Below are positions 1-64,000 of a stretch of 64,000 nt of DNA, one piece after another. The DNA is from Blastococcus atacamensis (GTDB taxonomy: Bacteria > Actinomycetota > Actinomycetes > Mycobacteriales > Geodermatophilaceae): contig NZ_POQU01000007.1 in assembly GCF_002938425.1 (NCBI RefSeq), positions 1 to 64,000 of the forward strand. Reading direction: 5' to 3'. Position 1 is the stretch's first letter; the number at the start of each line of letters is the position of its first letter. The notes below the pieces were generated by a model, which saw nothing but the letters and a program-made list of their open reading frames with translations, did not search any database and had not been told where the DNA came from. A program made the translations under genes and the position numbers.

Positions 1-166
1 TTTGATTTTGAGTTTGCTGTTGAGTATGTTACGCTGTTGTTGTATGAGACATATGATCAGTAGTTTGACTATTTTACGTGTTGGTGAATGTTTTTTTTAT
101 CCAGCAGAAGCCGGCATACGAGATCTATTACGATCTCGTGGGCACGGACATTTTTACAATTGGTAG
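1..166. other. Sequencing adapter and low-quality sequence at the contig edge
   Basis: This stretch is T-rich and unlike the rest of the window. Positions 101-124 match the Illumina P7 adapter at 22 of 24 bases. Positions 125-132 sit where an 8-base index would be. Positions 133-147 match the Nextera read-2 stub at 13 of 15 bases, and 148-166 loosely match the transposase mosaic end (11 of 19). Genuine high-GC coding sequence starts at about 167. This is an untrimmed adapter read-through, so nothing here should be annotated as biology. Confidence 0.92.
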
Positions 167-700
167 TGGCCCGGCTCGCTCCGCGACAACCTGCGCTCGC
201 CGCTGCCGCGAGCCGCCGTCGAGACGTTCCTGGCGATCTACTCCCGGCCCTCCATCAGCTGGGACGACCTGGCCTGGCTGCGCTCGCGCACGCGGCTGCC
301 GATCCTGCTCAAGGGCGTACTGCACCCCGACGACGCCCGGCGCGCGCTGGACGAGGGCATGGACGGCCTGGTGGTGAGCACCCACGGCGGCCGGCAGGTG
401 GACCGGTCGATCTCGGCGCTGGACGCCCTCCCCGACGTGCTGGGCGCGGTCGCCGGCCGGGTGCCCGTGCTGCTCGACAGCGGCATCCGCAGCGGCGCCG
501 ACGTCTTCACCGCGGTGGCCCTGGGGGCGACGGCGGTGCTGCTGGGCCGCCCGTTCGCGTGGGGCCTGGCACTGGCCGGCGAGGACGGCGTGCGGCAGGT
601 CGTCGAGGACGTCGTCGGCGAGTTCGACCTGACCCTCGGCCTGACCGGGCACACCGCCGTCGACCAGCTCAGCCCGGACATCCTCCGCCGCGTCGGCTGA
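167..700 (+). CDS. FMN-dependent alpha-hydroxy acid oxidase, C-terminal part (lactate 2-monooxygenase-like)
   Basis: This is the C-terminal ~177 residues of an FMN enzyme of the lactate oxidase / glycolate oxidase TIM-barrel family, which oxidises a 2-hydroxy acid. The hallmark STHGGRQVD carries the catalytic His and the substrate-binding Arg. It is followed by the phosphate-binding segments LLDSGIRSGAD and VLLGRPFAWGLA. The segment SRPSISWDDLAWLR and the Thr before HGG resemble lactate 2-monooxygenases more than LldD, but substrate cannot be set from a fragment. The 5' half is missing because the contig begins inside the gene, directly after adapter sequence; no start codon exists in the window. 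It is unrelated by position to the full-length FMN oxidase at 24885. Confidence 0.85.
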   Translation, partial: WPGSLRDNLRSPLPRAAVETFLAIYSRPSISWDDLAWLRSRTRLPILLKGVLHPDDARRALDEGMDGLVVSTHGGRQVDRSISALDALPDVLGAVAGRVPVLLDSGIRSGADVFTAVALGATAVLLGRPFAWGLALAGEDGVRQVVEDVVGEFDLTLGLTGHTAVDQLSPDILRRVG

Positions 701-753
701 TCTGCGGCCGGCCGGGACGGGCGGAACCGTGGCGCCGGGCCCAGGATCGGGGC

Positions 754-2196
754 ATGCCTGACGACGCGATCGGCCGCCGCCCCTGGGACCTGCTCGTCGT
801 GGGCGCTGGCACCGCGGGGTTGATCGGCGCGCAGACCGCCGCGGCCCTCGGTGCCCGCGTCCTGCTGGTCGAGCGCGACCGGTTCGGGGGCGACTGCCTC
901 TGGACCGGCTGCGTCCCGTCCAAGGCGCTCCTCGCCGCCGGGCACGCCGCCGCCGACGCGCGGGCGGCCGCCCGGTACGGGGTGCGAGCCGACGGGGTCA
1001 CCGTCGACGCCCCGGCCGTGCTGGCGCACGTGCGGCGGGCCATCGCCGCGATCGAGCCGGTCGACTCGCCGGACGCCGTCCGCCGGTCGGGGACCCGGGT
1101 GACGGCCGGGACGGTCCGCTTCACCGGACGGGGGTCGGCCGAGATCGACGGGCGCCGCGTGCGGTTCCGCCGGGCCCTGGTCGCCACCGGGTCGGCGCCC
1201 ACGCTCCCCGACCTGCCGGGGCTGGCCGAGGCGCGACCGCTGACGACGGACTCGTTCTGGGACCAGGCGGACCTGCCCGAGCGGCTGGCCGTGCTCGGCG
1301 GCGGCACCAGCGGGTGCGAGCTGGCCCAGGCGGTGGCCCGGCTCGGGGTGCGGGTGACCGTGGTCGAGACCGCGGACCGCCTGCTGGGCGGTGAGGACCC
1401 CGATGCCTCGGCCGCCGTGGGTGAGGCCCTGGCCCGCGACGGCGTGCAGGTCCGCACGGGCACGGCGGTGATGCGCGTCGAGGACCGGCGCCTCGTGCTC
1501 GCCGATGGCGGCGACGTGGGGTTCGACCGGTTGCTCGTGGCCACCGGGCGCAGGCCGCGCACCGCCGGGCTCGGGCTCGACGCCGCCGGGATCGACGTCG
1601 ACGAGGGGGGCGCCGTGGTCGTCGACGCGGCCCTCCGGACCTCGAACGCCCGGATCTGGGCGGCCGGCGACGTCACCGGCCACCCGCAGCTCACGCACCT
1701 GGCCGGCGTGCACGGGAGCCTGGCCGCCGGCAACGCCGTCCTGGGCCTGCGGCGCACTGTCGACCTCTCCGCCGTCCCCCGCGTGACCTACACCCAGCCG
1801 GAGGTGGCCTCGGTCGGCGAGCCCACGTCGGACGTCGGCTCCGGCCGCACGGTCCTGACCCGCCGGCTGCGCTCGGCCGACCGGGCGATCGCGGAGCAGA
1901 ACACCGACGGGTTCAGCCGGCTCGTCGTCGACGGCCGCCACCGGGTCCGCGGTGCGACCGTGGTCGGTCCGCGCGCCGGGGAGGCGCTGGCCGAGCTGAC
2001 GCTCGCGGTGACGAAGGGCCTGACGACGTCGGACCTGACCTCTGCCATCCACCCCTACCCCACCTACGCCGATCCGCAGTGGAACGCCGCGATCGCCGAC
2101 GCCCGGGGACGGCTGACCCGGCCGGCGGCGCGCGCGGTGATCGGGGCACTGCTGGGGGCGCGCCGGCTGTCCGCCGTCCTCCGGCGCGACGGCTGA
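754..2196 (+). CDS. FAD/NAD(P)-dependent disulfide oxidoreductase (mercuric reductase / lipoamide dehydrogenase family)
   Basis: A 480-residue cytosolic class I flavoprotein disulfide reductase. The N-terminal FAD dinucleotide fold is VGAGTAGLIGAQ. The redox pair follows as C-LWTG-C in a GGDCLWTGCVPSK motif. The NAD(P) fold is LGGGTSGCELAQ, and the second FAD contact is WAAGDVTG. The C-terminal dimerisation domain carries HPYPTYAD where lipoamide dehydrogenases have HxHPTxxE, so the usual His-Glu dyad is His-Asp. No second cysteine pair or heavy-metal domain is seen, so a MerA role is not supported. Start ATG 754 gives a normal N-terminus; the frame is open upstream but continues into adapter. 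It lies 53 bases after the FMN enzyme. Confidence 0.85.
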   Translation: MPDDAIGRRPWDLLVVGAGTAGLIGAQTAAALGARVLLVERDRFGGDCLWTGCVPSKALLAAGHAAADARAAARYGVRADGVTVDAPAVLAHVRRAIAAIEPVDSPDAVRRSGTRVTAGTVRFTGRGSAEIDGRRVRFRRALVATGSAPTLPDLPGLAEARPLTTDSFWDQADLPERLAVLGGGTSGCELAQAVARLGVRVTVVETADRLLGGEDPDASAAVGEALARDGVQVRTGTAVMRVEDRRLVLADGGDVGFDRLLVATGRRPRTAGLGLDAAGIDVDEGGAVVVDAALRTSNARIWAAGDVTGHPQLTHLAGVHGSLAAGNAVLGLRRTVDLSAVPRVTYTQPEVASVGEPTSDVGSGRTVLTRRLRSADRAIAEQNTDGFSRLVVDGRHRVRGATVVGPRAGEALAELTLAVTKGLTTSDLTSAIHPYPTYADPQWNAAIADARGRLTRPAARAVIGALLGARRLSAVLRRDG

Positions 2197-2242
2197 CGGG
2201 GCCGACCCCGGGCCGGCCGCTGGGGGCGCGGATGATGATCAA

Positions 2243-3667
2243 GTGACTGCACCATCCCTGCGCGCCCAGCTGTTCCGCCGCAAGCCGGTGGCGGCACTCG
2301 TCGCCGAGAGCGAGGAGGGCGGCGGCCTGGCCCGCCGCATGGGCCTGGTCCCGCTCATGTGCCTGGGCATCGGTTCGACCATCGGCACGGGCATCTTCTT
2401 CGTGCTGAGCACCGCGGTGCCCGAGGCCGGGCCCGCCGTCGTCGTCTCCTTCGTGCTGGCCGCGATCACCGCCGCGCTCACCGCGCTCTGCTACGCGGAG
2501 CTGGCGTCGTCCATCCCGGCCGCGGGCTCGTCGTACACGTACGCGTACGCGACCCTGGGCGAGATCGTGGCGTACGGCGTGGGCTGGTGCCTCGTGCTCG
2601 AGTACGGGGTGAGCTCCTCGGCGGTGGCGGTCGGCTGGAGCGAGTACCTCAACCAGCTGCTGTCGGACACGATCGGCGTCCGCATCCCCGACGCGCTGTC
2701 GGCCGCACCCGGCGCGGGCGGGTGGATCAACCTGCCGGCCCTGGTCCTCGTGCTGATGTGCGCCCTGCTGCTGGTGCGCGGGGTGCGGGAGTCGGCGCGG
2801 GCGAACGTGGGAATGGTGGTCGTGAAGATCGCCGTGCTGCTGCTGTTCACCGTGATCGCGTTCACGGCTTTCGAGTCGGGCAACTTCACGCCCTTCGCGC
2901 CGATGGGCATCGCGGGGATCAGCATGGCGGCGTCGTCGATCTTCTTCTCCTTCATCGGTTTGGACGCCGTCTCCACCGCGGGCGAGGAGGTGCGGGACGC
3001 GCGGCGCAACCTGCCGCTGGCGATCATCGGCGCGCTCGTCGTGGTCACCGTCGTCTACCTGCTGGTGGCGCTCTCCGCGGTCGGCGCCCAGTCGGCCGAG
3101 GGCTTCGAGGGCCAGGAGGCGGGCCTGGCGGTGATCCTGGAGAACGTGACCGGCTCGCGGTGGCCGGCCATCCTGCTGGCCGCCGGGGCCGTGGTGTCGA
3201 TCTTCTCCGTGACGCTGGTGACGATGTACGGCCAGACCCGGATCCTCTTCTCGATGAGCCGCGACGGCATGGTGCCGGCGTTCTTCAGCCGGGTCGACGC
3301 CCGCCGCCGGACGCCCGTGCGCGGCACGGCCGCCGTCGCCGTCTTCGTCGGGGCCCTGGCCGCGTTCGTGCCGCTGGACTTCCTCATCGACCTGACCAGC
3401 ATGGGCACGCTGGTGGCGTTCACCGTCGTCTCGGTGGGCGTGATCGTGCTGCGCCGGATCGCCCCGGACCTGCCGCGCGGATTCCGGGTGCCGGGCTACC
3501 CGGTCGTGCCGGTGCTGTCGATCGCCTTCTGCGCCTACCTGATCACCGGGCTGTCGGGCGTCACGTTCGCGCTCTTCGCCGGATGGCTGACGCTGGCCGC
3601 CGTCCTGTACGTCACCTACGCCCGGAAGCACTCGACGCTGAGGAACGACATCCCGGCGTCCTCTTGA
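2243..3667 (+). CDS. APC-superfamily amino acid permease (cationic amino acid transporter-like)
   Basis: A 474-residue polytopic inner-membrane protein with about 12 hydrophobic segments, the usual length for APC/CAT permeases such as YfnA. The first helix carries the signature GIGSTIGTGIFF (about residues 38-50), in which the unwound Gly-rich stretch binds the substrate amine and carboxylate. It is followed by the helix-3 region SSIPAAGSSYTYAY and later FFSFIGLDAVSTAGEE, both diagnostic of the family. It probably takes up an amino acid by proton or amine symport; the substrate cannot be read from sequence. GTG 2243 is the only sensible start and lies 46 bases after the flavoprotein. A strong hairpin at 3799 ends the unit. 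Confidence 0.85.
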   Translation: MTAPSLRAQLFRRKPVAALVAESEEGGGLARRMGLVPLMCLGIGSTIGTGIFFVLSTAVPEAGPAVVVSFVLAAITAALTALCYAELASSIPAAGSSYTYAYATLGEIVAYGVGWCLVLEYGVSSSAVAVGWSEYLNQLLSDTIGVRIPDALSAAPGAGGWINLPALVLVLMCALLLVRGVRESARANVGMVVVKIAVLLLFTVIAFTAFESGNFTPFAPMGIAGISMAASSIFFSFIGLDAVSTAGEEVRDARRNLPLAIIGALVVVTVVYLLVALSAVGAQSAEGFEGQEAGLAVILENVTGSRWPAILLAAGAVVSIFSVTLVTMYGQTRILFSMSRDGMVPAFFSRVDARRRTPVRGTAAVAVFVGALAAFVPLDFLIDLTSMGTLVAFTVVSVGVIVLRRIAPDLPRGFRVPGYPVVPVLSIAFCAYLITGLSGVTFALFAGWLTLAAVLYVTYARKHSTLRNDIPASS

Positions 3668-3798
3668 CGGCGCGGTGTGGCCTGGCTCACAGTAGGACCC
3701 GGGCGGGGGCAGCCGGGAATCATTGGCTATCCATCGCTGGGTAGACCGACCAACGCGGCCAGACCGTCAGAACCGGCCCCCCGCCCCCACAACGACGC

Positions 3799-3834
3799 AC
3801 GAGGGCCCGCACCCGGCAGGGTGCGGGCCCTCGT
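3799..3834 (+). terminator. Strong stem-loop terminator after the permease
   Basis: A perfect 16-bp inverted repeat with a 4-base loop (GGCA), 131 bases downstream of the permease stop. There is no T-tract, as is common in high-GC actinobacteria. It stands between the plus-strand permease and the minus-strand tRNAs. Confidence 0.75.
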
Positions 3835-3870
3835 CACGTGCCGCCGTGGGGGACCGGCCCAGACGACGAA

Positions 3871-3904
3871 GCGGCCCCGCACTTCCGTCGAAGTGCGGGG
3901 CCGC
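3871..3904 (-). terminator. Stem-loop terminator downstream of the tRNA pair
   Basis: A perfect 14-bp inverted repeat with a 6-base loop, starting 20 bases past the 3' end of tRNA-Arg on the minus strand. Together with the hairpin at 3799 it insulates the tRNA operon from the convergent permease. Confidence 0.75.
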
Positions 3905-3923
3905 TCGGTGTCTCAACCAGACG

Positions 3924-3996
3924 TGCACCCGAAGGGATTCGAACCCCTAACCTTCTGATCCGTAGTCAGATGCTCTATCCGTTGAGCTACGGGTGC
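3924..3996 (-). tRNA. tRNA-Arg (anticodon ACG)
   Basis: Read on the minus strand, the 73 bases fold as a cloverleaf with a perfect 7-bp acceptor stem (GCACCCG/CGGGTGC), a T-arm containing GGTTCGAATCC, and the anticodon loop CTACGGA, giving ACG. The discriminator base is A. It decodes CGU/CGC/CGA after A34 is deaminated to inosine. It follows tRNA-Ser by 22 bases and is probably co-transcribed with it. Confidence 0.95.
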
Positions 3997-4018
3997 GGAT
4001 GTTCAGTTGTGTCGTGCG

Positions 4019-4107
4019 CGGAGGCTCCGGGATTTGAACCCGGGATGGGGATTAACCCAAACCGCATTAGCAGTGCGGCGCCATAGACCGGACTAGGCGA
4101 AGCCTCC
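4019..4107 (-). tRNA. tRNA-Ser (anticodon GCT)
   Basis: An 89-base class II tRNA on the minus strand. It has a 7-bp acceptor stem GGAGGCT/AGCCTCC, discriminator G as expected for serine, the anticodon loop CTGCTAA (GCT, decoding AGC/AGU) and a long variable arm. The T-loop reads GGTTCAAATCC. It is the first gene of the two-tRNA unit. Confidence 0.95.
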
Positions 4108-4210
4108 CGGGGTCCGAGTTCCCTCGTAACCGCCGAGAAGAGAGACTACCAGCGCCCTCGCGCGGCTCCCAGCGGGGGTCCGCCCCCTTCGCCCCTCCCC
4201 CCGCGAGAGG

Positions 4211-5410
4211 TCAGGCCGCGACGGGCTCCCGGGGGACGACGGCGCCGCGCCGACCGCGGCCGGGCACCAGGGTGACGACGACGGCCGCCGCGGCGCCCAG
4301 GCAGGCCAGCACCAGCGCGCCGGGCACCCCCGCCCCGGTCTCGATCAGGGCACCGCCGAGGGCCGCACCGATCGCCGAGGCGCCGACGGTGATGGTGGAC
4401 AGCCAGGTGAAGGCCTCGGTGGTGGCGTGCACCGGGGCGAGCGAGCCGACCAGCGAGCTCTGCACGGTGAGCGTCGGCGCGATCACCGTCCCGCCCAGGA
4501 AGAGCAGCACGCCCAGCGCCCACGGGCTGGAGATCCAGGCCAGCGGGGCCAGGCCGATCGTGACGCCGAAGAGCAGCCAGCGGTACTGCCGGGGCAGCGA
4601 CGCACTCATCACGCGGGCGCCGAACCAGAGGCCGCCGGCCACCGAGCCCAGCGACCAGACCGCCAGCAGCAGCCCGGAGATGCCGGGCGAGCCGTTGGAG
4701 TCCGCGAACGCCGGGATGGCCACCTCGAGGGCGCCGAAGCCGAGCATCACGGCCGAGCCGCTGAGCAGCACCCGGGGCATGCCCGGGGCGAGGACGGTGG
4801 TGAACAGCCCCGTGGACGCGGCCGGCGCGGGCACCCACGAGCGGGCCGCCCCGGCGACGCCGAGCGCACCGGCCACCGCGAGCACGCCCGCGACGGCGAC
4901 CGCCCACGCCGGCTCGGCCAGCACGGCCAGGGTGGCGACGAGCGTCGGGCCGACGACGAAGACCAGTTCGGTCGCGGTGGCGTCCAGCGCGTAGGCGGTG
5001 GTGCGCGAACGCGGGTCGGTCCGCGACCACAGGGCGCGCACGGTGCCCGAGACCAGCGGCGTGCTGGCGCCGGTCAGGGCGGAGGCGGCGACGACGGCGA
5101 CGTCGGGCGCACCGCCGAGGGTGACCGCGACCAGCAGCGCGAGCAGCACCGGGTAGAGCGCCGACTGCGCGAGCAGGATGCGGCGCGGCCCCCTCCGGTC
5201 GGCGAGACGGCCGAGGAGGGGCGCCATCCCGGCCGACGCGATGCCAAGGCTCGCGGCCGCGAGGCCGGCGATCGCGTAGGAACCGGTCTGCTGCTGCACC
5301 ATGAGCAGCAGCGCGAGCGGCACCATGGACGACGGAAGGCGCCCGGCGAAGCCGGCGAGGAGGAGCACCGGGGCGGAGGGAAGCCGCCAGACGGTGAGGT
5401 AGGCACGCAC
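4211..5410 (-). CDS. Major facilitator superfamily transporter
   Basis: A 399-residue membrane protein of about 12 hydrophobic helices, the typical size of MFS drug/metabolite exporters. The loop between helices 2 and 3 contains GRLADRRGPRRIL, the MFS motif A (G-x-L-a-D-r-x-G-r-r). The second half is rich in Gly and Ala helices with no fused domain. Substrate cannot be predicted. The chosen GTG start at 5410 places helix 1 (VLLLAGFAGRLPSSMVPLALL) near the N-terminus; the frame stays open far upstream, but the extension is low-complexity and runs under the divergent CGNR gene. The stop lies 103 bases from tRNA-Ser. Confidence 0.8.
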   Translation of the reverse strand: MRAYLTVWRLPSAPVLLLAGFAGRLPSSMVPLALLLMVQQQTGSYAIAGLAAASLGIASAGMAPLLGRLADRRGPRRILLAQSALYPVLLALLVAVTLGGAPDVAVVAASALTGASTPLVSGTVRALWSRTDPRSRTTAYALDATATELVFVVGPTLVATLAVLAEPAWAVAVAGVLAVAGALGVAGAARSWVPAPAASTGLFTTVLAPGMPRVLLSGSAVMLGFGALEVAIPAFADSNGSPGISGLLLAVWSLGSVAGGLWFGARVMSASLPRQYRWLLFGVTIGLAPLAWISSPWALGVLLFLGGTVIAPTLTVQSSLVGSLAPVHATTEAFTWLSTITVGASAIGAALGGALIETGAGVPGALVLACLGAAAAVVVTLVPGRGRRGAVVPREPVAA

Positions 5411-5512
5411 GCGGGAACTCGTTTCGCACTGCAGGGAGGGGAAGGGTAGGGGGTCATCTGCCGTTGACCACCTACAGGGCCCCACAGTAGGGATTGGACG
5501 GTAGCGAGTCAA

Positions 5513-6043
5513 TTGAACTATGACACCTACGGGTCGACCGCCGTCGAACTGGCCATCGACCTGGCCAATGCCGACCTCGAGCCCGACGACGGCGTGTCGC
5601 GGTTCCTCGCGTCGCACGACGAGTGGTTCACGCCCGGGACGTCGCTGGACCTCACCCCGGCCGACGCGCGCAAGGCCGCGGACGCCGCCCTGATGGTGCG
5701 CGCGGTGGCGCTGGCCGAGTCGCAGCCCGACGTCCTCACCCGGCTCAACGAGCTGCTGGCCCTCGCCCGGCCGCGCCCCTACGCCACCGACCACGACGGC
5801 GAGCTCCACCTGCACTACGCGCGCCCGGACGCGCCGGCGCTGGAGCAGCTGGCGACCACGGTGGCGATGGGGCTGTCGCAGGTCGTCGTGCAGCACGGCT
5901 GGCAGCGGCTGGGGGTCTGCTCGGCCGAGGGCTGCGACGACGTCTACGTGGACACCTCCCGCAACGCCAGCCGCCGGTACTGCTCCAACACCTGCGCGAG
6001 CCGCTCGACGGTCGCCGCCTACCGGGCCCGCCAGAAGTCCTGA
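5513..6043 (+). CDS. CGNR zinc-finger / ABATE-domain protein (putative transcriptional regulator)
   Basis: A 176-residue soluble protein. The N-terminal ~120 residues form the helical ABATE domain seen in actinobacterial CGNR proteins (starts NYDTYG, then ELAIDLANA). The C-terminal zinc finger has C-x4-C (CSAEGC) and C-x3-C in RYCSNTCASRSTVAAYRARQ. The eponymous CGNR tetrapeptide is replaced by CASR, while the metal ligands are kept. Members of this family are thought to be DNA-binding stress regulators; targets are unknown. TTG at 5513 is used because the family N-terminus begins there and no ATG or GTG fits. It is divergent from the MFS gene, with a shared 102-base promoter region. Confidence 0.8.
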   Translation: MNYDTYGSTAVELAIDLANADLEPDDGVSRFLASHDEWFTPGTSLDLTPADARKAADAALMVRAVALAESQPDVLTRLNELLALARPRPYATDHDGELHLHYARPDAPALEQLATTVAMGLSQVVVQHGWQRLGVCSAEGCDDVYVDTSRNASRRYCSNTCASRSTVAAYRARQKS

Positions 6044-6167
6044 GCCCGCCGGCCGCTCTTGCGGAGGTCTTGCGGATCGCTGCGCACGATCGTGCGGCTG
6101 CGGAGGGACGGTCGGGGTGATGCGGGGTGGACCTCCCACCCCGGCAGCACCGAGAGGAGGACCCGCC

Positions 6168-6785
6168 GTGTCGATCCGCAGGAGAACCGTCGAGGGCGGC
6201 CTCGCCGTCAAGGTCGTCGCGACCCTGGTCGTGATGGGCAGCGCCGCCGCCATCGCCGGCCTGGGCACCTTCGGTGCCTTCACCAGCAGCACCACGCCCG
6301 TGGACCAGTCCGTGCAGTCCGGCGTCCTGTCCATCGCGCTCGACGGCGTGAACGCCTCCCCCGCCCTGCCCATCTCCATCGACGGACTGCAGCCGGGCAC
6401 GTCCTCCAGCGTTCCGCTCGACGTGCGGAACGCGGGCACCGTCGGCTGGGCCACGGTGACGTTCGATTCCTGGGCCACCGTCTCCAGCCGCCTGGACACC
6501 GACACGGCGAACGGGCTGCAGTTGGGCCTCCGGTCCTGCTCGGAGCCGTGGACGCCGGCGGGCGACGGCGCCTACACCTGCGGCGGGACGGTGATCGACC
6601 TGTACGCGGGGCCGATCGTCACGACGACCGGCCTGGCCGGCGTCGCGAATCTGCACGCGGGGCAGGTCGACCACCTGCTGCTCACCACCGCCCTGCCCAG
6701 GGGTGCGGGCAACACGCTCAAGGGCCTGTCGAGCGAGCTGGAGTTCATCCTGACGGCCACGCAGCGCGCCGGAGCCGCCCGCTGA
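6168..6785 (+). CDS. TasA/camelysin-like secreted protein
   Basis: A 205-residue secreted protein. A basic N-terminus (SIRRRTVEGG) and hydrophobic helix are followed by AGLGTFGAFTSS, the position where TasA/CalY-type fibre and matrix proteins are cut by a SipW-type signal peptidase. The mature part is a predicted beta-sandwich rich in Thr, Ser and Gly, with PLDVRNAGTVGWATV resembling TasA family strands. It contains two Cys (RSCSEP and YTCGG) that could form a disulfide. The GTG start at 6168 has a good ribosome site (GAGAGGAGG) 7 bases before it. No SipW gene is adjacent. A TGATG overlap couples it to a 38-codon gene. Confidence 0.75.
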   Translation: MSIRRRTVEGGLAVKVVATLVVMGSAAAIAGLGTFGAFTSSTTPVDQSVQSGVLSIALDGVNASPALPISIDGLQPGTSSSVPLDVRNAGTVGWATVTFDSWATVSSRLDTDTANGLQLGLRSCSEPWTPAGDGAYTCGGTVIDLYAGPIVTTTGLAGVANLHAGQVDHLLLTTALPRGAGNTLKGLSSELEFILTATQRAGAAR

Positions 6786-6901
6786 TGGAGACGCTGCTTG
6801 CCCCCGGCCTGGGGGTGCTGGTCCTCGGGCTGATGGCGGTCCCGCAGTGGCTGCTCCCCCGGGTGAGGCGGACGGCGAAGCGGGGACGCCGTCAGCGCTG
6901 A
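6785..6901 (+). CDS. 38-residue single-pass membrane peptide
   Basis: A short gene overlapping the preceding stop codon by one base (TGATG), which implies translational coupling to the TasA-like gene. The product has one hydrophobic helix (LLAPGLGVLVLGLMAVPQWLL) and ends with a very basic tail (RVRRTAKRGRRQR), i.e. N-out/C-in topology by the positive-inside rule. No family is recognised. A role in anchoring or processing the upstream secreted protein is possible but is inferred from context only. Confidence 0.5.
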   Translation: METLLAPGLGVLVLGLMAVPQWLLPRVRRTAKRGRRQR

Positions 6902-6956
6902 CCCCTCCGGGTTGCACGGGATCGGCGGGCGAGCCGCGCTCCACTAGCGTCGGAGC

Positions 6957-8393
6957 GTGCGCTCTCCCCGGGACCTCGACGCGCGACTCCACTCGTTCGT
7001 CGGGTCCCTGCCGACCACCCCGGCCGACCGCTGGCTACGCCGCCTCTCCGCCCTCGCCGACCACGGCAAGCTCTGGTTCCTGATCGCGGTCGTGCTGGGC
7101 AGCCGCCGGGGACCGCTGCGCCGGGGTGCGGTGCGGGGCATCGGCTCGATGCTCTTCTCCAGTGCCGTGGTCAACGTCGTCCTCAAGCGGATCTTCGGCC
7201 GGATGCGCCCGGACCTGGAGAACCTCCGCACGGAGCGCCGGCTGCGGCGCGAGCCCGGGAGCCTGTCCTTCCCGAGCGGGCACTCCAGCTCGGCGGCGGC
7301 CTTCGTCACCGGTCTGGCGCTGGAGAGCCCCGCCGCGGGCGCCGCGCTGGCCCCGCTCGCGCTGGGTGTCGGCTACTCACGGGTGCACGTGGGCGTCCAC
7401 TACCCGGGCGACGTCCTCGCTGGGCTGGCCGTCGGCGGCGCGGTCGCCGCGGCCGGTCAGCACTGGTGGGCCCGCCGGCCGGTGCGACCGGCCCGCGTCC
7501 GTCCCGCCTTCGCCGCGCCCGCGCTGGCCGAGGGCGCGGGTCTCGTGGTGGCGGTCAACCCGCGCTCCGGCCCCGACGACTACGACCCGGCGGCCGACAT
7601 CCGCCGGCTCCTCCCCCGCGCCGAGGTGCTGGAGCTCAGCGAGGAGCGCGGCGTCGCCGAGCTGCTCGGCGAGGCAGCCACCTCCGGCCGCGCGACGGCG
7701 CTGGGCGTGGCCGGCGGCGACGGCAGCGTCGCGGCGGCCGCCGCCGTGGCACTGCAGCACCGGCTTCCGCTGGCCGTGATCCCGGCGGGCACGCTCAACC
7801 ACTTCGCTCGCGACGTGGGTGTGCACACCCCGCAGGACGCCGTCGACGCCGTGCTGGCCGGGCAGGCGGTGCGGGTCGACGTGGCCGAGGTGAACGGGAC
7901 GCCGTTCCTCAACACCTCGAGCATCGGCGCCTATCCGGAGATGGTCCGCCGCCGCGACCGCATGGCCGCGAAGCTCGGCAAGTGGCTGGCGCTGAGCGTG
8001 GCCGCCGCGCAGGTGCTGCGCACTGGGAGACCGGTGGAGCTCGAGGTCAACGGCCGGCGGCTGCGCACCTGGATCCTGTTCGTCGGCAACTGCACCTACA
8101 CCCCGCGGGGCCTCGCCCCGGCGTACCGACCGCGGCTGGAGGATGGGCTGCTCGACGTCCAGTACCTGCGGGCCGACCTGCGCTTCGGCCGCACCCGCGC
8201 GGTGCTGGCCACGCTGCTCGGGGTGAGCGAGCACGCCCGCAGCTACGGCCACTTCGCCGCCGAGGAGGTGCGCGTCGTCGTCCGATCGGGCCCGGAGCGG
8301 GTCGCCTACGACGGCGAGATGGGCGCGGCGGCCACCGAGTTCCTGTACCGCAAGCGGGAGCCGCTCACCGTCTACTGCTGCCGCACCCGCTGA
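6957..8393 (+). CDS. PAP2 phosphatase - diacylglycerol kinase fusion protein
   Basis: A 478-residue two-domain lipid enzyme. Residues ~60-165 are a PAP2 phosphatase with the motifs K-x-FGRMRP, SFPSGHSS and SRVHVGVHYPGD, including all the catalytic Arg and His residues. Residues ~185-478 are a diacylglycerol kinase catalytic domain, with VNPRSG at the start, the nucleotide loop GVAGGDGSVAAAA, PAGTLNHFARD, and a C-terminal FVGNCTYTPRG plus YDGEMG. The pairing suggests interconversion of phosphatidate and diacylglycerol, or undecaprenyl phosphate recycling, at the membrane. Such fusions are known in actinobacteria. Start GTG 6957. The last 22 bases overlap the convergent VanZ gene. Confidence 0.85.
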   Translation: MRSPRDLDARLHSFVGSLPTTPADRWLRRLSALADHGKLWFLIAVVLGSRRGPLRRGAVRGIGSMLFSSAVVNVVLKRIFGRMRPDLENLRTERRLRREPGSLSFPSGHSSSAAAFVTGLALESPAAGAALAPLALGVGYSRVHVGVHYPGDVLAGLAVGGAVAAAGQHWWARRPVRPARVRPAFAAPALAEGAGLVVAVNPRSGPDDYDPAADIRRLLPRAEVLELSEERGVAELLGEAATSGRATALGVAGGDGSVAAAAAVALQHRLPLAVIPAGTLNHFARDVGVHTPQDAVDAVLAGQAVRVDVAEVNGTPFLNTSSIGAYPEMVRRRDRMAAKLGKWLALSVAAAQVLRTGRPVELEVNGRRLRTWILFVGNCTYTPRGLAPAYRPRLEDGLLDVQYLRADLRFGRTRAVLATLLGVSEHARSYGHFAAEEVRVVVRSGPERVAYDGEMGAAATEFLYRKREPLTVYCCRTR

Positions 8394-8782
8394 CGCCGGC
8401 TCCCCCAGGTCAGCCCGGCGTGCAAAAGCACGCCGATCGCGGCGCCCGTTCCGTTCGTGACGACGTCGACCGGTGTGGCGTCCCGCCCCGGCAGCAGGAA
8501 CTGCGCCGCCTCGACGGCCACCGACGCAGCGACGCACAGCAGCCAGACCAGGATCCGGCTCAGCCGCGGCAGCGCGTAGCAGAGCAGCAGGCCGAACGGG
8601 ACGAAGAGCAGCACGTTGGCCGCGCGCTCCACGTCGCCGGTGGAGATCCAGTCGAGGCCCTGGACCATGCGGGCCTCGGCGGCCGCGCGCGTGAAGAGCG
8701 CACCCGGTGAGGCGCCGAGCGTGACCGACGCCAGCACCACCAGGTAGGCCACCAGCCCGACAACGGCGACCCGACGGCTCAT
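8372..8782 (-). CDS. VanZ-family membrane protein
   Basis: A 136-residue protein with four hydrophobic helices and the VanZ-type pattern: D-WISTGDVERAANVLLFVPFGLLL, then a conserved AAQFLLPGRDATPVDVVTN segment before the last helix. VanZ homologues confer low-level teicoplanin tolerance in some bacteria, but most chromosomal copies have no known role. ATG 8782 fits the first helix. It is convergent with, and overlaps, the PAP2/DGK fusion by 22 bases. Confidence 0.75.
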   Translation of the reverse strand: MSRRVAVVGLVAYLVVLASVTLGASPGALFTRAAAEARMVQGLDWISTGDVERAANVLLFVPFGLLLCYALPRLSRILVWLLCVAASVAVEAAQFLLPGRDATPVDVVTNGTGAAIGVLLHAGLTWGSRRQRVRQQ

Positions 8783-8934
8783 GGCGCCCGACGGTAGTGC
8801 CCCGGTCGTCGCAGCCCGCTCAGCCCGCCCCGGACGGCGGCTCCGGAGGCGATCCCCGGCGTGGGTGATTGCCAGATGGATCTTCCGGGCAGTGCACCCC
8901 CGATTCCCCCGTGACATCGAGGAAAGAGGTCACC

Positions 8935-9483
8935 ATGCTCGTTCGCCGGATCGCCCGGCCCCTGCTCGCCACCCCCTTCATCTACGGCGGCATCAGCACC
9001 CTGCGCAAGCCGCAGGACCGCGTGCCGGGCGCTCGTCCCGTCGTGGAGAAGATCGCGGAGACCGCCGACAAGCAGCTGCCGGTCGAGGTGCCCCGCGACG
9101 TCGAGCAGTACGTCAAGGCCAACGCCGCGCTGCAGGTCGGGGCCGGCGCGCTGCTGGCCCTCGGCAAGTTCCCGCGGCTGACCTCCCTGGCCCTGGCCGG
9201 GTCCACGGTGCCGACGACGCTCGCCGGCCACCGGTTCTGGGAGGAGGACGACCCCAAGGTCTCCTTCGAGAAGATCGCCCACTTCGTGAAGAACCTGGGC
9301 ATGCTCGGCGGCCTGCTGCTGGCCGCCGTCGACACCGAGGGCAAGCCGTCGGTCGGCTACCGCACGCGGCGGGCGGCGAAGAGGGCCGCCGACGCCACGG
9401 AGAAGAACGTCGAGAAGGCGCAGAAGCGCGCCGCGAAGGCCCAGAAGCAGGCCGAGAAGCGTCTGAAGAAGGCCTCCCGCTGA
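8935..9483 (+). CDS. DoxX-family membrane protein with a coiled-coil basic tail
   Basis: A 182-residue protein. The N-terminal region (RRIARPLLATPFIYGGISTLRKP) and the helices around residues 60-85 and 115-135 match DoxX, a four-helix inner-membrane family of poorly defined redox or lipid role. The last ~45 residues are a lysine/alanine heptad tail (EKAQKRAAKAQKQAEKRLKK), probably a basic coiled coil binding the membrane face or nucleic acid. ATG 8935 has the ribosome site GAGGAAAGAGG. Its TGA overlaps the likely CTG start of the PHP gene, so the two are probably coupled. Confidence 0.75.
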   Translation: MLVRRIARPLLATPFIYGGISTLRKPQDRVPGARPVVEKIAETADKQLPVEVPRDVEQYVKANAALQVGAGALLALGKFPRLTSLALAGSTVPTTLAGHRFWEEDDPKVSFEKIAHFVKNLGMLGGLLLAAVDTEGKPSVGYRTRRAAKRAADATEKNVEKAQKRAAKAQKQAEKRLKKASR

Positions 9484-10526
9484 GCACACCGCTCCCGCCC
9501 GCGGCCGCGCTCCGGAGGATCGCCTTCCTCCTGGAGCGCGCCCGTGAGGCCAGCTACCGCGTGAGTGCCTACCGCACCGCCGCGGCGGTGGTCGACGCCC
9601 TCGACGAGGCGCAGCTCGACCTGAAGATCCGCACGAACACGCTCAAGGACCTCAAGGGCGTCGGCCCCAAGACCGCGGCCGCGATCGCCCAGGCGCACAA
9701 GGGCGAGGTGCCCGAGTACCTGCTCACGCTGGAGCAGGCCTACGCCGACCAGCTGCCCGCCGCCGACGACGTCGCCGCGTTCCGGGCCGCGCTGAAGGGC
9801 GACCTGCACGCCCACTCCGACTGGTCCGACGGCGGCAGCCCGATCCGCGAGATGGCCGAGGCCGCGATCGCCCTGGGCCACGAGTACCTCGCGCTCACCG
9901 ACCACTCCCCCCGGCTGACCGTCGCCAACGGGCTGAGCCCGGAGCGGCTGGAGAAGCAGCTCGACGTTGTCGCCGCGCTGAACGAGGAGCTCGCGCCGTT
10001 CCGGATCCTCACCGGCATCGAGTGCGACATCAACGTCGACGGCTCTCTCGACCAGACCGACGAGCTGCTGGGCCGGCTCGACGTCGTCGTCGCCAGCGTG
10101 CACTCCGACCTGCGGGCGCCGCGCGCGCAGATGACCGAGCGGATGCTCGCCGCCGTCGCGAATCCGCACACCGACGTCCTGGGCCACTGCACCGGGCGGC
10201 TGGTGATCGGGCGCAGGCAGCGCAACGGCGAGCAGAAGCCGCGTCCGGAGAGCGAGTTCGACGCCGAAGCCGTGTTCACGGCGTGCGTGGAGAACGGCAC
10301 CGCCGTCGAGATCAACTCCCGCCCGGAGCGGCTGGATCCACCGCGGCGGCTGCTGAGCCTGGCCGTGGAGCTCGGCTGCGAGTTCGCCATCGACACCGAC
10401 GCGCACGCGCCCGGCCAGCTCGACTGGCAGTACAACGGCTGCGAGCGGGCCATCGAGTGCGGCGTCCCGGTCGAGCGGGTCATCAACACCAGGTCGGCCG
10501 ACAACCTGCTGGCGGGCCTTACCTGA
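9480..10526 (+). CDS. PHP-domain phosphoesterase with a Pol X-like helix-hairpin-helix N-terminus
   Basis: A ~348-residue protein. Residues ~5-90 resemble the 8-kDa/HhH part of family X polymerases (RRIAFLLERAREASYR, then LKGVGPKTAAAIAQ), without any polymerase palm. Residues ~105-348 form a PHP phosphoesterase with metal ligands in GDLHAHSDWSDGG, LTDHSP, GIECDIN, SVHSDLR and DTDAHAP. It is therefore the C-terminal half of a bacterial PolX arrangement, likely a metal-dependent phosphatase or nuclease. No ATG, GTG or TTG precedes the first helix. CTG 9480, overlapping the DoxX stop, fits best; GTG 9561 would remove the first helix. Confidence 0.75.
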   Translation: MSTPLPPAAALRRIAFLLERAREASYRVSAYRTAAAVVDALDEAQLDLKIRTNTLKDLKGVGPKTAAAIAQAHKGEVPEYLLTLEQAYADQLPAADDVAAFRAALKGDLHAHSDWSDGGSPIREMAEAAIALGHEYLALTDHSPRLTVANGLSPERLEKQLDVVAALNEELAPFRILTGIECDINVDGSLDQTDELLGRLDVVVASVHSDLRAPRAQMTERMLAAVANPHTDVLGHCTGRLVIGRRQRNGEQKPRPESEFDAEAVFTACVENGTAVEINSRPERLDPPRRLLSLAVELGCEFAIDTDAHAPGQLDWQYNGCERAIECGVPVERVINTRSADNLLAGLT

Positions 10527-10542
10527 TCGCCGCCCGGCCCGC

Positions 10543-10567
10543 CCGGTGGAAGATGATCTTCCACCGG
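10543..10567 (+). terminator. Stem-loop terminator after the PHP gene
   Basis: A perfect 11-bp inverted repeat with a 3-base loop (TGA), starting 17 bases after the PHP stop codon. There is no T-run. It probably ends the DoxX-PHP transcript. Confidence 0.65.
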
Positions 10568-10865
10568 AAGGCGTGACGTCGGACCCCGCGCGTTGGACGC
10601 AGCGTGACGATCAGGCTAGAAATGGCTGGTCGTGCAGCAGGTTCAGCGTTATCGATCACGCTGCGTGACCGGACGATCGTGGCGACGGCCACGTCCGCGA
10701 CGGACGGCACCTGGGCTCCAGCCGTAATCCGTCGGGGACTCGTCCGTTCAGCAAGTAGATCCACATCGGGGGCAGTGATGACCCGCCGGGCGCCACAACT
10801 GGTCGCCATTGCCCGGCGGCGAGCGAGAGGCGAAACCGGGCCCGCCTGCCACGAGGAGACCAGGA
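10568..10865. other. Intergenic region upstream of a glycosyltransferase
   Basis: About 300 bases without a convincing gene. It must hold the promoter of the glycosyltransferase at 10866. The only clear site is the ribosome-binding stretch GAGGAGACCAGGA just before that start. No riboswitch class or tRNA is recognised, and the short open frames lack coding bias. Confidence 0.5.
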
Positions 10866-11738
10866 ATGCCGGACGGCACCGTCGCCGAACTGTTCCGCGA
10901 AGGCCGCGCACCGCGCGCCCCGCGGGTCAGCGTCGTGATCCCGACGTACAACGAGGCCCGGAACCTGCCGCACGTGTTCAGCCTGCTCCCGGCCGACCTG
11001 CACGAGGTCATCCTCGTCGACGGCCACAGCGTCGACGACACCATCGCCACGGCCCGCTCGCTGCGTGCCGACGTCCGGGTGGTCCACCAGAACCGCCGCG
11101 GCAAGGGCAACGCCATGGCCTGCGGTTTCGCCGAGGTGACCGGCGACATCGTCGTCATGCTGGACGCCGACGGCTCCGCGGACCCGCGCGAGATCCCGCG
11201 CTTCGTCGAGGCGCTCACCTCCGGCGCGGACTTCGCCAAGGGCTCGCGGTTCATCAACGGCGGCGGCAGCGACGACATCACCCGCATGCGGGCGTGGGGC
11301 AACCGCTGGCTGAACCGGACGGTGAACGTTCTCTTCGGCACCCGGTACACCGACCTCTGCTACGGCTACAACGCCTTCTGGGCGCACTGCCTGTCGGCCC
11401 TGGCCCTCGACGTGGCCGACCGCGGCAGCTCCGGCCGCCTGTGGGGCGACGGCTTCGAGATCGAGACCATCATCAACACCCGGGTCGCCAAGGCCGGCCT
11501 GCGCATCGTCGAGGTGCCCAGCTTCGAGTTCGTTCGCATCCACGGGCAGAGCAACCTCAACACCTGGCGGGACGGGTTGCGCGTGCTGCGCGCCCTGCTG
11601 GTCGAGCGGGTCAACGGCACCGGCCGCGCCGCCCGCCGTCGCACCTCCATCGACGTCGCGGCCTCCACGGCCGCTCCGGCGGTCACCCCTGGCGACGAGC
11701 AGGCCGCCGCCCGCCTGGCGGGCGTGCGGTCGGCCTGA
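10866..11738 (+). CDS. Family 2 glycosyltransferase
   Basis: A 290-residue GT-A enzyme. It has the N-terminal VSVVIPTYNEARNLP nucleotide-binding strand, the first acidic motif LVDGHSVDDT and the DxD-type metal motif MLDADGSADPRE (residues ~100-111). The C-terminal part has no clear transmembrane helix pair, so it is unlike full dolichol-phosphate-mannose synthases of the membrane-anchored type. It probably transfers a sugar from an NDP- or polyprenyl-linked donor for a surface glycan. ATG 10866 is preceded by a strong ribosome site. It is the first of several glycan genes to the right. Confidence 0.8.
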   Translation: MPDGTVAELFREGRAPRAPRVSVVIPTYNEARNLPHVFSLLPADLHEVILVDGHSVDDTIATARSLRADVRVVHQNRRGKGNAMACGFAEVTGDIVVMLDADGSADPREIPRFVEALTSGADFAKGSRFINGGGSDDITRMRAWGNRWLNRTVNVLFGTRYTDLCYGYNAFWAHCLSALALDVADRGSSGRLWGDGFEIETIINTRVAKAGLRIVEVPSFEFVRIHGQSNLNTWRDGLRVLRALLVERVNGTGRAARRRTSIDVAASTAAPAVTPGDEQAAARLAGVRSA

Positions 11739-11791
11739 GCCCCGGCCCGGGCCGGACCCGCCTCGCGCGGCGGGCCGGTCCGCCGGCCCTC

Positions 11792-12502
11792 GTGGCCTCC
11801 GCCACGGTGGTCGCGCTCGACCAGGTCCTCGCCGCCGGTCCCTGGCCGACCGTCGTCGAGGGGCTGCTCGACGAGCCGGCTCATCTGCTGACCGCCGCCG
11901 TCCTGCTGGCCGCGCTCGCTCCGGGCGCCAGGGCGCCGGTGGTCGCCGGCGCGCTGACGGGCTCGGTGCTGATCGACCTGGATCACGTGCCGCTCTACCT
12001 GTGGAACGCGACGCCGCCCGGCGACGGACGGCCGGTCACCCACTCCCTCGCCACCGCCCTGGCACTCGTGGCGGTCGCGCGGCTCCTCCGGGGCCGCGCC
12101 CGTGGCGTGCTCACCGGCGCCGGTGCCGGCGTGCTGCTGCACCTGGTGCGCGACCTCGCCTCCGGGCCTGGGGTGCCGCTGCTGTGGCCGGTCACCGCCA
12201 CGGGCGCGCACGTGCCCTACGCCGTGTACGCGGGGGTGCTGGCCGGGGCGACGGGCGTGGTCGTGGTCCGGTGGCTGGGGAGCGGAGCGCTCAGCGGGGC
12301 CGGCGGGTGGCGAGCCACCAGCGGCGAAACCGGTCGCACGAGCAGAGCGCGCAGTCGGTGCCCTTGCGGTAGTGCTGGTGCGCCTGCCGGGCGTGCCCGC
12401 AGCCGCAGGTCGGCCCCTTCCGCCCCCGCGCGGCGGGCGACGGCACCGCCGGCCGGGGAGCGTCCGGCGTCCGGTCAGGAGCCGGGGGGTCGGAGAGGGT
12501 GA
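11792..12502 (+). CDS. YdjM/DUF457-type membrane-bound metal-dependent hydrolase
   Basis: A 236-residue protein; the first ~165 residues are hydrophobic, with His/Asp motifs at helix ends: DEPAHLLTA, LIDLDHVPLYL, THSLATAL and LLHLVRDL. This spacing is that of the YdjM-like inner-membrane hydrolases, thought to act on lipids or linked to the SOS response in E. coli. The start at GTG 11792 keeps the first helix. The last ~70 codons are Arg/Pro/Ala-rich, lack domain character, and overlap the convergent small gene at 12291, so the true functional protein may end near 12290 and simply lack a nearby stop. Confidence 0.6.
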   Translation: MASATVVALDQVLAAGPWPTVVEGLLDEPAHLLTAAVLLAALAPGARAPVVAGALTGSVLIDLDHVPLYLWNATPPGDGRPVTHSLATALALVAVARLLRGRARGVLTGAGAGVLLHLVRDLASGPGVPLLWPVTATGAHVPYAVYAGVLAGATGVVVVRWLGSGALSGAGGWRATSGETGRTSRARSRCPCGSAGAPAGRARSRRSAPSAPARRATAPPAGERPASGQEPGGRRG

Positions 12503-12530
12503 GCAGGCGCGCGGCGCTTCTCCCGGACAT
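12291..12530 (-). CDS. Small Cys/His-rich protein, possible zinc-binding
   Basis: A 79-residue protein with an Arg/Pro-rich first half and a compact C-terminus containing CGCGHARQAHQHYRKGTDC followed by ALCSCDRFRRWW. Five Cys and several His in 30 residues suggest one zinc site. The C-x-C-G-H ... H-Y-R-x-G-x-D-C-x2-C-x-C-x-R-F pattern looks like a conserved actinobacterial small protein of unknown function. ATG 12530 is preceded on its strand by GGTGGGAAGC, a fair ribosome site. It overlaps the tail of the plus-strand YdjM-like gene by 212 bases, where the Cys/His pattern makes the minus strand the more credible coding strand. Confidence 0.55.
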   Translation of the reverse strand: MSGRSAARLLTLSDPPAPDRTPDAPRPAVPSPAARGRKGPTCGCGHARQAHQHYRKGTDCALCSCDRFRRWWLATRRPR

Positions 12531-12712
12531 GCTTCCCACCCCCGTCTGGCGTCGCTGCCGTGGCACCCGGACCGGGCGTCTGGGAAACGGTAACCCCGTC
12601 CGCGGCCCGGCTAGGAGCAGCGCGCCGCCGGATGTGGAGGACGGTGCAGGTGGGTCCCTTGTAGCGTTCGGAACATGACGGCGCCCTCCTCCCCCGTTCG
12701 CGAGCCGGGGCG

Positions 12713-13651
12713 TTGAGCACCTCCTCGCCGTCGGTCTCCGTCGTCGTCTGCGCCTACACGACCGAACGCTGGGACGAGATCTGCGCGGCCGTCGAGAGCC
12801 TCCGCGCGCAGACCGCCCCCGTCACCGAGGTCGTGCTGGTCGCCGATCACGCGCCCGAGCTGCTCGACCGGGCGCGCGCCGCATTCCCCGACGTCCGATG
12901 CATCCCCAACGAGGGTCCGCAGGGCCTGTCCGGAGCTCGCAACACCGGCGTGCAGCGGACCACCGGCGACGTCGTGGCGTTCCTGGACGACGACGCGAGA
13001 GCCGCCCCCGACTGGATCGAGCGGTTCCTCGACGCCTACCGGGACGACGACGTCATCGGCGTCGGCGGCCGGGTGGTGCCCGACTGGCGCGCGCCCCGGC
13101 CGACCTGGTTCCCCGACGAGTTCCTGTGGGTGGTGGGCTGCAGCTACACCGGCCTGCCCACCGAGCGAGCCGAGATCCGCAACCCGATCGGCGCCAACAT
13201 GTCCTTCCGGCGGTCGGCGTTCGACGCGGCCGGCGGCTTCGACACCGCGATGGGCCGGCTCGGCAAGGACGCCGCCGGGTGCGAGGAGACGGAGTTCGCC
13301 ATCCGGGCCCGCGCCGCCGTGGCCGGTGGGCGGGTCGTGCTGGAACCGGCGTCGGTCTGCTTCCACGCCGTGACGCCGCAGCGCACCACCCGCGCCTACT
13401 TCCGCACCCGCTGCCGCGGCGAGGGCCGGTCCAAGGCGATCGTCAGCGCCCTGGCCGGCAGCGAGGCGGCGCTGTCCACCGAGCGCACCTACGTGCGCCG
13501 GACGCTGCCCGGAGGCGTGCTGCGCGGGCTCCGGGCGCTGCTCACCGGTGACCCCTCCGGCGCCGCCCGCGCCTGGGCGATCGTCGAGGGCACCCTCTTG
13601 ACGGCGGCCAGCTACGCCCTCGCCCGCCGCCGGACCGCTCCCGGGAGCTGA
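12713..13651 (+). CDS. Family 2 glycosyltransferase (glucosyl/galactosyl transferase type)
   Basis: A 312-residue GT-A glycosyltransferase starting with SVSVVVCAYTTERW; the catalytic metal motif is FLDDDARAAPDW (DDD). A later GANMSFRRSAFDAAGGFD and CEETEFAIRA match the acceptor half of family 2 enzymes, where the ED-type acid of the EE-TEF segment is the likely base. It probably adds one sugar to an exopolysaccharide repeat unit. The start is TTG 12713; it overlaps the stop of a 13-codon reading frame beginning at ATG 12675, which may be incidental. It is convergent with the GH16-led operon, with 4 bases between stops. Confidence 0.8.
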   Translation: MSTSSPSVSVVVCAYTTERWDEICAAVESLRAQTAPVTEVVLVADHAPELLDRARAAFPDVRCIPNEGPQGLSGARNTGVQRTTGDVVAFLDDDARAAPDWIERFLDAYRDDDVIGVGGRVVPDWRAPRPTWFPDEFLWVVGCSYTGLPTERAEIRNPIGANMSFRRSAFDAAGGFDTAMGRLGKDAAGCEETEFAIRARAAVAGGRVVLEPASVCFHAVTPQRTTRAYFRTRCRGEGRSKAIVSALAGSEAALSTERTYVRRTLPGGVLRGLRALLTGDPSGAARAWAIVEGTLLTAASYALARRRTAPGS

Positions 13652-13655
13652 GGGG

Positions 13656-14549
13656 TCAGGCCGAGGGCTCCCAGACCCGCACCCAGTCCACGAGCATCGA
13701 GACGCCGGGCGGCGGCTGGTACCCGCCGCGGACGGACAAGTTGAGGATGATCATCATCGGCACCGAGGTCATGTTCTCGTCGGCGGTCAGCGCGTCCTGC
13801 GCCACCCCGTCCACGTACGGCACGGCCTTCACGCCGTCCCACAGCACGCCGTAGGTGTGGAAATCGTCCCGGTAGTCGACGTCGGGATCGCCGTACATGT
13901 CCGGGCCGGTCTTCTGCTCGTCGGCCTGGATGTAGTTGAACGAGGGCCGGCTCTCGCTGCCGCTCTCCAGGAACTCGGCGATGTCGATCTCCGGGGGCCA
14001 CTGGCCCTGCGGGTGCAGCCAGAACGCCGGCCAGCAGCCCGAGCACCCGGGGAAGCGGATCCGCGCCTCGACGTACCGGGTCGGCTCGAGGGTCAGCGCG
14101 GGCGTCGACTGCACCATGCCGGAGCTGTAGGCGTAGTCCTGCCCGAAGAGGCTCCGCTGCTCCTCCTCGACGGTGAGCACGAGGTTCCCGTCGGCGAGGG
14201 TCGCGTTGTCCGGGTCGAACCAGGCGTCCTCGATCACCGGGTTGAACGGCACGGCGGCCAGGTCGTCGCCCCCGCGGTCGGCCCGGTCGGTGTCCCAGAC
14301 GTCGGGGTCGAGCCGCTCGCCGTCGAACTCGTCGCCGAAGACCTGGTTCCAGTCGCCCGGCGGCCAGTCCGACGACGACGCGACCGGCTCGGACTGCCAC
14401 GGCCGCAGCACCAGTAGGGGGACGGCGACCAGCAGCACGAGCGCCACCGCCGCGGGGACGACCCAGCGCCGCCGGCTCCGCGTCCCCGCCTCCGGGGTGA
14501 CGGGTGCGGGTGCGGGTGCGGGTGCGGGTGCGCGGTGCTTGCCGCTCAT
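13656..14549 (-). CDS. GH16-family secreted glycoside hydrolase
   Basis: A 297-residue protein with a type II membrane anchor or uncleaved signal (WVVPAAVALVLLVAVPLLVL, residues ~29-48). The GH16 beta-jelly-roll follows, with FGDEFDGERLDPDVW at its start. The catalytic motif EIDIAE (E-x-D-x-x-E: nucleophile, assisting Asp, acid/base) is intact. It likely cuts a beta-glucan or galactan, possibly trimming or releasing the polysaccharide made by this operon. The proline-alanine linker before the anchor is encoded by hexanucleotide repeats. ATG 14549 overlaps the stop of the upstream gene (ATGA), and it is the last gene of a five-gene coupled operon. Confidence 0.85.
   Translation of the reverse strand: MSGKHRAPAPAPAPAPVTPEAGTRSRRRWVVPAAVALVLLVAVPLLVLRPWQSEPVASSSDWPPGDWNQVFGDEFDGERLDPDVWDTDRADRGGDDLAAVPFNPVIEDAWFDPDNATLADGNLVLTVEEEQRSLFGQDYAYSSGMVQSTPALTLEPTRYVEARIRFPGCSGCWPAFWLHPQGQWPPEIDIAEFLESGSESRPSFNYIQADEQKTGPDMYGDPDVDYRDDFHTYGVLWDGVKAVPYVDGVAQDALTADENMTSVPMMIILNLSVRGGYQPPPGVSMLVDWVRVWEPSA
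14501..14530. repeat. Hexanucleotide tandem repeat (CGGGTG x5)
   Basis: Five perfect copies of a 6-bp unit within the N-terminal coding region of the GH16 gene, encoding alternating Pro-Ala. Copy-number change would keep the reading frame and alter only linker length. Confidence 0.85.
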
Positions 14550-16432
14550 GCCCGGCACCGGTAGAGGACGCTGTCCCCCTCGCGGAAGACCTCCTCGAAG
14601 TCCGGGTCGGCGGCGATCTCACGCTCGAAGGCCCGGTAGGTGAACAGCTGCATGGTGCCGAGCAGCCGCACGTCGGCCTCGGCCGAGGGCCCCAGGGCGA
14701 CGTACACCGGGCCGGTGCCGGCGCGGGTGTCGCAGGCGTCCCGGGTGAAGGTGACCAGCGCCGTCGGGCCGTCGGCCACGCCCTGGAAGCCCGGCAGCTC
14801 GGAGATGCCGTCGACGGCGACGGTCGGCGCCGGCAGCATCTCCGGGTACTCGGCGGTCGAGCGCCACGGATAGGAGGACGTGAAGGGCAGCAGCACCGAT
14901 CCCTCGGGCGCGTTCTCCTCGAACCACCGGTCGGCGGCGACGTCGGAGGCGGCCACCCGGTGGGTCAGCTCGCTGGCGAAATTGGCCGGCAGGGTGAGGA
15001 AGGCGACGAGGGCCACGGCCATCCCGGCGAGCAGCCGGCGCTCCGGCGTCCAGGTGACCTGCTCGTCGAACAGCTGCATGGCGATCACGAACGCCAGGAA
15101 GGGCAACGCGAAGAGGTAGGCGCGGAAGATCCCCTCGTTGCCGTACGGCTGCCCCAGGACCATGCCCATCGGGACCGCGGCGATGATCAGCGGCACCAGC
15201 ACGCGCGGCGCCCGGGCCCGCCAGAAGAAGGCCGCGACGCCGCCCCAGAGGGTCAGCAGCGCGACGACGACCATCAGCAACGGCGCGGCGAACAGCGCGA
15301 CCTCGTAGCCGGGCAGCGGTTCGGTGACCGACACCTGCGGCGGGCTGATGTTGCGCAGCCCGAAGTCGAACAGGTCGTAGGTGCTGTTGAGGAACGGCCA
15401 GGCCTGGAGCAGCCACGCCTCCTCGAGGGCGAGGAAGACCGCCGGGAGCCACGGGCGGGCCGGTCGCAGGATGACGCAGACCAGCGTGATCTGGGCCAGC
15501 AGGATCAGCGGGGACAGCGGGTGGGAGACGACGACCACGACGAACCCGGCGATGAGGAGCGCGGCACCCCACCGCGAGCGCCAGAACGCGCTGGCCTGCG
15601 GGAGGTCGGCGTCGTCGGGGAAGGCGAACCGGCGGGCGACCCACGGCCACCGGAACCCCTCCTGGCCCGGCGTCACGGTGCGCAGCAGGCCGCCGAGGAC
15701 CAGCAGCGACAGCGGGAACGCGAAGGCCTGGGGCGCGAAGTAGTTCTGCCCGATCCAGTCGCCCAGGGTGAAGATCAGGACGGCGCCGTAGCGGGTCCGC
15801 CGCGACGTGGTGAGCCCGCCGAGCATCCAGTAGACCGCGGCGGCGGTGAGCAGCGCGAGAACCGGCTGGCTCCACTGCGCCAGGCCCTCGACGTCGATGC
15901 CGGTGGCCCTGCTGATCCCCGCCGCGAGGTAGAAGAAGCCCGGAAAGTTGTGGTAGATGTCGATCGACCGGTCGACGGTCCAGTTCTCCAGCAGGTACTC
16001 CGTGACGCCGATGTGCTTGAACGTCCATGGGTAGCGCGGGACCTCGTACACCAGCGACGGCGTCGCGAACAGGATCGCCACCAGGGCGACGTGGCAGGCG
16101 GCGAGCCCGTGGTCGAGGGCCCGGCGGGACAGCAGCGTTCCCAGGTAGAGCAGCAGCACCGCGGTGAACGCCAGGTACCAGCTCAGCGGAAGGGCGCTGA
16201 GGAGGCCCCAGCCGCCCATCTCCTCCAGTCGCACGCCCCGCAGGGACCACAGCCACAGCACTCCGACGGCGAGGGCGGCGAGGGGCAGGAGCCAGGGGCG
16301 CGCTGACCGCCAGCCGTCCTCGGAGTCCAGCCAGGTCCAGCGCGAACGTGCGGCGCGGCGGCCCCGGCTCGCGCTGCTGCCGCCGCGCGGGCTCGGCCCC
16401 ACCGGCGGCGGGGTCTGCACCTCGGTGGTCAT
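14546..16432 (-). CDS. Polytopic membrane protein, probable polysaccharide polymerase or lipid-linked-sugar glycosyltransferase
   Basis: A 628-residue protein with about 12-13 transmembrane helices from residue ~45 to ~500, then a ~120-residue extracytoplasmic C-terminal domain (WFEENAPEGSVLLPFTSS to EGDSVLYRCRA). A first long loop carries YPWTFKHIGVTEYLLE and HNFPGFFYLAAGI. The layout is that of GT-C-like or Wzy-like enzymes that use polyprenyl-linked sugars outside the membrane, but no specific family signature is visible. It sits between a GT2 gene and the GH16 gene with ATGA overlaps on both sides, which supports a role in assembling the polymer of this operon. Start ATG 16432. Confidence 0.65.
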   Translation of the reverse strand: MTTEVQTPPPVGPSPRGGSSASRGRRAARSRWTWLDSEDGWRSARPWLLPLAALAVGVLWLWSLRGVRLEEMGGWGLLSALPLSWYLAFTAVLLLYLGTLLSRRALDHGLAACHVALVAILFATPSLVYEVPRYPWTFKHIGVTEYLLENWTVDRSIDIYHNFPGFFYLAAGISRATGIDVEGLAQWSQPVLALLTAAAVYWMLGGLTTSRRTRYGAVLIFTLGDWIGQNYFAPQAFAFPLSLLVLGGLLRTVTPGQEGFRWPWVARRFAFPDDADLPQASAFWRSRWGAALLIAGFVVVVVSHPLSPLILLAQITLVCVILRPARPWLPAVFLALEEAWLLQAWPFLNSTYDLFDFGLRNISPPQVSVTEPLPGYEVALFAAPLLMVVVALLTLWGGVAAFFWRARAPRVLVPLIIAAVPMGMVLGQPYGNEGIFRAYLFALPFLAFVIAMQLFDEQVTWTPERRLLAGMAVALVAFLTLPANFASELTHRVAASDVAADRWFEENAPEGSVLLPFTSSYPWRSTAEYPEMLPAPTVAVDGISELPGFQGVADGPTALVTFTRDACDTRAGTGPVYVALGPSAEADVRLLGTMQLFTYRAFEREIAADPDFEEVFREGDSVLYRCRA

Positions 16433-17700
16433 CGGCCACCTCCCGGGGCGACTCGTGCTGCCCGGCGGGCCCGTAGGTAGAGCACGGGTCCGGCGAGCAG
16501 GCCCAGCAACTCCTGCAGCATCGCACCGCGGGGGGCGGCGGTGGCCTCGGTCAGTCGTTCCTCCGTCGTCGAGCGGATGGCGGTCATGCGGCGCAGCCCG
16601 AGCGGGACCCGCACAAGGACCTCGCGCCGGGTCCCGGCCTGGAGCAGGCACTTGGTCATGAAGGCCGACAGCCCGGTGCCGTACCCGAACATCTGCCGGA
16701 GCAGGCCTGCGTCGTCGGCCCGGTGGTGGTGCCAGACGAGGGCGGCCGGTGAGTAGGCGATGGCGCGCCCGGCCCGGAGCACCCGCACGAAGATGTCGAG
16801 GTCCTCTCCCCCGCGGGTGAGGGTGCCCGCGCCGAGCGCCTCGTCGAAGCCGCCGAGGGCGAGCAGGTGCTCCCGGTCGAAGGCCATGTCGGCCCCGGTG
16901 CCGAACACGCCCGGCGAGTAGGGGAAGAGGGGGTCGTCGGCGGCGGCCCCGCCCAGGGCGAACAGCTGCGGCTCGCAGCGGGTGGACCAGGAGGCGGCCC
17001 GCGCGTCGAAGTACTCCTCCGCGGCACCGGAGATCTCCGCCGTGGCGACCAGGCCGGTCACGCACCCGACGTCCGGTGACTGACGGAAGCCACGCACGAG
17101 GCCGTCGACCCAGCGCGGGTCCACCGAGACGTCGTCGTCGGTGTAGGCGAGCCACCTGCCGCGCGCCTCGACCAGCCCGCGGTTCCGGGCGCGGGAGAGG
17201 CCCGGGCGCGGCTCCACGACGTACCGGAAGCGAGGGTCGGCCGCGGCGACGGCGTCGACCACCCGGCGGGTGCTGTCGTCGCTCGGGGCGTTGTCGACGA
17301 CGAGGATCTCCAGCCGCGGATAGGTCAGCTCCCGCAGCCGACCGAGGCAGCCGGCGAGCTGACCGGCGCGGCCCCGGGTGCAGACGACGACGGTGACCAA
17401 CTCCGCACCGTCGACCCGGTTGGGACAGCCGGCGCCCGCCGCCGGGTAGGGCCGCGACGCCACCAGGCCCTCTTCGGCGAGGTGGGCGGCGATCCGTTCG
17501 CCGAACGCCGCCTCGGCCAGCGGGAGCAGCGCCTCCGGGGCGGCCTCGGCCGACGGCAGGGTGAGGTAGCCGAGCGGGTCGCCGTGCAGCCGCACCAGGA
17601 CGCGGGCCGTGCGGGAGCCGGCCGACGGCGTGACGCCGCGCGGCGGCGAGGAGTCGGCCAACTCCCACTCGCAGCACCACGTGCCGCCGGAACCGGTCAT
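16429..17700 (-). CDS. Family 2 glycosyltransferase with N-terminal extension
   Basis: A 423-residue enzyme. The first ~100 residues, including a segment HGDPLGYLTLPSAEA, precede a GT-A domain starting at VTVVVCTRGRAGQLAGCLGRL. The metal motif is YTDDDVSVDPRW (DDD), and the acceptor region contains FGTGADMAFDREHLLALGGFDEAL and GGEDLDIFVRVL (the ED acid pair). A C-terminal amphipathic stretch may hold it to the membrane. The N-terminal extension plus GT2 arrangement is common in actinobacterial exopolysaccharide loci. ATG 17700 overlaps the stop of the flippase gene (ATGA); its own stop overlaps the next start. Confidence 0.8.
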   Translation of the reverse strand: MTGSGGTWCCEWELADSSPPRGVTPSAGSRTARVLVRLHGDPLGYLTLPSAEAAPEALLPLAEAAFGERIAAHLAEEGLVASRPYPAAGAGCPNRVDGAELVTVVVCTRGRAGQLAGCLGRLRELTYPRLEILVVDNAPSDDSTRRVVDAVAAADPRFRYVVEPRPGLSRARNRGLVEARGRWLAYTDDDVSVDPRWVDGLVRGFRQSPDVGCVTGLVATAEISGAAEEYFDARAASWSTRCEPQLFALGGAAADDPLFPYSPGVFGTGADMAFDREHLLALGGFDEALGAGTLTRGGEDLDIFVRVLRAGRAIAYSPAALVWHHHRADDAGLLRQMFGYGTGLSAFMTKCLLQAGTRREVLVRVPLGLRRMTAIRSTTEERLTEATAAPRGAMLQELLGLLAGPVLYLRARRAARVAPGGGR

Positions 17701-19163
17701 GCCTGCTCCGCCTTCGGCGACCGGATGCGGCTGTAGGCCAGCCAGAACCACGCGAGGCAGGCGACGGCGAGCGCCGTCCGTGACACGGTGCCCCCGATCC
17801 CGGTCGGCAGCTCGACCACCGCCAGGGCGAGCGCCATTCCGGCGAGGGCCTGCACGAGGCCGGCGCGGCGCGTGCCGAACGGCCGGCCGCGCGTGGGCAG
17901 CAGCAGGAGGAGGTGCTGCACCGAGTAGGCGACCAGGGTGGCCAGTGCGGCGCCGAGGATGCCCAGCGGCGGGATCCACCACAGGTTCAGGACCACGTTC
18001 ACGACCGAGGCGACAACGGCGGCCGCGGCGATCGTCCGCGACCGGGACGCCATGAGCAGGGTGCGGGTCGCCGAGAGACCGGCCGTGTAGGGAACCGCGC
18101 TGACGATGACGACCGCCGTCACCAGCAGCAGCCCGTCGGGGCGGTACTCGGCGGGCGCCCACACGGCCAGGACCAGCGGGGCGGCCACGGAGAGCCCGAC
18201 CATCACCGGCGCCAGCAGTCGGTAGAGCGCATCCCGGCTGGCGGTGATGACGGCGTCCCCGTCGGCTCCGGATCCGGCGGCGAAGAACCGCGGCAGCCAG
18301 ACGGAGTTCAGCACGCTGAGCACGAGCATCGGCAGGGCGGCGATGTTGTAGGCCACCGAGTACTGGGCGACGGCGGTCTGGCCGAGCTCCTCCTGGAGGA
18401 GGAAGCGGTCGGCGGCGCCCAGCACGAACGAGCCCAGCATCGCCGGCACCAGCGGCAGGCCGAAGATCAGCGCTCCGCGGGCCAGGTCCCGGTCGCGCAG
18501 CCGCACCGTCCGCATCCGGGTGAGGCCCACCCCGACGACGACGGCCGCGGCCGTGGCGGCCAGGCGGCCGAGCACGAACGCCTCGGCGGTCGGCGCCAGC
18601 GCGATCAGCAGGACCAGGCTGAGCACCTCGGCGACCACCGACTGCAGCAGGCTGACGACGCTGAACCCGAGCAGCCGGTCCTGGCTGCGGAGCAGCGCGA
18701 GGACGGTGGCGGTGACCGCCGACGTCCCGGCCCACAGGACGGCGAGGCGCACGGCGCCCTCGTAGTCGCCGAACCCGAGCGCGGGGCTCCACAGCGGCCC
18801 GGTGAGCTCGGCGAGCGCGGTGACCGCGACGGCGCCGAGGAGCGCGAGGGTGACCAGCCGCCGGGCGGCGTCGATGCCGCGGTCCTCGAAGTACTTCTGG
18901 ACGGCGACCTGCAGGCCGAGGCCCCCGAGCACGTAGAGCACCTGCATGAGCGCGTTGGCCGCGGCGAAGGCGCCGTACTCGGGGGCGCCGAGCAACCGGG
19001 TGGCCAGCGGGGTGGCCAGCGCGGCGACGAGCACCTGCAGGAACCAGAACAGCAGGTAGAGCGAGTCGCGGCCGAACATGCCCTGCAGGGCCGAGGTGAC
19101 GTCGGGGCGCTGCTCGGCGGGCACCGTCCGGGGCGGGGAGCCGACCGGCCCGGGCGGGGTCAC
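17697..19163 (-). CDS. Polysaccharide flippase (Wzx/MATE-like)
   Basis: A 488-residue protein with about 14 hydrophobic helices, typical of the MOP superfamily flippases that move lipid-linked repeat units across the membrane. The first helix region FGRDSLYLLFWFLQVLVAALATPLATRLLGAPEYGAF and the later GAADRFLL, QYSVAYNIAALPML and AALATLVAYSVQ match the Wzx/RfbX pattern. Start GTG 19163 overlaps the stop of the upstream GT2-deacetylase gene (GTGA). With the adjacent glycosyltransferases and polytopic protein it would give a self-contained Wzx-dependent pathway. Confidence 0.8.
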   Translation of the reverse strand: MTPPGPVGSPPRTVPAEQRPDVTSALQGMFGRDSLYLLFWFLQVLVAALATPLATRLLGAPEYGAFAAANALMQVLYVLGGLGLQVAVQKYFEDRGIDAARRLVTLALLGAVAVTALAELTGPLWSPALGFGDYEGAVRLAVLWAGTSAVTATVLALLRSQDRLLGFSVVSLLQSVVAEVLSLVLLIALAPTAEAFVLGRLAATAAAVVVGVGLTRMRTVRLRDRDLARGALIFGLPLVPAMLGSFVLGAADRFLLQEELGQTAVAQYSVAYNIAALPMLVLSVLNSVWLPRFFAAGSGADGDAVITASRDALYRLLAPVMVGLSVAAPLVLAVWAPAEYRPDGLLLVTAVVIVSAVPYTAGLSATRTLLMASRSRTIAAAAVVASVVNVVLNLWWIPPLGILGAALATLVAYSVQHLLLLLPTRGRPFGTRRAGLVQALAGMALALAVVELPTGIGGTVSRTALAVACLAWFWLAYSRIRSPKAEQA

Positions 19164-20899
19164 GGCCGCCGCCCGGCCAGGGCGAGCAGCCGGCGGGCAA
19201 CGCCGCGGAGCTCCCGCTCGATCTCCTGGACGGGACGCCGTGCCGGGGCCAGGGCCGCGGCCACCAGCTGCTCCGGGGTCGTGTCGCGCCGGACCTCGAC
19301 GCGCGGAACGGCAAAGCGGCCGCGGGACGAGGTGGAGGACCGGCGACCCTCGAGGGCGAAGGCGGCGGCGTAGCCGGCGCGGCGGGTGGCGGCGCGGACC
19401 CGGGCATCGTGCTCGCCGTGCGGATAGGCCAGCACCGGCTCGAGCGGCAGCCCCAGGGCGGGCAGGTCGGCCAGCGGGGCGGCGAGCTCGTCGGCGAGCG
19501 TGGCGTCGTCGGCGTGCACCAGGTGGGCGTGGGTGCGGGAGTGGGCGCCGAGCGTCCAGCCCCGGCCGGTCAGCTCGTGCAGCTGCTGGGCGGTGAGCAG
19601 CTGCAGCTCGGGAGCGCCGCGGCGGGTGTCCCAGTCGTTGCGGCCGCCGATCTGGTCGCTGACCAGCAGCACGACCGCCGGGATGCCCCGCCGCTCCAGC
19701 AGCGGCGCGGCGGCGTGCAGCAGGCTGGCGTAGCCGTCGTCGAAGGTGAGCATCGCCGACCGCGGGGGCAGCGCGGCGCCGTCGAGGTAGGCGAGGAACT
19801 GCGCCAGGTCGATCCACGTGAAACCGGCGCCAGTGAGGGCGTCGAGGTGGCGTTCGAGCAGCTCGGGGCCGACGCACCAGGGGCCGACGACGGCGTCGTC
19901 GACGTCCTCGACGGCGTGATAGGCCAGCACGACCGGCCCCGCCGGAGCGGATCCGCCGGCCTCGGCGAAGCCCCGCCAGTACTGGGCGTCGCGCAGCCGG
20001 GTGAACAGCCAGCGGGTGAGCAGGTCGGCGGAGCCCGATCGGGCCCGGGCGACCACCGGCCCCGCGAGAGCGCGCCCTGCGCGGCCGGGGACGGCCGGCG
20101 CCCAGCGGCGCAGCAGGCGGCCCACCGGTGTGCCGGCACCGTGCTGCGCGGCGAGCATGGCGGCCAGCGACGGGTGCTTGCGCACCAGCACGGCGTCGGC
20201 CCGGCCGCCCTGCCGCCACTGGCGCAGGTACTGGTCGGGCGTGACCACGTAGCGCTGGTGGCTGACGGCGCCGGGGGCGTAGCGGATGTCGGCACCGGTC
20301 TCGATGAGCCGGTGCAGGAAGTCGGTGTCCTCGGCCCCGAAGGAGCCACCCTCGTTGAAGTGCTCGTCGAAGCCCCCGGCGGCGGCGAAGAGGTCCGCAC
20401 GCACCGACAGCTGTCCGGTCAGCAGGTCGCCCAGTGCCAGCCGGCCCCGGGTGCGGGTCAGCCGCTCGTGACGCAGCCGCACCCACCGCTCGACGCCGGG
20501 GGTGAGCAGGGTGGGGGGCGAGTCGGGGTGCACAGGGATGTGGCCGACGGCGCCGTCGGCGCCGTCGCCGAGCACCGCGTCGTGCTCGACCAGGAGACGG
20601 GGGTCGGCGACCATGTCGTCGTCGAGGAAGAGCAGGTACTCGCCGCGGGCGTGCGCGGCGCCGTTGTTGCGCGCGGCGGCCGCACCCCCGTTGGGCTGCT
20701 CGACGACGGTCACCGGGAACGGAAGGGTCAGGGCGCGGGCCGCCTCGGCGCTGCCGTCGGTGGAGCCGTCGACGACCACGACGAGCTCGACCGGCCATGG
20801 GGTGTCGAGGCCACCCAGCGAGGTGAGCGTCTGCAGGAGGACGTCGCGCCGCTGGTACGTGGGCACGACGATGCTGAAACGACACCTTCTCTCGCTCAC
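19160..20899 (-). CDS. Fusion of a family 2 glycosyltransferase and a NodB-type polysaccharide deacetylase
   Basis: A 579-residue two-domain protein, first gene of the operon. Residues ~1-280 are a GT2 enzyme: FSIVVPTYQRRDVLL, VVVDGSTDGSAE, FLDDDMVADPRL (metal site), AEDTDFLHRL (catalytic acid). Residues ~330-540 are a carbohydrate esterase 4 domain: VVLAYHAVEDVDD, the catalytic LTFDDGYASLL, the metal-binding GAHSRTHAHL (H-x3-H), and a C-terminal AYPHGEHD. It could both polymerise and de-N-acetylate a hexosamine polymer, as separate enzymes do in PNAG or cellulose-like systems, but neither substrate is shown. Start GTG 20899 follows GGAGGAGCGGG. Confidence 0.8.
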   Translation of the reverse strand: MSERRCRFSIVVPTYQRRDVLLQTLTSLGGLDTPWPVELVVVVDGSTDGSAEAARALTLPFPVTVVEQPNGGAAAARNNGAAHARGEYLLFLDDDMVADPRLLVEHDAVLGDGADGAVGHIPVHPDSPPTLLTPGVERWVRLRHERLTRTRGRLALGDLLTGQLSVRADLFAAAGGFDEHFNEGGSFGAEDTDFLHRLIETGADIRYAPGAVSHQRYVVTPDQYLRQWRQGGRADAVLVRKHPSLAAMLAAQHGAGTPVGRLLRRWAPAVPGRAGRALAGPVVARARSGSADLLTRWLFTRLRDAQYWRGFAEAGGSAPAGPVVLAYHAVEDVDDAVVGPWCVGPELLERHLDALTGAGFTWIDLAQFLAYLDGAALPPRSAMLTFDDGYASLLHAAAPLLERRGIPAVVLLVSDQIGGRNDWDTRRGAPELQLLTAQQLHELTGRGWTLGAHSRTHAHLVHADDATLADELAAPLADLPALGLPLEPVLAYPHGEHDARVRAATRRAGYAAAFALEGRRSSTSSRGRFAVPRVEVRRDTTPEQLVAAALAPARRPVQEIERELRGVARRLLALAGRRP

Positions 20900-21025
20900 C
20901 GAGCCCGCTCCTCCGTCTGCCGTACCGGGCGCCGTTGGCCTCCCGACCTGCGAACGTACCTGCGCCGGAGGGCCCGGTCCTCCCGTGTTCACCAGCCCGA
21001 GGGAGGGGACGGCGACGTCCCACCA

Positions 21026-21039
21026 GTCACATCCGTCAC
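21026..21039 (+). promoter_or_regulatory. GTCAC direct-repeat motif, copy 1
   Basis: GTCACATCCGTCAC: two GTCAC pentamers 9 bases apart, in the region between the divergent GT2-deacetylase operon (start 20899, minus) and the small gene at 21158. The same 14-mer with one change occurs at 22355. It is a candidate regulator site; the regulator is unknown. Confidence 0.45.
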
Positions 21040-21056
21040 AGGCGGAACGGAAGGCT

Positions 21057-21074
21057 TCTTCGTGATCACGAAGA
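21057..21074. promoter_or_regulatory. 18-bp perfect palindrome
   Basis: TCTTCGTGATCACGAAGA is fully self-complementary with no spacer. It lies 158 bases upstream of the GT2-deacetylase operon start and 84 bases upstream of the gene at 21158, so it could be an operator for either. Confidence 0.5.
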
Positions 21075-21157
21075 GCGATACACACCCGGGGGGGTCGATG
21101 TCGTCGTGCGCAATCCACGGCGAGGTCATCCGTACGGCGGGGAACGGGAGTAGACCC

Positions 21158-21415
21158 GTGGGACTACACGCACGCCTGATCGCCGGGCGGCGAACGGAGA
21201 TCGGAGTGATCGAGGTGGCCCTGCCGCTGCTCAACGCGGAGATCGACGAGCCGCGGCCCGAGCGCATCCCGCTCCGGTCTGTGGGGCAGCACGCCGAGGG
21301 CACGAAGCGCCCGTCGGTGCTGCACGTGCACTGGTTCCGCTGGACCGGTGAGGACGCGTTCAGCGGCTCCTCGCTCTACACCTGCCGCTGCGGCCAGGTG
21401 CGCGCCTCCCTCTGA
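21158..21415 (+). CDS. Small CRCG-motif protein, copy 1
   Basis: An 85-residue soluble protein of unknown function. Its last ~30 residues read HVHWFRWTGEDAF, then a short Gly/Ser stretch, then SLYTCRCGQVRASL. The C-x-C-G pair could bind a metal. A 53-residue paralogue at 34121 ends in almost the same pattern, so this is a real conserved domain: HWFRW-x-GE-x2-F-x3-S-x-Y-x-CRCG-x-VR. GTG 21158 is preceded by GGAACGGGAG. It stands between the divergent glycan operon and a convergent membrane gene; a GRxxRLAD-type small membrane protein lies nearby, as in the second copy. Confidence 0.6.
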   Translation: MGLHARLIAGRRTEIGVIEVALPLLNAEIDEPRPERIPLRSVGQHAEGTKRPSVLHVHWFRWTGEDAFSGSSLYTCRCGQVRASL

Positions 21416-21425
21416 CCTCGCGGGT

Positions 21426-22289
21426 TCAGCGCGCGGGCTTCCCCAGCCCGGGACGCTGCGGGGCCAGCTCGAGGGACCGGGCGTCGTCCGTGCGGCGCAG
21501 CGCCCAGTCGGCCGGCAGCACGAGCCGCGGCGCGACACCGATGAGCACGGCCATCAGGAACGCGACGCCGGCCAGCGCCTCACCGGACTCCTCGACGAAG
21601 GTGGCAGCTGTCGCCAGTCCTCCCGGGACGGCGGTGGTCAGGGCGGAGAGCCCGACGGCGGCGACCGCGTAGCCGGCGAGGCTGCCCAGCACGCGGCGCC
21701 GGTCACGACGCTCGTGCCGGCTGAGGACCCAGAGCGTGACGACGACGGCAGCGGCGAGCAGGGCGCTCACGGCGACGGCCCCGGCGGAGCCGATCGAGTC
21801 GGCCATGCTGGTCATGGCGTCGACGTGGACGCTGCCGCCGGCCTTGACCGTGGCGATACCGGCCGCGACGACGGCGACCGCCAGCCACCAGGTGCGGCGA
21901 CCGGAGATGCGTGCGGCACCGGCGACCGCGGCGAGCGCGGCGGCGGCGAAGAGGAGTGCGACGAACATGCGCGGCAGCGACTGCTCGTCGTCCATCGACA
22001 GGAGCTGCGCGGTACGGCCGGTCGCCCCGGTCAGGCGGAGGACGAAGCCGGTGCCCATGAGCGCGACGGCGGCGGCCGCGAGAGCGACCCCGACCGGCGG
22101 CAGGGGAACGGCACGGCGGCGGACGCGGGCGGGCGCGACCACCGGAGCGGGCGCCAGGTCCTCGACGATGTTCGGCGCGACGGCCGAACGCTGATCGGCG
22201 AGCCGGATGCCGCGGCCGAGAAGGACGGCGGCGAGCGACGCCACGACGAGCCAGACGGTCAGTCCGACCGCGATCCAGAGCCACCACAC
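21426..22289 (-). CDS. Polytopic membrane protein with N-terminal GRGIRLAD module
   Basis: A ~287-residue protein with about 8 hydrophobic helices and no recognised family. Its N-terminus (a transmembrane helix, then LLGRGIRLADQR) is the same module as the two small membrane proteins at 22495 and 33900: a Trp, eleven residues, then G-R-x2-R-[LI]-A-D. Aligning that module favours GTG 22289 as the start, since W and GR then fall only two residues later than in the paralogues; an in-frame GTG at 22337 would add 16 residues. A cytoplasmic loop of ~50 residues rich in Pro/Val/Arg follows, then six or seven helices. Ten bases separate its stop from that of the convergent CRCG gene. Confidence 0.6.
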   Translation of the reverse strand: MWWLWIAVGLTVWLVVASLAAVLLGRGIRLADQRSAVAPNIVEDLAPAPVVAPARVRRRAVPLPPVGVALAAAAVALMGTGFVLRLTGATGRTAQLLSMDDEQSLPRMFVALLFAAAALAAVAGAARISGRRTWWLAVAVVAAGIATVKAGGSVHVDAMTSMADSIGSAGAVAVSALLAAAVVVTLWVLSRHERRDRRRVLGSLAGYAVAAVGLSALTTAVPGGLATAATFVEESGEALAGVAFLMAVLIGVAPRLVLPADWALRRTDDARSLELAPQRPGLGKPAR

Positions 22290-22354
22290 GAACTCTTCAT
22301 CGGCAGTTCCCGCGGAAACCTGACCCTTCCATGCCACTGACGGTCCGCATCCGT

Positions 22355-22368
22355 GTCACATGCGTCAC
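22355..22368 (+). promoter_or_regulatory. GTCAC direct-repeat motif, copy 2
   Basis: GTCACATGCGTCAC differs at one base from the motif at 21026. It lies in the divergent region between the membrane gene ending at 22289 or 22337 and the small membrane gene at 22495. Occurrence in two neighbouring promoter regions suggests one regulator for this group. Confidence 0.45.
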
Positions 22369-22494
22369 TTCGGGATGACTGAACCACTCGCGTTCTGGGT
22401 AGAAGCCGGACTCACTGAAGTGGTCGTCCGTTTTGGCAAGGCACGCCTGATCGGTCGGCTCTTCCCGGGCCTGGTCCTCCCGTAGGAAGAAGTC

Positions 22495-22704
22495 ATGAGC
22501 GCACTCTGGTTGGTCGCAGCAGCCTGGATGGCGGTGGCGTTGCTCCTGGCGATGGTCATCGGTCGCGCCGTGCGGATCGCCGACGACGCCGATGTGCTCG
22601 GTGAGCGGAACTTCGTCGTCGACGGCGACCCCCTGCAGGCGCCGGTTCCCGAGGCGTTCGCTGCCGCCGGCTCCTACGTCCCGCCGGCCCGCGGCATCGC
22701 CTGA
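22495..22704 (+). CDS. Small single-pass membrane protein, GRAVRIAD module (copy 1)
   Basis: A 69-residue protein. Residues 3-22 are one hydrophobic helix, directly followed by G23-R24-A-V-R27-I-A29-D30 and a ~35-residue hydrophilic tail. Trp11, Gly23, Arg24, Arg27, Ala29 and Asp30 are in exactly the same positions in the paralogue at 33900. ATG 22495 has a good ribosome site (TAGGAAGAAG). No function is known for the family. It precedes the LCP gene by 105 bases; LCP-like sequence also accompanies the other copy, which hints at a link with cell-wall polymer attachment (inference). Confidence 0.65.
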   Translation: MSALWLVAAAWMAVALLLAMVIGRAVRIADDADVLGERNFVVDGDPLQAPVPEAFAAAGSYVPPARGIA

Positions 22705-22809
22705 CCGACTCTCGACCTCGTCGCACCTGCCTCCTCGGAGGTACGAAGCCTTCGCGTGCCGCGATTCTGCGCCTACCCTTCTGCCCGAGCAGGAGCAGAC
22801 GGGGGCCCC

Positions 22810-23949
22810 ATGAACACCGACGATCCGGGCGCGCAACGCCCTGCAGATTCCGGCACGAACGCCGCTGCTCACGACCGCACACGCGACGACGGTCCCCTGG
22901 ATCTGGTCGACCTCTCCGACGACGAGGAAACCGCTCCTCCGCAGCGCCATCGGCTCCGCCGGACGCTCATCGTCGTCGGCTCGCTGGTGCTGGTCCTCTC
23001 ACTGGTCGTGGGCGGTGTCGCCCTGTTCCTCGTGAACCGGTACGCAGGGAACGTGGAGCGGGTGGGCGACGTCTTCGCCGATCTGGAGGAGGACTCCCGT
23101 CCCGCGCCCGCCACTCCGGTGGATGCGGCCGGGGAGCCCCCGCTGACCTTCCTGCTGGTCGGCTCCGACACCCGCACCGCCCCGGCGGAGGGAGAGCTGC
23201 CCGGGGGCCGCTCCGACGCGATCATGCTCGTGCGGTTCACGGGCGACCGGCAGCACGCGCAGCTGATCTCCATCCCCCGCGACAGCTGGGTCGAGATCCC
23301 CGGCCGCGGCATGGACAAGATCAACGCCTCGTACGCGTTCGGCGGGCCGAGCCTGCTCATCCAGACCGTCGAGCAGCTCACGCAGCTGCGCATCGACCAC
23401 TACGTGGCCATCGACTTCGAGGGCCTGATCCAGGTGACCGACGACCTGGGTGGGGTCGACGTCGTCGTCGCGCAGACCACGACCAACGGGCCGTACACCT
23501 TCGAGGCCGGGCTGAACCACCTCGACGGCGACCAGGCCCGCTGGTACCTCGGTCAGCGCTATGGCCTACCGGGTGGCGACTTCGACCGCGTCAAGCGGCA
23601 GCAGCAGTACCTGCAGGCGATGTTCGGGAAGCTGTTCAGCTCCGACACCTTCAGCAGCCCGGCCCGGCTGGACGGCGCGCTGCGCGCGGTCACCAGCGCC
23701 GTCGCCGTGGACGACGGCCTCGGCAACGCCGACATGGTGTCGCTGGCGTACTCGCTGCGCGGGGTGACGCCGGAGAACATCGACTTCTTCACCGCTCCGG
23801 TGCGCGGCACCGGCAGGGAGGGTCCGGCGAGCGTCGTCTACCTGGACGACACCGCGGCCGACCGCATGTGGGAGTACCTCCGCAACGACTCCCTGGGGCA
23901 GAACGCCGCCGAGTTCGCCGACGACGCGCTGCCGGAGGTGCCCCGCTAG
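22810..23949 (+). CDS. LytR-CpsA-Psr (LCP) family glycopolymer ligase
   Basis: A 379-residue type II membrane protein. A ~50-residue acidic cytoplasmic N-terminus precedes one helix (TLIVVGSLVLVLSLVVGGVALFL cut short here), and the LCP domain runs from ~residue 110. Hallmarks are FLLVGSDTR, GRSDAIMLVRF, ISIPRDSWVEIPG, MDKINASYAFGG and the Arg-rich GGDFDRVKRQQ. LCP enzymes transfer polyprenyl-linked glycopolymers to peptidoglycan, here presumably one of the polysaccharides made by the neighbouring loci. Start ATG 22810 is preceded by GACGGGGGCCCC. Seven bases after its stop lies the 3' end of a decayed rfbD fragment in the opposite orientation. Confidence 0.88.
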   Translation: MNTDDPGAQRPADSGTNAAAHDRTRDDGPLDLVDLSDDEETAPPQRHRLRRTLIVVGSLVLVLSLVVGGVALFLVNRYAGNVERVGDVFADLEEDSRPAPATPVDAAGEPPLTFLLVGSDTRTAPAEGELPGGRSDAIMLVRFTGDRQHAQLISIPRDSWVEIPGRGMDKINASYAFGGPSLLIQTVEQLTQLRIDHYVAIDFEGLIQVTDDLGGVDVVVAQTTTNGPYTFEAGLNHLDGDQARWYLGQRYGLPGGDFDRVKRQQQYLQAMFGKLFSSDTFSSPARLDGALRAVTSAVAVDDGLGNADMVSLAYSLRGVTPENIDFFTAPVRGTGREGPASVVYLDDTAADRMWEYLRNDSLGQNAAEFADDALPEVPR

Positions 23950-23955
23950 GTGTAG

Positions 23956-24060
23956 CTAGGCAGCAGGTGCAGCGATGCACTCCGCCAGTGCGACGCGCCA
24001 GTCCCCGCTGGCGGCAGCCCGCGCGGTGGATCCTCGCGAGATCCAGCGCGCCCGTGAGTG
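23956..24060 (-). pseudogene. Remnant of an rfbD-like dTDP-4-dehydrorhamnose reductase, 3' end only
   Basis: On the minus strand about 105 bases encode LDLARIHRAG in one frame and DWRVALAEC...A-A-stop in the next. They align with the end of the intact rfbD at 30740 (LDLVKIHRAG, then DWRVGLQSH...stop). A single-base length difference shifts the frame between the two parts. The rest of the gene is absent: the fragment directly abuts the 3' end of the GntR gene. It marks the left junction of the catabolic island at 24070-30576. Confidence 0.65.
23991..24054 (+). repeat. Left copy of an imperfect direct repeat flanking the catabolic island
   Basis: Shares with 30772-30834 a 13-base identical block, an 11/12-base divergent spacer, a 17-base identical block (AGCCCGCGCGGTGGATC) and a further 22 bases with about 14 matches. 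Both copies have the same orientation and derive from the 3' end of rfbD. They bracket the GntR-to-MFS cluster. Confidence 0.7.
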
Positions 24061-24069
24061 ACCGCGGCG

Positions 24070-24726
24070 TCAGCCGGCCCACTCCCGCTCGGCACGCAGC
24101 CGAGCGTTGATGACGTGGGCGGAGGCGGCGGCATGGGCGGCGCGCGGGTCGCCGGCCGTGACGGCCTCGAGGACGGCCTGGTGCTCCGCCACGGCCTTGT
24201 GCTGGCTGCCACCCCACGCCGCGGAGTAGGTGGCCACGACGACGCGGGCCTGCACGCGTTCGAGGTGCTCGATCAGCACGGGGTTGCCCGACCACGTCTG
24301 GATGGCCTGGTGGAATTCGAGGTCGGCCTTGCGCGCCGTCCTGATGTTCCCGCTGGAGACGGCGGTCTCGTAGGCACTGTGGAGGCCGCGCAGGGCGGCG
24401 CGCTGCTCGTCGGTCAGCCGAGGCGTCGCCAGCTCGGCCGCCAGCCCCTCCAGCGGGGCCCGGACCTCCAGCGCGGCCAGGAGTTCGCTCCTGCTCATCG
24501 CGCGTACGACGACGCTGGCGCCGGCCTGCCCGAGCAGGCCCTCCGTGGTCAGCCGCTCGACGGCCGCGCGAACCGGACTGCGGCTCATGTTGAGCGCCTC
24601 GGAGAGCGCGACGACACTGAGCGTCTCGCCGGGGGCGAAGTCCCCGTCGAGGATGGCGGTGCGCAGGCGGGCGTGCGCGAGATCGGTGAGCGAGGACGGA
24701 CGGGCCACCGGCTCCAGCTGGACCAT
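24070..24726 (-). CDS. GntR-family transcriptional regulator, FCD (FadR) subfamily
   Basis: A 218-residue repressor. The N-terminal winged helix (SLTDLAHARLRTAILDGDFAPGE, then LSEALNMSRSPVRAAVERL) is the GntR domain. From residue ~85 the all-helical FCD domain follows, with the metal/ligand histidines in DLEFHQAI, AEHQAV and HVINARL. FCD regulators sense small organic acids such as lactate, glycolate or keto-acids. It is divergent from the FMN oxidase gene, and the 158-base gap contains TGCAT-N5-ATGCA (24812), a motif found again before the MFS gene. It probably controls this catabolic cluster and itself. Confidence 0.85.
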   Translation of the reverse strand: MVQLEPVARPSSLTDLAHARLRTAILDGDFAPGETLSVVALSEALNMSRSPVRAAVERLTTEGLLGQAGASVVVRAMSRSELLAALEVRAPLEGLAAELATPRLTDEQRAALRGLHSAYETAVSSGNIRTARKADLEFHQAIQTWSGNPVLIEHLERVQARVVVATYSAAWGGSQHKAVAEHQAVLEAVTAGDPRAAHAAASAHVINARLRAEREWAG

Positions 24727-24811
24727 CGAGTCCGTCCTTCCAGGCGCGACAAGGGCGCCAATAGTTTCACGCGCGGCACGACCTGTGCCTCAGGGGCACG
24801 TTGACGCGCCT

Positions 24812-24826
24812 TGCATCCTGCATGCA
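24812..24826. promoter_or_regulatory. Predicted GntR operator, copy 1 (TGCAT-N5-ATGCA)
   Basis: TGCATCCTGCATGCA: an inverted repeat with 5-bp half-sites and a 5-base spacer, in the divergent promoter of the GntR gene and the FMN oxidase gene, 58 bases before the oxidase start. A near-identical copy (14 of 15 bases) lies at 30663 upstream of the MFS gene. Confidence 0.7.
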
Positions 24827-24884
24827 CAATCCAGGCGTTGTCACGCATCCGCGCCACGCCGCACGGCGGAGCCGAAGGAGCAGA

Positions 24885-26096
24885 ATGACCAAGCGCAGGC
24901 TCCCCCGATGGTCCGAACTGCGGCCGCTCCTCCAGGGGCGCCCGGTCACGTTGAACCCGACCACTCGCCGCTTGCAGGCGGCGGCCTCGCTGGAGGATCT
25001 GCGCGAGCAGGCGCGCCGGCGCACTCCGCGGGCGGTCTTCGACTACACCGACGGCGGCGCGAACCGCGAGGTGAGCCTGCGCCGGTCGCGAGAGGCATTC
25101 GACCGGGTGGAATTCGTGCCCAGCGTGCTCCGGGACGTCTCCACCATCGACACGTCCACGACCATCCTGGGCCGGGCGAGCGCCCTGCCCCTGGTCCTGG
25201 CGCCGACCGGTTTCACCCGGATGATGAACCACGAGGGCGAGCCGGCCGTGGCCCGCGCCGGCGCGCGCGCAGGGGTGCCCTACACGCTCTCGACGATGGG
25301 GACCACGTCGGTGGAGTCGCTGGCCCTCCAGGCGCCCGACACGCGCCGCTGGTTCCAGCTGTACCTGTGGAAGGACCGCGAGGCCAGCAAGGGGTTGATC
25401 CGCGCCGCGGCGGAGAACGGCTACGAGGCGCTGGTGCTCACCGTCGACACCCCCGCCGGCGGCTTGCGGCTGCGCGATGTCCGGAACGGGATGACCATCC
25501 CGCCGGCGCTCACCGCGCGCACCGTGCTCGACGGCGCGCGCCACCCATCGTGGTGGATCAACCTGCTGACCACCGAGCCGCTGGAGTTCGCGTCCCTGAG
25601 CACCTTCGCCGGAACGGTGTCGGACCTCGCGACGCAGGTCTTCGATCCGAGCGCCACGCTGGATGACCTCCGGTGGCTCAGGGCCCAGTGGTCGGGCCCG
25701 CTGATCGTGAAGGGCCTGCTGACCGCGGAGGACGCGCTGGCCGCGGTGGACGCCGGGGCCGACGCGGTGGTCGTCTCCAACCACGGTGGCCGCCAGCTCG
25801 ACCAGTCCCCCACTCCGCTGGAGCAGCTGCCGGCCATCGCCGCCGCCGTGGGAGACCGCGCCGAGGTCTACATGGACGGAGGGGTGCTCTCCGGCTCCGA
25901 CGTCGCCGCCGCGGTGGCGCTGGGCGCGCGGGCCGTGCTGGTGGGCCGCGCCTACCTGTACGGGCTCATGGCCGGCGGGGAGGCCGGGGTCGACCGGGCT
26001 CTCGAGATCATCCGCCGCGAGATGATCACCGCCATGCAGCTCATCGGGGTCGCGTCCGTGGCGGAGCTGACCGGGGACCGGGTCCGGCTCAGGTGA
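24885..26096 (+). CDS. FMN-dependent L-2-hydroxy acid oxidase/dehydrogenase
   Basis: A 403-residue FMN TIM-barrel enzyme of the LldD / mandelate dehydrogenase / glycolate oxidase family. It begins at FDYTDGGANREVS, the substrate Tyr region. FMN contacts are APTGFTRMMN and LSTMGTTSVE; catalytic His and Arg lie in SNHGGRQLDQSPTP; the phosphate clamp is MDGGVLSGSD and LVGRAYLYGLMAGGE. It lacks a signal or cytochrome domain, so it is soluble or peripheral. It would oxidise the S-enantiomer of a 2-hydroxy acid to the 2-keto acid, complementing the FAD enzyme next door. ATG 24885 has the ribosome site GGAG. A hairpin just after the stop ends this unit. Confidence 0.85.
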   Translation: MTKRRLPRWSELRPLLQGRPVTLNPTTRRLQAAASLEDLREQARRRTPRAVFDYTDGGANREVSLRRSREAFDRVEFVPSVLRDVSTIDTSTTILGRASALPLVLAPTGFTRMMNHEGEPAVARAGARAGVPYTLSTMGTTSVESLALQAPDTRRWFQLYLWKDREASKGLIRAAAENGYEALVLTVDTPAGGLRLRDVRNGMTIPPALTARTVLDGARHPSWWINLLTTEPLEFASLSTFAGTVSDLATQVFDPSATLDDLRWLRAQWSGPLIVKGLLTAEDALAAVDAGADAVVVSNHGGRQLDQSPTPLEQLPAIAAAVGDRAEVYMDGGVLSGSDVAAAVALGARAVLVGRAYLYGLMAGGEAGVDRALEIIRREMITAMQLIGVASVAELTGDRVRLR

Positions 26097-27510
26097 CCCC
26101 GTCCTGCCCGGCCGGATCAAGGCCGGGCAGGACCTTCCCCGGGTTCATGAGGCCCGCGGGGTCGAAGACACTCTTGATCTGCCGCTGCAGCGCGATGCCC
26201 AGCGGCCCCAGTTCCTGGGCCAGAGCCTGCCGCTTGAGCAGCCCCACGCCGTGCTCCCCGGTGATCGTGCCGCCGAGGGACAGGCCCAGCCGCATGACGG
26301 CCTCGAATGCCGAGCGCGCCCGCTCGGCGGCGGCGGCGTCGCCCCGCGGCGCGATGATGACCGGGTGCATGTTCCCGTCGCCTGCATGGCCGGTGCAGGC
26401 GATGACGAGTCGGTGCTCGGCGGCGATCTGCTCCACGCCGGCGACGAGCTCCACCAGGCGGGCGCGGGGAACCGCGACGTCCTCGAACAGGGCCACCCCC
26501 AGGTTCTCGAGCGCGGCGGTGACCAGCCGGCGCGCTTCCATCAGCATCTCCGACTCGGCGGCGTCGCCGGCCTCGGCGACCTCGATCGCCCCTGCGGCGC
26601 GGCAGCTGGCCCCCATGCGCGCGACGTCGGCGGAGGCGAGTTCCCCCCGGTCGGAGCGGGCGAGGACGAGGGCGCCGGCGCCGGCGGGGAGGCCGAGATC
26701 CCGGTACTGCTGCAGGGCTCGGATGGTCGTCCCGTCCAGGAACTCGAGCATCGCGGGCTGCACGCCGGAACTCATGATGGCCGCCACCGCGGTCATCGCC
26801 GAGGCGGCGTCGGGAAAGACGGCGGCGATGGTGAGTGACGGCTCGGGCGCGGGGCGCAGGGCCACGGTCACCTCCGTGATCACGCCGAGGGTGCCCTCCG
26901 AACCGACCACGAGCCGGGTGAGGTCGTAGCCGGCGACGCCCTTCGCCGTCCGCCGGCCCGTGCGCAGGACCTCGCCGCCGGGCAACACGAGTTCCAGCGC
27001 GCGCACGAAGTCGCCGGTGACCCCGTACTTGACGCAGCACAGCCCGCCGGCGTTGGTGGCCACGTTGCCGCCGACGGTCGAGAGCTCCCAGGACGAGGGG
27101 TCCGGCGGGTAGAACAGCCCTTGGGCGAGCACGGCGCGGGAGAGGTCGGCGTTGACCACGCCCGGCTGCACGACGGCGACGTGGTCGACGGCGTCGATGG
27201 AGAGGATGCGGTCCATCCGGGTCATCGACACGACGATGCAGCCGTCCAGCGCGTTGGCCGCGCCCGACAAGCCGGTCCGTGCCCCTTGGGGCACCACGGG
27301 GACGCCGCGCGCGCTCGCCGTCCGCAGCACGTGCTGCACCTGTTCGGTGGTCCGCGGCGTGACGACGGTCAGCGGAACCCCCGCCGGGCACAGCCGGGCC
27401 TGGTCGAACCGGTAGGCGTCGATGCTGGCCGGGTTCTCGAGAACGGCGTCATGCGGGAGGCCCTGCCGCAGGGCGGCGGCGAGGTCGCCGCCCGAGAGCC
27501 CGATGGTCAC
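26089..27510 (-). CDS. FAD-linked oxidase, GlcD / D-lactate dehydrogenase type
   Basis: A 473-residue flavoprotein. The N-terminal PCMH FAD domain has VVPQGARTGLSGAANAL and STVGGNVATNAGG, then YDLTRLVVGSEGTLGVITE. The C-terminal domain has TGHAGDGNMHP (metal and substrate site), GEHGVGLLKR and LMNPGKVLP. Members oxidise D-2-hydroxy acids (glycolate, D-lactate, 2-hydroxyglutarate), passing electrons to a quinone or ETF. Start GTG 27510 overlaps the FAH gene's stop (GTGA). The stop overlaps the end of the convergent FMN gene by 8 bases. No GlcE/GlcF subunits accompany it. Confidence 0.85.
   Translation of the reverse strand: MTIGLSGGDLAAALRQGLPHDAVLENPASIDAYRFDQARLCPAGVPLTVVTPRTTEQVQHVLRTASARGVPVVPQGARTGLSGAANALDGCIVVSMTRMDRILSIDAVDHVAVVQPGVVNADLSRAVLAQGLFYPPDPSSWELSTVGGNVATNAGGLCCVKYGVTGDFVRALELVLPGGEVLRTGRRTAKGVAGYDLTRLVVGSEGTLGVITEVTVALRPAPEPSLTIAAVFPDAASAMTAVAAIMSSGVQPAMLEFLDGTTIRALQQYRDLGLPAGAGALVLARSDRGELASADVARMGASCRAAGAIEVAEAGDAAESEMLMEARRLVTAALENLGVALFEDVAVPRARLVELVAGVEQIAAEHRLVIACTGHAGDGNMHPVIIAPRGDAAAAERARSAFEAVMRLGLSLGGTITGEHGVGLLKRQALAQELGPLGIALQRQIKSVFDPAGLMNPGKVLPGLDPAGQDGVT
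26101..26133 (+). terminator. Stem-loop terminator for the FMN oxidase gene
   Basis: A perfect 13-bp stem with a 7-base loop, starting 5 bases after the FMN oxidase stop. It is embedded in the last codons of the convergent FAD oxidase gene, so it must act mainly on the plus-strand transcript. Confidence 0.65.
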
Positions 27511-28343
27511 CGGGCCTGGGCGCGGCTCGGCGCGACGACCGGGTTCACCAGCCGGCCGATGCCCTCGACCTCGACCTCGACGACGTCGCCGTCGGCCAGC
27601 GAGCGCCGGGGGTCCATGAATTCGCCGCACCCCCACGGGGTGCCGGTGAGCAGGAGATCCCCGGGCTCGAGGGTGAAGTTGCGGGAACAGAAGGAGAGCA
27701 GCTCGGCCACGCCGAAGACCATCTCCTTGGTGGAGGAGTTCTGGACGGTCTCCCCGTTCACGCGCGTGCTCAGCGCGAGCCCCTGCACGTCGCCCACCTC
27801 GTCGGGGGTGACCACGACCGGCCCCACGGGGCAGAAGGTGTCCAGGCTCTTGCCGCGGACCCACTGCCCGTCACCGAACTGGAGGTCGCGGGCGGAGACG
27901 TCGTTGGCGACGGTGTAGCCGAAGACGCCGTCCATCGCCTCGGTGGGTGAGACGTCGCGCATCGTGCGGCCGACGACGACGGCGAGCTCGACCTCCCAGT
28001 CGACCCGCTGCGTGAGGTCGGGGTCGAAGCGGATGGGCTCGTCGGGCCCCACCACCGAGCTGGGGAACTTGCTGAAGATCAGCGGCGCCGTGGGCGCGTC
28101 CATCCCGGTCTCGCGGACGTGGTCCAGGTAGTTCAGGCCGATGGCGACGATCTTCCCCGGCGCGATCGGGGCCAGGAGCCGCGCGCCCGGCAGGGGCTCG
28201 GCTGCGGCCGGCAGCGACCGCGGGTCGACGCCGGCGCGGACCAACTGGGCCAGATCGCCGTCGAAATCCAGGGGGCGGGCACCCTCGTCGCCCACCTGGA
28301 CGATCCGGCGGCGACCCTCGTGCTCGATCTGTCCGAGGCGCAT
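27507..28343 (-). CDS. Fumarylacetoacetate hydrolase-family protein
   Basis: A 278-residue enzyme of the FAH fold. The first ~60 residues are the small cap, then PGKIVAIGLNYLDH opens the catalytic domain. Metal-binding acids lie in DWEVELAVVVGR and NDVSARDLQFGDGQW, and the C-terminal LTGTPWGCGEFMDP is typical. Members hydrolyse acylpyruvates or decarboxylate and hydrate keto-acids (for example 2-keto-3-deoxy-acid or oxaloacetate chemistry). It probably works on the keto-acid made by the two oxidases of this cluster. ATG 28343 follows the isocitrate-lyase-like gene by 20 bases. Confidence 0.85.
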   Translation of the reverse strand: MRLGQIEHEGRRRIVQVGDEGARPLDFDGDLAQLVRAGVDPRSLPAAAEPLPGARLLAPIAPGKIVAIGLNYLDHVRETGMDAPTAPLIFSKFPSSVVGPDEPIRFDPDLTQRVDWEVELAVVVGRTMRDVSPTEAMDGVFGYTVANDVSARDLQFGDGQWVRGKSLDTFCPVGPVVVTPDEVGDVQGLALSTRVNGETVQNSSTKEMVFGVAELLSFCSRNFTLEPGDLLLTGTPWGCGEFMDPRRSLADGDVVEVEVEGIGRLVNPVVAPSRAQAR

Positions 28344-28363
28344 GTCTGTGTCTCCTGGTCGAA

Positions 28364-29254
28364 CTAGTGATGGACTCGGTACCGCTGGGCCCGAGCGAGG
28401 TAGGCGTCATAGGGAAGGCGGCGTTCGAACGTGTCGGTGTCCTCGAGGAGGTCGCCGAGCTGCCGGACGTCCTCGGTGGACCGCAGTCCGGCGAGGGCCT
28501 GACTGATCGCACGGGTGGCCGCGGTGACGGTGAAGGAGTAGTAGACGATCACGTCGGCGCCGGCATCGCGCAACTGGGCCATGCTGCTGGGCGGGAGGTC
28601 ACCCAGGACGAGCACCCGGGCCGGGATCTGATCGCGGACGCGGGCCAGCGTGGCGGGGTCGATGCCTGTGGGGAAGACCAGGTCGGCCCCTGCGTCGGCG
28701 AAGGCCGCCATGCGGCGCAGCGCCTCGTCGAGGTTCCCGGTGGCCCAGATGGCGTCGGTGCGGGCGATGACCAGGAAGTTCGGATCGGTGCGCGCCTCGA
28801 CGGCGGCGCGGATGCGCTGCACCACGAGCTCGAGGGGCTGGACGGCCCGGCCTTCGAGGGTGTGCTTCCCCCCCGCGTGGTCCTCCACGTGGATGCCGCA
28901 CACGCCCGCGCGCTCGAATGCATCGACCGTCCGCCACATGCCGGCGGGCTCGAAGAATCCGGCCTCGGCGTCGGCCAGGACGGGGACCGCCACCGCCCGG
29001 GCCACCCGGCCGGCATGGTCGGCCAGTTCGCCGAGGGTGAGGGAGCCGACGTCGGGCAGGCCGAACGCCGCCGCCGACGTCCCGTAGCTGCCCACGTAGA
29101 CCGCCGGGTAGCCGGCCTGCTCCACCAGGCGGGCGCTGAGCGCGTCGTGCGCGCCCGGCACCACCACCGGCCCGGGTTGGTCGAGCAGTGCGACGAACCT
29201 CCGCCGCAGTGCCGCTGCGCCGACGTCGCCGGCCGCTGCTGCCTCGCCGCTCAT
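28364..29254 (-). CDS. Isocitrate lyase / PEP mutase superfamily enzyme
   Basis: A 296-residue (beta/alpha)8 enzyme. The family core is visible: PGAHDALSARLVEQAGYPAVYVGSYGTS cut by strands, the metal-site region VLADAEAGF (usually DADTGYG) and GIHVEDHAGGKHTLEG. The last segment replaces the lyase loop ED-Q-x2-PK-R-C-G-H: the catalytic Cys is absent. It is therefore not a standard methylisocitrate lyase; a C-C lyase or decarboxylase on a 2-hydroxy or 2-keto dicarboxylate (dimethylmalate lyase or oxaloacetate decarboxylase type) is more likely. ATG 29254 overlaps the MFS stop (ATGA). Confidence 0.8.
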   Translation of the reverse strand: MSGEAAAAGDVGAAALRRRFVALLDQPGPVVVPGAHDALSARLVEQAGYPAVYVGSYGTSAAAFGLPDVGSLTLGELADHAGRVARAVAVPVLADAEAGFFEPAGMWRTVDAFERAGVCGIHVEDHAGGKHTLEGRAVQPLELVVQRIRAAVEARTDPNFLVIARTDAIWATGNLDEALRRMAAFADAGADLVFPTGIDPATLARVRDQIPARVLVLGDLPPSSMAQLRDAGADVIVYYSFTVTAATRAISQALAGLRSTEDVRQLGDLLEDTDTFERRLPYDAYLARAQRYRVHH

Positions 29255-30576
29255 ACGCGCTCGACCGACTTCCGCTCGGAGGCCGGGACGCCGGCCAGCA
29301 GAGCCACCACGCCGAGCAGCACGATGGCGCCGACGGTGTAGATGACGTAGTCGAGGCTGCCGGTGAGGTCGGTGATCCAGCCGGCCAGGTAGGGGATGAC
29401 GAAGCCGGAGAAGGTGCCCATCGAGTTGATCAGCGCCAGCGCACCGGCGATGGCCGTCCCGCTGAAGAAGAGGCCGGGCAGCGGCCAGATGATCGGGAAG
29501 GAGGCGAAGATGCCGGCGGTGGCGATGGTGAACAGGACGATCGACAGCACGGGGTTGTCTACCCAGACCGTTGCCAGCAGCGCCAGCATGCCGATCGACA
29601 CACTGGCCGCGATGTGCCAGCGGCGCTCGTTCTTGCGGTCGGAGTGGCGGCCCAGCCACACGGTGGCGATGGCGGCGGCCACGTACGGAATCCCGGTGAT
29701 GACGCCGATCTGGGTGTCGCTGAAGTCGCCGAGGTTCCCGATGATCGTGGGCAGCCAGAAGCTGATGAGGTAGACGCCCGCCAGGAGGGCGAAGTAGACG
29801 AAGCCCAGCAGGTAGAGCCGGGGGTTGCGCAGCGCGCTGGTGAACTTGTGCTCCTGGTGGGTGACGGAGCTGTCGACGTCGTCCTGGAGCAACTGGCGCT
29901 CCTCGGGCGAGAGCCACGTCGCGTCCTTGGGGCGGTCGCTGAGGACCACGGGGACCAGCAGGCCGAGGATCACGGCAGGAATCGCCTCGATGACGAACAT
30001 CCACTGCCAGCCGCCCATCCCGAGCGCTCCGTCGAAGTGGTCGAGGATCGCACCGGAGACTGGCCCGCCGATGGCGCCGGCGAACGCGGCGGCGGCCAGG
30101 AAGGAGGCGGACGCGGCACCGCGCCGGGACCCCGAATACCAGTAGGTGAGGTAGAGCAGGATCGCGGGGACGAACCCGGCTTCGAACATGCCCAGCAGGA
30201 ATCGGACGATGTAGAACTGCAGCGGCGTGGTGACGAAGGCCGTGGCGGCCGATGTGACGCCCCACAGAACCATGATCCGCAGGATCGTCCGGCGGGCACC
30301 GATCTTGGTCATGAGCAGGTTGCTCGGGATCTCGAAGATCACGTAGCCGATGAAGAAGATTCCCGCGCCGAGCCCGTACACGGTGTTGCTGAACTCGAGG
30401 TCGTCGAGCATCTGCAGTTTGGCGAACCCGACGTTGATGCGGTCCAGGTAGGACACCATGTAGCAGAGGAAGATGAACGGGATCAGGCGGCGCGTGACCT
30501 TCTTGTAGACCTGGTCGAGCGATGTCGACGAGGAATTCCGGCCCGCAAGGTTCGACTCCACGGTCATGACGCTCAT
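29251..30576 (-). CDS. MFS transporter, anion:cation symporter (ACS) type
   Basis: A 441-residue, 12-helix transporter like the tartrate, phthalate and 4-hydroxyphenylacetate importers. Helix 1 region RRLIPFIFLCYMVSYLDRINVGFA is the ACS signature, followed by GLGAGIFFIGYVIFEIPSNLL. These import organic acid anions with protons. It is the first gene of the minus-strand operon, with the predicted GntR operator 87 bases upstream. ATG 30576 (MSVMTVES) has GAGAGAG just before it; ATG 30567 is an alternative. Its substrate is probably the hydroxy acid metabolised by the downstream enzymes. Confidence 0.85.
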   Translation of the reverse strand: MSVMTVESNLAGRNSSSTSLDQVYKKVTRRLIPFIFLCYMVSYLDRINVGFAKLQMLDDLEFSNTVYGLGAGIFFIGYVIFEIPSNLLMTKIGARRTILRIMVLWGVTSAATAFVTTPLQFYIVRFLLGMFEAGFVPAILLYLTYWYSGSRRGAASASFLAAAAFAGAIGGPVSGAILDHFDGALGMGGWQWMFVIEAIPAVILGLLVPVVLSDRPKDATWLSPEERQLLQDDVDSSVTHQEHKFTSALRNPRLYLLGFVYFALLAGVYLISFWLPTIIGNLGDFSDTQIGVITGIPYVAAAIATVWLGRHSDRKNERRWHIAASVSIGMLALLATVWVDNPVLSIVLFTIATAGIFASFPIIWPLPGLFFSGTAIAGALALINSMGTFSGFVIPYLAGWITDLTGSLDYVIYTVGAIVLLGVVALLAGVPASERKSVERV

Positions 30577-30662
30577 CTCTCTCGATCCCGGCCTCGGGCG
30601 TTGCGCGGCACGGCCAGTGGCGCTCGACGTACCGGACTGTGCACGGCTCGCTTTGTGTGTCC

Positions 30663-30677
30663 TGCATCCTGAATGCA
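30663..30677. promoter_or_regulatory. Predicted GntR operator, copy 2 (TGCAT-N5-ATGCA)
   Basis: TGCATCCTGAATGCA lies 87 bases upstream of the MFS start and matches copy 1 at 14 of 15 positions, differing only in the spacer. It would place the five-gene minus-strand operon under the same GntR protein. Confidence 0.7.
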
Positions 30678-30739
30678 GGCCCACGGCTGTGTCAACCGTC
30701 ACTCTCGGACGCCGAGCTGTGCGCGTCCGCCCGGTAGGT

Positions 30740-32598
<1,859 letters not shown>

Positions 32599-32791
32599 TC
32601 ATCCCCGCCGGAGCGGAATCCCGCCCGGCTGCCGCCTGTGGCGGGTCATGTCCTGGGACGACGGTAGCCGCGAGCAACGGCGATTTCCCGGCAGCAACCC
32701 CTACGGAGTGAGGGCGCGGCGCCGCGACGAGGGGCGGCGGTCTCGGATGCGCGTGCATGACGAGGGCCGACCGGGCACACCGCCGCGGACG

Positions 32792-33463
32792 TCAGCCTGC
32801 CGCCGTGACCGCCGTCCGGACCTCGTCGGCCAGCTTCCCGGCAGAGGCCACTGTCGGATGCACTCCGTCCGTCGTTGCCTCCGGCGCGGCGAGGATCGCC
32901 GCAAAATCGGCCACTTGCGCACCGGCGTCCGCGGCCAGCGCCCGGACGCCTTCGTTCAGCTCATCGGCCTCCGTCCCGTGCCACGGCTGGACCGTCGTGA
33001 CCACGACGACGTCGGCGCGCCTGGACGCGACCCGGACGGCCTCTCGCAGGTTGCGGAGGATCGTGGCCGTGTCGACCCCGAGGCGCAGGTCGTTCGTGCC
33101 CGCCCCGACCACGATGACGTCCGCTTCGACGTCGTCCGCGCGCAGCCTGTCGAGCACCTGCTGCGACGTCTGGCCCTGCACCGCCGCGTTGCGGCCGTCC
33201 GCGAACTCGTCCTCGCAGATCAGGTGCGAGTACCAGGACTCCTCGCCGTGCAGGCCGAGATGCGCCCGGCTGTCGGCCTCGGTGATGGAGTCGCCATAAG
33301 CGACCAGCACGGACCCCTCGTCGCGCCCGAACCACGACGCGCACTCCGCGTTCGCCACCCCACCGGCGAAGTCGCGGGTCAGGGTGCCAGGGATCAGCAC
33401 GGAGCCTCCGACGAGAAGCGCGAGAGCGCCGATGATCGCTACCCAGCGGCGCCGCCGTGCCAT
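32792..33463 (-). CDS. SGNH/GDSL-family esterase, membrane-anchored
   Basis: A 223-residue protein with an N-terminal signal-anchor (RRWVAIIGALALLVGGSVLIP). The SGNH blocks are intact: YGDSITEAD (nucleophile Ser), the Gly in GQTSQQV, GAGTNDLRLG (Asn), and DGVHPT (Asp and His). It is probably an extracytoplasmic O-deacetylase or lipase acting on glycans. ATG 33463. It is divergent from the small-protein cluster to its right and 118 bases from the start of rfbB on its other side is non-coding apart from promoter sequence. Confidence 0.8.
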   Translation of the reverse strand: MARRRRWVAIIGALALLVGGSVLIPGTLTRDFAGGVANAECASWFGRDEGSVLVAYGDSITEADSRAHLGLHGEESWYSHLICEDEFADGRNAAVQGQTSQQVLDRLRADDVEADVIVVGAGTNDLRLGVDTATILRNLREAVRVASRRADVVVVTTVQPWHGTEADELNEGVRALAADAGAQVADFAAILAAPEATTDGVHPTVASAGKLADEVRTAVTAAG

Positions 33464-33638
33464 GCCGGGCAACGTACGGGAGAACCGCCACCGCCCGGTA
33501 CCACCCGCCGGCCGCGAGAGGCGCTCCTGCTGTGTACCGGGGCATCCGGTTCTGGGTCGACCGCGGCGCCCCGGCCCGCCAGCTCGTGTCTCGCGCGGGC
33601 TCTCGACCCGACTTGGCTGACCCACCCCGCCGTCCCTG

Positions 33639-33662
33639 CCCGACGGAAGCAGAACCGTCGGG
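33639..33662. other. Stem-loop upstream of the small-protein cluster
   Basis: CCCGACGG and CCGTCGGG form a perfect 8-bp stem around an 8-base A-rich loop. It lies 53 bases before ATG 33715. It could be a 5'-UTR structure or a terminator; the sequence alone does not decide. Confidence 0.4.
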
Positions 33663-33714
33663 ATACGGTCGCCTCCGCCGTCCCCTCGGGAGCGGACAGG
33701 CTGGACGGGGGCGC

Positions 33715-33903
33715 ATGAGCACGGACGAACCAGGTACGCCACGGGCCCACGGCACCCTGTCCGGTCAGCGGATCGTGGGCCCTGCGGGGAATGCGTCGGA
33801 CGGGGGCGCGGCACCAACGCGCTCGCTCGTTCGTTCTCCGGTACGAGCTGGTCGGATCGACGAGACGGTCCACCTTCCCCCTCCCGAAGGTCAGGTCCCA
33901 TGA
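33715..33903 (+). pseudogene. Short reading frame, possible remnant of an LCP gene start
   Basis: A 62-codon frame beginning MSTDEPGT after GACGGGGGCGC. The intact LCP gene at 22810 begins MNTDDPGA after GACGGGGGCCCC, so both the leader and the first seven codons look related. After residue ~10 there is no LCP similarity, no membrane helix and no LCP motif. It overlaps the next small gene by 4 bases (ATGA). It may be a decayed LCP 5' end fused to unrelated sequence, or a small unknown protein; the first is inference from a short match. Confidence 0.35.
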
Positions 33904-34124
33904 CCTGGTTGCTGGTCGTCGGAGCTGTGTGGACGACGCTCGCCGTCGTCGTGGGATGGGTGGTCGGCCGCTCCGTCCGGCTCGCCGACCGCCGACAGCC
34001 ACCGCAGGACTCCCTCGACGTCCCGGACAACGTGCCGCCCGACTGGACAAACCCGCAGACGCAGTCACACTTGGCCGCAGTACGCGCCCCACGTCGTCCT
34101 CGGTTCAGAAGGGAGCGCCGGTGA
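33900..34124 (+). CDS. Small single-pass membrane protein, GRSVRLAD module (copy 2)
   Basis: A 74-residue protein with one helix (residues 3-22) followed by G23-R24-S-V-R27-L-A29-D30 and a hydrophilic, Pro-rich, finally Arg-rich tail. It is the paralogue of the protein at 22495, with Trp11 and the whole GRxxRxAD block in identical positions. ATG 33900 overlaps the preceding frame's stop; its own stop overlaps the GTG of the CRCG protein (GTGA). So in this locus the membrane protein and the CRCG protein are translationally coupled, which suggests they work together. Confidence 0.65.
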   Translation: MTWLLVVGAVWTTLAVVVGWVVGRSVRLADRRQPPQDSLDVPDNVPPDWTNPQTQSHLAAVRAPRRPRFRRERR

Positions 34125-34282
34125 CCAGGCGGTTCCCGCTCGCTCCGGCACGACTCCTGTCCTCCCCGGCCGGCGCTCCGGCCAGGGCGCACGCACACTG
34201 GTTCCGCTGGGATGGCGAGAACCCGTTCGGCAACGGCTCGGTGTACCGCTGCCGCTGCGGCGCCGTGCGTCCCGGCCTCTGA
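34121..34282 (+). CDS. Small CRCG-motif protein, copy 2
   Basis: A 53-residue protein ending in HAHWFRWDGENPF, a Gly/Asn turn, then SVYRCRCGAVRPGL. It matches the tail of the 85-residue protein at 21158 over the last ~30 residues and lacks that protein's N-terminal half. Start GTG 34121 overlaps the stop of the GRSVRLAD membrane protein and follows GAAGGGAGCG. The aromatic HWFRW patch plus C-x-C-G suggests a small metal- or glycan-binding fold; function is unknown. Confidence 0.65.
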   Translation: MTRRFPLAPARLLSSPAGAPARAHAHWFRWDGENPFGNGSVYRCRCGAVRPGL

Positions 34283-34457
34283 TCCCGCTCCGCCTCTCGC
34301 ACCGGCGCTCCACGTCCCCTTGACCGTCGATGTGCGATTGCATCGATCGCGGTCACGGAGAGTCAACCCGGGCCGCGCGTCGCTCGTGTTCTCCGTTCGA
34401 TCACGTTCCGGGGTTGTTCCGGATGGCACTCCCGCCGATCGTTGCGCAGGAGAACTC

Positions 34458-35531
34458 TTGGTTCGGAAGAGTCTGCAGGAGCGTCAGTTGTCCTTTCGCG
34501 GAAGCACGGCAGCGAAGGTGCGGCCCCATGGTCGCGCCTCCTCCGACGCTGACGCGAGGTCATCGGACTCCCCTTCTGCGCGGCAACGGCAGCACCTCCT
34601 CACCGGCCTGCTGCTGCTCGGCTTCTGCGCCGCACTCGTGACCCTGGCCGACGTCGCCCTGGCCGACCCCGGCGAGCGCGGCCGGCCCGCCACGCCGGCA
34701 TCGCAGGAGCAGCCCGCCGGTGCACCAGAGCACGTCGCGCCTCGCACCGGGGTCGCACCCCCGCCGGCGAGCGCAGTCCCGGCCGTGACGCCGGCGGGAG
34801 GAGACGCGGCCACCGGCGCCGGCGCGGCCCCCTCCAACGAACTGCCGGCCGCTGCAACCGAGCCCGCGCGAGGGCCGAGCCCGGTGGTGCCCGCTCCGGC
34901 GACCGGTGTCACCGGCGCCGTGACCGAGGCCGACGTCGTCGAGACAGAGCCGGCCATCGTGCACGCGCCGGATCCATCCGCTGCGGCGCTGGCAGGCGGC
35001 GACGGCGCTCCAGAGGCCGTGCTCGACGGCGAAACGGCCGCCGACGCGGCGGTTCCCGTCACCGCGCCCGTCACGACCGCGCCCGCCACGACCGAGCCTG
35101 CGGCCGCCACAGCTCTCGTCCGTGAGCAGGATCCGGATGTCACCGGCACCGGGGCGCAGCCCTCGCCGGCTGCCACGGCTCAGCCCACCGGCACGGGGAG
35201 CGAGCCGATCGCCGCCACCGCGCACGCCCAGCCGCGCCTGCTGCCGATCGACGTGCCGGTGCGTCCTGCCGCGCCGCCCGGGCCCGCAGGATTGCCGTAC
35301 GCGCCCCCCGCCCCGGCAGTTCCTGCGCCGGCGTCACCGCCGTCCGCGGCGTCGGCCTGCGGTAGCGTCCTCCTCGGGCACGGTCAGAGCGAGCCCCATC
35401 CGGATCCCTCGCTCGCCGGCCTGCACGCAGGCCTCCCGGCGTCCATCGTCGGCTCATCGGCCCGTGCCGGCCTCGGCTTCGTCCCTGCCGTCGTCGGCGG
35501 CGCCGCCGACTCGGGGGCCACACCCGACTGA
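34458..35531 (+). CDS. Secreted or anchored Ala/Pro/Thr-rich protein of unknown function
   Basis: A 357-residue protein. After a ~50-residue basic/polar N-terminus there is one hydrophobic helix (LLTGLLLLGFCAALVTLADVALA), then ~230 residues of low-complexity Ala/Pro/Thr/Glu sequence resembling a wall-spanning or mucin-like linker. It ends in a ~60-residue less biased tail containing the only later Cys (SACGSVLLGHGQSEPH). No catalytic domain is seen. TTG 34458 is chosen because GCAGGAGAACTC gives an excellent ribosome site; TTG 34488 and GTG 34518 also occur. It lies just before an initiating sugar transferase and may be a surface structural protein. Confidence 0.6.
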   Translation: MVRKSLQERQLSFRGSTAAKVRPHGRASSDADARSSDSPSARQRQHLLTGLLLLGFCAALVTLADVALADPGERGRPATPASQEQPAGAPEHVAPRTGVAPPPASAVPAVTPAGGDAATGAGAAPSNELPAAATEPARGPSPVVPAPATGVTGAVTEADVVETEPAIVHAPDPSAAALAGGDGAPEAVLDGETAADAAVPVTAPVTTAPATTEPAAATALVREQDPDVTGTGAQPSPAATAQPTGTGSEPIAATAHAQPRLLPIDVPVRPAAPPGPAGLPYAPPAPAVPAPASPPSAASACGSVLLGHGQSEPHPDPSLAGLHAGLPASIVGSSARAGLGFVPAVVGGAADSGATPD

Positions 35532-35669
35532 CGCCGGTCGTGCTGCGCCCAGTCATGGCACATGCACCACCCGCCGCTCCGGACCACCGGGGCCGCCTCG
35601 GGGATCTCGTCGATCCCTCTTCGCTCCCGGTCCGCTCCCGGGCCCCGTGCTTCACCGAGGACCTGCTCC

Positions 35670-37175
35670 ATGACCAGTGACGCCATCCGCTCCCAGCACA
35701 CCGTCCCCGGTGCGTATCCCGGATCCGACCGGCCGAATGCGGCCGACCGGCTGCGCGGTGCGGGCACCGTGGCCCGCCGTGCGTGGCGCGGCCCGTTCGT
35801 CAGACGCCTCGTCCTGTGGGACGCCCTCTGCGCGTCCGCGGCCGCGGGGGTGGGGCTGCTCGCCCGCTTCGGCCCGACCGAGGGCGGGATCTCCACCGCG
35901 TCGTTGGTCATCGCGGTGACGCTGCCGGCCGTCTGGGTCTTCTCGATGCTGGTTGCTGCCAGCTACGAGAGCCGGTTCCTGTGGGAGGGACCTGAGGAGT
36001 TCCGCCGGGTTTTCTTCGCCGCCGCGCTGCTGCTCGCCCTCGTGGGCACGGTGTCGTGGGGGCTCGAGCTCGAGGTGGCCCGCGGCTTCGTCGTCGTCGC
36101 CCTCCCACTGGCAACCCTCCTGACGCTCGCGAGCCGTCAGGCCCACCGGTGGTGGCTGCGCCGCCAGCGGGTGCACGGCAGGTTCCAGCAGACGACGTTG
36201 CTCGTCGGGCACCGGAACGGGGTCGTGGCGATGCGAGAGCAGCTGCACCGCGACGTGAGCCACGGGTACCGCGTGATCGGCTGCTGCCTGCCGTCCGCCT
36301 CGGGCGCGCGGGAGACGTTCGACGGGCTGCCGGTGCTGGGCGGACCCGAGGACGTGATCGAGGTGGTCCGCCGCTACGAGGTGGACACGGTGGCGGTACT
36401 GCCCTCACCCGAACTGGACGGCTCGGCGCTGCGCCGGCTGGGCTGGGAGCTGGAGAAGACCCGGGCCGACCTGCTCCTCGCCCCGTCGGTGTCCGAGGTC
36501 GCCGGTCCCCGCATCCGCGTGCGACCTGTGTGCGGGCTGTCGCTCCTGCACATGGAGCGCCCGGAACTACGAGGGATGCGGCGGCTGGTCAAGGAGTCGT
36601 TCGACCGCACCTCTGCCGCTCTGCTCCTCGTCGTGCTGGCGCCTCTCCTCGTGGCGGCGGCCCTCGCCGTCAAGCTCGACAGCTCCGGCCCGGTCTTCTT
36701 CCGCCAGGAACGGGTGGGCCGCGACGGACGCCGGTTCGCGATGCTCAAGTTCCGGAGCATGCGGCCCGACGCCGAGCGCCTCGTCGCCCGGCTGGCCCCG
36801 ATGAGCGACGGCAACGGGGTGCTGTTCAAGATGCGGCACGATCCCCGGGTCACCCGGGTGGGCAGGATCCTGCGGCGCTACTCCGTGGACGAACTGCCGC
36901 AACTGCTCAACATCCTCAAGGGGGACATGTCCCTCGTCGGGCCCCGACCGCCGCTGCCGTCGGAGGTCGAGCGGTTCGGTGTGGAGATGAACCGCCGGCT
37001 GGTGGTCAAGCCGGGGCTGACGGGGCTGTGGCAGGTCAGCGGCCGGTCGAACCTGTCCTGGGACGACTCGGTGCGCCTGGACGTCCACTACGTGGACAAC
37101 TGGTCGCTGCTGATGGACCTGACCATCCTGTGGCGGACAGTAGGCGCCGTCCTGAAGGGCGACGGCGCCTACTGA
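35670..37175 (+). CDS. Undecaprenyl-phosphate sugar phosphotransferase (CpsE/WbaP-like), copy 1
   Basis: A 501-residue initiating glycosyltransferase that puts the first sugar-phosphate of a repeat unit on undecaprenyl phosphate. It has four N-terminal helices, a CoA-binding-like central domain (VGHRNGVVAM), a fifth helix near residue 315, then the catalytic domain with LKFRSM, DELPQLLNILKGDMSLVGPRPP and KPGLTGLWQVSGRS. ATG 35670 is preceded by CGAGGACC. Unlike the two paralogues at 41871 and 57222 it has no kinase gene beside it. It is convergent with a secreted beta-helix gene. Confidence 0.9.
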   Translation: MTSDAIRSQHTVPGAYPGSDRPNAADRLRGAGTVARRAWRGPFVRRLVLWDALCASAAAGVGLLARFGPTEGGISTASLVIAVTLPAVWVFSMLVAASYESRFLWEGPEEFRRVFFAAALLLALVGTVSWGLELEVARGFVVVALPLATLLTLASRQAHRWWLRRQRVHGRFQQTTLLVGHRNGVVAMREQLHRDVSHGYRVIGCCLPSASGARETFDGLPVLGGPEDVIEVVRRYEVDTVAVLPSPELDGSALRRLGWELEKTRADLLLAPSVSEVAGPRIRVRPVCGLSLLHMERPELRGMRRLVKESFDRTSAALLLVVLAPLLVAAALAVKLDSSGPVFFRQERVGRDGRRFAMLKFRSMRPDAERLVARLAPMSDGNGVLFKMRHDPRVTRVGRILRRYSVDELPQLLNILKGDMSLVGPRPPLPSEVERFGVEMNRRLVVKPGLTGLWQVSGRSNLSWDDSVRLDVHYVDNWSLLMDLTILWRTVGAVLKGDGAY

Positions 37176-37190
37176 GCCGACCCGCTCAGC

Positions 37191-38513
37191 TCACCGGTAA
37201 CCCGGCGAGGTGTAGCCCCGCCCGACGGAACCCGCCGGGACGAAATCCCCCGTCGCCGGCCGCCCTTCGCGGACGCCTCCGGCCACCTTCGGCGCTGACG
37301 GCCACGAGGCGACCCCGTCCTTGATGACCGCCGGGCAGCTTCGGTCGTCGCTCTGCGGCCACACGCTGGTGCCGAACGACCGGCCCGCACGGCCGGCGAT
37401 GTAGACGTTGTCGAGCGCCAACGGATAGCTACCGACACCGCATTCGATCCTGATGAACTGTCCCCCGCGGTCGATCGGGGTGACCTCGGAACTGCCGACG
37501 TTCGCGTTCCTGATCGTGCCGCGTCCGATGGCTCCGAGGTCACGTCGCACCTGGATGCCCTGGTAGTTCGTCGAGCCGGTCAGGCGGTCGATGCGGAACT
37601 CCCGCACACCGCCCCAGGGCTGGAAGACATCGGCGTGGTTGACCGAGTAGGTGCCGCGCAGGGCCTCCATGCGCACGTTCTGGATCTGCACGACGGCGTC
37701 CGGCGCGTTCACCGCGATGCCGTCGGCCTGGGAGCCGTCGACCGCGCCGTTGATGAGGACGCCCTCGATGTGCACGGTCCCGGTGCACTTGTGGATGTAG
37801 ATGGCGCGCTGGTCGTTCCCGTCGATCCGCGCGGTCGGGAGGACGTCGATCTGCCCGCCCATGATGACGGCGTTGCGACAGTTGGCGATGATGAACGGCG
37901 CGACCGGGCGGGACGGGTCCAGCTCGATGCGGACGTCCCCACCCCGGGCGCCCACCGTGGTGACGGAGGTCGTCGACGTGATGCGGGTGACCGGGTAGTT
38001 CTTCCAGCCGGCCGGCGGCGCCCAGCTGAGCGCTCCAGCGGCGGCAGCGGTCGCCGGCGTCGTGGCGGCGGTGGTGCCACTTCCGGGGGTGACGGGAGGG
38101 CTGCTGCTCTGCCGGGCAGCAGGGGCGGCCGGCTTGGTCGGGGCAGCCGGGGCGGCCTCGTCCTCCGCCTCGGCGGCCAGGCCCTGCGCCCGGGCGCCCG
38201 CCTGGGCACGGGCTCCGGCCGCGTTGGCCGCCTGCTCCTCCTCCGGCTCGATCGCGGAACCGGTCGCCGGGCCTGCGGCGCCGGGCGCCTCCTCGCCGGA
38301 CGAACCGGCGACGCCGGTCTGGCTGCCCTTGCCGGCACCTGCGGCGGAGCTGTCGGCGACGCCGGCCTGCTGGCTCGCGACCACCCCGGCCTTCTCGCCA
38401 GGCACGACCTGGTGCATCGAGAACACGAGCACGAGGAACGCGATCAGCCGTTGCACCCACGAGCGGCCACGACGGCCACTACTCCACCACTGTCTGCTAC
38501 CGGTTCGTGACAC
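37191..38513 (-). CDS. Secreted right-handed beta-helix protein
   Basis: A 440-residue protein with a signal sequence (VQRLIAFLVLVFSMHQVVPGEKA) and a ~110-residue low-complexity Ala/Glu/Gln linker. From residue ~160 a beta-helix region has the spaced repeats FIIANCRNAVIMGGQIDV, IYIHKCTGTVHIEGVLING and VNAPDAVVQIQNVRMEA, like pectate-lyase or polysaccharide-lyase folds. VNHADVFQPWGG recalls secreted actinobacterial proteins found in polysaccharide loci. Catalytic residues cannot be assigned. It may bind or cut the exported polymer. Start GTG 38513; the 149-base upstream region holds a TACGTA palindrome. Confidence 0.7.
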   Translation of the reverse strand: MSRTGSRQWWSSGRRGRSWVQRLIAFLVLVFSMHQVVPGEKAGVVASQQAGVADSSAAGAGKGSQTGVAGSSGEEAPGAAGPATGSAIEPEEEQAANAAGARAQAGARAQGLAAEAEDEAAPAAPTKPAAPAARQSSSPPVTPGSGTTAATTPATAAAAGALSWAPPAGWKNYPVTRITSTTSVTTVGARGGDVRIELDPSRPVAPFIIANCRNAVIMGGQIDVLPTARIDGNDQRAIYIHKCTGTVHIEGVLINGAVDGSQADGIAVNAPDAVVQIQNVRMEALRGTYSVNHADVFQPWGGVREFRIDRLTGSTNYQGIQVRRDLGAIGRGTIRNANVGSSEVTPIDRGGQFIRIECGVGSYPLALDNVYIAGRAGRSFGTSVWPQSDDRSCPAVIKDGVASWPSAPKVAGGVREGRPATGDFVPAGSVGRGYTSPGYR

Positions 38514-38533
38514 AAACCGACGGTAGCATCACG

Positions 38534-38543
38534 GTTACGTAAC
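38534..38543. promoter_or_regulatory. GTTACGTAAC palindrome upstream of the beta-helix gene
   Basis: A 10-bp perfect palindrome 21 bases before GTG 38513. On the minus strand it is part of TGCGTTACGTA, an 11-mer that recurs exactly at 54171. AT-rich for this genome, so it may be a promoter or operator element. Confidence 0.4.
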
Positions 38544-38662
38544 GCAAGGACCATTCGACTCAACGTTTCCCTGCGGCGGACGGGTGGGTGCGGCTCGCCC
38601 GGTCGGTTCCAGCAGCTCAGGGCGGGAATGGACAGTGAGCCGCCAGGACGCCACGCCCGGTG

Positions 38663-39430
38663 TCATTTCTCGGCGCCGGCCCCGCGCCGGCCGAGAAGGC
38701 CGAACGGTCGCATGCGACGGCGCGGCTCCGGCCGGCGATCACCGGCCGGGCCGTCATCGGGGAGCGGGTCGGTGCGGGCCTCGTGCAGGAAGGAGGCGGT
38801 GACCGAGGCGGCGGTCGAGGAGTCGAGCCCAGGGTGCTCCGCGATCAGCCCGCCCAGCACCCGGAGCAGCGCCTCGGCCACGACCTGCCCCACTTCCTGA
38901 TGAGCTTCGATCGGTCGGCCCATCGGGTCGGCGATGTCGTCGTCGTCCCCGCCGCTGCGCCGGCCGCGTGCCGCCGCCAGGGCGGCGACCAGTGCGCGTG
39001 CCCGACTCCCGAAGTTCTCCCCCATCGGGCGCTCGCCGTCGACGACATCGAGCAGGGCCGCCGCCTCCCGCAGGGTGAACGTGCGTGACAGCGCACGCGG
39101 AACGAGTTCGAGCACCGTCCGACGGTGCTCGCGCGTGAGAGTGAGCACGAGGTCGGCCTCGGCGACCATGCCCGCCTCGAGCTGCCGGGCCGTGAATCCG
39201 GCGGGTTTCCCACCCAGGCCCTCCAGGACCAGCGCGGTGTCGGGATGCATCCCCGAGCCGCTGCGGGCTCGCGTGCCGGCGCTGGACAGGCGCATGTCGC
39301 CCGCCGCCGTCCCGAGGACCTCGTGCAGATAGGCACGCCCGAGCCGCTCCCCGAGGGCGGATCGGCAGATGTTGCCCGTGCACACCAGCAGAACGGTGAA
39401 GGGGGTTGTCGAGATCTCTCGTTCGGGCAC
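38663..39430 (-). CDS. Low-molecular-weight protein-tyrosine phosphatase (Wzb-like), copy 1
   Basis: A 255-residue phosphatase. The P-loop LLVCTGNICRSAL carries the catalytic C-x5-R, and the general acid Asp is in DIADPMGRP. It is longer than typical Wzb/Etp (~150): an insert around residues 120-150 and a ~70-residue tail ending in a basic Arg cluster. It should dephosphorylate the tyrosine tail of the BY-kinases at 43575 and/or 58935 and so set polymer length. GTG 39430. The paralogue at 56546 has the same layout with a shorter tail. Confidence 0.87.
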   Translation of the reverse strand: MPEREISTTPFTVLLVCTGNICRSALGERLGRAYLHEVLGTAAGDMRLSSAGTRARSGSGMHPDTALVLEGLGGKPAGFTARQLEAGMVAEADLVLTLTREHRRTVLELVPRALSRTFTLREAAALLDVVDGERPMGENFGSRARALVAALAAARGRRSGGDDDDIADPMGRPIEAHQEVGQVVAEALLRVLGGLIAEHPGLDSSTAASVTASFLHEARTDPLPDDGPAGDRRPEPRRRMRPFGLLGRRGAGAEK

Positions 39431-39603
39431 GGCTCGAGTGTGGCGGGCCGTGGGGGTTCCTCGACACCTCCGTGGGGGTGGACTCCTCCCAATGGATGGC
39501 GCGGACTAGGCGCGAGGCAACATTCATGGAACATTGACGTTTCGAGTGTGCGCCCGGGGCCACCCATTTTCCGACACGCCCGCTACCGCGAGAAGGACCG
39601 ACG

Positions 39604-40509
39604 ATGCCCCGGAGCGGGATGAACACGACTCTCCGCGAGTCCCTCCGACCCGTGCACCGCACGATCGCCAGCCTGCTTCCCCTGCCCGCCAGACGGCGCT
39701 ATCTCTATCTGGCCGGCCACGGCCGACTGCCTCGCCTCCGTGAGCCACGCCTGTTCACGGAGAAGATCAATTGGCGGATCGTCCACGACCGCCGACCGGA
39801 ACTGGCGTGGACCTGCGACAAGCTCGCGATGAAGGACTACGCGATGGGTCTGCACCAGGAGACCGGCGTCGAGGTGCCCGAGACGCTGTGGTCGGGCGAC
39901 GACCTGGGCGCCGTGCTCGGCCGGACCTTCCACCGCCCGTGGGTGCTCAAGCCGAACCACCGGAGCGGCCTCGTCCGGTTCGGGCGCGCCTCCGAGCCGG
40001 TCGACGCGCAGCTGGTGGAGTCGACCAGGACATGGCTGCGCGACGACCAGAGCGTCCTGCTCGGCGAGTGGGCCTACAGCCAGGCGCGGAAGTTGTACGT
40101 GATCGAGGAGGACATCTCCGCAGGGGAGCCGCTGGACGACTACAAGTTCCTCGTGTTCGGCGGCAAGGTCGTCGTGATCCAGGTGGATCGCGGCAGGTTC
40201 ACGAGCGGCCACGCGCGCACCTTCTACACCCGCGACTGGCAGCCCGCTCCCGTCGCGGACATCGTGTCGATCGGCGAGCAGGTACCCGCGCCGGAAAACT
40301 TGGACGCCATGGTGCACGCGGCCGAAGCGCTCGGCGGCGCCTACGACTTCATGCGGATCGACCTCTACAGCACGCGGGGCAAGGTCTGGCTCGGTGAGCT
40401 CACGCCGTATCCCGCCGGCGGCACGATCCCGTTCGAACCGCGCCAGTTCGACCGCTACCTCGGTGAGCAGTGGACCCTGCCGAGTCTCAGCACCGTCTCG
40501 GGCCGGTGA
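39604..40509 (+). CDS. TupA-like ATP-grasp protein, copy 1
   Basis: A 301-residue ATP-grasp enzyme of the TupA type, named from teichuronopeptide synthesis in an alkaliphilic Bacillus, where it links an amino acid to a uronic acid. Family features are LFTEKINWRIVHDRRPEL, CDKLAMKDYA, WVLKPNH (ATP Lys), YKFLVFGGKVVVIQVD and FMRIDLYSTRGKVWLGELTPYPAGG (metal-binding acids). It may decorate a uronic-acid polymer, consistent with UDP-glucose dehydrogenase nearby. Start ATG 39604. A decayed tandem copy follows 95 bases downstream. Confidence 0.85.
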   Translation: MPRSGMNTTLRESLRPVHRTIASLLPLPARRRYLYLAGHGRLPRLREPRLFTEKINWRIVHDRRPELAWTCDKLAMKDYAMGLHQETGVEVPETLWSGDDLGAVLGRTFHRPWVLKPNHRSGLVRFGRASEPVDAQLVESTRTWLRDDQSVLLGEWAYSQARKLYVIEEDISAGEPLDDYKFLVFGGKVVVIQVDRGRFTSGHARTFYTRDWQPAPVADIVSIGEQVPAPENLDAMVHAAEALGGAYDFMRIDLYSTRGKVWLGELTPYPAGGTIPFEPRQFDRYLGEQWTLPSLSTVSGR

Positions 40510-40603
40510 TTCCCACCCCCACCGCACACGACGGGCCTAGGTCCGTCAGCGGACCTCCAGCCGTTCCCGCAAGCGCTGGGCATGCCGCGGAACAGCCGCG
40601 TCG

Positions 40604-40767
40604 CACCGCAAGGTCGGCGTGATCCAGGTGGACTCGGAGGACTTCGAGGACAGGTGTGGGCGGCCGAGGTGCTCGGTCGCCCCTTCGGTGTCATGCGCGT
40701 CGATCTCTACGACGTGCACGGCTCGATCTGGTTCGGCGAGGTCCCCCCGTACCCGGCCGGCGGCGAC
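40604..40767 (+). pseudogene. Decayed TupA-like gene fragment
   Basis: Two pieces of TupA-like coding sequence in different frames: RKVGVIQVD (from ~40607) and VLGRPFGVMRVDLYDVHGS followed by WFGEVPPYPAGG (to ~40767). They match the intact neighbour's GKVVVIQVD and LGGAYDFMRIDLYS / WLGELTPYPAGG. About 45 codons between them are deleted and the frame has shifted. The second piece is in frame with the following glycosyltransferase and runs into it without a stop. Confidence 0.8.
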
Positions 40768-40773
40768 CGCACC

Positions 40774-41877
40774 GTGATACGAGTACTCAACGTGGGACCG
40801 ACGGTCGACCAGCCGGGCGGGATGGCGTCCGTCGTGGCCGAGCTCGTCACCCAGAACGAACAGAGTGCCTCGCCCGTGGACCTTCGCGTCGTCGACTCCG
40901 GCGGAATCGGCTCGCCGCCGCGGCGCGGCGCTCGGTTCGCCCGTGTCCTGCTCGGCGCGGCCACCGCCCGCGTGGATGTCGCCCATCTCCACGTCGCCTC
41001 CCGCGGCAGCACCTGGCGGAAGGCGGCCGTCGCCCGGGCGTGCTCGCTGCGCCGGCTGCCCTACGGGATCCACCTGCACGGCGCCGGGTACGCCGCCTTC
41101 CTCTCCTCATCCGCACCGGCCCGGAAGCGCCTGGTCGAGCGCTTCTTCCACGGCGCCGCCTACGTCGTGGTCCTGGGCGAACCGTGGGCACGTCTCGTCG
41201 CCGACGAGCTCTCCGTCCCCCGGTCGAAGATCCATGTGGTCCACAACGGCGTCGCGGGTGGGGCCGCACCCGTCGTGCCCTGGCCCGCGGACCGCCGGAA
41301 GCGGGTGGTCTTTCTCGGCCAGATCGGCGCACGGAAGGGCGTGCCGGAGCTGTTGCAGGCCTTCGAGCAGCTCGACGCCGTCCCGGACGCCGAACTGGTG
41401 CTCGCCGGCCCTCCGTCCCCGTCGGAGCCGGACGTCGTCCGCCAGGTGGAGGAGGCCGCCCGCGCCCGACCGGGCCGGATCAGCTACGTGGGCGCGCTGT
41501 CCCGGGCCAGGTCCCAGGAGTTGCTGGGCGAGGCCTACGTCCTGGCGCTGCCCAGCCATGCGGAGGGGCTCCCGATGGTGGTGATCGAGGCCATGTCACA
41601 GGGCGTTCCGTGTGTGACGACGCCCGTGGGCGCCATGGAGGAAGCGGTCACCGACGGCGTGAACGGTCTTCTCGTCGAGCCGGGGAACACCGACGCCCTG
41701 GCCGAGCAGCTACGCCGGCTGCTGGACGACGAGCCGCTGCACGACGCGATGGCCCGCTCGGCCTACGACACCTGGATGCGAGGCTTCGACGCACGCTCCA
41801 TGTACGAGGACATCCGGGCGCTGTGGGTGCAGACGGCCGGTCGAGCGGTCGGCGGGAGCGGCAACCGCGCTCAGTAG
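40774..41877 (+). CDS. Family 4-type (GT-B) glycosyltransferase
   Basis: A 367-residue GT-B enzyme. The N-terminal acceptor domain starts at IRVLNVGPTVDQPGGMASVV, followed by AHLHVASRGSTWRK. The donor half has VFLGQIGARKGVPELL, LPSHAEGLPMVVIEAMSQGVPCVTT (E-x7-E retaining motif) and a C-terminal GF-DA region. It probably adds a sugar to the lipid-linked repeat. GTG 40774 is taken as the start since IRVLNVGP is the normal N-terminus. The frame is open back through a TupA remnant to ATG 40693, so a fusion product is possible. The stop overlaps the convergent sugar transferase by 7 bases. Confidence 0.8.
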   Translation: MIRVLNVGPTVDQPGGMASVVAELVTQNEQSASPVDLRVVDSGGIGSPPRRGARFARVLLGAATARVDVAHLHVASRGSTWRKAAVARACSLRRLPYGIHLHGAGYAAFLSSSAPARKRLVERFFHGAAYVVVLGEPWARLVADELSVPRSKIHVVHNGVAGGAAPVVPWPADRRKRVVFLGQIGARKGVPELLQAFEQLDAVPDAELVLAGPPSPSEPDVVRQVEEAARARPGRISYVGALSRARSQELLGEAYVLALPSHAEGLPMVVIEAMSQGVPCVTTPVGAMEEAVTDGVNGLLVEPGNTDALAEQLRRLLDDEPLHDAMARSAYDTWMRGFDARSMYEDIRALWVQTAGRAVGGSGNRAQ

Positions 41878-43481
41878 GCACCGCGACCGCGGACGACGGC
41901 CCCGACGGTCTTCCAGAGAATCATGAGGTCGAAGCTGAGCGACCAGTTCTCCACGTAGCGGACGTCGATGCGCACCGAATCGTCCCAGGAGAGATCCGAG
42001 CGCCCGCTGATCTGCCACAGACCGGTGATGCCCGGCTTCACCAGGAAGCGCCGGCGCATGTCGGCGCCGTAGCGCTCGGTCTCGCTCGGCAGCGGCGGCC
42101 GCGGACCGACCAGGCTCATGTCGCCGCGCAGCACGTTGAGCAACTGGGGCAGCTCGTCGAGGGAGTACCGGCGCAGTGCCCGGCCCACCCGGGTCACCCG
42201 CGGGTCGGCCTTGCTCTTGTAGAGCACCCCGTTGCCGTCGTTGGCGGCCGTGAGCACATCGGTCATCTGGTCGGCACGATGCACCATGCTCCGGAACTTG
42301 AGCATCGAGAAGGTCTGCCCGTCGCGGCCGACGCGCGTCTGCCGGAAGAGCACCGGCCCGCGGCTGGTGGTCTTGACCGCCAGCGCGATGCCGAGGAACA
42401 ACGGGAAGGTGAAGGCCAGCGCCAACGCTGCCAGACCGCCATCGACGGCGGCCTTGCCCAGCCGTCGCACGCCGCGCAGCTCGGGCCGCTCGACATGCAG
42501 CAGCGGCAGCCCGCACACCGGCCGGATGCCCACGCGCGGACCGACGAACTCGGTGACGGCGGGCGCGAGCAGCAGCTCGGCCTCGGTCGTCTCCAGTTCC
42601 CAGCCGAGCCGGCGCAGCGCCGCACCGTCCAGCTCGGGGCACGGCATGACCGCCACCGTGTCGACCTCGTACCGATGGACGACGTCGACCACCTCGTCGA
42701 TCGCGCCGAGCACGGGGAGACCCTGGAAGTCGGCGGAGCCGTCGACGTCACGCCCGCCCGGGAGACAGCAGCCGATCACCCGGTAACCGTGGTAGGCCGC
42801 CCGCTCCAGCTGGGCGTGCAGCGAGGCCACGGCGCCCCGATGCCCTACCACGACCGTCGTCTGCTGGAACGCGCCGTCGGTGCGGGCCCGGTGCAGCCGC
42901 TGCCTGCGCCAGTAGCGCTGCAGCAGGGTCAGCAGCGTCGCCAGCGGAATCGTGACGACGACGAAGCCCCTCGAGATATCCAGGTCCAGGCCCCACGCCA
43001 CCGCGGCCACGAGGGCGAACAGGAGCACGGCCGAGTCGAAGACGCGCCGGAACTCGTCGGGCCCCACCCAGAGGAAACGCTCCTCGTAGGTGCGCCCGAC
43101 GTGCATGGCGGCCAGCCAGAGGACGGGCAGGAGCACCGCGGCCCAGAGGGAGTCCGCAGTCGCACCCTCCGCGTAGGTGCCGAACCGGACGAAGTAGCCG
43201 ATGACCGACGCGAGGACGACGCAGACGGCATCGCCGAGGATGATGTCGCGGACGTAGGCCGACCGCCAGGCGCGACGGGCACTCGTCCCCTCACCGCGGA
43301 GGCGCCGGATGAGGGAGAGCCGGGAGCCGGTCCTGACGAGGCCGTCGGTGAAAACGCCCTCGCGCGAATGGATGGAGATCCTGCACCCCCGTGCATCAGG
43401 TCGTTGTTCCGGCGTCAGCAGCACTGGGCCCAGCGCGTCCAGAGCGCAGGGTGATGGGCGGCATTGCCCGAGCCACGTCAA
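41871..43481 (-). CDS. Undecaprenyl-phosphate sugar phosphotransferase (CpsE/WbaP-like), copy 2
   Basis: A ~536-residue initiating transferase. Four helices follow RRLRGEGTSARRAW (residue ~60), with a VGHRGAVAS nucleotide-like domain, a fifth helix, and the catalytic end with LKFRSM, DELPQLLNVLRGDMSLVGPRPP and KPGITGLWQISGRSD. Compared with the paralogue at 57222 the N-terminus is ~30 residues longer, so the true start may be GTG 43424 rather than GTG 43481; neither has a good ribosome site. It follows the BY-kinase gene by 93 bases and forms the end of the polymerase-GT-GT-kinase-transferase module. Confidence 0.88.
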   Translation of the reverse strand: MTWLGQCRPSPCALDALGPVLLTPEQRPDARGCRISIHSREGVFTDGLVRTGSRLSLIRRLRGEGTSARRAWRSAYVRDIILGDAVCVVLASVIGYFVRFGTYAEGATADSLWAAVLLPVLWLAAMHVGRTYEERFLWVGPDEFRRVFDSAVLLFALVAAVAWGLDLDISRGFVVVTIPLATLLTLLQRYWRRQRLHRARTDGAFQQTTVVVGHRGAVASLHAQLERAAYHGYRVIGCCLPGGRDVDGSADFQGLPVLGAIDEVVDVVHRYEVDTVAVMPCPELDGAALRRLGWELETTEAELLLAPAVTEFVGPRVGIRPVCGLPLLHVERPELRGVRRLGKAAVDGGLAALALAFTFPLFLGIALAVKTTSRGPVLFRQTRVGRDGQTFSMLKFRSMVHRADQMTDVLTAANDGNGVLYKSKADPRVTRVGRALRRYSLDELPQLLNVLRGDMSLVGPRPPLPSETERYGADMRRRFLVKPGITGLWQISGRSDLSWDDSVRIDVRYVENWSLSFDLMILWKTVGAVVRGRGAY

Positions 43482-43574
43482 CCCACAGTAACCACGCGGG
43501 TCAAAGACCTAACACGAAATCCGTCACAGTACGCAATGGCGACGGACGGTCACGCAGAGTCAGGAACCGGAATG

Positions 43575-45134
43575 TCACCGTCTGGTCGCGCCGGAGGGCT
43601 TCGTCTTCGACGCCACCGCGTCCCCGCTCGGCGGACCACTGGGCCGCCGAGCCGCCCGGCGCTTCTTGGTGGCCGTACCCTGCTCCGCCGGCGGCGTCGG
43701 CGCGGCCCGCGGGGCACGCGCAGGTGCCGCGGCCTCGGATGCGGGGACGGGGACGGGGACGGGGACGTCGGAGTCGTAGCCGTACACCCTCGACGCGTCG
43801 GCCGAGGGCGGCACGACGGTGAGCACGACGCCCAGCGTCTTCGCCCCGACCCGGGTCAGCACCGCCGCCGACTGCTCCAGTTCCTCGCGCCGGGTCTTCC
43901 CGTGCTGGACGGTCAGCACGACCCCGTCCATGACCACGGCGACCGCACTGCCGTCGGAGACGGGCAGCAGAGGTGGCGTGTCGAAGATGACGAAGTCGTT
44001 GCGGGCCCGCAGGTCGTCGACCAGGCCGGCGAGCCGGGACGATGACAGCAGTTCGCTCGGGTTGGGCGGGATCGACCCCGCCGCGAGCACGGACAGGTTG
44101 CCGTTGCCGTAGGTCTGCAGGACGTCTCCCAGGTCTGCGGCACCGGACAGGATGCTGGTGAGGCCGGCCCCGTCCACCAGACCCAGGTACTTGGTCACCC
44201 GAGGACGCCGCAGATCCGCTTCCACGATGGCCACCCGGTGACCGCCCTCGGCCAGGCTGATGGCCAGGTTGACCGCCACCGTGCTCTTGCCCTCCCCTGC
44301 CACCGAACTGGACACCATGATCACGCGCGGCGGCTGGTCGACGTTCAGGAACTGCAGGTTGGTGCGCATCTGACGGAAGCTCTCCGCGGCCGCGGACCGG
44401 CTGTGCCGCGCCAGGACGTGCTCCTTGGCGAGGTGGGGGTCACGGGTGACGACACCGATCACCGGCGCACCCGCCACGGCGGAGGCGACCTTCGGGTCCC
44501 GCACCGAGCGGTCCAGCCGCACCCGGAAGTACGCGCTGGCGAAGCCGACGACCAGTCCGATCACCAGGCCGACGGCGATGTTCCGGTAGAGGTTCGGCGA
44601 CGCGGGCGAGGTGGGCACCTCGGGACTGTCGAGGACGGTGACCTTGACGGGGACCGTCGTCACCGGAGGCTCTGCCGGGTCCGTGGGCGTCGTCGTGGTC
44701 GTCTCCACCTCTTCCACGAGGAGGGTGAACTCGCTGGCGATGGCGGCGGCCAGGTCCCGGGCGCGCTCCGGCGAGGAATCCGTGACCACGATGTCCAGGA
44801 CCGTGGTGTCCGGGATCACCGAGGCCTCGATCCTCTCCTGCAGCTCCCGCGGGGAGAGCTCCAGCTCGAGATCCGAGATCACCCGGTCGGCCAGCCGCTC
44901 GCTGGTGAGCAGCTGGACGTAGGACGTGACCCGGTTCTGGGAGAACTGGCTGCCCTGGAAGGCGGCGGCGGTGGACGTCGCATCCGTCGACGTCACGAAC
45001 AGCTGCGTGGCGGAGGTGTACGTCGGCGTCATCAGCAGAGCGGTCACGGCACCGACCGCTCCGCCGAGGAGGAGCCCGATCACGGGCAGGAACCACCCGG
45101 CCCGGAGCGCCGCCATCGTGTCTCTGAATTCCAC
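43575..45134 (-). CDS. Wzz-domain BY-kinase (tyrosine autokinase controlling polysaccharide export), copy 1
   Basis: A 519-residue protein. Two helices (residues ~12-35 and ~190-210) flank an extracytoplasmic Wzz domain with TSATQLFVTSTD and AAAFQGSQFSQNRVTSY. The cytoplasmic kinase has Walker A GEGKSTVAVNLA, A' VAIVEADLRRP and Walker B FVIFDTPP. The tail YGYDSD plus a VPVPVPVP stretch and basic end supplies the autophosphorylated tyrosines. It regulates chain length and polymerase activity together with the phosphatases at 38663/56546. GTG 45134 (MEFRDTMAALR) has CGAGGAATCA upstream and aligns with the paralogue's start. Confidence 0.9.
   Translation of the reverse strand: MEFRDTMAALRAGWFLPVIGLLLGGAVGAVTALLMTPTYTSATQLFVTSTDATSTAAAFQGSQFSQNRVTSYVQLLTSERLADRVISDLELELSPRELQERIEASVIPDTTVLDIVVTDSSPERARDLAAAIASEFTLLVEEVETTTTTPTDPAEPPVTTVPVKVTVLDSPEVPTSPASPNLYRNIAVGLVIGLVVGFASAYFRVRLDRSVRDPKVASAVAGAPVIGVVTRDPHLAKEHVLARHSRSAAAESFRQMRTNLQFLNVDQPPRVIMVSSSVAGEGKSTVAVNLAISLAEGGHRVAIVEADLRRPRVTKYLGLVDGAGLTSILSGAADLGDVLQTYGNGNLSVLAAGSIPPNPSELLSSSRLAGLVDDLRARNDFVIFDTPPLLPVSDGSAVAVVMDGVVLTVQHGKTRREELEQSAAVLTRVGAKTLGVVLTVVPPSADASRVYGYDSDVPVPVPVPASEAAAPARAPRAAPTPPAEQGTATKKRRAARRPSGPPSGDAVASKTKPSGATRR
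43743..43766. repeat. Hexanucleotide tandem repeat (GGGGAC x4)
   Basis: Four perfect 6-bp copies near the 3' end of the first BY-kinase gene, encoding Val-Pro repeats just after the tyrosine-containing tail. Length variation would be in frame and change the spacing of the tail. Confidence 0.8.
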
Positions 45135-45238
45135 TGATTCCTCGTTTCCGGTATCCGACCCCCGCACGGGTGCCAGGTGCAGCCTTTCTACGACGGCGCC
45201 GTTCATGGTGCCGGGCGCCACCCCCGACCGAGCAGTTG

Positions 45239-46324
45239 CTAGGCCGAGTTCCCCTGCGTGCCGCGCTCAGGGTTCGACGTCGCGGTGCCCGGCGGATGTG
45301 ACCCCGCCACGCACGCCGTCCAGTACGTGACGAAGGTGTGCTTGACGGCGTCCGTCGAGTACCGCTCCTGCACCCGCTTCCGGGCCATCCGGCCCAGTTG
45401 CCGCGCCATGTCCGGCGAGTCGGCGATCCGGCGGATCGCCGCTCCCAGGGCCAGCGGATCGGCCGGTGGTACGACGAGACCCGTGTCACCGATCACCTCG
45501 GCCACCTGGCCGACGTCCGTGCCGATGACCGGCGTCCCCAGGCTCATCGACTCCAGGATGCTCATCGGCATGGCCTCGGCCCGGCTGGGCAGGACGAGGG
45601 CGACCGCGGTCCGCAGCCGGGCGAGCACCTCGGCCGGTTCGACCGAACCCTCGACGACGACGCCGTCGGGAAGGGGCGCCGGCAGGTCGAAGCGGGGTTC
45701 GAGACCCCCGAAGACGGTGAGCTGGTGGCCGGTCACCTGCGCCGCGGCCCAGGCCTCGAGCAGGACGTCCGCGCCCTTGCGCAGCCCGACCTCACCGGCG
45801 AAGACGAACCCGGAGCGCGCGTCGGAGGACGGTTCGTCGTCGACCGGCACCGCGTTGGCGACCTTGATCGTCGGCACGCCCAGCGGTTCCAGCACGTCGG
45901 ACGCCGGGTCGGTCAGCACGAACACCGCCGACGGCCACCGCAGCACCCGGCCGGCCAGCCGGCGGTGCTCGCGCACGAAGGCGACGAACTGCGAGCCGTG
46001 CACCAGGACGGTGCAGTGGACGCCGCGCCGGCGGGCGATCCCGAGCAGCAGTCCTTCCCGGAGGAACGACCCCTGCTGGGTCAGGTGGAAGTGCCAGACG
46101 TCGGTGGAACTCGTCGGCGCGAACACGACGCGCAGCGCCGTCCGGACGAAGGACGTCAGCGTGCGGCGGCGGTTCCCGTGCCAGTAGGTCGGCCACTCCC
46201 GGACCTCGAGGTCCGGGTCGGCCCACGAGTTCATGGTGCGCACCACGGAGGCCACACCGCCGGCGCCCTGGGACGCGTTGCCGATCTGGGTCACGCGCAG
46301 GGCGCTGCGCGCCCCGGCGGTCAC
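45239..46324 (-). CDS. Family 4-type (GT-B) glycosyltransferase
   Basis: A 361-residue GT-B enzyme starting at ALRVTQIGNASQGAGGVASVV. The N-domain has DVWHFHLTQQGSFLREG, and the donor domain has FVFAGEVGLRKGADVLLEAW and LPSRAEAMPMSILESMSLGTPVIGTDVG (E-x7-E). Its closest relative in the window by motif is the gene at 40774. GTG 46324 overlaps the stop of the preceding glycosyltransferase (GTGA), and it precedes the BY-kinase in the module. Sugar specificity is unknown. Confidence 0.83.
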   Translation of the reverse strand: MTAGARSALRVTQIGNASQGAGGVASVVRTMNSWADPDLEVREWPTYWHGNRRRTLTSFVRTALRVVFAPTSSTDVWHFHLTQQGSFLREGLLLGIARRRGVHCTVLVHGSQFVAFVREHRRLAGRVLRWPSAVFVLTDPASDVLEPLGVPTIKVANAVPVDDEPSSDARSGFVFAGEVGLRKGADVLLEAWAAAQVTGHQLTVFGGLEPRFDLPAPLPDGVVVEGSVEPAEVLARLRTAVALVLPSRAEAMPMSILESMSLGTPVIGTDVGQVAEVIGDTGLVVPPADPLALGAAIRRIADSPDMARQLGRMARKRVQERYSTDAVKHTFVTYWTACVAGSHPPGTATSNPERGTQGNSA

Positions 46325-47289
46325 GATGTCCCGCCCCCTGCTCGGCGGATCACGACGTCGGGCGGGTCGAGGTCGTCGGTCCGGAGGTCCTGCGGATCCC
46401 GGAGCAGTACCAGCCCGCGCTCGGCGAGCTCGCGGACCACCTGGAGCTGGTGGTCGTCGACGTGTTCCCCGCGCTCGACGCGCCGGGGGACGACCAGGGG
46501 CCGGACGCCGAGTTCGAGTGCTCGCAGGAGCGTGCCCACGCCGGCATGGGTGACGAACACGTCGCTGTCGGCCACGAGCCGGTCGAAGACCTCGGCGCCC
46601 AGCTCCCGGTTCACCTCGCCCGGGAGGTCGTCGCGGTCCGTGGCGCCCAGCTGCCACGTGACCGTGTCGCCGGGACGGAGCTGGTCGCGCACGGCGTCCA
46701 CCAGCGAGTCGAACCGGAACGGCTGGATGGTGCCCAGGCTGACGAAGATGCTGCGCGGGGCGCCTTCCTCCCGGACGACGGGATCGGGCACCGGGACGAC
46801 CGCGAAGTCGTCCAGCAGCGAGGGACCCAGCCGCCAGCCGGGCCGATCGGCCCAGGAGGCGTGCTGGCTGTAGCGCTCGACCCCGGGGAGGCGTTCGAGG
46901 ATGCGGCCGGTGGCCGATGGGCCGTCGAAGCGCGAGACGCTCTCGATGTAGACGACCGGTATCCGCCGGACCTTGCCGATCACGTAGGCGGCGAGGCCGA
47001 TCGCGGCGCCGGTGCTGAGGACGACGTCGAACTGCTCGCGGCGCGTCTGCCGGTAGAGCCGGACGACCGCGCGGAGCGTCTGCCGGACGCCGCGAGGCGG
47101 TACGTAGTCGAGGAGGACGACGCTGCGACCGTGCAGGAGCGATCGGCTCTGCTCCGAGGGGAACGTGGCGAAGACCGAGTCCGGGCGCAGTTCCAGCACC
47201 TCGGACCAGCGCACGATCTGCGCCAGGTGGCCTCCCGTCGAGGCGACGAGGAGCGCCCGCTTGCCGCGGAATGCGGTGGACAGATCCAC
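46321..47289 (-). CDS. GT28-type glycosyltransferase, fused PssD/PssE (Alg14/Alg13-like)
   Basis: A 322-residue enzyme in which both halves usually split between PssD and PssE are joined. The Alg14-like part starts at ALLVASTGGHLAQIVRW and has STGAAIGLAAYV; the Alg13-like part has FVSLGTIQPFRFDSLVD and the donor site DVFVTHAGVGTLLRALELGVRPLVVPR. Such enzymes add glucuronic acid or galactose to the first lipid-linked sugar; UDP-glucose dehydrogenase nearby could supply UDP-glucuronate. GTG 47289 has a fine ribosome site (CAGGTGAGAC); ATG 47379 would add 30 residues of no family character. Confidence 0.8.
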   Translation of the reverse strand: MDLSTAFRGKRALLVASTGGHLAQIVRWSEVLELRPDSVFATFPSEQSRSLLHGRSVVLLDYVPPRGVRQTLRAVVRLYRQTRREQFDVVLSTGAAIGLAAYVIGKVRRIPVVYIESVSRFDGPSATGRILERLPGVERYSQHASWADRPGWRLGPSLLDDFAVVPVPDPVVREEGAPRSIFVSLGTIQPFRFDSLVDAVRDQLRPGDTVTWQLGATDRDDLPGEVNRELGAEVFDRLVADSDVFVTHAGVGTLLRALELGVRPLVVPRRVERGEHVDDHQLQVVRELAERGLVLLRDPQDLRTDDLDPPDVVIRRAGGGTS

Positions 47290-47407
47290 CGTCTCACCTG
47301 CCGTTCGGTACTCGTCGCCCTGAGCTGACACATCCAGGAGCGTAGAGCGCCCACGGCTCGGGGTCCTTTTCGTGGGCATCTTTCGCCACAAGGCCTGACG
47401 GGACCGC

Positions 47408-48940
47408 TCACCGGAGCGGAACCGGCGCCCGGCTTCCCGCCCCCTCGGCGTCCCGGGGCTCGGCCGGCCCCTTCCCGATCCCGGCTGCCACCGGTTCCTG
47501 CTCGGGCGTGATGTCCGTCGCGTCCGCCTCGGATGCCTGCTGCTTCCTCCCGAACGAGCCCAGCAGGCCCACCAGCAGGAACAGCGGCACGTAGGACGGC
47601 GGGGAGACGAACACCGGGTTGCCGGTGGACTCCAGCAGGTACTGCGCGATCCAGGCGATACCGGTCAGCCCCAGCCAGCGGACGATCGGCCGCTCGTCGA
47701 AGGAGAGGCTGCGGAGCCGCCGGAAGATCGCGACCAGCGCCAGCACGAACGCGAGGGTGCCGAAGATGCCGGCCTCACCGAGGATCGCCGGCCACATGGT
47801 GTCGGTCAGGAACAGGTCGTTCCCCGCGGCCTCGGAGAGACCCCAGATGTGCTGGTAGCCGCGCTCCAGGTAGATCGGGCTGTAGTACTCCGACGCCGTC
47901 TCCGAGCCGAACCTGCCGAACCCGGCACCGAGCGGGAAGTAGTCGAGAGCCACGTAGAAGGAGTCGGTGGTCATCACCGTCCGGGCTGCCGTGCCCTCGG
48001 ACTGGTCGACGTAGGTCGACACGAGGGCCGTCATCGCGTTGCTCAACGTCGAGGCGAACACCACGACGATGCCGAGCACGGTGAACACCGCGGTCGCGAA
48101 CACGCCGGGCCGGCGTGCCCGCGAGCTGAGCCACAGGAAGCTGCCCATCATGCCCAGCCAGGTCTTGCGCCGGAAGGAGAACACGGCCACCAGCGCCATG
48201 CCGATCGACAGCAGCACGGTGGTGCGCGAGGAGCCGACGGCGGTGTTCCAGGCGACCACCGCGAGGAAGCCCATGGCCGCCATCAGGCCCAGCGTCCCGG
48301 GCTCCACGAAGGGCCCGATCAGCGACGGGATCGAGGCCCGGTAGCTGACCGTGTCGATGTTGCCGATCAGCAGCTGCCACGTCTGCGGGATCGCGAGGTT
48401 GACCAGCGAGCAGGCGATGATGAAGAGGAGGACGACGACACCACCGCGCGCCAGGCGGTGGACGTCCGATGTCGTCCACTGGATCTGCGCGATGGCCAGG
48501 GCGAGCAGGATGCCCTTCGCTGCCAGCGATGTGCCCGCCCCCAGCACCACCGGCGGCACGTCGGCGGCGAGCGCGCTGACCACGCCCAGGACGAGGAAGA
48601 CGACGAACCAGCCGAAGCCCGGGAACGTCCTGATCGGCTGGCCCCGGAGCAGCCGGGGGCCGAGGCAGACCAGCAGCGACGCGGCGATCACCGCCTCGTC
48701 GGCCAGGTCCACCGCTGCGACGTCGGTCAGCACGGCCGCCGACTTGCCGAACAGGCAGACCAGCAGCGCGACCGCCACGAAGCGCTTGGGCCGCAGGAAA
48801 CCCCAGGCGACGATCGGCAGGCCGAGCACGGCGACGAGCACCAGCACCGGCTCGAACGCGGCCGCGACGGTAAGGACGACGACCGCGACGACAGCGGGCA
48901 CCAGGGTGCGCGCCATGCTCCTGGTCAGCGCATCGCCCAT
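47408..48940 (-). CDS. O-antigen ligase / Wzy-type polymerase
   Basis: A 510-residue protein with about 11-12 transmembrane helices and a long extracytoplasmic loop (residues ~290-370, SETASEYYSPIYLERGYQH) as in O-antigen polymerases/ligases. PLGAGFGRFGSE in that loop is the Wzy_C-type Gly-rich site. The last ~45 residues are hydrophilic. It should join or polymerise lipid-linked units outside the membrane. ATG 48940 has the best ribosome site of the region (GGGAGGAGGCGGG). It begins the minus-strand module that continues with two GTs, the BY-kinase and the initiating transferase. Confidence 0.82.
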   Translation of the reverse strand: MGDALTRSMARTLVPAVVAVVVLTVAAAFEPVLVLVAVLGLPIVAWGFLRPKRFVAVALLVCLFGKSAAVLTDVAAVDLADEAVIAASLLVCLGPRLLRGQPIRTFPGFGWFVVFLVLGVVSALAADVPPVVLGAGTSLAAKGILLALAIAQIQWTTSDVHRLARGGVVVLLFIIACSLVNLAIPQTWQLLIGNIDTVSYRASIPSLIGPFVEPGTLGLMAAMGFLAVVAWNTAVGSSRTTVLLSIGMALVAVFSFRRKTWLGMMGSFLWLSSRARRPGVFATAVFTVLGIVVVFASTLSNAMTALVSTYVDQSEGTAARTVMTTDSFYVALDYFPLGAGFGRFGSETASEYYSPIYLERGYQHIWGLSEAAGNDLFLTDTMWPAILGEAGIFGTLAFVLALVAIFRRLRSLSFDERPIVRWLGLTGIAWIAQYLLESTGNPVFVSPPSYVPLFLLVGLLGSFGRKQQASEADATDITPEQEPVAAGIGKGPAEPRDAEGAGSRAPVPLR

Positions 48941-49294
48941 TCCCGCCTCCTCCCGTACGACTCGTGCCGTCCTTGAACGCCGCCGAAGGGACGGAGCGTC
49001 ACAGAGCGCCGAGGCCCGAGGATGCCACGGTCGGGCAAACCAGCCCAGGAAAACGGCACGTCCGGGCCCCTGACGGGGTGTGACGCACACCGCGCCGACC
49101 GCGCTGATGATCACGCTCCGCAACGGGAGCAGTGCCGGATCCGAACCGATCACCACCATGTCGGGCTACCGGGCCGGTTCTGGCTGGCCATTCCGGCATT
49201 CCGTGGCCGAACATGGCGGGTGCCCTGTGGCGGGCAACGGAGACCCCGGCTCGCGGACATGCCACACACATCAGTCTGACAAGTGGAGTACTGC
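48941..49294. other. Divergent promoter region of the polymerase module and ugd
   Basis: 354 bases without a convincing gene between the divergent polymerase and UDP-glucose dehydrogenase genes. It must contain both promoters. The only clear symmetric site is GGTGTGACGCACACC (49077-49091), a 6-bp inverted repeat with a 3-base centre that could be an operator. Confidence 0.5.
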
Positions 49295-50614
49295 ATGAAG
49301 ATCTCGGTCATCGGCTGCGGCTACCTGGGAGCCGTGCACGCAGCGTCGATGGCGGAGCTCGGCCACGACGTCGTCGGGATCGACGTCGACCGCGCCAAGA
49401 TCGAGCTGCTGTCGCAGGCGAAGGCGCCGTTCTTCGAGCCCGGTTTCGAGGAGCTGCTGTCCCGCACGCTCGGGACGGGGCGGCTGCGGTTCTCCACCGA
49501 GTTCGCCGATGCCGCCGGCGCGTCGGTGCACTTCGTCTGCGTCGGCACCCCGCAGAAGCGCGGTGAGTACGCCGCCGACATGCGGTACGTGCAGGGCGCG
49601 GTCGAGTCCCTGCTCGGGGTCGTCGCCTCGGGCGAACTGGTCGTCGGGAAGTCGACGGTTCCGGTGGGGACGGCGGCCGCGCTGGCGGAACTCGTGGCGA
49701 GCAAGGTGCCCGGGGCACTGCTCGCCTGGAACCCGGAGTTCCTCCGCGAGGGCTTCGCGGTCCAGGACACGTTGCACCCCGACCGGCTGGTCTACGGGCT
49801 GCCGGCCGGGCCGGACGGCGACACCGCCCGCGCGCTGCTCGACGAGGTGTACGCGACCATCGTGGAGCGCGGCACGCCCAAGGTCGAGAGCGACTACGCC
49901 ACCGCCGAGATGGTGAAGACGGCGGCGAACTCCTTCCTGGCCACCAAGATCTCCTTCATCAACGCCATGGCGGAGCTGTGCGAGGCCACCGGCGCGGACG
50001 TGAAGCTGCTCGCCGACGCGATCGGCTACGACGACCGCATCGGCCGGAAGTTCCTCAACGCCGGGCTCGGCTTCGGCGGGGGCTGCCTGCCCAAGGACAT
50101 CCGCGCCTTCATGGCCCGCGCCGGCGAGCTCGGTGCCGACCAGGCCCTGACCTTCCTGCGCGAGGTCGACAACATCAACATGCGGCGTCGGATCCGCATG
50201 GTCGAGCTCGCCCGGGAAGTCTGCGACGGGTCGCTGCTGGGCAAGCGGGTGGCGGTCCTGGGCGCGGCCTTCAAGCCCGACAGCGACGACATCCGCGACT
50301 CCCCCGCGCTCAACGTCGCCGCCCAGCTGCAGCTGCAGGGCGCGGTGGTGCGGGTGACCGACCCCGCGGCGGTGGAGAACAGCCGGCGGCTCTGGCCGCA
50401 GCTGGACTACGCCGACTCCGCCGAGGAGGCCGCCGAGCGCGCGGACGCCGTCCTGGTGCTCACCGAGTGGAAGCAGTACCGCGAGCTGGACCCGGTCGCC
50501 TTCGGCAAGGTGGTGCGACAGAAGCGGGTGCTCGACGGCCGCAACGCGCTCGACCGCGACGCATGGACCTCCGCCGGATGGGCGTACCGGGCCCTCGGCC
50601 GGCGCGCCGGCTGA
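49295..50614 (+). CDS. ugd: UDP-glucose 6-dehydrogenase
   Basis: A 439-residue NAD-dependent enzyme making UDP-glucuronate. It has the N-terminal IGCGYLGAVHAAS Rossmann motif, KSTVPVGT and WNPEFLREGFA in the substrate region, and the catalytic Cys in GLGFGGGCLPKD; the C-terminal domain has GAAFKPDSDDIRDSPAL. Length is normal. ATG 49295 follows GTGGAG. UDP-glucuronate is a likely donor for the fused PssD/PssE-type glycosyltransferase, and uronic acids are the expected acceptors of TupA-like enzymes in this region. It is followed after 7 bases by a flippase gene, so they form one unit. Confidence 0.92.
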   Translation: MKISVIGCGYLGAVHAASMAELGHDVVGIDVDRAKIELLSQAKAPFFEPGFEELLSRTLGTGRLRFSTEFADAAGASVHFVCVGTPQKRGEYAADMRYVQGAVESLLGVVASGELVVGKSTVPVGTAAALAELVASKVPGALLAWNPEFLREGFAVQDTLHPDRLVYGLPAGPDGDTARALLDEVYATIVERGTPKVESDYATAEMVKTAANSFLATKISFINAMAELCEATGADVKLLADAIGYDDRIGRKFLNAGLGFGGGCLPKDIRAFMARAGELGADQALTFLREVDNINMRRRIRMVELAREVCDGSLLGKRVAVLGAAFKPDSDDIRDSPALNVAAQLQLQGAVVRVTDPAAVENSRRLWPQLDYADSAEEAAERADAVLVLTEWKQYRELDPVAFGKVVRQKRVLDGRNALDRDAWTSAGWAYRALGRRAG

Positions 50615-50621
50615 CGGCTCC

Positions 50622-51983
50622 GTGCACAGACCAGCCGAAAGCGCCCTCGAGGCCGGTTCCCCCAGGCGGGGGCGCCTCGGCCGGGCGTTGCGCGGGGGAA
50701 AGCTCGCCGGCCGGGCGCTGACCTTCGCCGATCAGGGGATCTCCAGCGCCAGCAACATGCTGCTGTCGGTGTCCATCGCCTCGGGCGTGAGCGCAGCGGT
50801 GTTCGGCGAGTTCGCGCTGATCTACAGCATCTACTGGCTACTCCTGGGCGGAACCCGCGCAGCCGTTCTCGACCCGCTGCTCATCACGCAGCACAACACG
50901 CTCAAGGACGCACCGGTCCACTCGATCGCCGCGCTGTCCGCGACGGCGGTGGGCGCCCTCGGCATCCCGATCGGGCTCGCGCTGCTCCTCACCCCCCTGG
51001 ACGCCGCCTGGGCCGTCTTCTTCCTGGGGCTCCCGGTGCTGCTCCTGCAGGACGCGCTGCGCTACGTCGGCTTCCTGGCCGACCAGCCGGGCCGGGTGGT
51101 GCTCCTCGACGGCGTCTGGCTGGCAGTCATGGTCGTGGCCACGGTCCTGGCCGTCACGGACGTCATCTCGGGAACGGCTGCCGTCCTCGGCCTGTGGGTG
51201 CTGGGGGCCCTGCTGGCGAACCTGCTCGGGCTCCTGCTGCTCCGGGTCCGGTTCGCGCGACTGCACCTGCGCCGGCGGCTCCGGGAGATCTGGCCGGTGT
51301 CCGGCCCGCTGCTCGGCGACTTCGCCCTCTCCAACGGCGCCTCCCAGCTGACGGTGTTCCTCCTGCCGTTGGTGGCGAGCACGGCGCTGCTCGGTTCCTT
51401 CAAGGCCGCCCAGGTGGCCAACGGCCCGCTCAACATCACCGTCGCGGCCGCGACCGTCATCTGCCTGCCGATGGTGGCCGGCGCGGTCGATTCCCCGTCC
51501 GGCCGGGCCGTCGCCCTGCGCATCGGCCGATTCGCCTCGGCCGCGCTCGCCGGGGTCGCCGTCGTCTACGGGGGTGCGCTCGCGTTGCTGCCGGAGGACG
51601 CCGGGCGGGCCCTGTTCGGCCCGTCGTGGGGGTCGGGCCTGCTCGTGGCCGCCGTGAGCGTGCAGATGGTCCTGTTCGGCATCACCCACGGGGCGTTGCT
51701 CGCACTGCGCGGCTCCAGCAACACCCGTGCGGCGCTGTGGGTGCGCGTCATCGTGACTCCGATAGCGCTCGTCGTCCCGATCCTGTTCACGGCACTGTGG
51801 GGGCGCACGGGCCTGATGGTCGGGATCCTCGTCGCTGCCGCGGCGATGTCCCTGGTCAGCTGGATCGCCGCCGTCCGGGTGATCCGCGCCGGATCAGGCT
51901 CCGTCGCCGAGAAGGACCCCGATCCGGCTCCTGTTCCATCCGGGCACGACCCCGTCGCCGGAGCGCTGCCCGCCGCTCCGTGA
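50622..51983 (+). CDS. Polysaccharide flippase-like membrane protein (Wzx/MOP superfamily)
   Basis: A 453-residue membrane protein with about 12 helices. The N-terminal ALTFADQGISSASNMLLSVSIA and internal FGEFALIYSIYWLLLGG and GDFALSNGASQLTVFLLPLVAS fit the MOP-type flippases. Similarity is looser than for the flippase at 17697, so export of lipid-linked units is the likely but not proven role. Start GTG 50622 lies 7 bases after ugd. The hydrophilic C-terminal tail of ~40 residues is unusual for Wzx. Confidence 0.72.
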   Translation: MHRPAESALEAGSPRRGRLGRALRGGKLAGRALTFADQGISSASNMLLSVSIASGVSAAVFGEFALIYSIYWLLLGGTRAAVLDPLLITQHNTLKDAPVHSIAALSATAVGALGIPIGLALLLTPLDAAWAVFFLGLPVLLLQDALRYVGFLADQPGRVVLLDGVWLAVMVVATVLAVTDVISGTAAVLGLWVLGALLANLLGLLLLRVRFARLHLRRRLREIWPVSGPLLGDFALSNGASQLTVFLLPLVASTALLGSFKAAQVANGPLNITVAAATVICLPMVAGAVDSPSGRAVALRIGRFASAALAGVAVVYGGALALLPEDAGRALFGPSWGSGLLVAAVSVQMVLFGITHGALLALRGSSNTRAALWVRVIVTPIALVVPILFTALWGRTGLMVGILVAAAAMSLVSWIAAVRVIRAGSGSVAEKDPDPAPVPSGHDPVAGALPAAP

Positions 51984-52013
51984 CGAGAGGCCGGACGGGA
52001 CCCCGGGCCGGGA

Positions 52014-52901
52014 TCAGAGTGCCGGCAGCGTCCACCAGTCGCCGAGCTGACGGTCGAAGCTGCGCGGGCTGAACGGCGCGAGGCCGCTGGAGGGGTACGG
52101 GCTGGTCTCCCCGAACCAGACGACGCCGTCGACGTTGTAGAGATCCACTCGGAGGAAGTCGAAACCCGCTCCCAGGGCGGCGGCAGCGGCGAGCATCCGG
52201 TCCAGGGTCTCGGGCCGGTCGACCACGGGGGCCAGCGACGACCGGTTGGTGACGGTGAGCGGCTCCCAGTCGCAGGTGTACATGCGCTCCACGTGCTGGG
52301 TGAACCGCCCCTGGTGCACTTCGACCAGCCGGGGCTCCCCGTCGAACACGAAGATCTTGTAGTCGTCCGGGGACGATCCAGGCGCTCCGATGAACTCCTC
52401 CACCAGGAATTGACGCTCCGCCCGGCTGTAGGCCCATTCACCGAGGACCTCGGAGTTGAACTCGTCGAGCCATCCGGCGGTCCTCCGGAGGAGGTCCGGG
52501 ACGTCGGCCGCACCGGCGCCGAAGATCACCCGCATCGTGCCCTGCGTCGGCTTGAGCACCCAGGCGCTGGGAAGTTCGACGTCCGCCAGCTCCCGCAGGT
52601 CGACGCCGTGCCAGTAGGTCTCCGGGATGCGCACCAGGTCCCCGGCGCGCTCCGCCGCGTACTCCTTCATGGCCAGTTTGTCGCACGTCCGCACGAGGAG
52701 GTCGCGCCGGTCGTGGAGGATCCGCCAGTTGATCTTCTCCGTGTAGGTGCGCGGATCGCGCACCCGCGGGAAGCGGCGGTGCTTGACGGCGTAGAGCAGA
52801 CGACGCCGCGCAGGAAGCGGGAGGGCGCTCATCGCCCGGTAGTACGCCGTGCGCCCCGCGTCGAAGAGCCGCGCCCGCGGGTCCGAGGCCTTGTTCGACA
52901 T
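52014..52901 (-). CDS. TupA-like ATP-grasp protein, copy 2
   Basis: A 295-residue ATP-grasp enzyme clearly paralogous to 39604: TYTEKINWRILHDRRDLL, CDKLAMKEYA, WVLKPTQGTM (ATP Lys), YKIFVFDGEPRLVEVHQGRF and FLRVDLYNVDGVVWFGETSPYPSSG (metal site). It probably ligates an amino acid or similar group to a uronic acid of the polymer, as TupA does. ATG 52901, preceded by AGGGG. It is convergent with the flippase (30 bases between stops) and stands alone on the minus strand. Confidence 0.85.
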   Translation of the reverse strand: MSNKASDPRARLFDAGRTAYYRAMSALPLPARRRLLYAVKHRRFPRVRDPRTYTEKINWRILHDRRDLLVRTCDKLAMKEYAAERAGDLVRIPETYWHGVDLRELADVELPSAWVLKPTQGTMRVIFGAGAADVPDLLRRTAGWLDEFNSEVLGEWAYSRAERQFLVEEFIGAPGSSPDDYKIFVFDGEPRLVEVHQGRFTQHVERMYTCDWEPLTVTNRSSLAPVVDRPETLDRMLAAAAALGAGFDFLRVDLYNVDGVVWFGETSPYPSSGLAPFSPRSFDRQLGDWWTLPAL

Positions 52902-53059
52902 CCCCTGCCTTCCGGGCACCACGTCGTGCCACACCAGCGATTCAGCCTTGGCCCGCCGTGCGACGCTGTCGGCAGACGAGTCACGGCACGAGCCGGTGCA
53001 GGATACCTCCGGCGGCAGGGGGCGGCACCGGACGGATGACCGGCGCCCCGCCGGCTCCC

Positions 53060-54001
53060 TCAGTCCGCTGCGTCCTCCAGGGCCACGCTCTTCTCGGAGG
53101 GGCCGCGGCGGGCGTCGGTGAAGTAGACGGTGTGCTCGCGGTCGGTGTTGTTCGCCGCATAGATGCCCTGCTTGAAGTACACGCTCTGGCCCTGGTACAG
53201 GTTGGCCGCGACGGCGTGCACCTTCTGCTCGCCGTCGATCCACACCCGGGTGTCCCCCTCCTCCGGGTCCGAGGACCACTCGATCCGGACGACGTGGTCC
53301 AACCACTCACCCACCACCAGCGGGCCGAGGTCGTACACGGCGGTGTACTGCGAGACCTCCTCCCCGAGCAGCCCGCCGCGCACCGACATCCGGATCTCCG
53401 GGTCGTCCCCGTCGGTGACCCACAGGTCGACGTTCGGGGAGCCGCTGTTGGCCTCCTGGTGCCACTGCGTGTAGATGAGGAACTCGTCCTCGCCGTCCCA
53501 CTCGAAGTCCTCGGGGAAATAGCTGGACCAGGAGTACCACTGCACGTCGCCCTCGGTCGGAGCGCCGGCTTCGGCGACCGTGGAACGCACTTCGCCGCGG
53601 ATCGTGGTGGTGACCCCGAAGGTGTGGTCGCCCGGCCCTGCGGTGAACGCCGCCGCGTGCTCGTAGCCGGGGCGCACCGGGTCGTCGACGACCTCGACCT
53701 GCTCGGGCCTGGCGACCTGGACCTCGCTCCACGCGGCGAGGGTGCCGTCGGCGTAGCTCCACTCGTGCTCGTCGTCCACCCCGGCGGTCGAGGGGTCCGC
53801 TCCCGGCGACGACGTGGCGCCGCCGTCGCCGCCGCCCGGCGACGGCGCGGCCGGCAGCTCGGACGCCGGCGCCTCCGAGCTGCTGATGGGCGTGGAGACC
53901 GTGTCCGCCGGTGGCCGGGGATCTTCGGATCCGCACCCGGTGACGAGCAGAACGGTGGCGGCCGCGAGAACGAGTGGGAACTGCCGGCGTCGTCGTGTCA
54001 C
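53060..54001 (-). CDS. Polysaccharide lyase lipoprotein
   Basis: A 313-residue lipoprotein. The signal ends in the lipobox LLVTGC (Cys ~23). A ~50-residue Pro/Ser/Gly linker leads to a beta-jelly-roll with AAAFTAGPGDHTFG, WYSWSSYFPEDFEWDGEDEF, TQWHQEANSG and DTRVWIDGEQKVHA. This is the pattern of secreted polysaccharide lyases related to heparin/alginate-type lyases (Polysacc_lyase family). It would trim a uronate-containing polymer, matching the presence of UDP-glucose dehydrogenase. Start GTG 54001. A short hairpin (53040-53054) follows its stop and may end transcription. Confidence 0.78.
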   Translation of the reverse strand: MTRRRRQFPLVLAAATVLLVTGCGSEDPRPPADTVSTPISSSEAPASELPAAPSPGGGDGGATSSPGADPSTAGVDDEHEWSYADGTLAAWSEVQVARPEQVEVVDDPVRPGYEHAAAFTAGPGDHTFGVTTTIRGEVRSTVAEAGAPTEGDVQWYSWSSYFPEDFEWDGEDEFLIYTQWHQEANSGSPNVDLWVTDGDDPEIRMSVRGGLLGEEVSQYTAVYDLGPLVVGEWLDHVVRIEWSSDPEEGDTRVWIDGEQKVHAVAANLYQGQSVYFKQGIYAANNTDREHTVYFTDARRGPSEKSVALEDAAD

Positions 54002-54170
54002 AGCGAGCCCTTCGCGACAGGTTCTCGGGGAAAGAGGGAGCTAGAGCACCGACGGCGTCCGGACTCTGCGACGTCGACCCCGTCGTGGGCCTTCGATCGA
54101 GCGGACGACCGAGATTACCTGCGGGAAGCTGCCCCGCGCATCGCCGCGTTCCGCCCGCGCCCGCTTCCGC

Positions 54171-54181
54171 TGCGTTACGTA
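54171..54181 (+). promoter_or_regulatory. TGCGTTACGTA motif
   Basis: An 11-mer identical to the one upstream of the beta-helix gene (38536-38546, other strand). Here it is 110 bases before the acyltransferase start, in the divergent region shared with the lyase lipoprotein. Candidate common regulatory site. Confidence 0.35.
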
Positions 54182-54291
54182 CGTGACAGATCCCGCGCGG
54201 GCACGCGTTCCCGACTATCGTCGCCGGGGATGACCTGCACCGGGCCCAAATTCGAGCCTCGGGCGCTGCGAGCGCCTCGAGGCCGCTAACG

Positions 54292-55488
54292 ATGTCGGCG
54301 ACCCCGGCGAGCCGGTCCGCCCGGTCCGATCCGGCCGGCGCGCGCCATGGCCGACGCCCCGAGCAGCAGGGGGGATCGTTCGGCGCCCGTTCCTCGACCC
54401 CGGTGACGAGGCTCGACTCCCTGACCGGGCTCCGCTTTCTGGCGGCCCTGCTGGTGTTCGCCTCCCACACGCTGGCGTTCTTCGACCGGACGCCGATCGG
54501 GACGTCGCTCCACCCGTCGCTGGAGCCGGGGGCGGCCGGCGTCTCGTTCTTCTTCATCCTCAGCGGGTTCGTGCTCACCTGGACGCACCGCCCCGGCGAC
54601 CGGGCCGGGCCGTTCTATCGCCGGCGGTTCGCGCGCATCGCGCCGTCCTACTGGGTCGCCGTGGCGCTGTTCATCCCGATGACGGCGGTCGCCCGCCCGG
54701 AGGAGACGGGATCGCTGCTGCTGCACATGGCCCCCCAGTTCCTCGGGCTGCACGCCTGGATCCCCGATCGGGACTACTACTGGGCCGGGAACGGCGTCAC
54801 CTGGTCCATCTCCTGCGAGATGTTCTTCTACGCGATGTTCCCGCTGCTCATCGTGTGGGCGGTGCGCATGTCGCAGCGGGCGCGGTGGTGGGCCGCCGGG
54901 GTGCTCGCCGCGCTGGTGGTGATCCCGCCGCTCGTGCTGCGACCGCTCACCCACGGGGTCAGCGTCGCCGACTGGGCGATCTTCATCTTCCCGGTCCAGC
55001 GCCTGTGGGAGTTCGTCCTCGGGATCCTGATCGCGTTGTGGATCAGGAACGGCGGCCGGCTTCGCCTCCTGGGTCTCCGGGGCAGCCTCGGCCTGGTCGT
55101 GCTCGCCTACACCGTCGCGGTGTTCTCCCCTCCCTATCTCATCTGGGTCGTGCTGCTGTTCGTCCCGTTCGCCCTGACGATCGCGGCTGCGGCGCAGGCC
55201 GACCTCGACGGTTCCCGCTCGGTGTTCCGGCATCCCGTGCTCGTCAAGCTCGGTGAATGGTCGTTCGCCTTCTACCTCACGCACCAGCTGGTGATCCGAG
55301 CGGTGGACTACGTGCTGGCGCCCACCACTGCGGGGCAGGCGATCGCCGCCTCGGTCCTGAGCCTGATCGGTGCGCTCGCCAGCGCGTTCGTGCTCTACAC
55401 GTTCGTCGAGCGCCCCCTGGAGAAGCGGCTGCGCGGAGGCAGCCTGCCCATCAGCCTGGGCGGCACGGGGCACGCCGGAAGGCGGTAG
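54292..55488 (+). CDS. Acyltransferase 3 family protein (polysaccharide O-acyltransferase)
   Basis: A 398-residue integral membrane acyltransferase with ~10 helices. The family motif begins at LDSLTGLRFLAALLVFASHTLAFF, where the His is catalytic. FYRRRFARIAPSYW and the C-terminal FYLTHQLVIR and FVERPLEKRL are typical of OafA-like enzymes. It probably transfers acetyl groups to the polysaccharide at the membrane. ATG 54292 is used; GTG 54402 (VTRLDSL) would remove a 36-residue low-complexity leader. It is 3 bases from the SGNH gene, a pairing often seen in O-acetylation systems. Confidence 0.85.
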   Translation: MSATPASRSARSDPAGARHGRRPEQQGGSFGARSSTPVTRLDSLTGLRFLAALLVFASHTLAFFDRTPIGTSLHPSLEPGAAGVSFFFILSGFVLTWTHRPGDRAGPFYRRRFARIAPSYWVAVALFIPMTAVARPEETGSLLLHMAPQFLGLHAWIPDRDYYWAGNGVTWSISCEMFFYAMFPLLIVWAVRMSQRARWWAAGVLAALVVIPPLVLRPLTHGVSVADWAIFIFPVQRLWEFVLGILIALWIRNGGRLRLLGLRGSLGLVVLAYTVAVFSPPYLIWVVLLFVPFALTIAAAAQADLDGSRSVFRHPVLVKLGEWSFAFYLTHQLVIRAVDYVLAPTTAGQAIAASVLSLIGALASAFVLYTFVERPLEKRLRGGSLPISLGGTGHAGRR

Positions 55489-55491
55489 GAG

Positions 55492-56271
55492 ATGTCCGTC
55501 CTCTCGAGGCGACGGGGCCGGCGGCGCCACCGGTCACGAGCTCCGCGGAGCCACTGGTGGAGCGAGGCGCCATGGTGGGCCTGGGCGTTGATGGTCGTCG
55601 CGGCGGTGGCGTTCGCCGTGGCCACGATCCTGGCCGTCCAGCGCCACCGGAACCCGGTGACCATGGACGCCGCATCCGGGCGGCCCTCCGCGACGGCAGG
55701 CCCGGTCGAGGACGCGAGGATCGTGGTGATCGGCGACGGCTACACCTCCCGCGCCGCGCAGGGCGGCGAGGACCCGACCGCATGGCCCTCCTTGCTGGAG
55801 CAGCGCCTCGAGGACGGAACCGTCGAGGTGTCGGCCGCGGACGGCGCCGGATTCGTGCGCGCGAACGTCTTCGGGCGGACGATCGGCAGCCTGGCCACCG
55901 CGGCGCCGCTGGCCGAGGCCGACGTGGTCGTCGTCTTCGGCGGCCGCGCGGACGGGCCGGACGTCACCGAGGAGGTGCGGACGGCTGCATTGGCCGTCCT
56001 CGAGCAGGCCCGCGCGGCGGCGCCGGAGGCCTACCTGGTCCTGATCGGCCCTGCCGAACCGGCGGATCCGGTGCCGGCCGAGGTGCCGGCGAACCGCGAT
56101 GCGATCGCGGCAGCCGCTGCGGAGGCCGGCGTCCGCTTCGTCGATCCGCTGACGGAGGGCTGGCTCGGCGGCGGGGACGGCCTCATCACCACGGACGGCA
56201 GTCCCACCGAGGAGGGGCACCGCGCCCTGGCCGACCTCATCGAGCCGATCGTGCGCGACGCCCTGGCCTGA
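55492..56271 (+). CDS. SGNH-fold protein with altered nucleophile motif
   Basis: A 259-residue protein with one N-terminal helix (WAWALMVVAAVAFAVATILA) and an extracytoplasmic SGNH-like domain. Block I reads VIGDGYTSRA where active members have GDS: the nucleophilic Ser position is Gly. Block III reads VFGGRADGP with no Asn, while the final TDGSPTEEGH keeps an Asp/His pair. It may have lost esterase activity or use another residue. It is coupled to the acyltransferase gene (3-base gap), so it may position the acyl acceptor or serve as a carrier. Start ATG 55492 follows AAGGCGGTAGGAG. Confidence 0.7.
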   Translation: MSVLSRRRGRRRHRSRAPRSHWWSEAPWWAWALMVVAAVAFAVATILAVQRHRNPVTMDAASGRPSATAGPVEDARIVVIGDGYTSRAAQGGEDPTAWPSLLEQRLEDGTVEVSAADGAGFVRANVFGRTIGSLATAAPLAEADVVVVFGGRADGPDVTEEVRTAALAVLEQARAAAPEAYLVLIGPAEPADPVPAEVPANRDAIAAAAAEAGVRFVDPLTEGWLGGGDGLITTDGSPTEEGHRALADLIEPIVRDALA

Positions 56272-56278
56272 CGCTGCG

Positions 56279-56295
56279 GTGCCGCCCTTCGGCAC
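56279..56295. terminator. Short hairpin between convergent genes
   Basis: GTGCCG and CGGCAC form a perfect 6-bp stem with a 5-base loop between the SGNH stop (56271) and the stop of the convergent small membrane gene (56300). It could act in both directions. Confidence 0.4.
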
Positions 56296-56299
56296 ACGC

Positions 56300-56521
56300 T
56301 CAGCGTTCGCGTCGGCGCCCGGCGGCAGCGGTGAGCACGGCCAGGGCGGCCAGCGCCGCCAGCCAGCCCAGCAGCAGGAACACGTCGCCGACGTGCAGGC
56401 CGCGGTTCTGGGCCACCGTGGCCACGACCGGGCCGTCGTTGACGTACTCGCCGGTGATCAGCAGGAAGGCGAAGCCGGTCAGGACCAACCCGACGACAGC
56501 AGCGCATCCCCAGCGGACCAT
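56300..56521 (-). CDS. Small two-helix membrane protein
   Basis: A 73-residue protein with two hydrophobic helices (WGCAAVVGLVLTGFAFLLIT and VFLLLGWLAALAALAVLTAA) joined by a ~20-residue loop and ending in RRRER. ATG 56521. It follows the phosphatase gene by 24 bases in the same direction and may be co-transcribed with it. No family recognised. Confidence 0.6.
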   Translation of the reverse strand: MVRWGCAAVVGLVLTGFAFLLITGEYVNDGPVVATVAQNRGLHVGDVFLLLGWLAALAALAVLTAAAGRRRER

Positions 56522-56545
56522 CGTGCGAAGGTAGCTGCCCGCCGC

Positions 56546-57211
56546 TCATTTTGCGGCGGCGGAGCCCGCTTCGGTGGACGCTTCCTTGCCGACCCGGGCG
56601 TCGCAGTCGGCGATGCGCCGGAGGACCGGCAACAGCGCCGCGGCGACGGCCGCGCCGACCTCCTCGTGCGCTTCGACGGGCCGCCCCATGGGATCGCGGA
56701 TGTCGTCGGCCTCGCTGCTGGATCGGCGGGACCGTGCCGCGGCCATCGCCTGCACGAGGCTGCGAACGCGGGCGGCGAAGTCGGCACCGGCGGGCGGCTC
56801 CGCGGCATCGTCGAGGTGGGCGGCGATCAGGTCCGCGGCCTCGATGAGGGTGAAGGTGCGGGCCAGCATGCGGGGTGCCTGCTCCAGCACGTCCTGCCGG
56901 TGGGCGCGGGTCATGGTGAGGACGAGGTCCGCCTCTGCGGCCATCTGCCCGGCGAACTGCCGGGCGCGGAAGTCGCCGGCCTCGGCGCCCAGGCCCTGGA
57001 GCACGAGGGCGCTGTCGGGGTGCATCTCTGCGTCGACGACGGCCCTCGTCCCGGCGCTTTCCAGCCGCACGGCGGCTGCCCGCTCCTTCATGACCTCGGT
57101 CAGGTACGCCCGGCCGAGCCGTTCGGCCAGCGCCGAGCGGCAGATGTTGCCGGTGCAGACGAGCAGGACCGTGACGTCGGGTGAGGTGGGCCGGCGGCTG
57201 GTCACCGGCAC
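56546..57211 (-). CDS. Low-molecular-weight protein-tyrosine phosphatase (Wzb-like), copy 2
   Basis: A 221-residue phosphatase with P-loop LLVCTGNICRSAL and general acid in DIRDPMGRP, same architecture as 38663 (LGRAYL, MHPDSALVLQGLG, TRAHRQDVLE). It lies 10 bases after the initiating transferase of its module, so kinase, transferase and phosphatase are one unit. It would reverse BY-kinase tyrosine phosphorylation. Start GTG 57211. The C-terminal ~30 residues are Ala/Glu-rich and dispensable-looking. Confidence 0.88.
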   Translation of the reverse strand: MPVTSRRPTSPDVTVLLVCTGNICRSALAERLGRAYLTEVMKERAAAVRLESAGTRAVVDAEMHPDSALVLQGLGAEAGDFRARQFAGQMAAEADLVLTMTRAHRQDVLEQAPRMLARTFTLIEAADLIAAHLDDAAEPPAGADFAARVRSLVQAMAAARSRRSSSEADDIRDPMGRPVEAHEEVGAAVAAALLPVLRRIADCDARVGKEASTEAGSAAAK

Positions 57212-57221
57212 ATCTTCGCGG

Positions 57222-58739
57222 TCAGTACGCGCCCGATCCTCGCAGGACCGCTCCGAACGTCTTCCAGAGGATCATCAGGTCGAAGGTCAGCGTCCAGTTC
57301 TCCACGTAACGGACGTCGATCCGCACCGACTCGTCCCAGGAGAGGTCCGAGCGGCCGCTGACCTGCCACAGGCCGGTGATGCCGGGCTTGACGAGGAGGC
57401 GGCGGCGCATGTCGAACCCGTACTGCTCGACCTCGCGGGTGACGTGCGGCCGCGGGCCGACGAGGCTCATGCTGCCGTTGAGCACGTTGAACAGCTGGGG
57501 CAGCTCGTCGAGGGAGTAGCGCCGCATGATGGCGCCGATGCGCGTGACCCGCGGGTCGCGCTTCATCTTGAACTGGACGTCGTTGCCCTCGTTGCTCTGC
57601 TCGAAGAGGGTGTCGACGATCTTGTCCGCGTCGGGGACCATGCTGCGGAACTTGTAGACCGGGAAGGCCTTGCCGCCCAAGCCGATGCGGTCGTGCTTGT
57701 AGAAGACGGGCCCGCGGCTGGTGAGCTTGACCGCGAGGGCCAGAGCGATCAGCACGGGTGCGATGAGCACGATGCCGACGAAGGCGGCGGTGCGATCGAA
57801 CATGCCCTTCACGATGCGTCGGTGGCCCTTGAACTCGGGGCGCTCGACGTGCACGAGAGGCAGGCCGGCGACGGCGCGGATGCGCACCCGGGGGCCGGCC
57901 ACCTCGGTGACGGCGGGGGCGAGCAGCAGCTCGGCTTGGGTCTCCTCGAGGTCCCAGCCGAGGCGGCGCAGGGCTGCTCCGTCCAGCTCGGGCGACGGCA
58001 GTACCGCCACGGTGTCCACCTCGTACCGGCGAACGACGTCGACGACCTCGTCCAGGGACCCCAGGACGGGCAGGCCGTGGAAGGTGGCAGCCGAACTGCC
58101 GGCCTGCTGCGGAACGCAGCAGCCGATCACGCGGTAACCGTGCTTGGGCTGACGAATGAGCTGATCGTGCAGCTCGGCCACCCCACCCCGGTGACCGACG
58201 ACGATGGCCGTCTGCTGGAACTCACCCTTCGCCCGGCGCCGGTGCAGCAGCTCGCGCTGGAGGATGCGGTGCCCCATGGTCAGCACGGCCGCCAGCGGCA
58301 GCGCGACCACCGCGAAGCCTCGCGCCAGCTCGAGCCGGAAGGCCCAGGAGAGGGTGCCGACAGTGGCCAGGAGCATGGCGGCGGCGAAGAACACACGCCG
58401 GAACTCCTCCGGACCGGTCCAGAGGAAGCGCTCCTCGTAGGAACGCGCCACGAGCATCGCCGTGACCCAGAGCAGCGGGAACAGGAAGATGACCGCAGCC
58501 AGACTGCCGGCCCCCCCGAGAACGCCACTGACGGGCTGGGCTTCCGCGAGCTGCCCGAGGGCGCCGGCCACGACAGCGGCGCCCGCGTCGAGCGCGACCA
58601 GGCGGCGGACATAGTCAGCACGCCACGCGCGGCGGGCCTCGGTGCCCTCGCCACGAAGGCGAGCGGCGCTCCACGACCCGCGGCGATTGCGCTGCTGTGG
58701 AACGAGGCGAACCGCCTCGTCACTCCGGACATCGAGCAT
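57222..58739 (-). CDS. Undecaprenyl-phosphate sugar phosphotransferase (CpsE/WbaP-like), copy 3
   Basis: A 505-residue initiating transferase. Four helices start after RLRGEGTEARRAW, with VGHRGGVAEL in the central domain and a fifth helix. The catalytic end has YKFRSM, DELPQLFNVLNGSMSLVGPRP and KPGITGLWQVSGRSD. It differs from copies 1 and 2 in having VTREVEQYGFD instead of LPSE-x-ER after the GPRP motif, and LFEQSNEGNDVQFK in the preceding loop, so it may use a different sugar. ATG 58739 is chosen over TTG 58745. It sits between the BY-kinase and the phosphatase. Confidence 0.9.
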   Translation of the reverse strand: MLDVRSDEAVRLVPQQRNRRGSWSAARLRGEGTEARRAWRADYVRRLVALDAGAAVVAGALGQLAEAQPVSGVLGGAGSLAAVIFLFPLLWVTAMLVARSYEERFLWTGPEEFRRVFFAAAMLLATVGTLSWAFRLELARGFAVVALPLAAVLTMGHRILQRELLHRRRAKGEFQQTAIVVGHRGGVAELHDQLIRQPKHGYRVIGCCVPQQAGSSAATFHGLPVLGSLDEVVDVVRRYEVDTVAVLPSPELDGAALRRLGWDLEETQAELLLAPAVTEVAGPRVRIRAVAGLPLVHVERPEFKGHRRIVKGMFDRTAAFVGIVLIAPVLIALALAVKLTSRGPVFYKHDRIGLGGKAFPVYKFRSMVPDADKIVDTLFEQSNEGNDVQFKMKRDPRVTRIGAIMRRYSLDELPQLFNVLNGSMSLVGPRPHVTREVEQYGFDMRRRLLVKPGITGLWQVSGRSDLSWDESVRIDVRYVENWTLTFDLMILWKTFGAVLRGSGAY

Positions 58740-58934
58740 GGACAACCGCGAACCCCCGTGCGCGCTGGCCCCGGACCAGCGCCCCGGGCTTACCGATCAG
58801 TGCAGATCGGGAACTTCATCGTTCAACCGACGGGAGGAAGGTACCGATAAAAAGCTCGCCGCGGAAGGTTTCGCTCCTCACGTTCGGGGCACCGACGCCC
58901 TTCTAGGTGACAGACGCCTTCCCGCCCGTGGGGC

Positions 58935-60335
58935 CTAGGCCCTGCGACGACCGGTCCTGGGGGCAGACTCCGCCCCAGGTGCTGACTCCCCGTAGTCGGA
59001 GCCGTAGCCATACGCGGCGCCGACCCCGGCTTTGGGCGGCACGATGTTGAGAATCAGGCCGAGACTCCGCGCCCCAACCCGCTCCAGCGTTGCTGCGGCC
59101 TGTTCCAGCTGATCAGTCCGCGTCTGCCCGTAACGAACCGACAGGACGACACCGTCGACGATCACGGCGATGCCCGTTGCGTCCGCGACAGGCAGAAGCG
59201 GTGGCGCATCGATCAGCACATAGTCATGGGAGACCCGAAGCTCTTCGAGAAGAGAGAGCATGTGCTTGGAAGCAAGCAATTCGCTCGGGTTAGGAGGGGC
59301 GGGCCCCGCGCCGATGACAGAGAGCCCCGTATCGGCGAACGGCTGGATAACGTCCGCTACGCCCGCGGTGCCGGCCAGCACGTTCGTCAGTCCGACTCCT
59401 CCGACAAGTCCGAGATAACGAGTGACCCGAGGACGGCGAAGGTCAGCGTCCACTAGTGCGACCTTGCGCCCCGCCTCGGCGAGGGCCAACCCCAGGTTGA
59501 TGACCGCGGTCGTTTTGCCCTCTGACGGCATGGCGCTCGACACCATGATGACACGCGGCGGGTTGTCCACGTTCAAGAACTGCAGGTTCGCCCGAAGCTG
59601 GCGGTAGTCCTCCGCTGCGCGGCTCTGCCCCTCGCGGTTGAAGAAGTGCCGCTCCGCCAAGTGGTCGTCCCGGATGACGGCGCCGATTACCGGCACCCTT
59701 CCGAGCCGACCGGCCTGCTCTGGGTCCTTGATTGATCGATCGAGGTACCCGCGCAAGAGGACCGCAAAGGCACCGAGCACCAGTCCGAGAACGACCCCAA
59801 GCGCCAGGTTGCGAACCGTGTTCGGCGAACTGGGTGCCTCAGGCAGTTCGGCCGCGTCGGTGACTGTCACCTTCACAGGCGCTACAGCAGCGCCAGAGGG
59901 GGTCTCCAGCTCCTCGACGAACTCCTTGAACTGCACCCCGACAGAATCTGCGATTCGCTGGGCCAGTTCGGGCGATGGATCCGTCACACTCACGTCGATC
60001 AGCACCGTGTCGGCAGGCGCAACGGCCGTGATCTCAGCGGCGAGTTCCTGCGGGGTCATGTCGAGACCAAGATCGTCGATGACGCGGTTTGCGACCTCCT
60101 CGCCCCTCAAAAGCCGCGCGTAGGACGTCACCCGCTGCTGGGAGAACTGGCTGCCCTGGAACGCTGCAGTCGTGGTGGTTGCGTCCGTCGTCAACACGAA
60201 AAGCTGAGTCTGCGCCGAGTAGAGCGGGGTCGCCGTAGCGCTGACCGTCGCACCCACGACCAGGCCCAATAGCGCACCGAGCAACGGCAGCCACCAGTAC
60301 GTCCGCAGCCGCCCCACGGCGACCCTCAGCTCCAC
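58935..60335 (-). CDS. Wzz-domain BY-kinase (tyrosine autokinase), copy 2
   Basis: A 466-residue protein with Wzz domain (SAQTQLFVLTTDATTTTAAF, QFSQQRVTSY) between two helices, then the kinase: Walker A SEGKTTAVINLG, A' VALVDADLRRPR, Walker B YVLIDAPPLLP. The C-terminal tail AYGYGSDYGES carries three tyrosines, one more than copy 1. GTG 60335 (MELRVAVGRLR) aligns with the start of copy 1; the frame remains open ~70 codons upstream, without family character. It follows the pyruvyl transferase by 103 bases and precedes the initiating transferase. Confidence 0.9.
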   Translation of the reverse strand: MELRVAVGRLRTYWWLPLLGALLGLVVGATVSATATPLYSAQTQLFVLTTDATTTTAAFQGSQFSQQRVTSYARLLRGEEVANRVIDDLGLDMTPQELAAEITAVAPADTVLIDVSVTDPSPELAQRIADSVGVQFKEFVEELETPSGAAVAPVKVTVTDAAELPEAPSSPNTVRNLALGVVLGLVLGAFAVLLRGYLDRSIKDPEQAGRLGRVPVIGAVIRDDHLAERHFFNREGQSRAAEDYRQLRANLQFLNVDNPPRVIMVSSAMPSEGKTTAVINLGLALAEAGRKVALVDADLRRPRVTRYLGLVGGVGLTNVLAGTAGVADVIQPFADTGLSVIGAGPAPPNPSELLASKHMLSLLEELRVSHDYVLIDAPPLLPVADATGIAVIVDGVVLSVRYGQTRTDQLEQAAATLERVGARSLGLILNIVPPKAGVGAAYGYGSDYGESAPGAESAPRTGRRRA

Positions 60336-60438
60336 CGACGCCCAGCCTCTCCATCGACGTGTCCGCTCCCCGGCAGGCACCCGACGAAGCCAGCGGAGAG
60401 TACGCCATTGAAGCGCATCGAGCGCAATCGCCGCGCCC

Positions 60439-61503
60439 TCACCAGTCGTCCACCAGCGGCATTGCCAGGGTGCGCAGCTCTTGGATGAGGGCGAGGCGCT
60501 CGCGCCCCGCCTTGACCCGGCCGGCAGTGACAGCCTCGTCATAGGCTTGGCGCAGGTCCGCGGACTTGGTCAACTCCGCGACCTGCCTCAGAACTGTTTC
60601 GACATCAAATGACCAGACGTTGTGGACGTAGTCACCCAGTCCCAGGTCCCCGAACGCCCCCCACCCTTTTCGCTCGTACGCGAGATGGACGACGTAGTGA
60701 CCCGCGTTGAGCGCCATGAGAGCGGCGTGCAACCGGACAGCGATGACAACCCGGGGCGGACCAGTCAGCAGCTCGCTGGCCGTGACAACGTGGCGCGGAG
60801 CCAGGGACGCCATCGCGTCCACATCCGAGTTGGCGCCCACGTCGCTTTGTACGTATCCGTCGAACTCCTCCAGCCGCCCCGCCAGCCGGCGGACGGGATC
60901 ACTGACGCGCCCGAAGACGGCACGCACGCTGAGGACCGGCGGCCCGGCGGGGGACGAATCGCGCCTCCTCGCCACTGCCTCAGCCGAAGAGACCACCATG
61001 TCGGCGACTCGCCTCGCGTTCGGGCCACCGAACTCGGCCATCGAGCGATCGTCCCGGAGGTAGACCCGGTCGATGCGACGAAGGAGGCGCTTGACCGCAG
61101 CACCGAGCAGCGGCGGAAAGGGCCCTACCGATTGAGGTAGGTAAGCGCGCCGGGCGGGGTAACGGCCGGCGATCACGAGTTGCACCACGTGGATCACGAC
61201 GCACTTGAGCGCCGCTGACAACGTCGGACCTCTCAGATATCCGCCACCCACGCCAACCACGAGGTCATAGCGTCGCCAGTACCGAACGACGTGTCGGGGC
61301 AGCCCGGTCCGCGACAAGAACGCCCTCGGGTGCGTGCCCACGACCTCTACGTCGGGATAGGCGAACGACTCGGGATAGTGCGCTGCAACCGCGAGCTCGA
61401 CGTCCGCACCGAAGGCTGAGCGAACGACCTCGATTGCCTCATCGACGAGAAGTCCATCTCCACGGTTGGCGGCACTGTAGGCGTGCAGGATGAGGACCTT
61501 CAC
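60439..61503 (-). CDS. Polysaccharide pyruvyl transferase family protein
   Basis: A 354-residue enzyme of the pyruvyl transferase fold, which adds pyruvate ketals from PEP to sugars. It has the N-terminal LILHAYSAANRGDGLLVDEAIE and VVGVGGGYLRG, the middle YLPQSVGPFPPLLG and VYLRDDRSM, and the C-terminal VVIAVRLHAALMALNAGHYVV (catalytic Arg/His). Pyruvylation would make the polymer acidic. GTG 61503 overlaps the stop of the upstream glycosyltransferase (GTGA). Confidence 0.85.
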   Translation of the reverse strand: MKVLILHAYSAANRGDGLLVDEAIEVVRSAFGADVELAVAAHYPESFAYPDVEVVGTHPRAFLSRTGLPRHVVRYWRRYDLVVGVGGGYLRGPTLSAALKCVVIHVVQLVIAGRYPARRAYLPQSVGPFPPLLGAAVKRLLRRIDRVYLRDDRSMAEFGGPNARRVADMVVSSAEAVARRRDSSPAGPPVLSVRAVFGRVSDPVRRLAGRLEEFDGYVQSDVGANSDVDAMASLAPRHVVTASELLTGPPRVVIAVRLHAALMALNAGHYVVHLAYERKGWGAFGDLGLGDYVHNVWSFDVETVLRQVAELTKSADLRQAYDEAVTAGRVKAGRERLALIQELRTLAMPLVDDW

Positions 61504-62537
61504 GAGAGAACCCGTCGGTAGACAGCCTGGTGCGCATCGATCGAGGTATCCCATGTAAACGCTCGCGCCCACGCCGGCCCTGCCTGGCCGCAAGCGCGTA
61601 ATGCCGCCGTGTCCCCTAGAGCACGAATCAGCCCGTCCTCGATGTCGTCCACCCCCGTACCGGAGAGCCGGAGCGCCGGGCCAGCGACCTCGGCGAGCGA
61701 GCCGTTGCTCGAACACAGCACCGGGGACCCGCATGCCAGCGCCTCGAGGACCGGGAAGCCGAATCCCTCGTACAGGCTCGGGAAGAGGAAGAGCGAACAG
61801 TTTCGCAGAAGCCAGAGCTTCTCCTCGGGAGAGACGAACCCGAGCCATCGCACCGCGGGTCCGGCCGCTTCGATCTTCTTCAGCGTCTCGTCGTAGTTCC
61901 ACGCGGGCTTTCCGGCCAGCACCAGGATCGGCGCGTTGTCGTCTCTCGCCCTTAGACGCGCGTGGGCGTCCAGCAGCGCGTCCAGATTCTTCCGTGGCTC
62001 GATGTTCCCCAGGTACAACAAGAAGTCGCGTGGAACGAGACCGTCGACGGCCCCCACCGAAGCATCTTCTTCGGTGGCGATCCGGTAGGTCGGGTCGATC
62101 CCATGGTGGATCACCTCGACTTCGTCCGGCCGAAGTCCGAAGACAGACGCCACGTCGTCTGCACTTGACCGGCTCACCGTAATCACGGCATCTGAGAGGC
62201 AGATGGCACGCGCGACACGGCGACGCCACACCGTCTCCTGTCGAGGGGTGCGCGCCGTAGAGATCCAGCGGCTGGCGATGCCGTGCACCGTGACCACCGT
62301 GGGGGTCCGCGAGGTAACGAGGGGGCCGGTGTCCGCCGTGTAGTGCAGCAAGGCATCGTTTCGGCGGCCAAGCGCGAACAACGACTCCTTGACCATCGTG
62401 AGGGAGGCCGATGTGCTGAAGGGCATGGCGCTGACCGTCCAACCCCGCGCCCGGAGCCCGCCTGCCAAGGCCTGGCTGTAGGTGGTGTTCCCGCCGACGT
62501 GACGCTCCAGGATGCGTCCTGGCATGTAGACCTTCAC
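61500..62537 (-). CDS. Family 4-type (GT-B) glycosyltransferase (mannosyltransferase-like)
   Basis: A 345-residue GT-B enzyme. It begins KVYMPGRILERHVGGNTTYSQ and has HGIASRW, AVITVSRSSADDV, VIHHGID, YLGNIEPRKNLDALL, and the donor E-x7-E site LFPSLYEGFGFPVLEALACGSPVLCS. It resembles mannosyl- or rhamnosyltransferases of capsule loci; dTDP-rhamnose could come from rfbBD. GTG 62537 overlaps the stop of the preceding gene (GTGA). Confidence 0.85.
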   Translation of the reverse strand: MKVYMPGRILERHVGGNTTYSQALAGGLRARGWTVSAMPFSTSASLTMVKESLFALGRRNDALLHYTADTGPLVTSRTPTVVTVHGIASRWISTARTPRQETVWRRRVARAICLSDAVITVSRSSADDVASVFGLRPDEVEVIHHGIDPTYRIATEEDASVGAVDGLVPRDFLLYLGNIEPRKNLDALLDAHARLRARDDNAPILVLAGKPAWNYDETLKKIEAAGPAVRWLGFVSPEEKLWLLRNCSLFLFPSLYEGFGFPVLEALACGSPVLCSSNGSLAEVAGPALRLSGTGVDDIEDGLIRALGDTAALRACGQAGPAWARAFTWDTSIDAHQAVYRRVLS

Positions 62538-63568
62538 CCAGCCACCTTCCGATAGATGCCGGCCAGCCCGCCCGGTGGAACGAGGTCGCGCAGTCCCTGC
62601 AGCATGGCCGCTGACCGACCGATCGCTTCCTCGTACGCCGACTCCGAGGCATGCAACGCCTGCAACATCTCCGCTGCGCCCGAGGGCGTCGATGCCTTGT
62701 CCATCGCGACCCCCTCAAAGGCCGCGATTTCTCGCACCACGACCGGAAGCCCTAGTGCTGCCGCGTCGAGGACGCTAATCGGAAAGCCCTCATAGGAAGC
62801 CGAGTGGAAGTACGCAGAACACCGCTTCAGCTCTTCGCGAACTGCAGATGGCGACAGCCAGCCGGTCACCTCCACTCCGGCCGCTCGGAGCTCGCGCACG
62901 GCCTCATCCTCGCCGGTGCCAATCCAGACAAACTCGCAGTCGTCTCCTCGCCCGACGAGCTCGTTCCGGACCATCACGAGAAACTCGGGATCCTTCTGTG
63001 GAGAGATACGACCAACCATCGCCACGCGCCGATTCTGACGCGCTGCCGATGTTGGGGACTCCCCCAAGCCGCTGACACTGGGCTCGTTCGGCACAATGGT
63101 GACGGGCCCCGCGTAACGCGAATTCGTAGTCCGAGCCTGACGCACCTCGAACGGGCTCACAGCAATCGTCGCCGCCGACCGGCGGCTGAGGAACATTTCA
63201 ACCAGCCGGACGCTCAGTCGGAGCGGTCGGGGGCTCGTGGGGTCCGAAAATTTGTAGCAATGCGGCTGATAGATTACAGGCAGCCCGAGACTGAAAAGCC
63301 GCGTGTAGATCCCTGCCCAACTAGAATGAGCGTGCACCACATCTGGCTGCAATTCCAAGACCGCCTTCCGCAACACCCTCACCCGACGCCATCCGCCCCG
63401 CGGGAGCTCGACCGCCACACGGAAAGCGGGCTCAGGGTCGACACCACCCGCGTAGACCAAGAGGTGGTCGACGCCTCGCACCGTTCGAGCGATGGAATCG
63501 ACACTAGAGCGGACTCCGGCCGAGTAGCACTCTGTAACGTGAAGCACTCGGATATCTGCGTCAGTCAT
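62534..63568 (-). CDS. Family 4-type (GT-B) glycosyltransferase
   Basis: A 344-residue GT-B enzyme. It has the N-terminal IRVLHVTECYSAGVRSSVD and VHAHSSWAGIYTRLF; the donor half has AMVGRISPQKDPEFLVMV and YFHSASYEGFPISVLDAAALGLPVVVRE (E-x6-D instead of the usual E-x7-E, an altered retaining motif). ATG 63568 lies 6 bases inside the overlap region with the polymerase stop and follows GGAAGA; the coding sequence is noticeably less GC-rich than the left part of the window. Confidence 0.83.
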   Translation of the reverse strand: MTDADIRVLHVTECYSAGVRSSVDSIARTVRGVDHLLVYAGGVDPEPAFRVAVELPRGGWRRVRVLRKAVLELQPDVVHAHSSWAGIYTRLFSLGLPVIYQPHCYKFSDPTSPRPLRLSVRLVEMFLSRRSAATIAVSPFEVRQARTTNSRYAGPVTIVPNEPSVSGLGESPTSAARQNRRVAMVGRISPQKDPEFLVMVRNELVGRGDDCEFVWIGTGEDEAVRELRAAGVEVTGWLSPSAVREELKRCSAYFHSASYEGFPISVLDAAALGLPVVVREIAAFEGVAMDKASTPSGAAEMLQALHASESAYEEAIGRSAAMLQGLRDLVPPGGLAGIYRKVAG

Positions 63569-63573
63569 CTTTT

Positions 63574-64000
63574 TCAATCTTCCCGTCGACTCGACGACAA
63601 GCCGCCCCGAAGCGGGCGCGAATCCCCCATCTCATCATCATGAGGCGACGCGCCGGCTTGCCCGCGCAGCTGAACAGCCAAGACCACGCACGCCACGAGG
63701 CAGGGCGTAAACCGGCCTAGACTCCAATAGTTAAACCGAACCAATTCCAAGAGCCCAACGAACCCCGTCGCATAAAGAGCCAAGCATCCAAGGTCGCCGC
63801 TCTTCATCCGCAGGAAGATCACTCCGGCAATCAATCCGAGCATTGTCCAGTACACGACCATGCCGGCCAGCCCGAGTTCCCCTGCGGTGACTAGCACAGA
63901 CCCCACGTTGGTGAAGTTTGGATTCGCGAATCCGACGAGTTGACTGAACCACCACATTCCTGGCGCGACCCCGTCGACGGTGGCCGAACCAGCAAGTACA
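63574..64000 (-). CDS. O-antigen polymerase-like membrane protein, C-terminal part
   Basis: The last ~141 residues of a membrane protein that continues beyond the window. A loop with WWFSQLVGFANPNFTNVGSVLV and a Gly-Ser-x-Leu-rich patch is followed by helices AGELGLAGMVVYWTMLGLIAGVIF, LALYATGFVGLLELV and FTPCLVACVVLAVQL and a short polar tail. The position at the head of a GT-GT-pyruvyl transferase-kinase module matches the polymerase of the paralogous module at 47408. Base composition is near 55-58% GC, lower than its surroundings. Start outside the window. Confidence 0.65.
   Translation of the reverse strand, partial: VLAGSATVDGVAPGMWWFSQLVGFANPNFTNVGSVLVTAGELGLAGMVVYWTMLGLIAGVIFLRMKSGDLGCLALYATGFVGLLELVRFNYWSLGRFTPCLVACVVLAVQLRGQAGASPHDDEMGDSRPLRGGLSSSRRED

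Follow-up and report, generated by a model that had tools for sequence, protein, structure and literature searches.

The exopolysaccharide island of this Blastococcus sp. of soil and stone, lying between rmlBD and a glutamine-synthetase-like flank, very probably (roughly 85%) consists of two independent Wzx/Wzy systems side by side, with no recent duplication of a module. In the window, by which we mean the whole 64,000-nucleotide stretch analyzed, two polysaccharide gene sets adjoin on the contig, here called LEFT and RIGHT. Both encode a phosphoglycosyl transferase (PGT) of the initiating type together with a Wzz/BY-kinase and a low-molecular-weight (LMW) phosphatase. Profile searches placed all open reading frames of the original prediction where it had them and in the expected families. 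The reading as two complete, probably separate polymer systems agrees with the anatomy, as PGT, glycosyltransferases (GTs), Wzx-like and Wzy-like proteins, kinase, and phosphatase are encoded on either side, with Wzx and Wzy tentatively assigned by hydropathy and position. Anatomy, synteny, composition, and trees are what the analysis shows directly for the two-system reading; we infer every activity, the polymers, attachment by an LCP ligase, and crosstalk via the phosphatase, Und-P, or the single UDP-glucose 6-dehydrogenase (UGD). Below, G000 is the source strain's genome and the other G-codes are compared genomes.

LEFT extends over approximately 33 to 56.4 kb as one syntenic cassette. Its left flank is formed by shared precursor genes for dTDP-rhamnose synthesis, RmlD and RmlB (30740 to 32577, reverse strand; Pfam RmlD_sub_bind and GDP_Man_Dehyd/Epimerase). 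A third PGT, PGT3 (35562 to 37175, forward; PF02397, 9.7e-69), had been called solitary; it belongs to the cassette, with orthologues 78 to 92% identical at the equivalent place in four other genomes (G004, G007, G020, and G022), the contigs of G018 and G019 ending before the site. A conserved, weakly beta-helix-like protein (37191 to 38513, reverse; AlphaFold2 mean pLDDT 53, core partly confident) has no Pfam match, and its top Foldseek matches are pectate lyases, none at an E value of ≤0.001. The predicted LMW tyrosine phosphatase PTP_L (38663 to 39430, reverse; PF01451, 4.8e-18; CTGNICRS P-loop, DPMG D-loop) is indeed present near the expected end of the left module but does not directly follow the transferase PGT_L: two opposite-strand genes lie between them in all seven cassette genomes, the TupA-like ATP-grasp ligase ATPG1 (39604 to 40509, forward; PF14305, 7.8e-27) and a GT4 glycosyltransferase (40582 to 41877, forward; PF00534). 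The latter reading frame starts with an ATP-grasp C-terminal remnant of about 42 amino acids, 52% identical over 42 amino acids to ATPG1.

The LEFT core continues on the reverse strand with the initiating transferase PGT_L (41871 to 43481; PF02397 and, above cut-off, TIGR03025; WbaP structures) and the Wzz/BY-kinase BYK_L (43575 to 45221; PF02706 and TIGR01007 above cut-off; CapA/CapB and Wzc structures). It is followed by the GT4 glycosyltransferase GT_L2 (45239 to 46657; PF13692 and PF00534; true start probably near 46325), the PssDE/WelK-like, possibly glucuronosyl, GT28 transferase GT_L1 (46321 to 47391; NF046028 WelK, 2.9e-33, the matches to WelK, PssE, and PssD all lying under curated cut-offs), and the putative polymerase WZY_L (47408 to 49159; Wzy_C at E = 0.0024, below cut-off; 12 hydrophobic stretches in a crude scan), which is 65 to 84% identical to relatives in six other Blastococcus. 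On the forward strand lie UGD (49283 to 50614; PF03721/00984/03720), the one match in a search of the strain's own draft genome, and the putative flippase WZX_L (50622 to 51983; 11 hydrophobic stretches, position), for which Pfam and NCBIfam profile searches gave no family. The cassette closes with a second TupA-like ATP-grasp protein, ATPG2 (52014 to 53306, reverse; PF14305, 2.5e-29; true start probably near 52922), found only in the source strain and G007 among the cassette genomes compared; a polysaccharide lyase with a lipobox-like start by eye (53060 to 54001, reverse; PF14099, 1.9e-35), whose structure model (mean pLDDT 35) was excluded from the evidence; a membrane acyltransferase (54292 to 55488, forward; PF01757, 3.9e-34); and, at the right end, a GDSL esterase (55492 to 56271, forward; PF13472; 75% identical in G007).

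RIGHT, whose genes in the window are all on the reverse strand, is a mosaic. The phosphatase PTP_R (56546 to 57211; PF01451, 1.6e-20) and the initiating transferase PGT_R (57222 to 58745; PF02397) have host-like GC3 (91.4 and 90.6%, respectively), while the block from kinase to GT2 gene at 58.9 to 67.1 kb is lower, its seven genes having GC3 of 66.7 to 80.1 versus 85.5 to 96.4 in the other 22 genes measured. The block opens with the Wzz/BY-kinase BYK_R (58935 to 60542; PF02706, TIGR01007 above cut-off; GC3 76.7) and continues with a pyruvyl transferase (60439 to 61563; PF04230, 1.4e-12), the GT4 glycosyltransferases GT_R2 (61500 to 62537; PF00534) and GT_R1 (62534 to 63577; PF13579), and the putative polymerase WZY_R (63574 to 64000; hydropathy, position). 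The polymerase expected at 63574 is thus present, but only as a fragment at the window edge; on the contig the whole gene encodes 469 amino acids (63574 to 64983), and beyond it come a flippase-like gene and the GT2 gene, up to 67119. WZY_R has no Pfam or NCBIfam match, and its best relatives, in 12 of 200 genomes of the order besides its own, are 28 to 34% identical, none above 34%. Beyond the weak Wzy_C match of WZY_L, profile searches gave no Wzx or Wzy family for the other three proteins.

Both kinases carry the Wzz domain PF02706 and, in BYK_L and BYK_R respectively, the motifs GEGKST and SEGKTT (Walker A), VEADLR and VDADLR (A'), and DTPP and DAPP (B); the A' glutamate of BYK_L is common in the family and was dismissed as special. 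BYK_L has two tail tyrosines and BYK_R three. In all seven left-clade kinases the tail holds two, both in one YGY that precedes a long stretch lacking tyrosine, versus three to five in 24 of 24 rows elsewhere in the family (four or five in 19, three in 5); the divergent row G007_103685 was omitted from this count and from the kinase AU set. A short tyrosine tail is not unique to the left clade, as 4 of 35 rows from other families (second kinases next to a four-tyrosine kinase in Microbacterium loci) have one or two. PTP_L and PTP_R, LMWPc-domain proteins by Pfam (PF01451 above cut-off) with presumed tyrosine specificity, share the CTGNICRS P-loop and the aspartate of a DPM D-loop. Part of the literature describes an aromatic D-loop residue stacking against the ring of the substrate (PMC7948962, PMC7485978); both phosphatases have Met instead. 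An aliphatic D-loop is not special to this locus: DP[IMV] occurs in 35 of 37 Geodermatophilaceae rows and DPY in two, whereas all 13 rows from other actinobacteria have DP[YF]. The family-wide pattern has exceptions (G040 with DPF, two Klenkia rows with DPY), and in an order-wide survey of 26 loci, three without a detected P-loop motif, the aliphatic form recurs in 7 of 8 loci of one other family, all rows with the motif in the remaining five families being DPY. We found nothing on point about a D-loop isoleucine in LMW phosphatases in the open-licence literature. All three PGTs combine PF13727 (CoA_binding_3-like) with PF02397 (Bac_transf), the large monotopic WbaP/WcaJ-type architecture, with TIGR03025 above cut-off and the WcaJ and WbaP models below it.

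The original prediction had read the two sets as duplicated modules with matching gene order. A core of PGT, kinase, and phosphatase is common to both, but the GTs and polymerases do not correspond: left and right GTs share at most about 30% identity in local matches, GT_L1 has no counterpart on the right, and full-length WZY_L and WZY_R do not match at an E value of 1e-6. Within the genome the PGTs are 59 to 62% identical to one another, the kinases 53% over 457 amino acids, and the phosphatases 60% over 182; the latter differ in length (255 versus 221 amino acids), contrary to what had been noted. The motifs AAAFQGSQFSQ and CTGNICRSAL are shared as described but are signatures common to the family, so that neither AAFQGSQFSQ nor CTGNICRSAL speaks for duplication; FQGSQ[FL] is also present in Geodermatophilaceae kinases from further genera, and CTGNICRSAL in 11 of 50 phosphatase rows, every one from this family.

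If one module had been locally duplicated in this lineage and its GTs and polymerase later replaced, the likeness and similar order of the core genes would be accounted for, but we consider this extremely unlikely. Each left protein forms a single clade across the cassette genomes, and in no tree of transferases, kinases, or phosphatases is a left protein nearest to its right counterpart. The left kinase and PGT share more identity with orthologues from six other genomes (69 to 84% and 80 to 88%, respectively) than with their right counterparts. The left phosphatases range from 59 to 80%, several at 59 to 62% and so no closer than PTP_R, yet the tree still joins them (support 99). AU tests rejected the left and right proteins of the source strain as sisters for kinase (p-AU 7e-5), PGT (2e-8), and phosphatase (0.04), which, with the trees, rules out recent tandem duplication in this strain while still allowing a deep one. 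Joining the whole left clade with the right lineage gave 0.012 to 0.017 for kinases, 0.33 for PGTs, and 0.42 for phosphatases, so that an old common origin is compatible with the latter two and appears weakly rejected for the kinases. A p value of 5e-56 for the left PGT clade with PGT_R alone says little, because PGT_R is there torn from its own clade. These tests covered 34 of 67 kinases, 43 of 48 PGTs, and 39 of 50 phosphatases under LG+G4, the simpler model. Tree rows had at least 380 (kinase), 400 (PGT), or 150 (phosphatase) aligned residues, which keeps short PGTs and fragments out. Two extra outgroup rows in the PGT tree (the genome's fourth PGT and one from G001, longest reading frames with a loose motif) are probably in the wrong frame (branches 4 to 6), and no conclusion depends on either. 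There is no sign of gene conversion between PGTs, judged from the trees only, since the three source PGTs lie in separate clades.

The case named in the original prediction as refuting duplication, nearest relatives in other genera, holds for PTP_R (69% to G033 of another genus, versus 64% at best in Blastococcus) and half holds for BYK_R, whose top identity is 65% to Klenkia terrae and whose nearest relative by tree path is Blastococcus CT_GayMR16. It holds neither for PGT_R, 82% identical to the Blastococcus G006 and G019, nor for the left proteins, whose nearest relatives are within the genus. Of the 23 Blastococcus genomes, seven carry LEFT as a syntenic cassette. Among the fetched stretches of 12 to 40 kb per genome, to which the synteny and DNA comparisons apply, the best DNA match is G017, G010, G012, and G014 at 31 to 32.7 kb (rmlBD); G007, alone or first, at 33 to 56 kb, except within UGD at 49001 to 50000, part of which is best matched by G009 and G003; G006 and G019 at 57 to 58.7 kb; none at 60 to 67 kb; and G009 at 67.5 to 70 kb. 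The left concatenate unites G000 and G007 at 100/100, a pairing rejected by rpoB (p 4e-6, 23 rows), the single-gene reference tree of the genus here, and by the adjacent rmlBD (p 3e-5, 19 of 23 genomes). DNA identity between these two genomes in LEFT is mostly 82 to 88% (74% in one 1.1-kb stretch), similar to the 87% of rmlBD, and recent transfer is thus unsupported; an old cassette with several losses (four changes on the rpoB tree) also fits. On the right, the order BYK-PGT-PTP-UGD-rmlBD occurs in G009, G014, and G005, and with an additional PGT in G017. The right core of G000 does not cluster with that of G017, its nearest rpoB relative, so that "resident" fits the position and not the alleles.

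In our proposal, RIGHT would sit at the position of this known core and carry there its atypical low-GC3 block of kinase, GT, pyruvyl transferase, Wzy, and Wzx genes, and LEFT would be a cassette of about 23 kb, patchy across the genus and carrying a UGD of its own, ATP-grasp ligases, a lyase, and two PGTs; at its place other genomes have UGD, some of them together with an additional PGT or an LCP gene. On this reading LEFT is an old cassette common to some relatives, and RIGHT a patchwork largely peculiar to the source strain. In either system, the PGT would load a sugar-1-P on undecaprenyl phosphate, GTs would extend it, and Wzx would flip and Wzy polymerize the product, with the Wzz/BY-kinase controlling assembly by tail-tyrosine phosphorylation that the LMW phosphatase would reverse.

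That LEFT and RIGHT genes instead cooperate on a single decorated polymer, as the sole UGD found in the genome lying inside LEFT, the shared rmlBD, and the adjacency of the sets might suggest, seems quite unlikely to us: separate Wzx-like and Wzy-like proteins, PGT, kinase, and phosphatase are encoded on both sides, G020 has LEFT but shows no right core within the stretch fetched, and G009 and G014 have a right-type core without LEFT. A transitional state, with one system under displacement and partly inactive, we judge very unlikely. It would draw on the ATP-grasp remnant at 40582 and on G022, whose right-type PGT is reduced to a 191-amino-acid reading frame, 90% identical to the C-terminal 176 amino acids of PGT_R; against it, the core reading frames of the source genome are uninterrupted on both sides and retain the catalytic-motif stretches.

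Within the two-system reading, shared control is possible, given that the loci of two relatives, G004 and G019, have two kinases and one phosphatase and that the only UGD found is in LEFT. These loci suggest that one phosphatase may be able to serve both kinases. As a speculation that we consider unlikely, the two circuits may differ in set-point through the shrunken left tail, one aliphatic-D-loop LMW phosphatase serving both kinases and tuning two polymers unequally, and LEFT may make a glucuronate-rich, amino-acid-linked, teichuronopeptide-like polymer.

One genus here shows two full surface-polymer systems arising at a single island through stacking and exchange, not by recent copying, stacking being an ordinary route to a second bacterial surface polymer; the two-kinase, one-phosphatase relatives are a natural experiment on insulation between polysaccharide kinases. 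Apart from these two points the locus is ordinary. Of the open-licence papers listed for Blastococcus and Geodermatophilaceae, none deals with polysaccharide loci of this sort, and searches on second or tandem capsule loci gave nothing on point.

Among the closest known systems, as far as the cited portions describe them, Lactiplantibacillus plantarum WCFS1 has cps1 to cps4, of which cps2 and cps4 each have a tyrosine-phosphoregulatory set and a priming transferase, and clusters without such a set may borrow one (PMC3539956). It resembles Blastococcus in having several clusters per genome, two with phosphoregulation and priming transferase, but is of the Firmicute type with separate wzd/wze/wzh (PMC3539956), whereas Blastococcus has a fused Wzz-kinase and a phosphatase of the LMW-PTP type. 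Vibrio VpsO/VpsU and Wzc/Wzb, in the sections cited, share with Blastococcus a membrane BY-kinase with a tyrosine tail and an LMW-PTP with a C(X)5R loop (PMC7485978, PMC7948962); unlike them, Blastococcus has two pairs side by side, Met in place of the D-loop tyrosine in both phosphatases, and only two tyrosines in the tail of BYK_L. In Myxococcus xanthus, polysaccharide pathways share limited substrates (PMC12004946) and the phosphatase PhpA dephosphorylates two BY-kinases, BtkA and BtkB (PMC12802240); the cited parts of these two accounts contain no description of a single site with two stacked kinase/PGT/phosphatase cores, as seen here in Blastococcus.

All of the polysaccharide ORFs named in the original prediction are present with the expected domains (ORF and domain search), and the two polysaccharide systems it described are real, well resolved, and stacked at one exchange-prone island. 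The window spans bases 1-64000 of an 80,575-bp contig in a 3.89-Mb draft genome (G000), and a scan with its two kinases placed Blastococcus closest. Here we find four Bac_transf initiating phosphoglycosyl transferases (PGTs; three within the window and one on another contig), two matching low-molecular-weight (LMW) phosphatases, and two kinases of the BYK_L/BYK_R type, besides which the genome has a partial match at 34% identity and two short matches at other places. The UDP-glucose dehydrogenase (UGD) inside the left cassette (LEFT) is the sole UGD found in the draft genome. LytR-CpsA-Psr (LCP) genes lie at 22756-23949 and at contig positions 73596-74714; several relatives carry LCP-family genes close to the cassette ends, and their products are candidate ligases to peptidoglycan. 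Past the window end, a processive-looking GT2 glycosyltransferase (contig 76228-77742; L005:16228-17742) possibly represents a third, synthase-type polymer system.

Within G000, the left and right proteins are 59-62% identical for the PGTs, 53% for the kinases, and 60% for the phosphatases. The proposed shared gene order holds for these core functions and the general plan of Wzy loci. It does not hold gene by gene, since the glycosyltransferases share only 25-30% identity (the level of weak GT4-protein similarity), the full-length putative polymerases WZY_L and WZY_R do not match each other, and a pyruvyl transferase on the right stands in place of a counterpart to GT_L1, whose matches to PssD/PssE and WelK score below curated cut-offs. 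In addition, two opposite-strand genes separate the left phosphatase from the left PGT.

The modules had also been read as duplicated; the phylogenies of kinase, PGT, and phosphatase speak against a recent duplication. Sisterhood of the two G000 proteins, as expected of a recently duplicated module, is rejected in AU tests (p-AU of 7e-5, 2e-8, and 0.043, respectively), although such strain-level tests exclude only a duplication later than the origin of the left clade. Joining the whole left clade to the G000 right protein gave 0.012 (kinase), 5e-56 (PGT), and 0.42 (phosphatase), and joining it to the wider right lineage gave 0.017 (kinase) and 0.33 (PGT). A deep common origin within the family is disfavored for the kinase and possible for the PGT and phosphatase.

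LEFT is one old cassette. Its genes, with their order and orientation, are kept in six other Blastococcus genomes (G004, G007, G018, G019, G020, and G022), the common order being phosphatase, ATP-grasp, GT4, PGT, kinase, two glycosyltransferases, Wzy, UGD, Wzx, lyase, and acyltransferase. A further PGT (PGT3) and a helix-like gene stand ahead of this order in G004, G007, G020, and G022; the G018 and G019 contigs stop short of that position. At the right end, the second ATP-grasp gene (ATPG2) and a GDSL gene were seen only in G000 and G007. BYK_L, PGT_L, and PTP_L each form one seven-row clade (SH-aLRT 100, 100, and 99), and PGT3 forms one five-row clade (SH-aLRT 99). A family-wide WZY_L search of 96 genomes, covering 19 of our 23 Blastococcus genomes (G000 included), matched the seven cassette genomes at 65-100% and nine others at 32-36%, leaving 80 unmatched; in the genomes outside this search (G003, G009, G013, and G016), the fetched stretches contain no LEFT cassette. 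At 40582-40770, the remnant of an ATP-grasp C terminus opens the GT4 ORF, and G007 has a 116-aa fragment ORF at the corresponding place. The conserved LEFT protein at 37191-38513 belongs to no Pfam family and is weakly predicted to be a beta-helix (pectate-lyase-like).

In G000, LEFT occupies the place of the UGD interval seen in G009, G014, G005, and G017, where the order is kinase-PGT-phosphatase-UGD-rmlB-rmlD, with one more PGT in G017. The flank at 67.5-70 kb of the contig, judged by eye to be a glutamine-synthetase-like gene, has its counterpart in G009 beyond a variable stretch. In the rpoB tree, G000 stands beside G017 in a wider group with G010, G012, G014, and G013; LEFT was not seen in the fetched stretches of any of these five, nor in whole-genome WZY_L searches of all except G013. 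The concatenate of 11 LEFT proteins pairs G000 with G007 (100/100), a pair rejected by rpoB (p 4e-6) and by the adjoining rmlBD (p 3e-5; 19 of 23 genomes), which argues that members of the genus either exchanged LEFT or retained it unevenly; rpoB likewise rejects the seven cassette genomes as a single clade (p 2e-43). Since G000-G007 DNA identity across LEFT (mostly 82-88%, 74% in one stretch) is close to that of rmlBD (87%), a recent event is without support, and the data are compatible with either transfer or an old polymorphism with losses.

LEFT encodes a UGD, which would supply UDP-glucuronate, together with a PssDE/WelK-like transferase, a lyase of family PF14099, and two ATP-grasp proteins of the TupA-like kind; this gene content suggests that the LEFT polymer contains glucuronate and perhaps carries amino acids. 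PF14099 presumably includes glucuronan lyases; among solved structures, no relative of the LEFT lyase was found.

RIGHT is mosaic in make-up. PGT_R falls in a clade with G006, G019, Blastococcus CT_GayMR16, and G007 (support 100). BYK_R groups with G019 and CT_GayMR16 (94), the latter being its nearest row by tree path, within a wider clade including Modestobacter, Klenkia, and Geodermatophilus (95); its top identity is 65%, to Klenkia terrae, with Blastococcus rows at 62-63%. The tree position of PTP_R is without support; across 200 genomes of the order, the closest match to PTP_R (69%) is in another genus of the family, with its own genus at ≤64%. GC3 is approximately 91% in PTP_R and PGT_R, 67-80% across seven genes from BYK_R to a GT2 gene (66235-67119), and back to 92-96% beyond. 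The DNA at approximately 60-67 kb matches no fetched Blastococcus stretch, and a search of 200 genomes with WZY_R found relatives in 12 besides G000, each at 28-34% identity. G022, otherwise a LEFT genome, also contains a truncated PGT of the right type: a short ORF (L160; G022:C7:146328-146900) with 90% identity to the C-terminal 176 aa of PGT_R.

Several observations bear on possible crosstalk. The G004 locus holds two kinases and one phosphatase, with a third kinase and second phosphatase together on another contig; G019 has two kinases and a single phosphatase in its whole assembly, which is a draft with a contig end close to the phosphatase. Activity of Myxococcus xanthus PhpA on two BY-kinases is reported (PMC12004946), and pathways are described as sharing limited pools of nucleotide sugars and undecaprenyl phosphate (PMC12802240). 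In both PTP_L (38663-39430) and PTP_R (56546-57211), Met replaces the aromatic residue that LMW phosphatases carry in the D-loop. The motif is DP[IMV] in 35 of 37 Geodermatophilaceae rows, whereas all 13 rows from other actinobacteria have DP[YF]; it is also aliphatic in 7 of 8 loci of family f8 of the same order. Substrate range may differ.

By established family knowledge, the PGT would prime undecaprenyl phosphate, the glycosyltransferases would assemble the repeat unit, Wzx would flip it before polymerization by Wzy, and the Wzz/BY-kinase would cycle through tail phosphorylation reversed by the LMW phosphatase. All seven left-clade kinases, BYK_L (43575-45221) among them, carry two tail tyrosines, in one YGY followed by a long tyrosine-free tail; the whole tail, counted from the conserved LGVVL, is 86-147 residues long. 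The 24 other Geodermatophilaceae rows have three (five rows), four (nine), or five (ten), and in other families 4 of 35 rows have one or two. Some Microbacterium loci have a second, adjacent kinase with one or two tail tyrosines beside a kinase with four. Given the fewer tyrosines of the left clade, left and right kinases are predicted to differ in set-point; for Vibrio cholerae VpsO, polymer output is reported to depend critically on how many tail tyrosines are phosphorylated and at which positions (PMC7485978). The kinase tails are one testable oddity of an island that, as two polysaccharide systems stacked at an exchange-prone site, is of a known kind.
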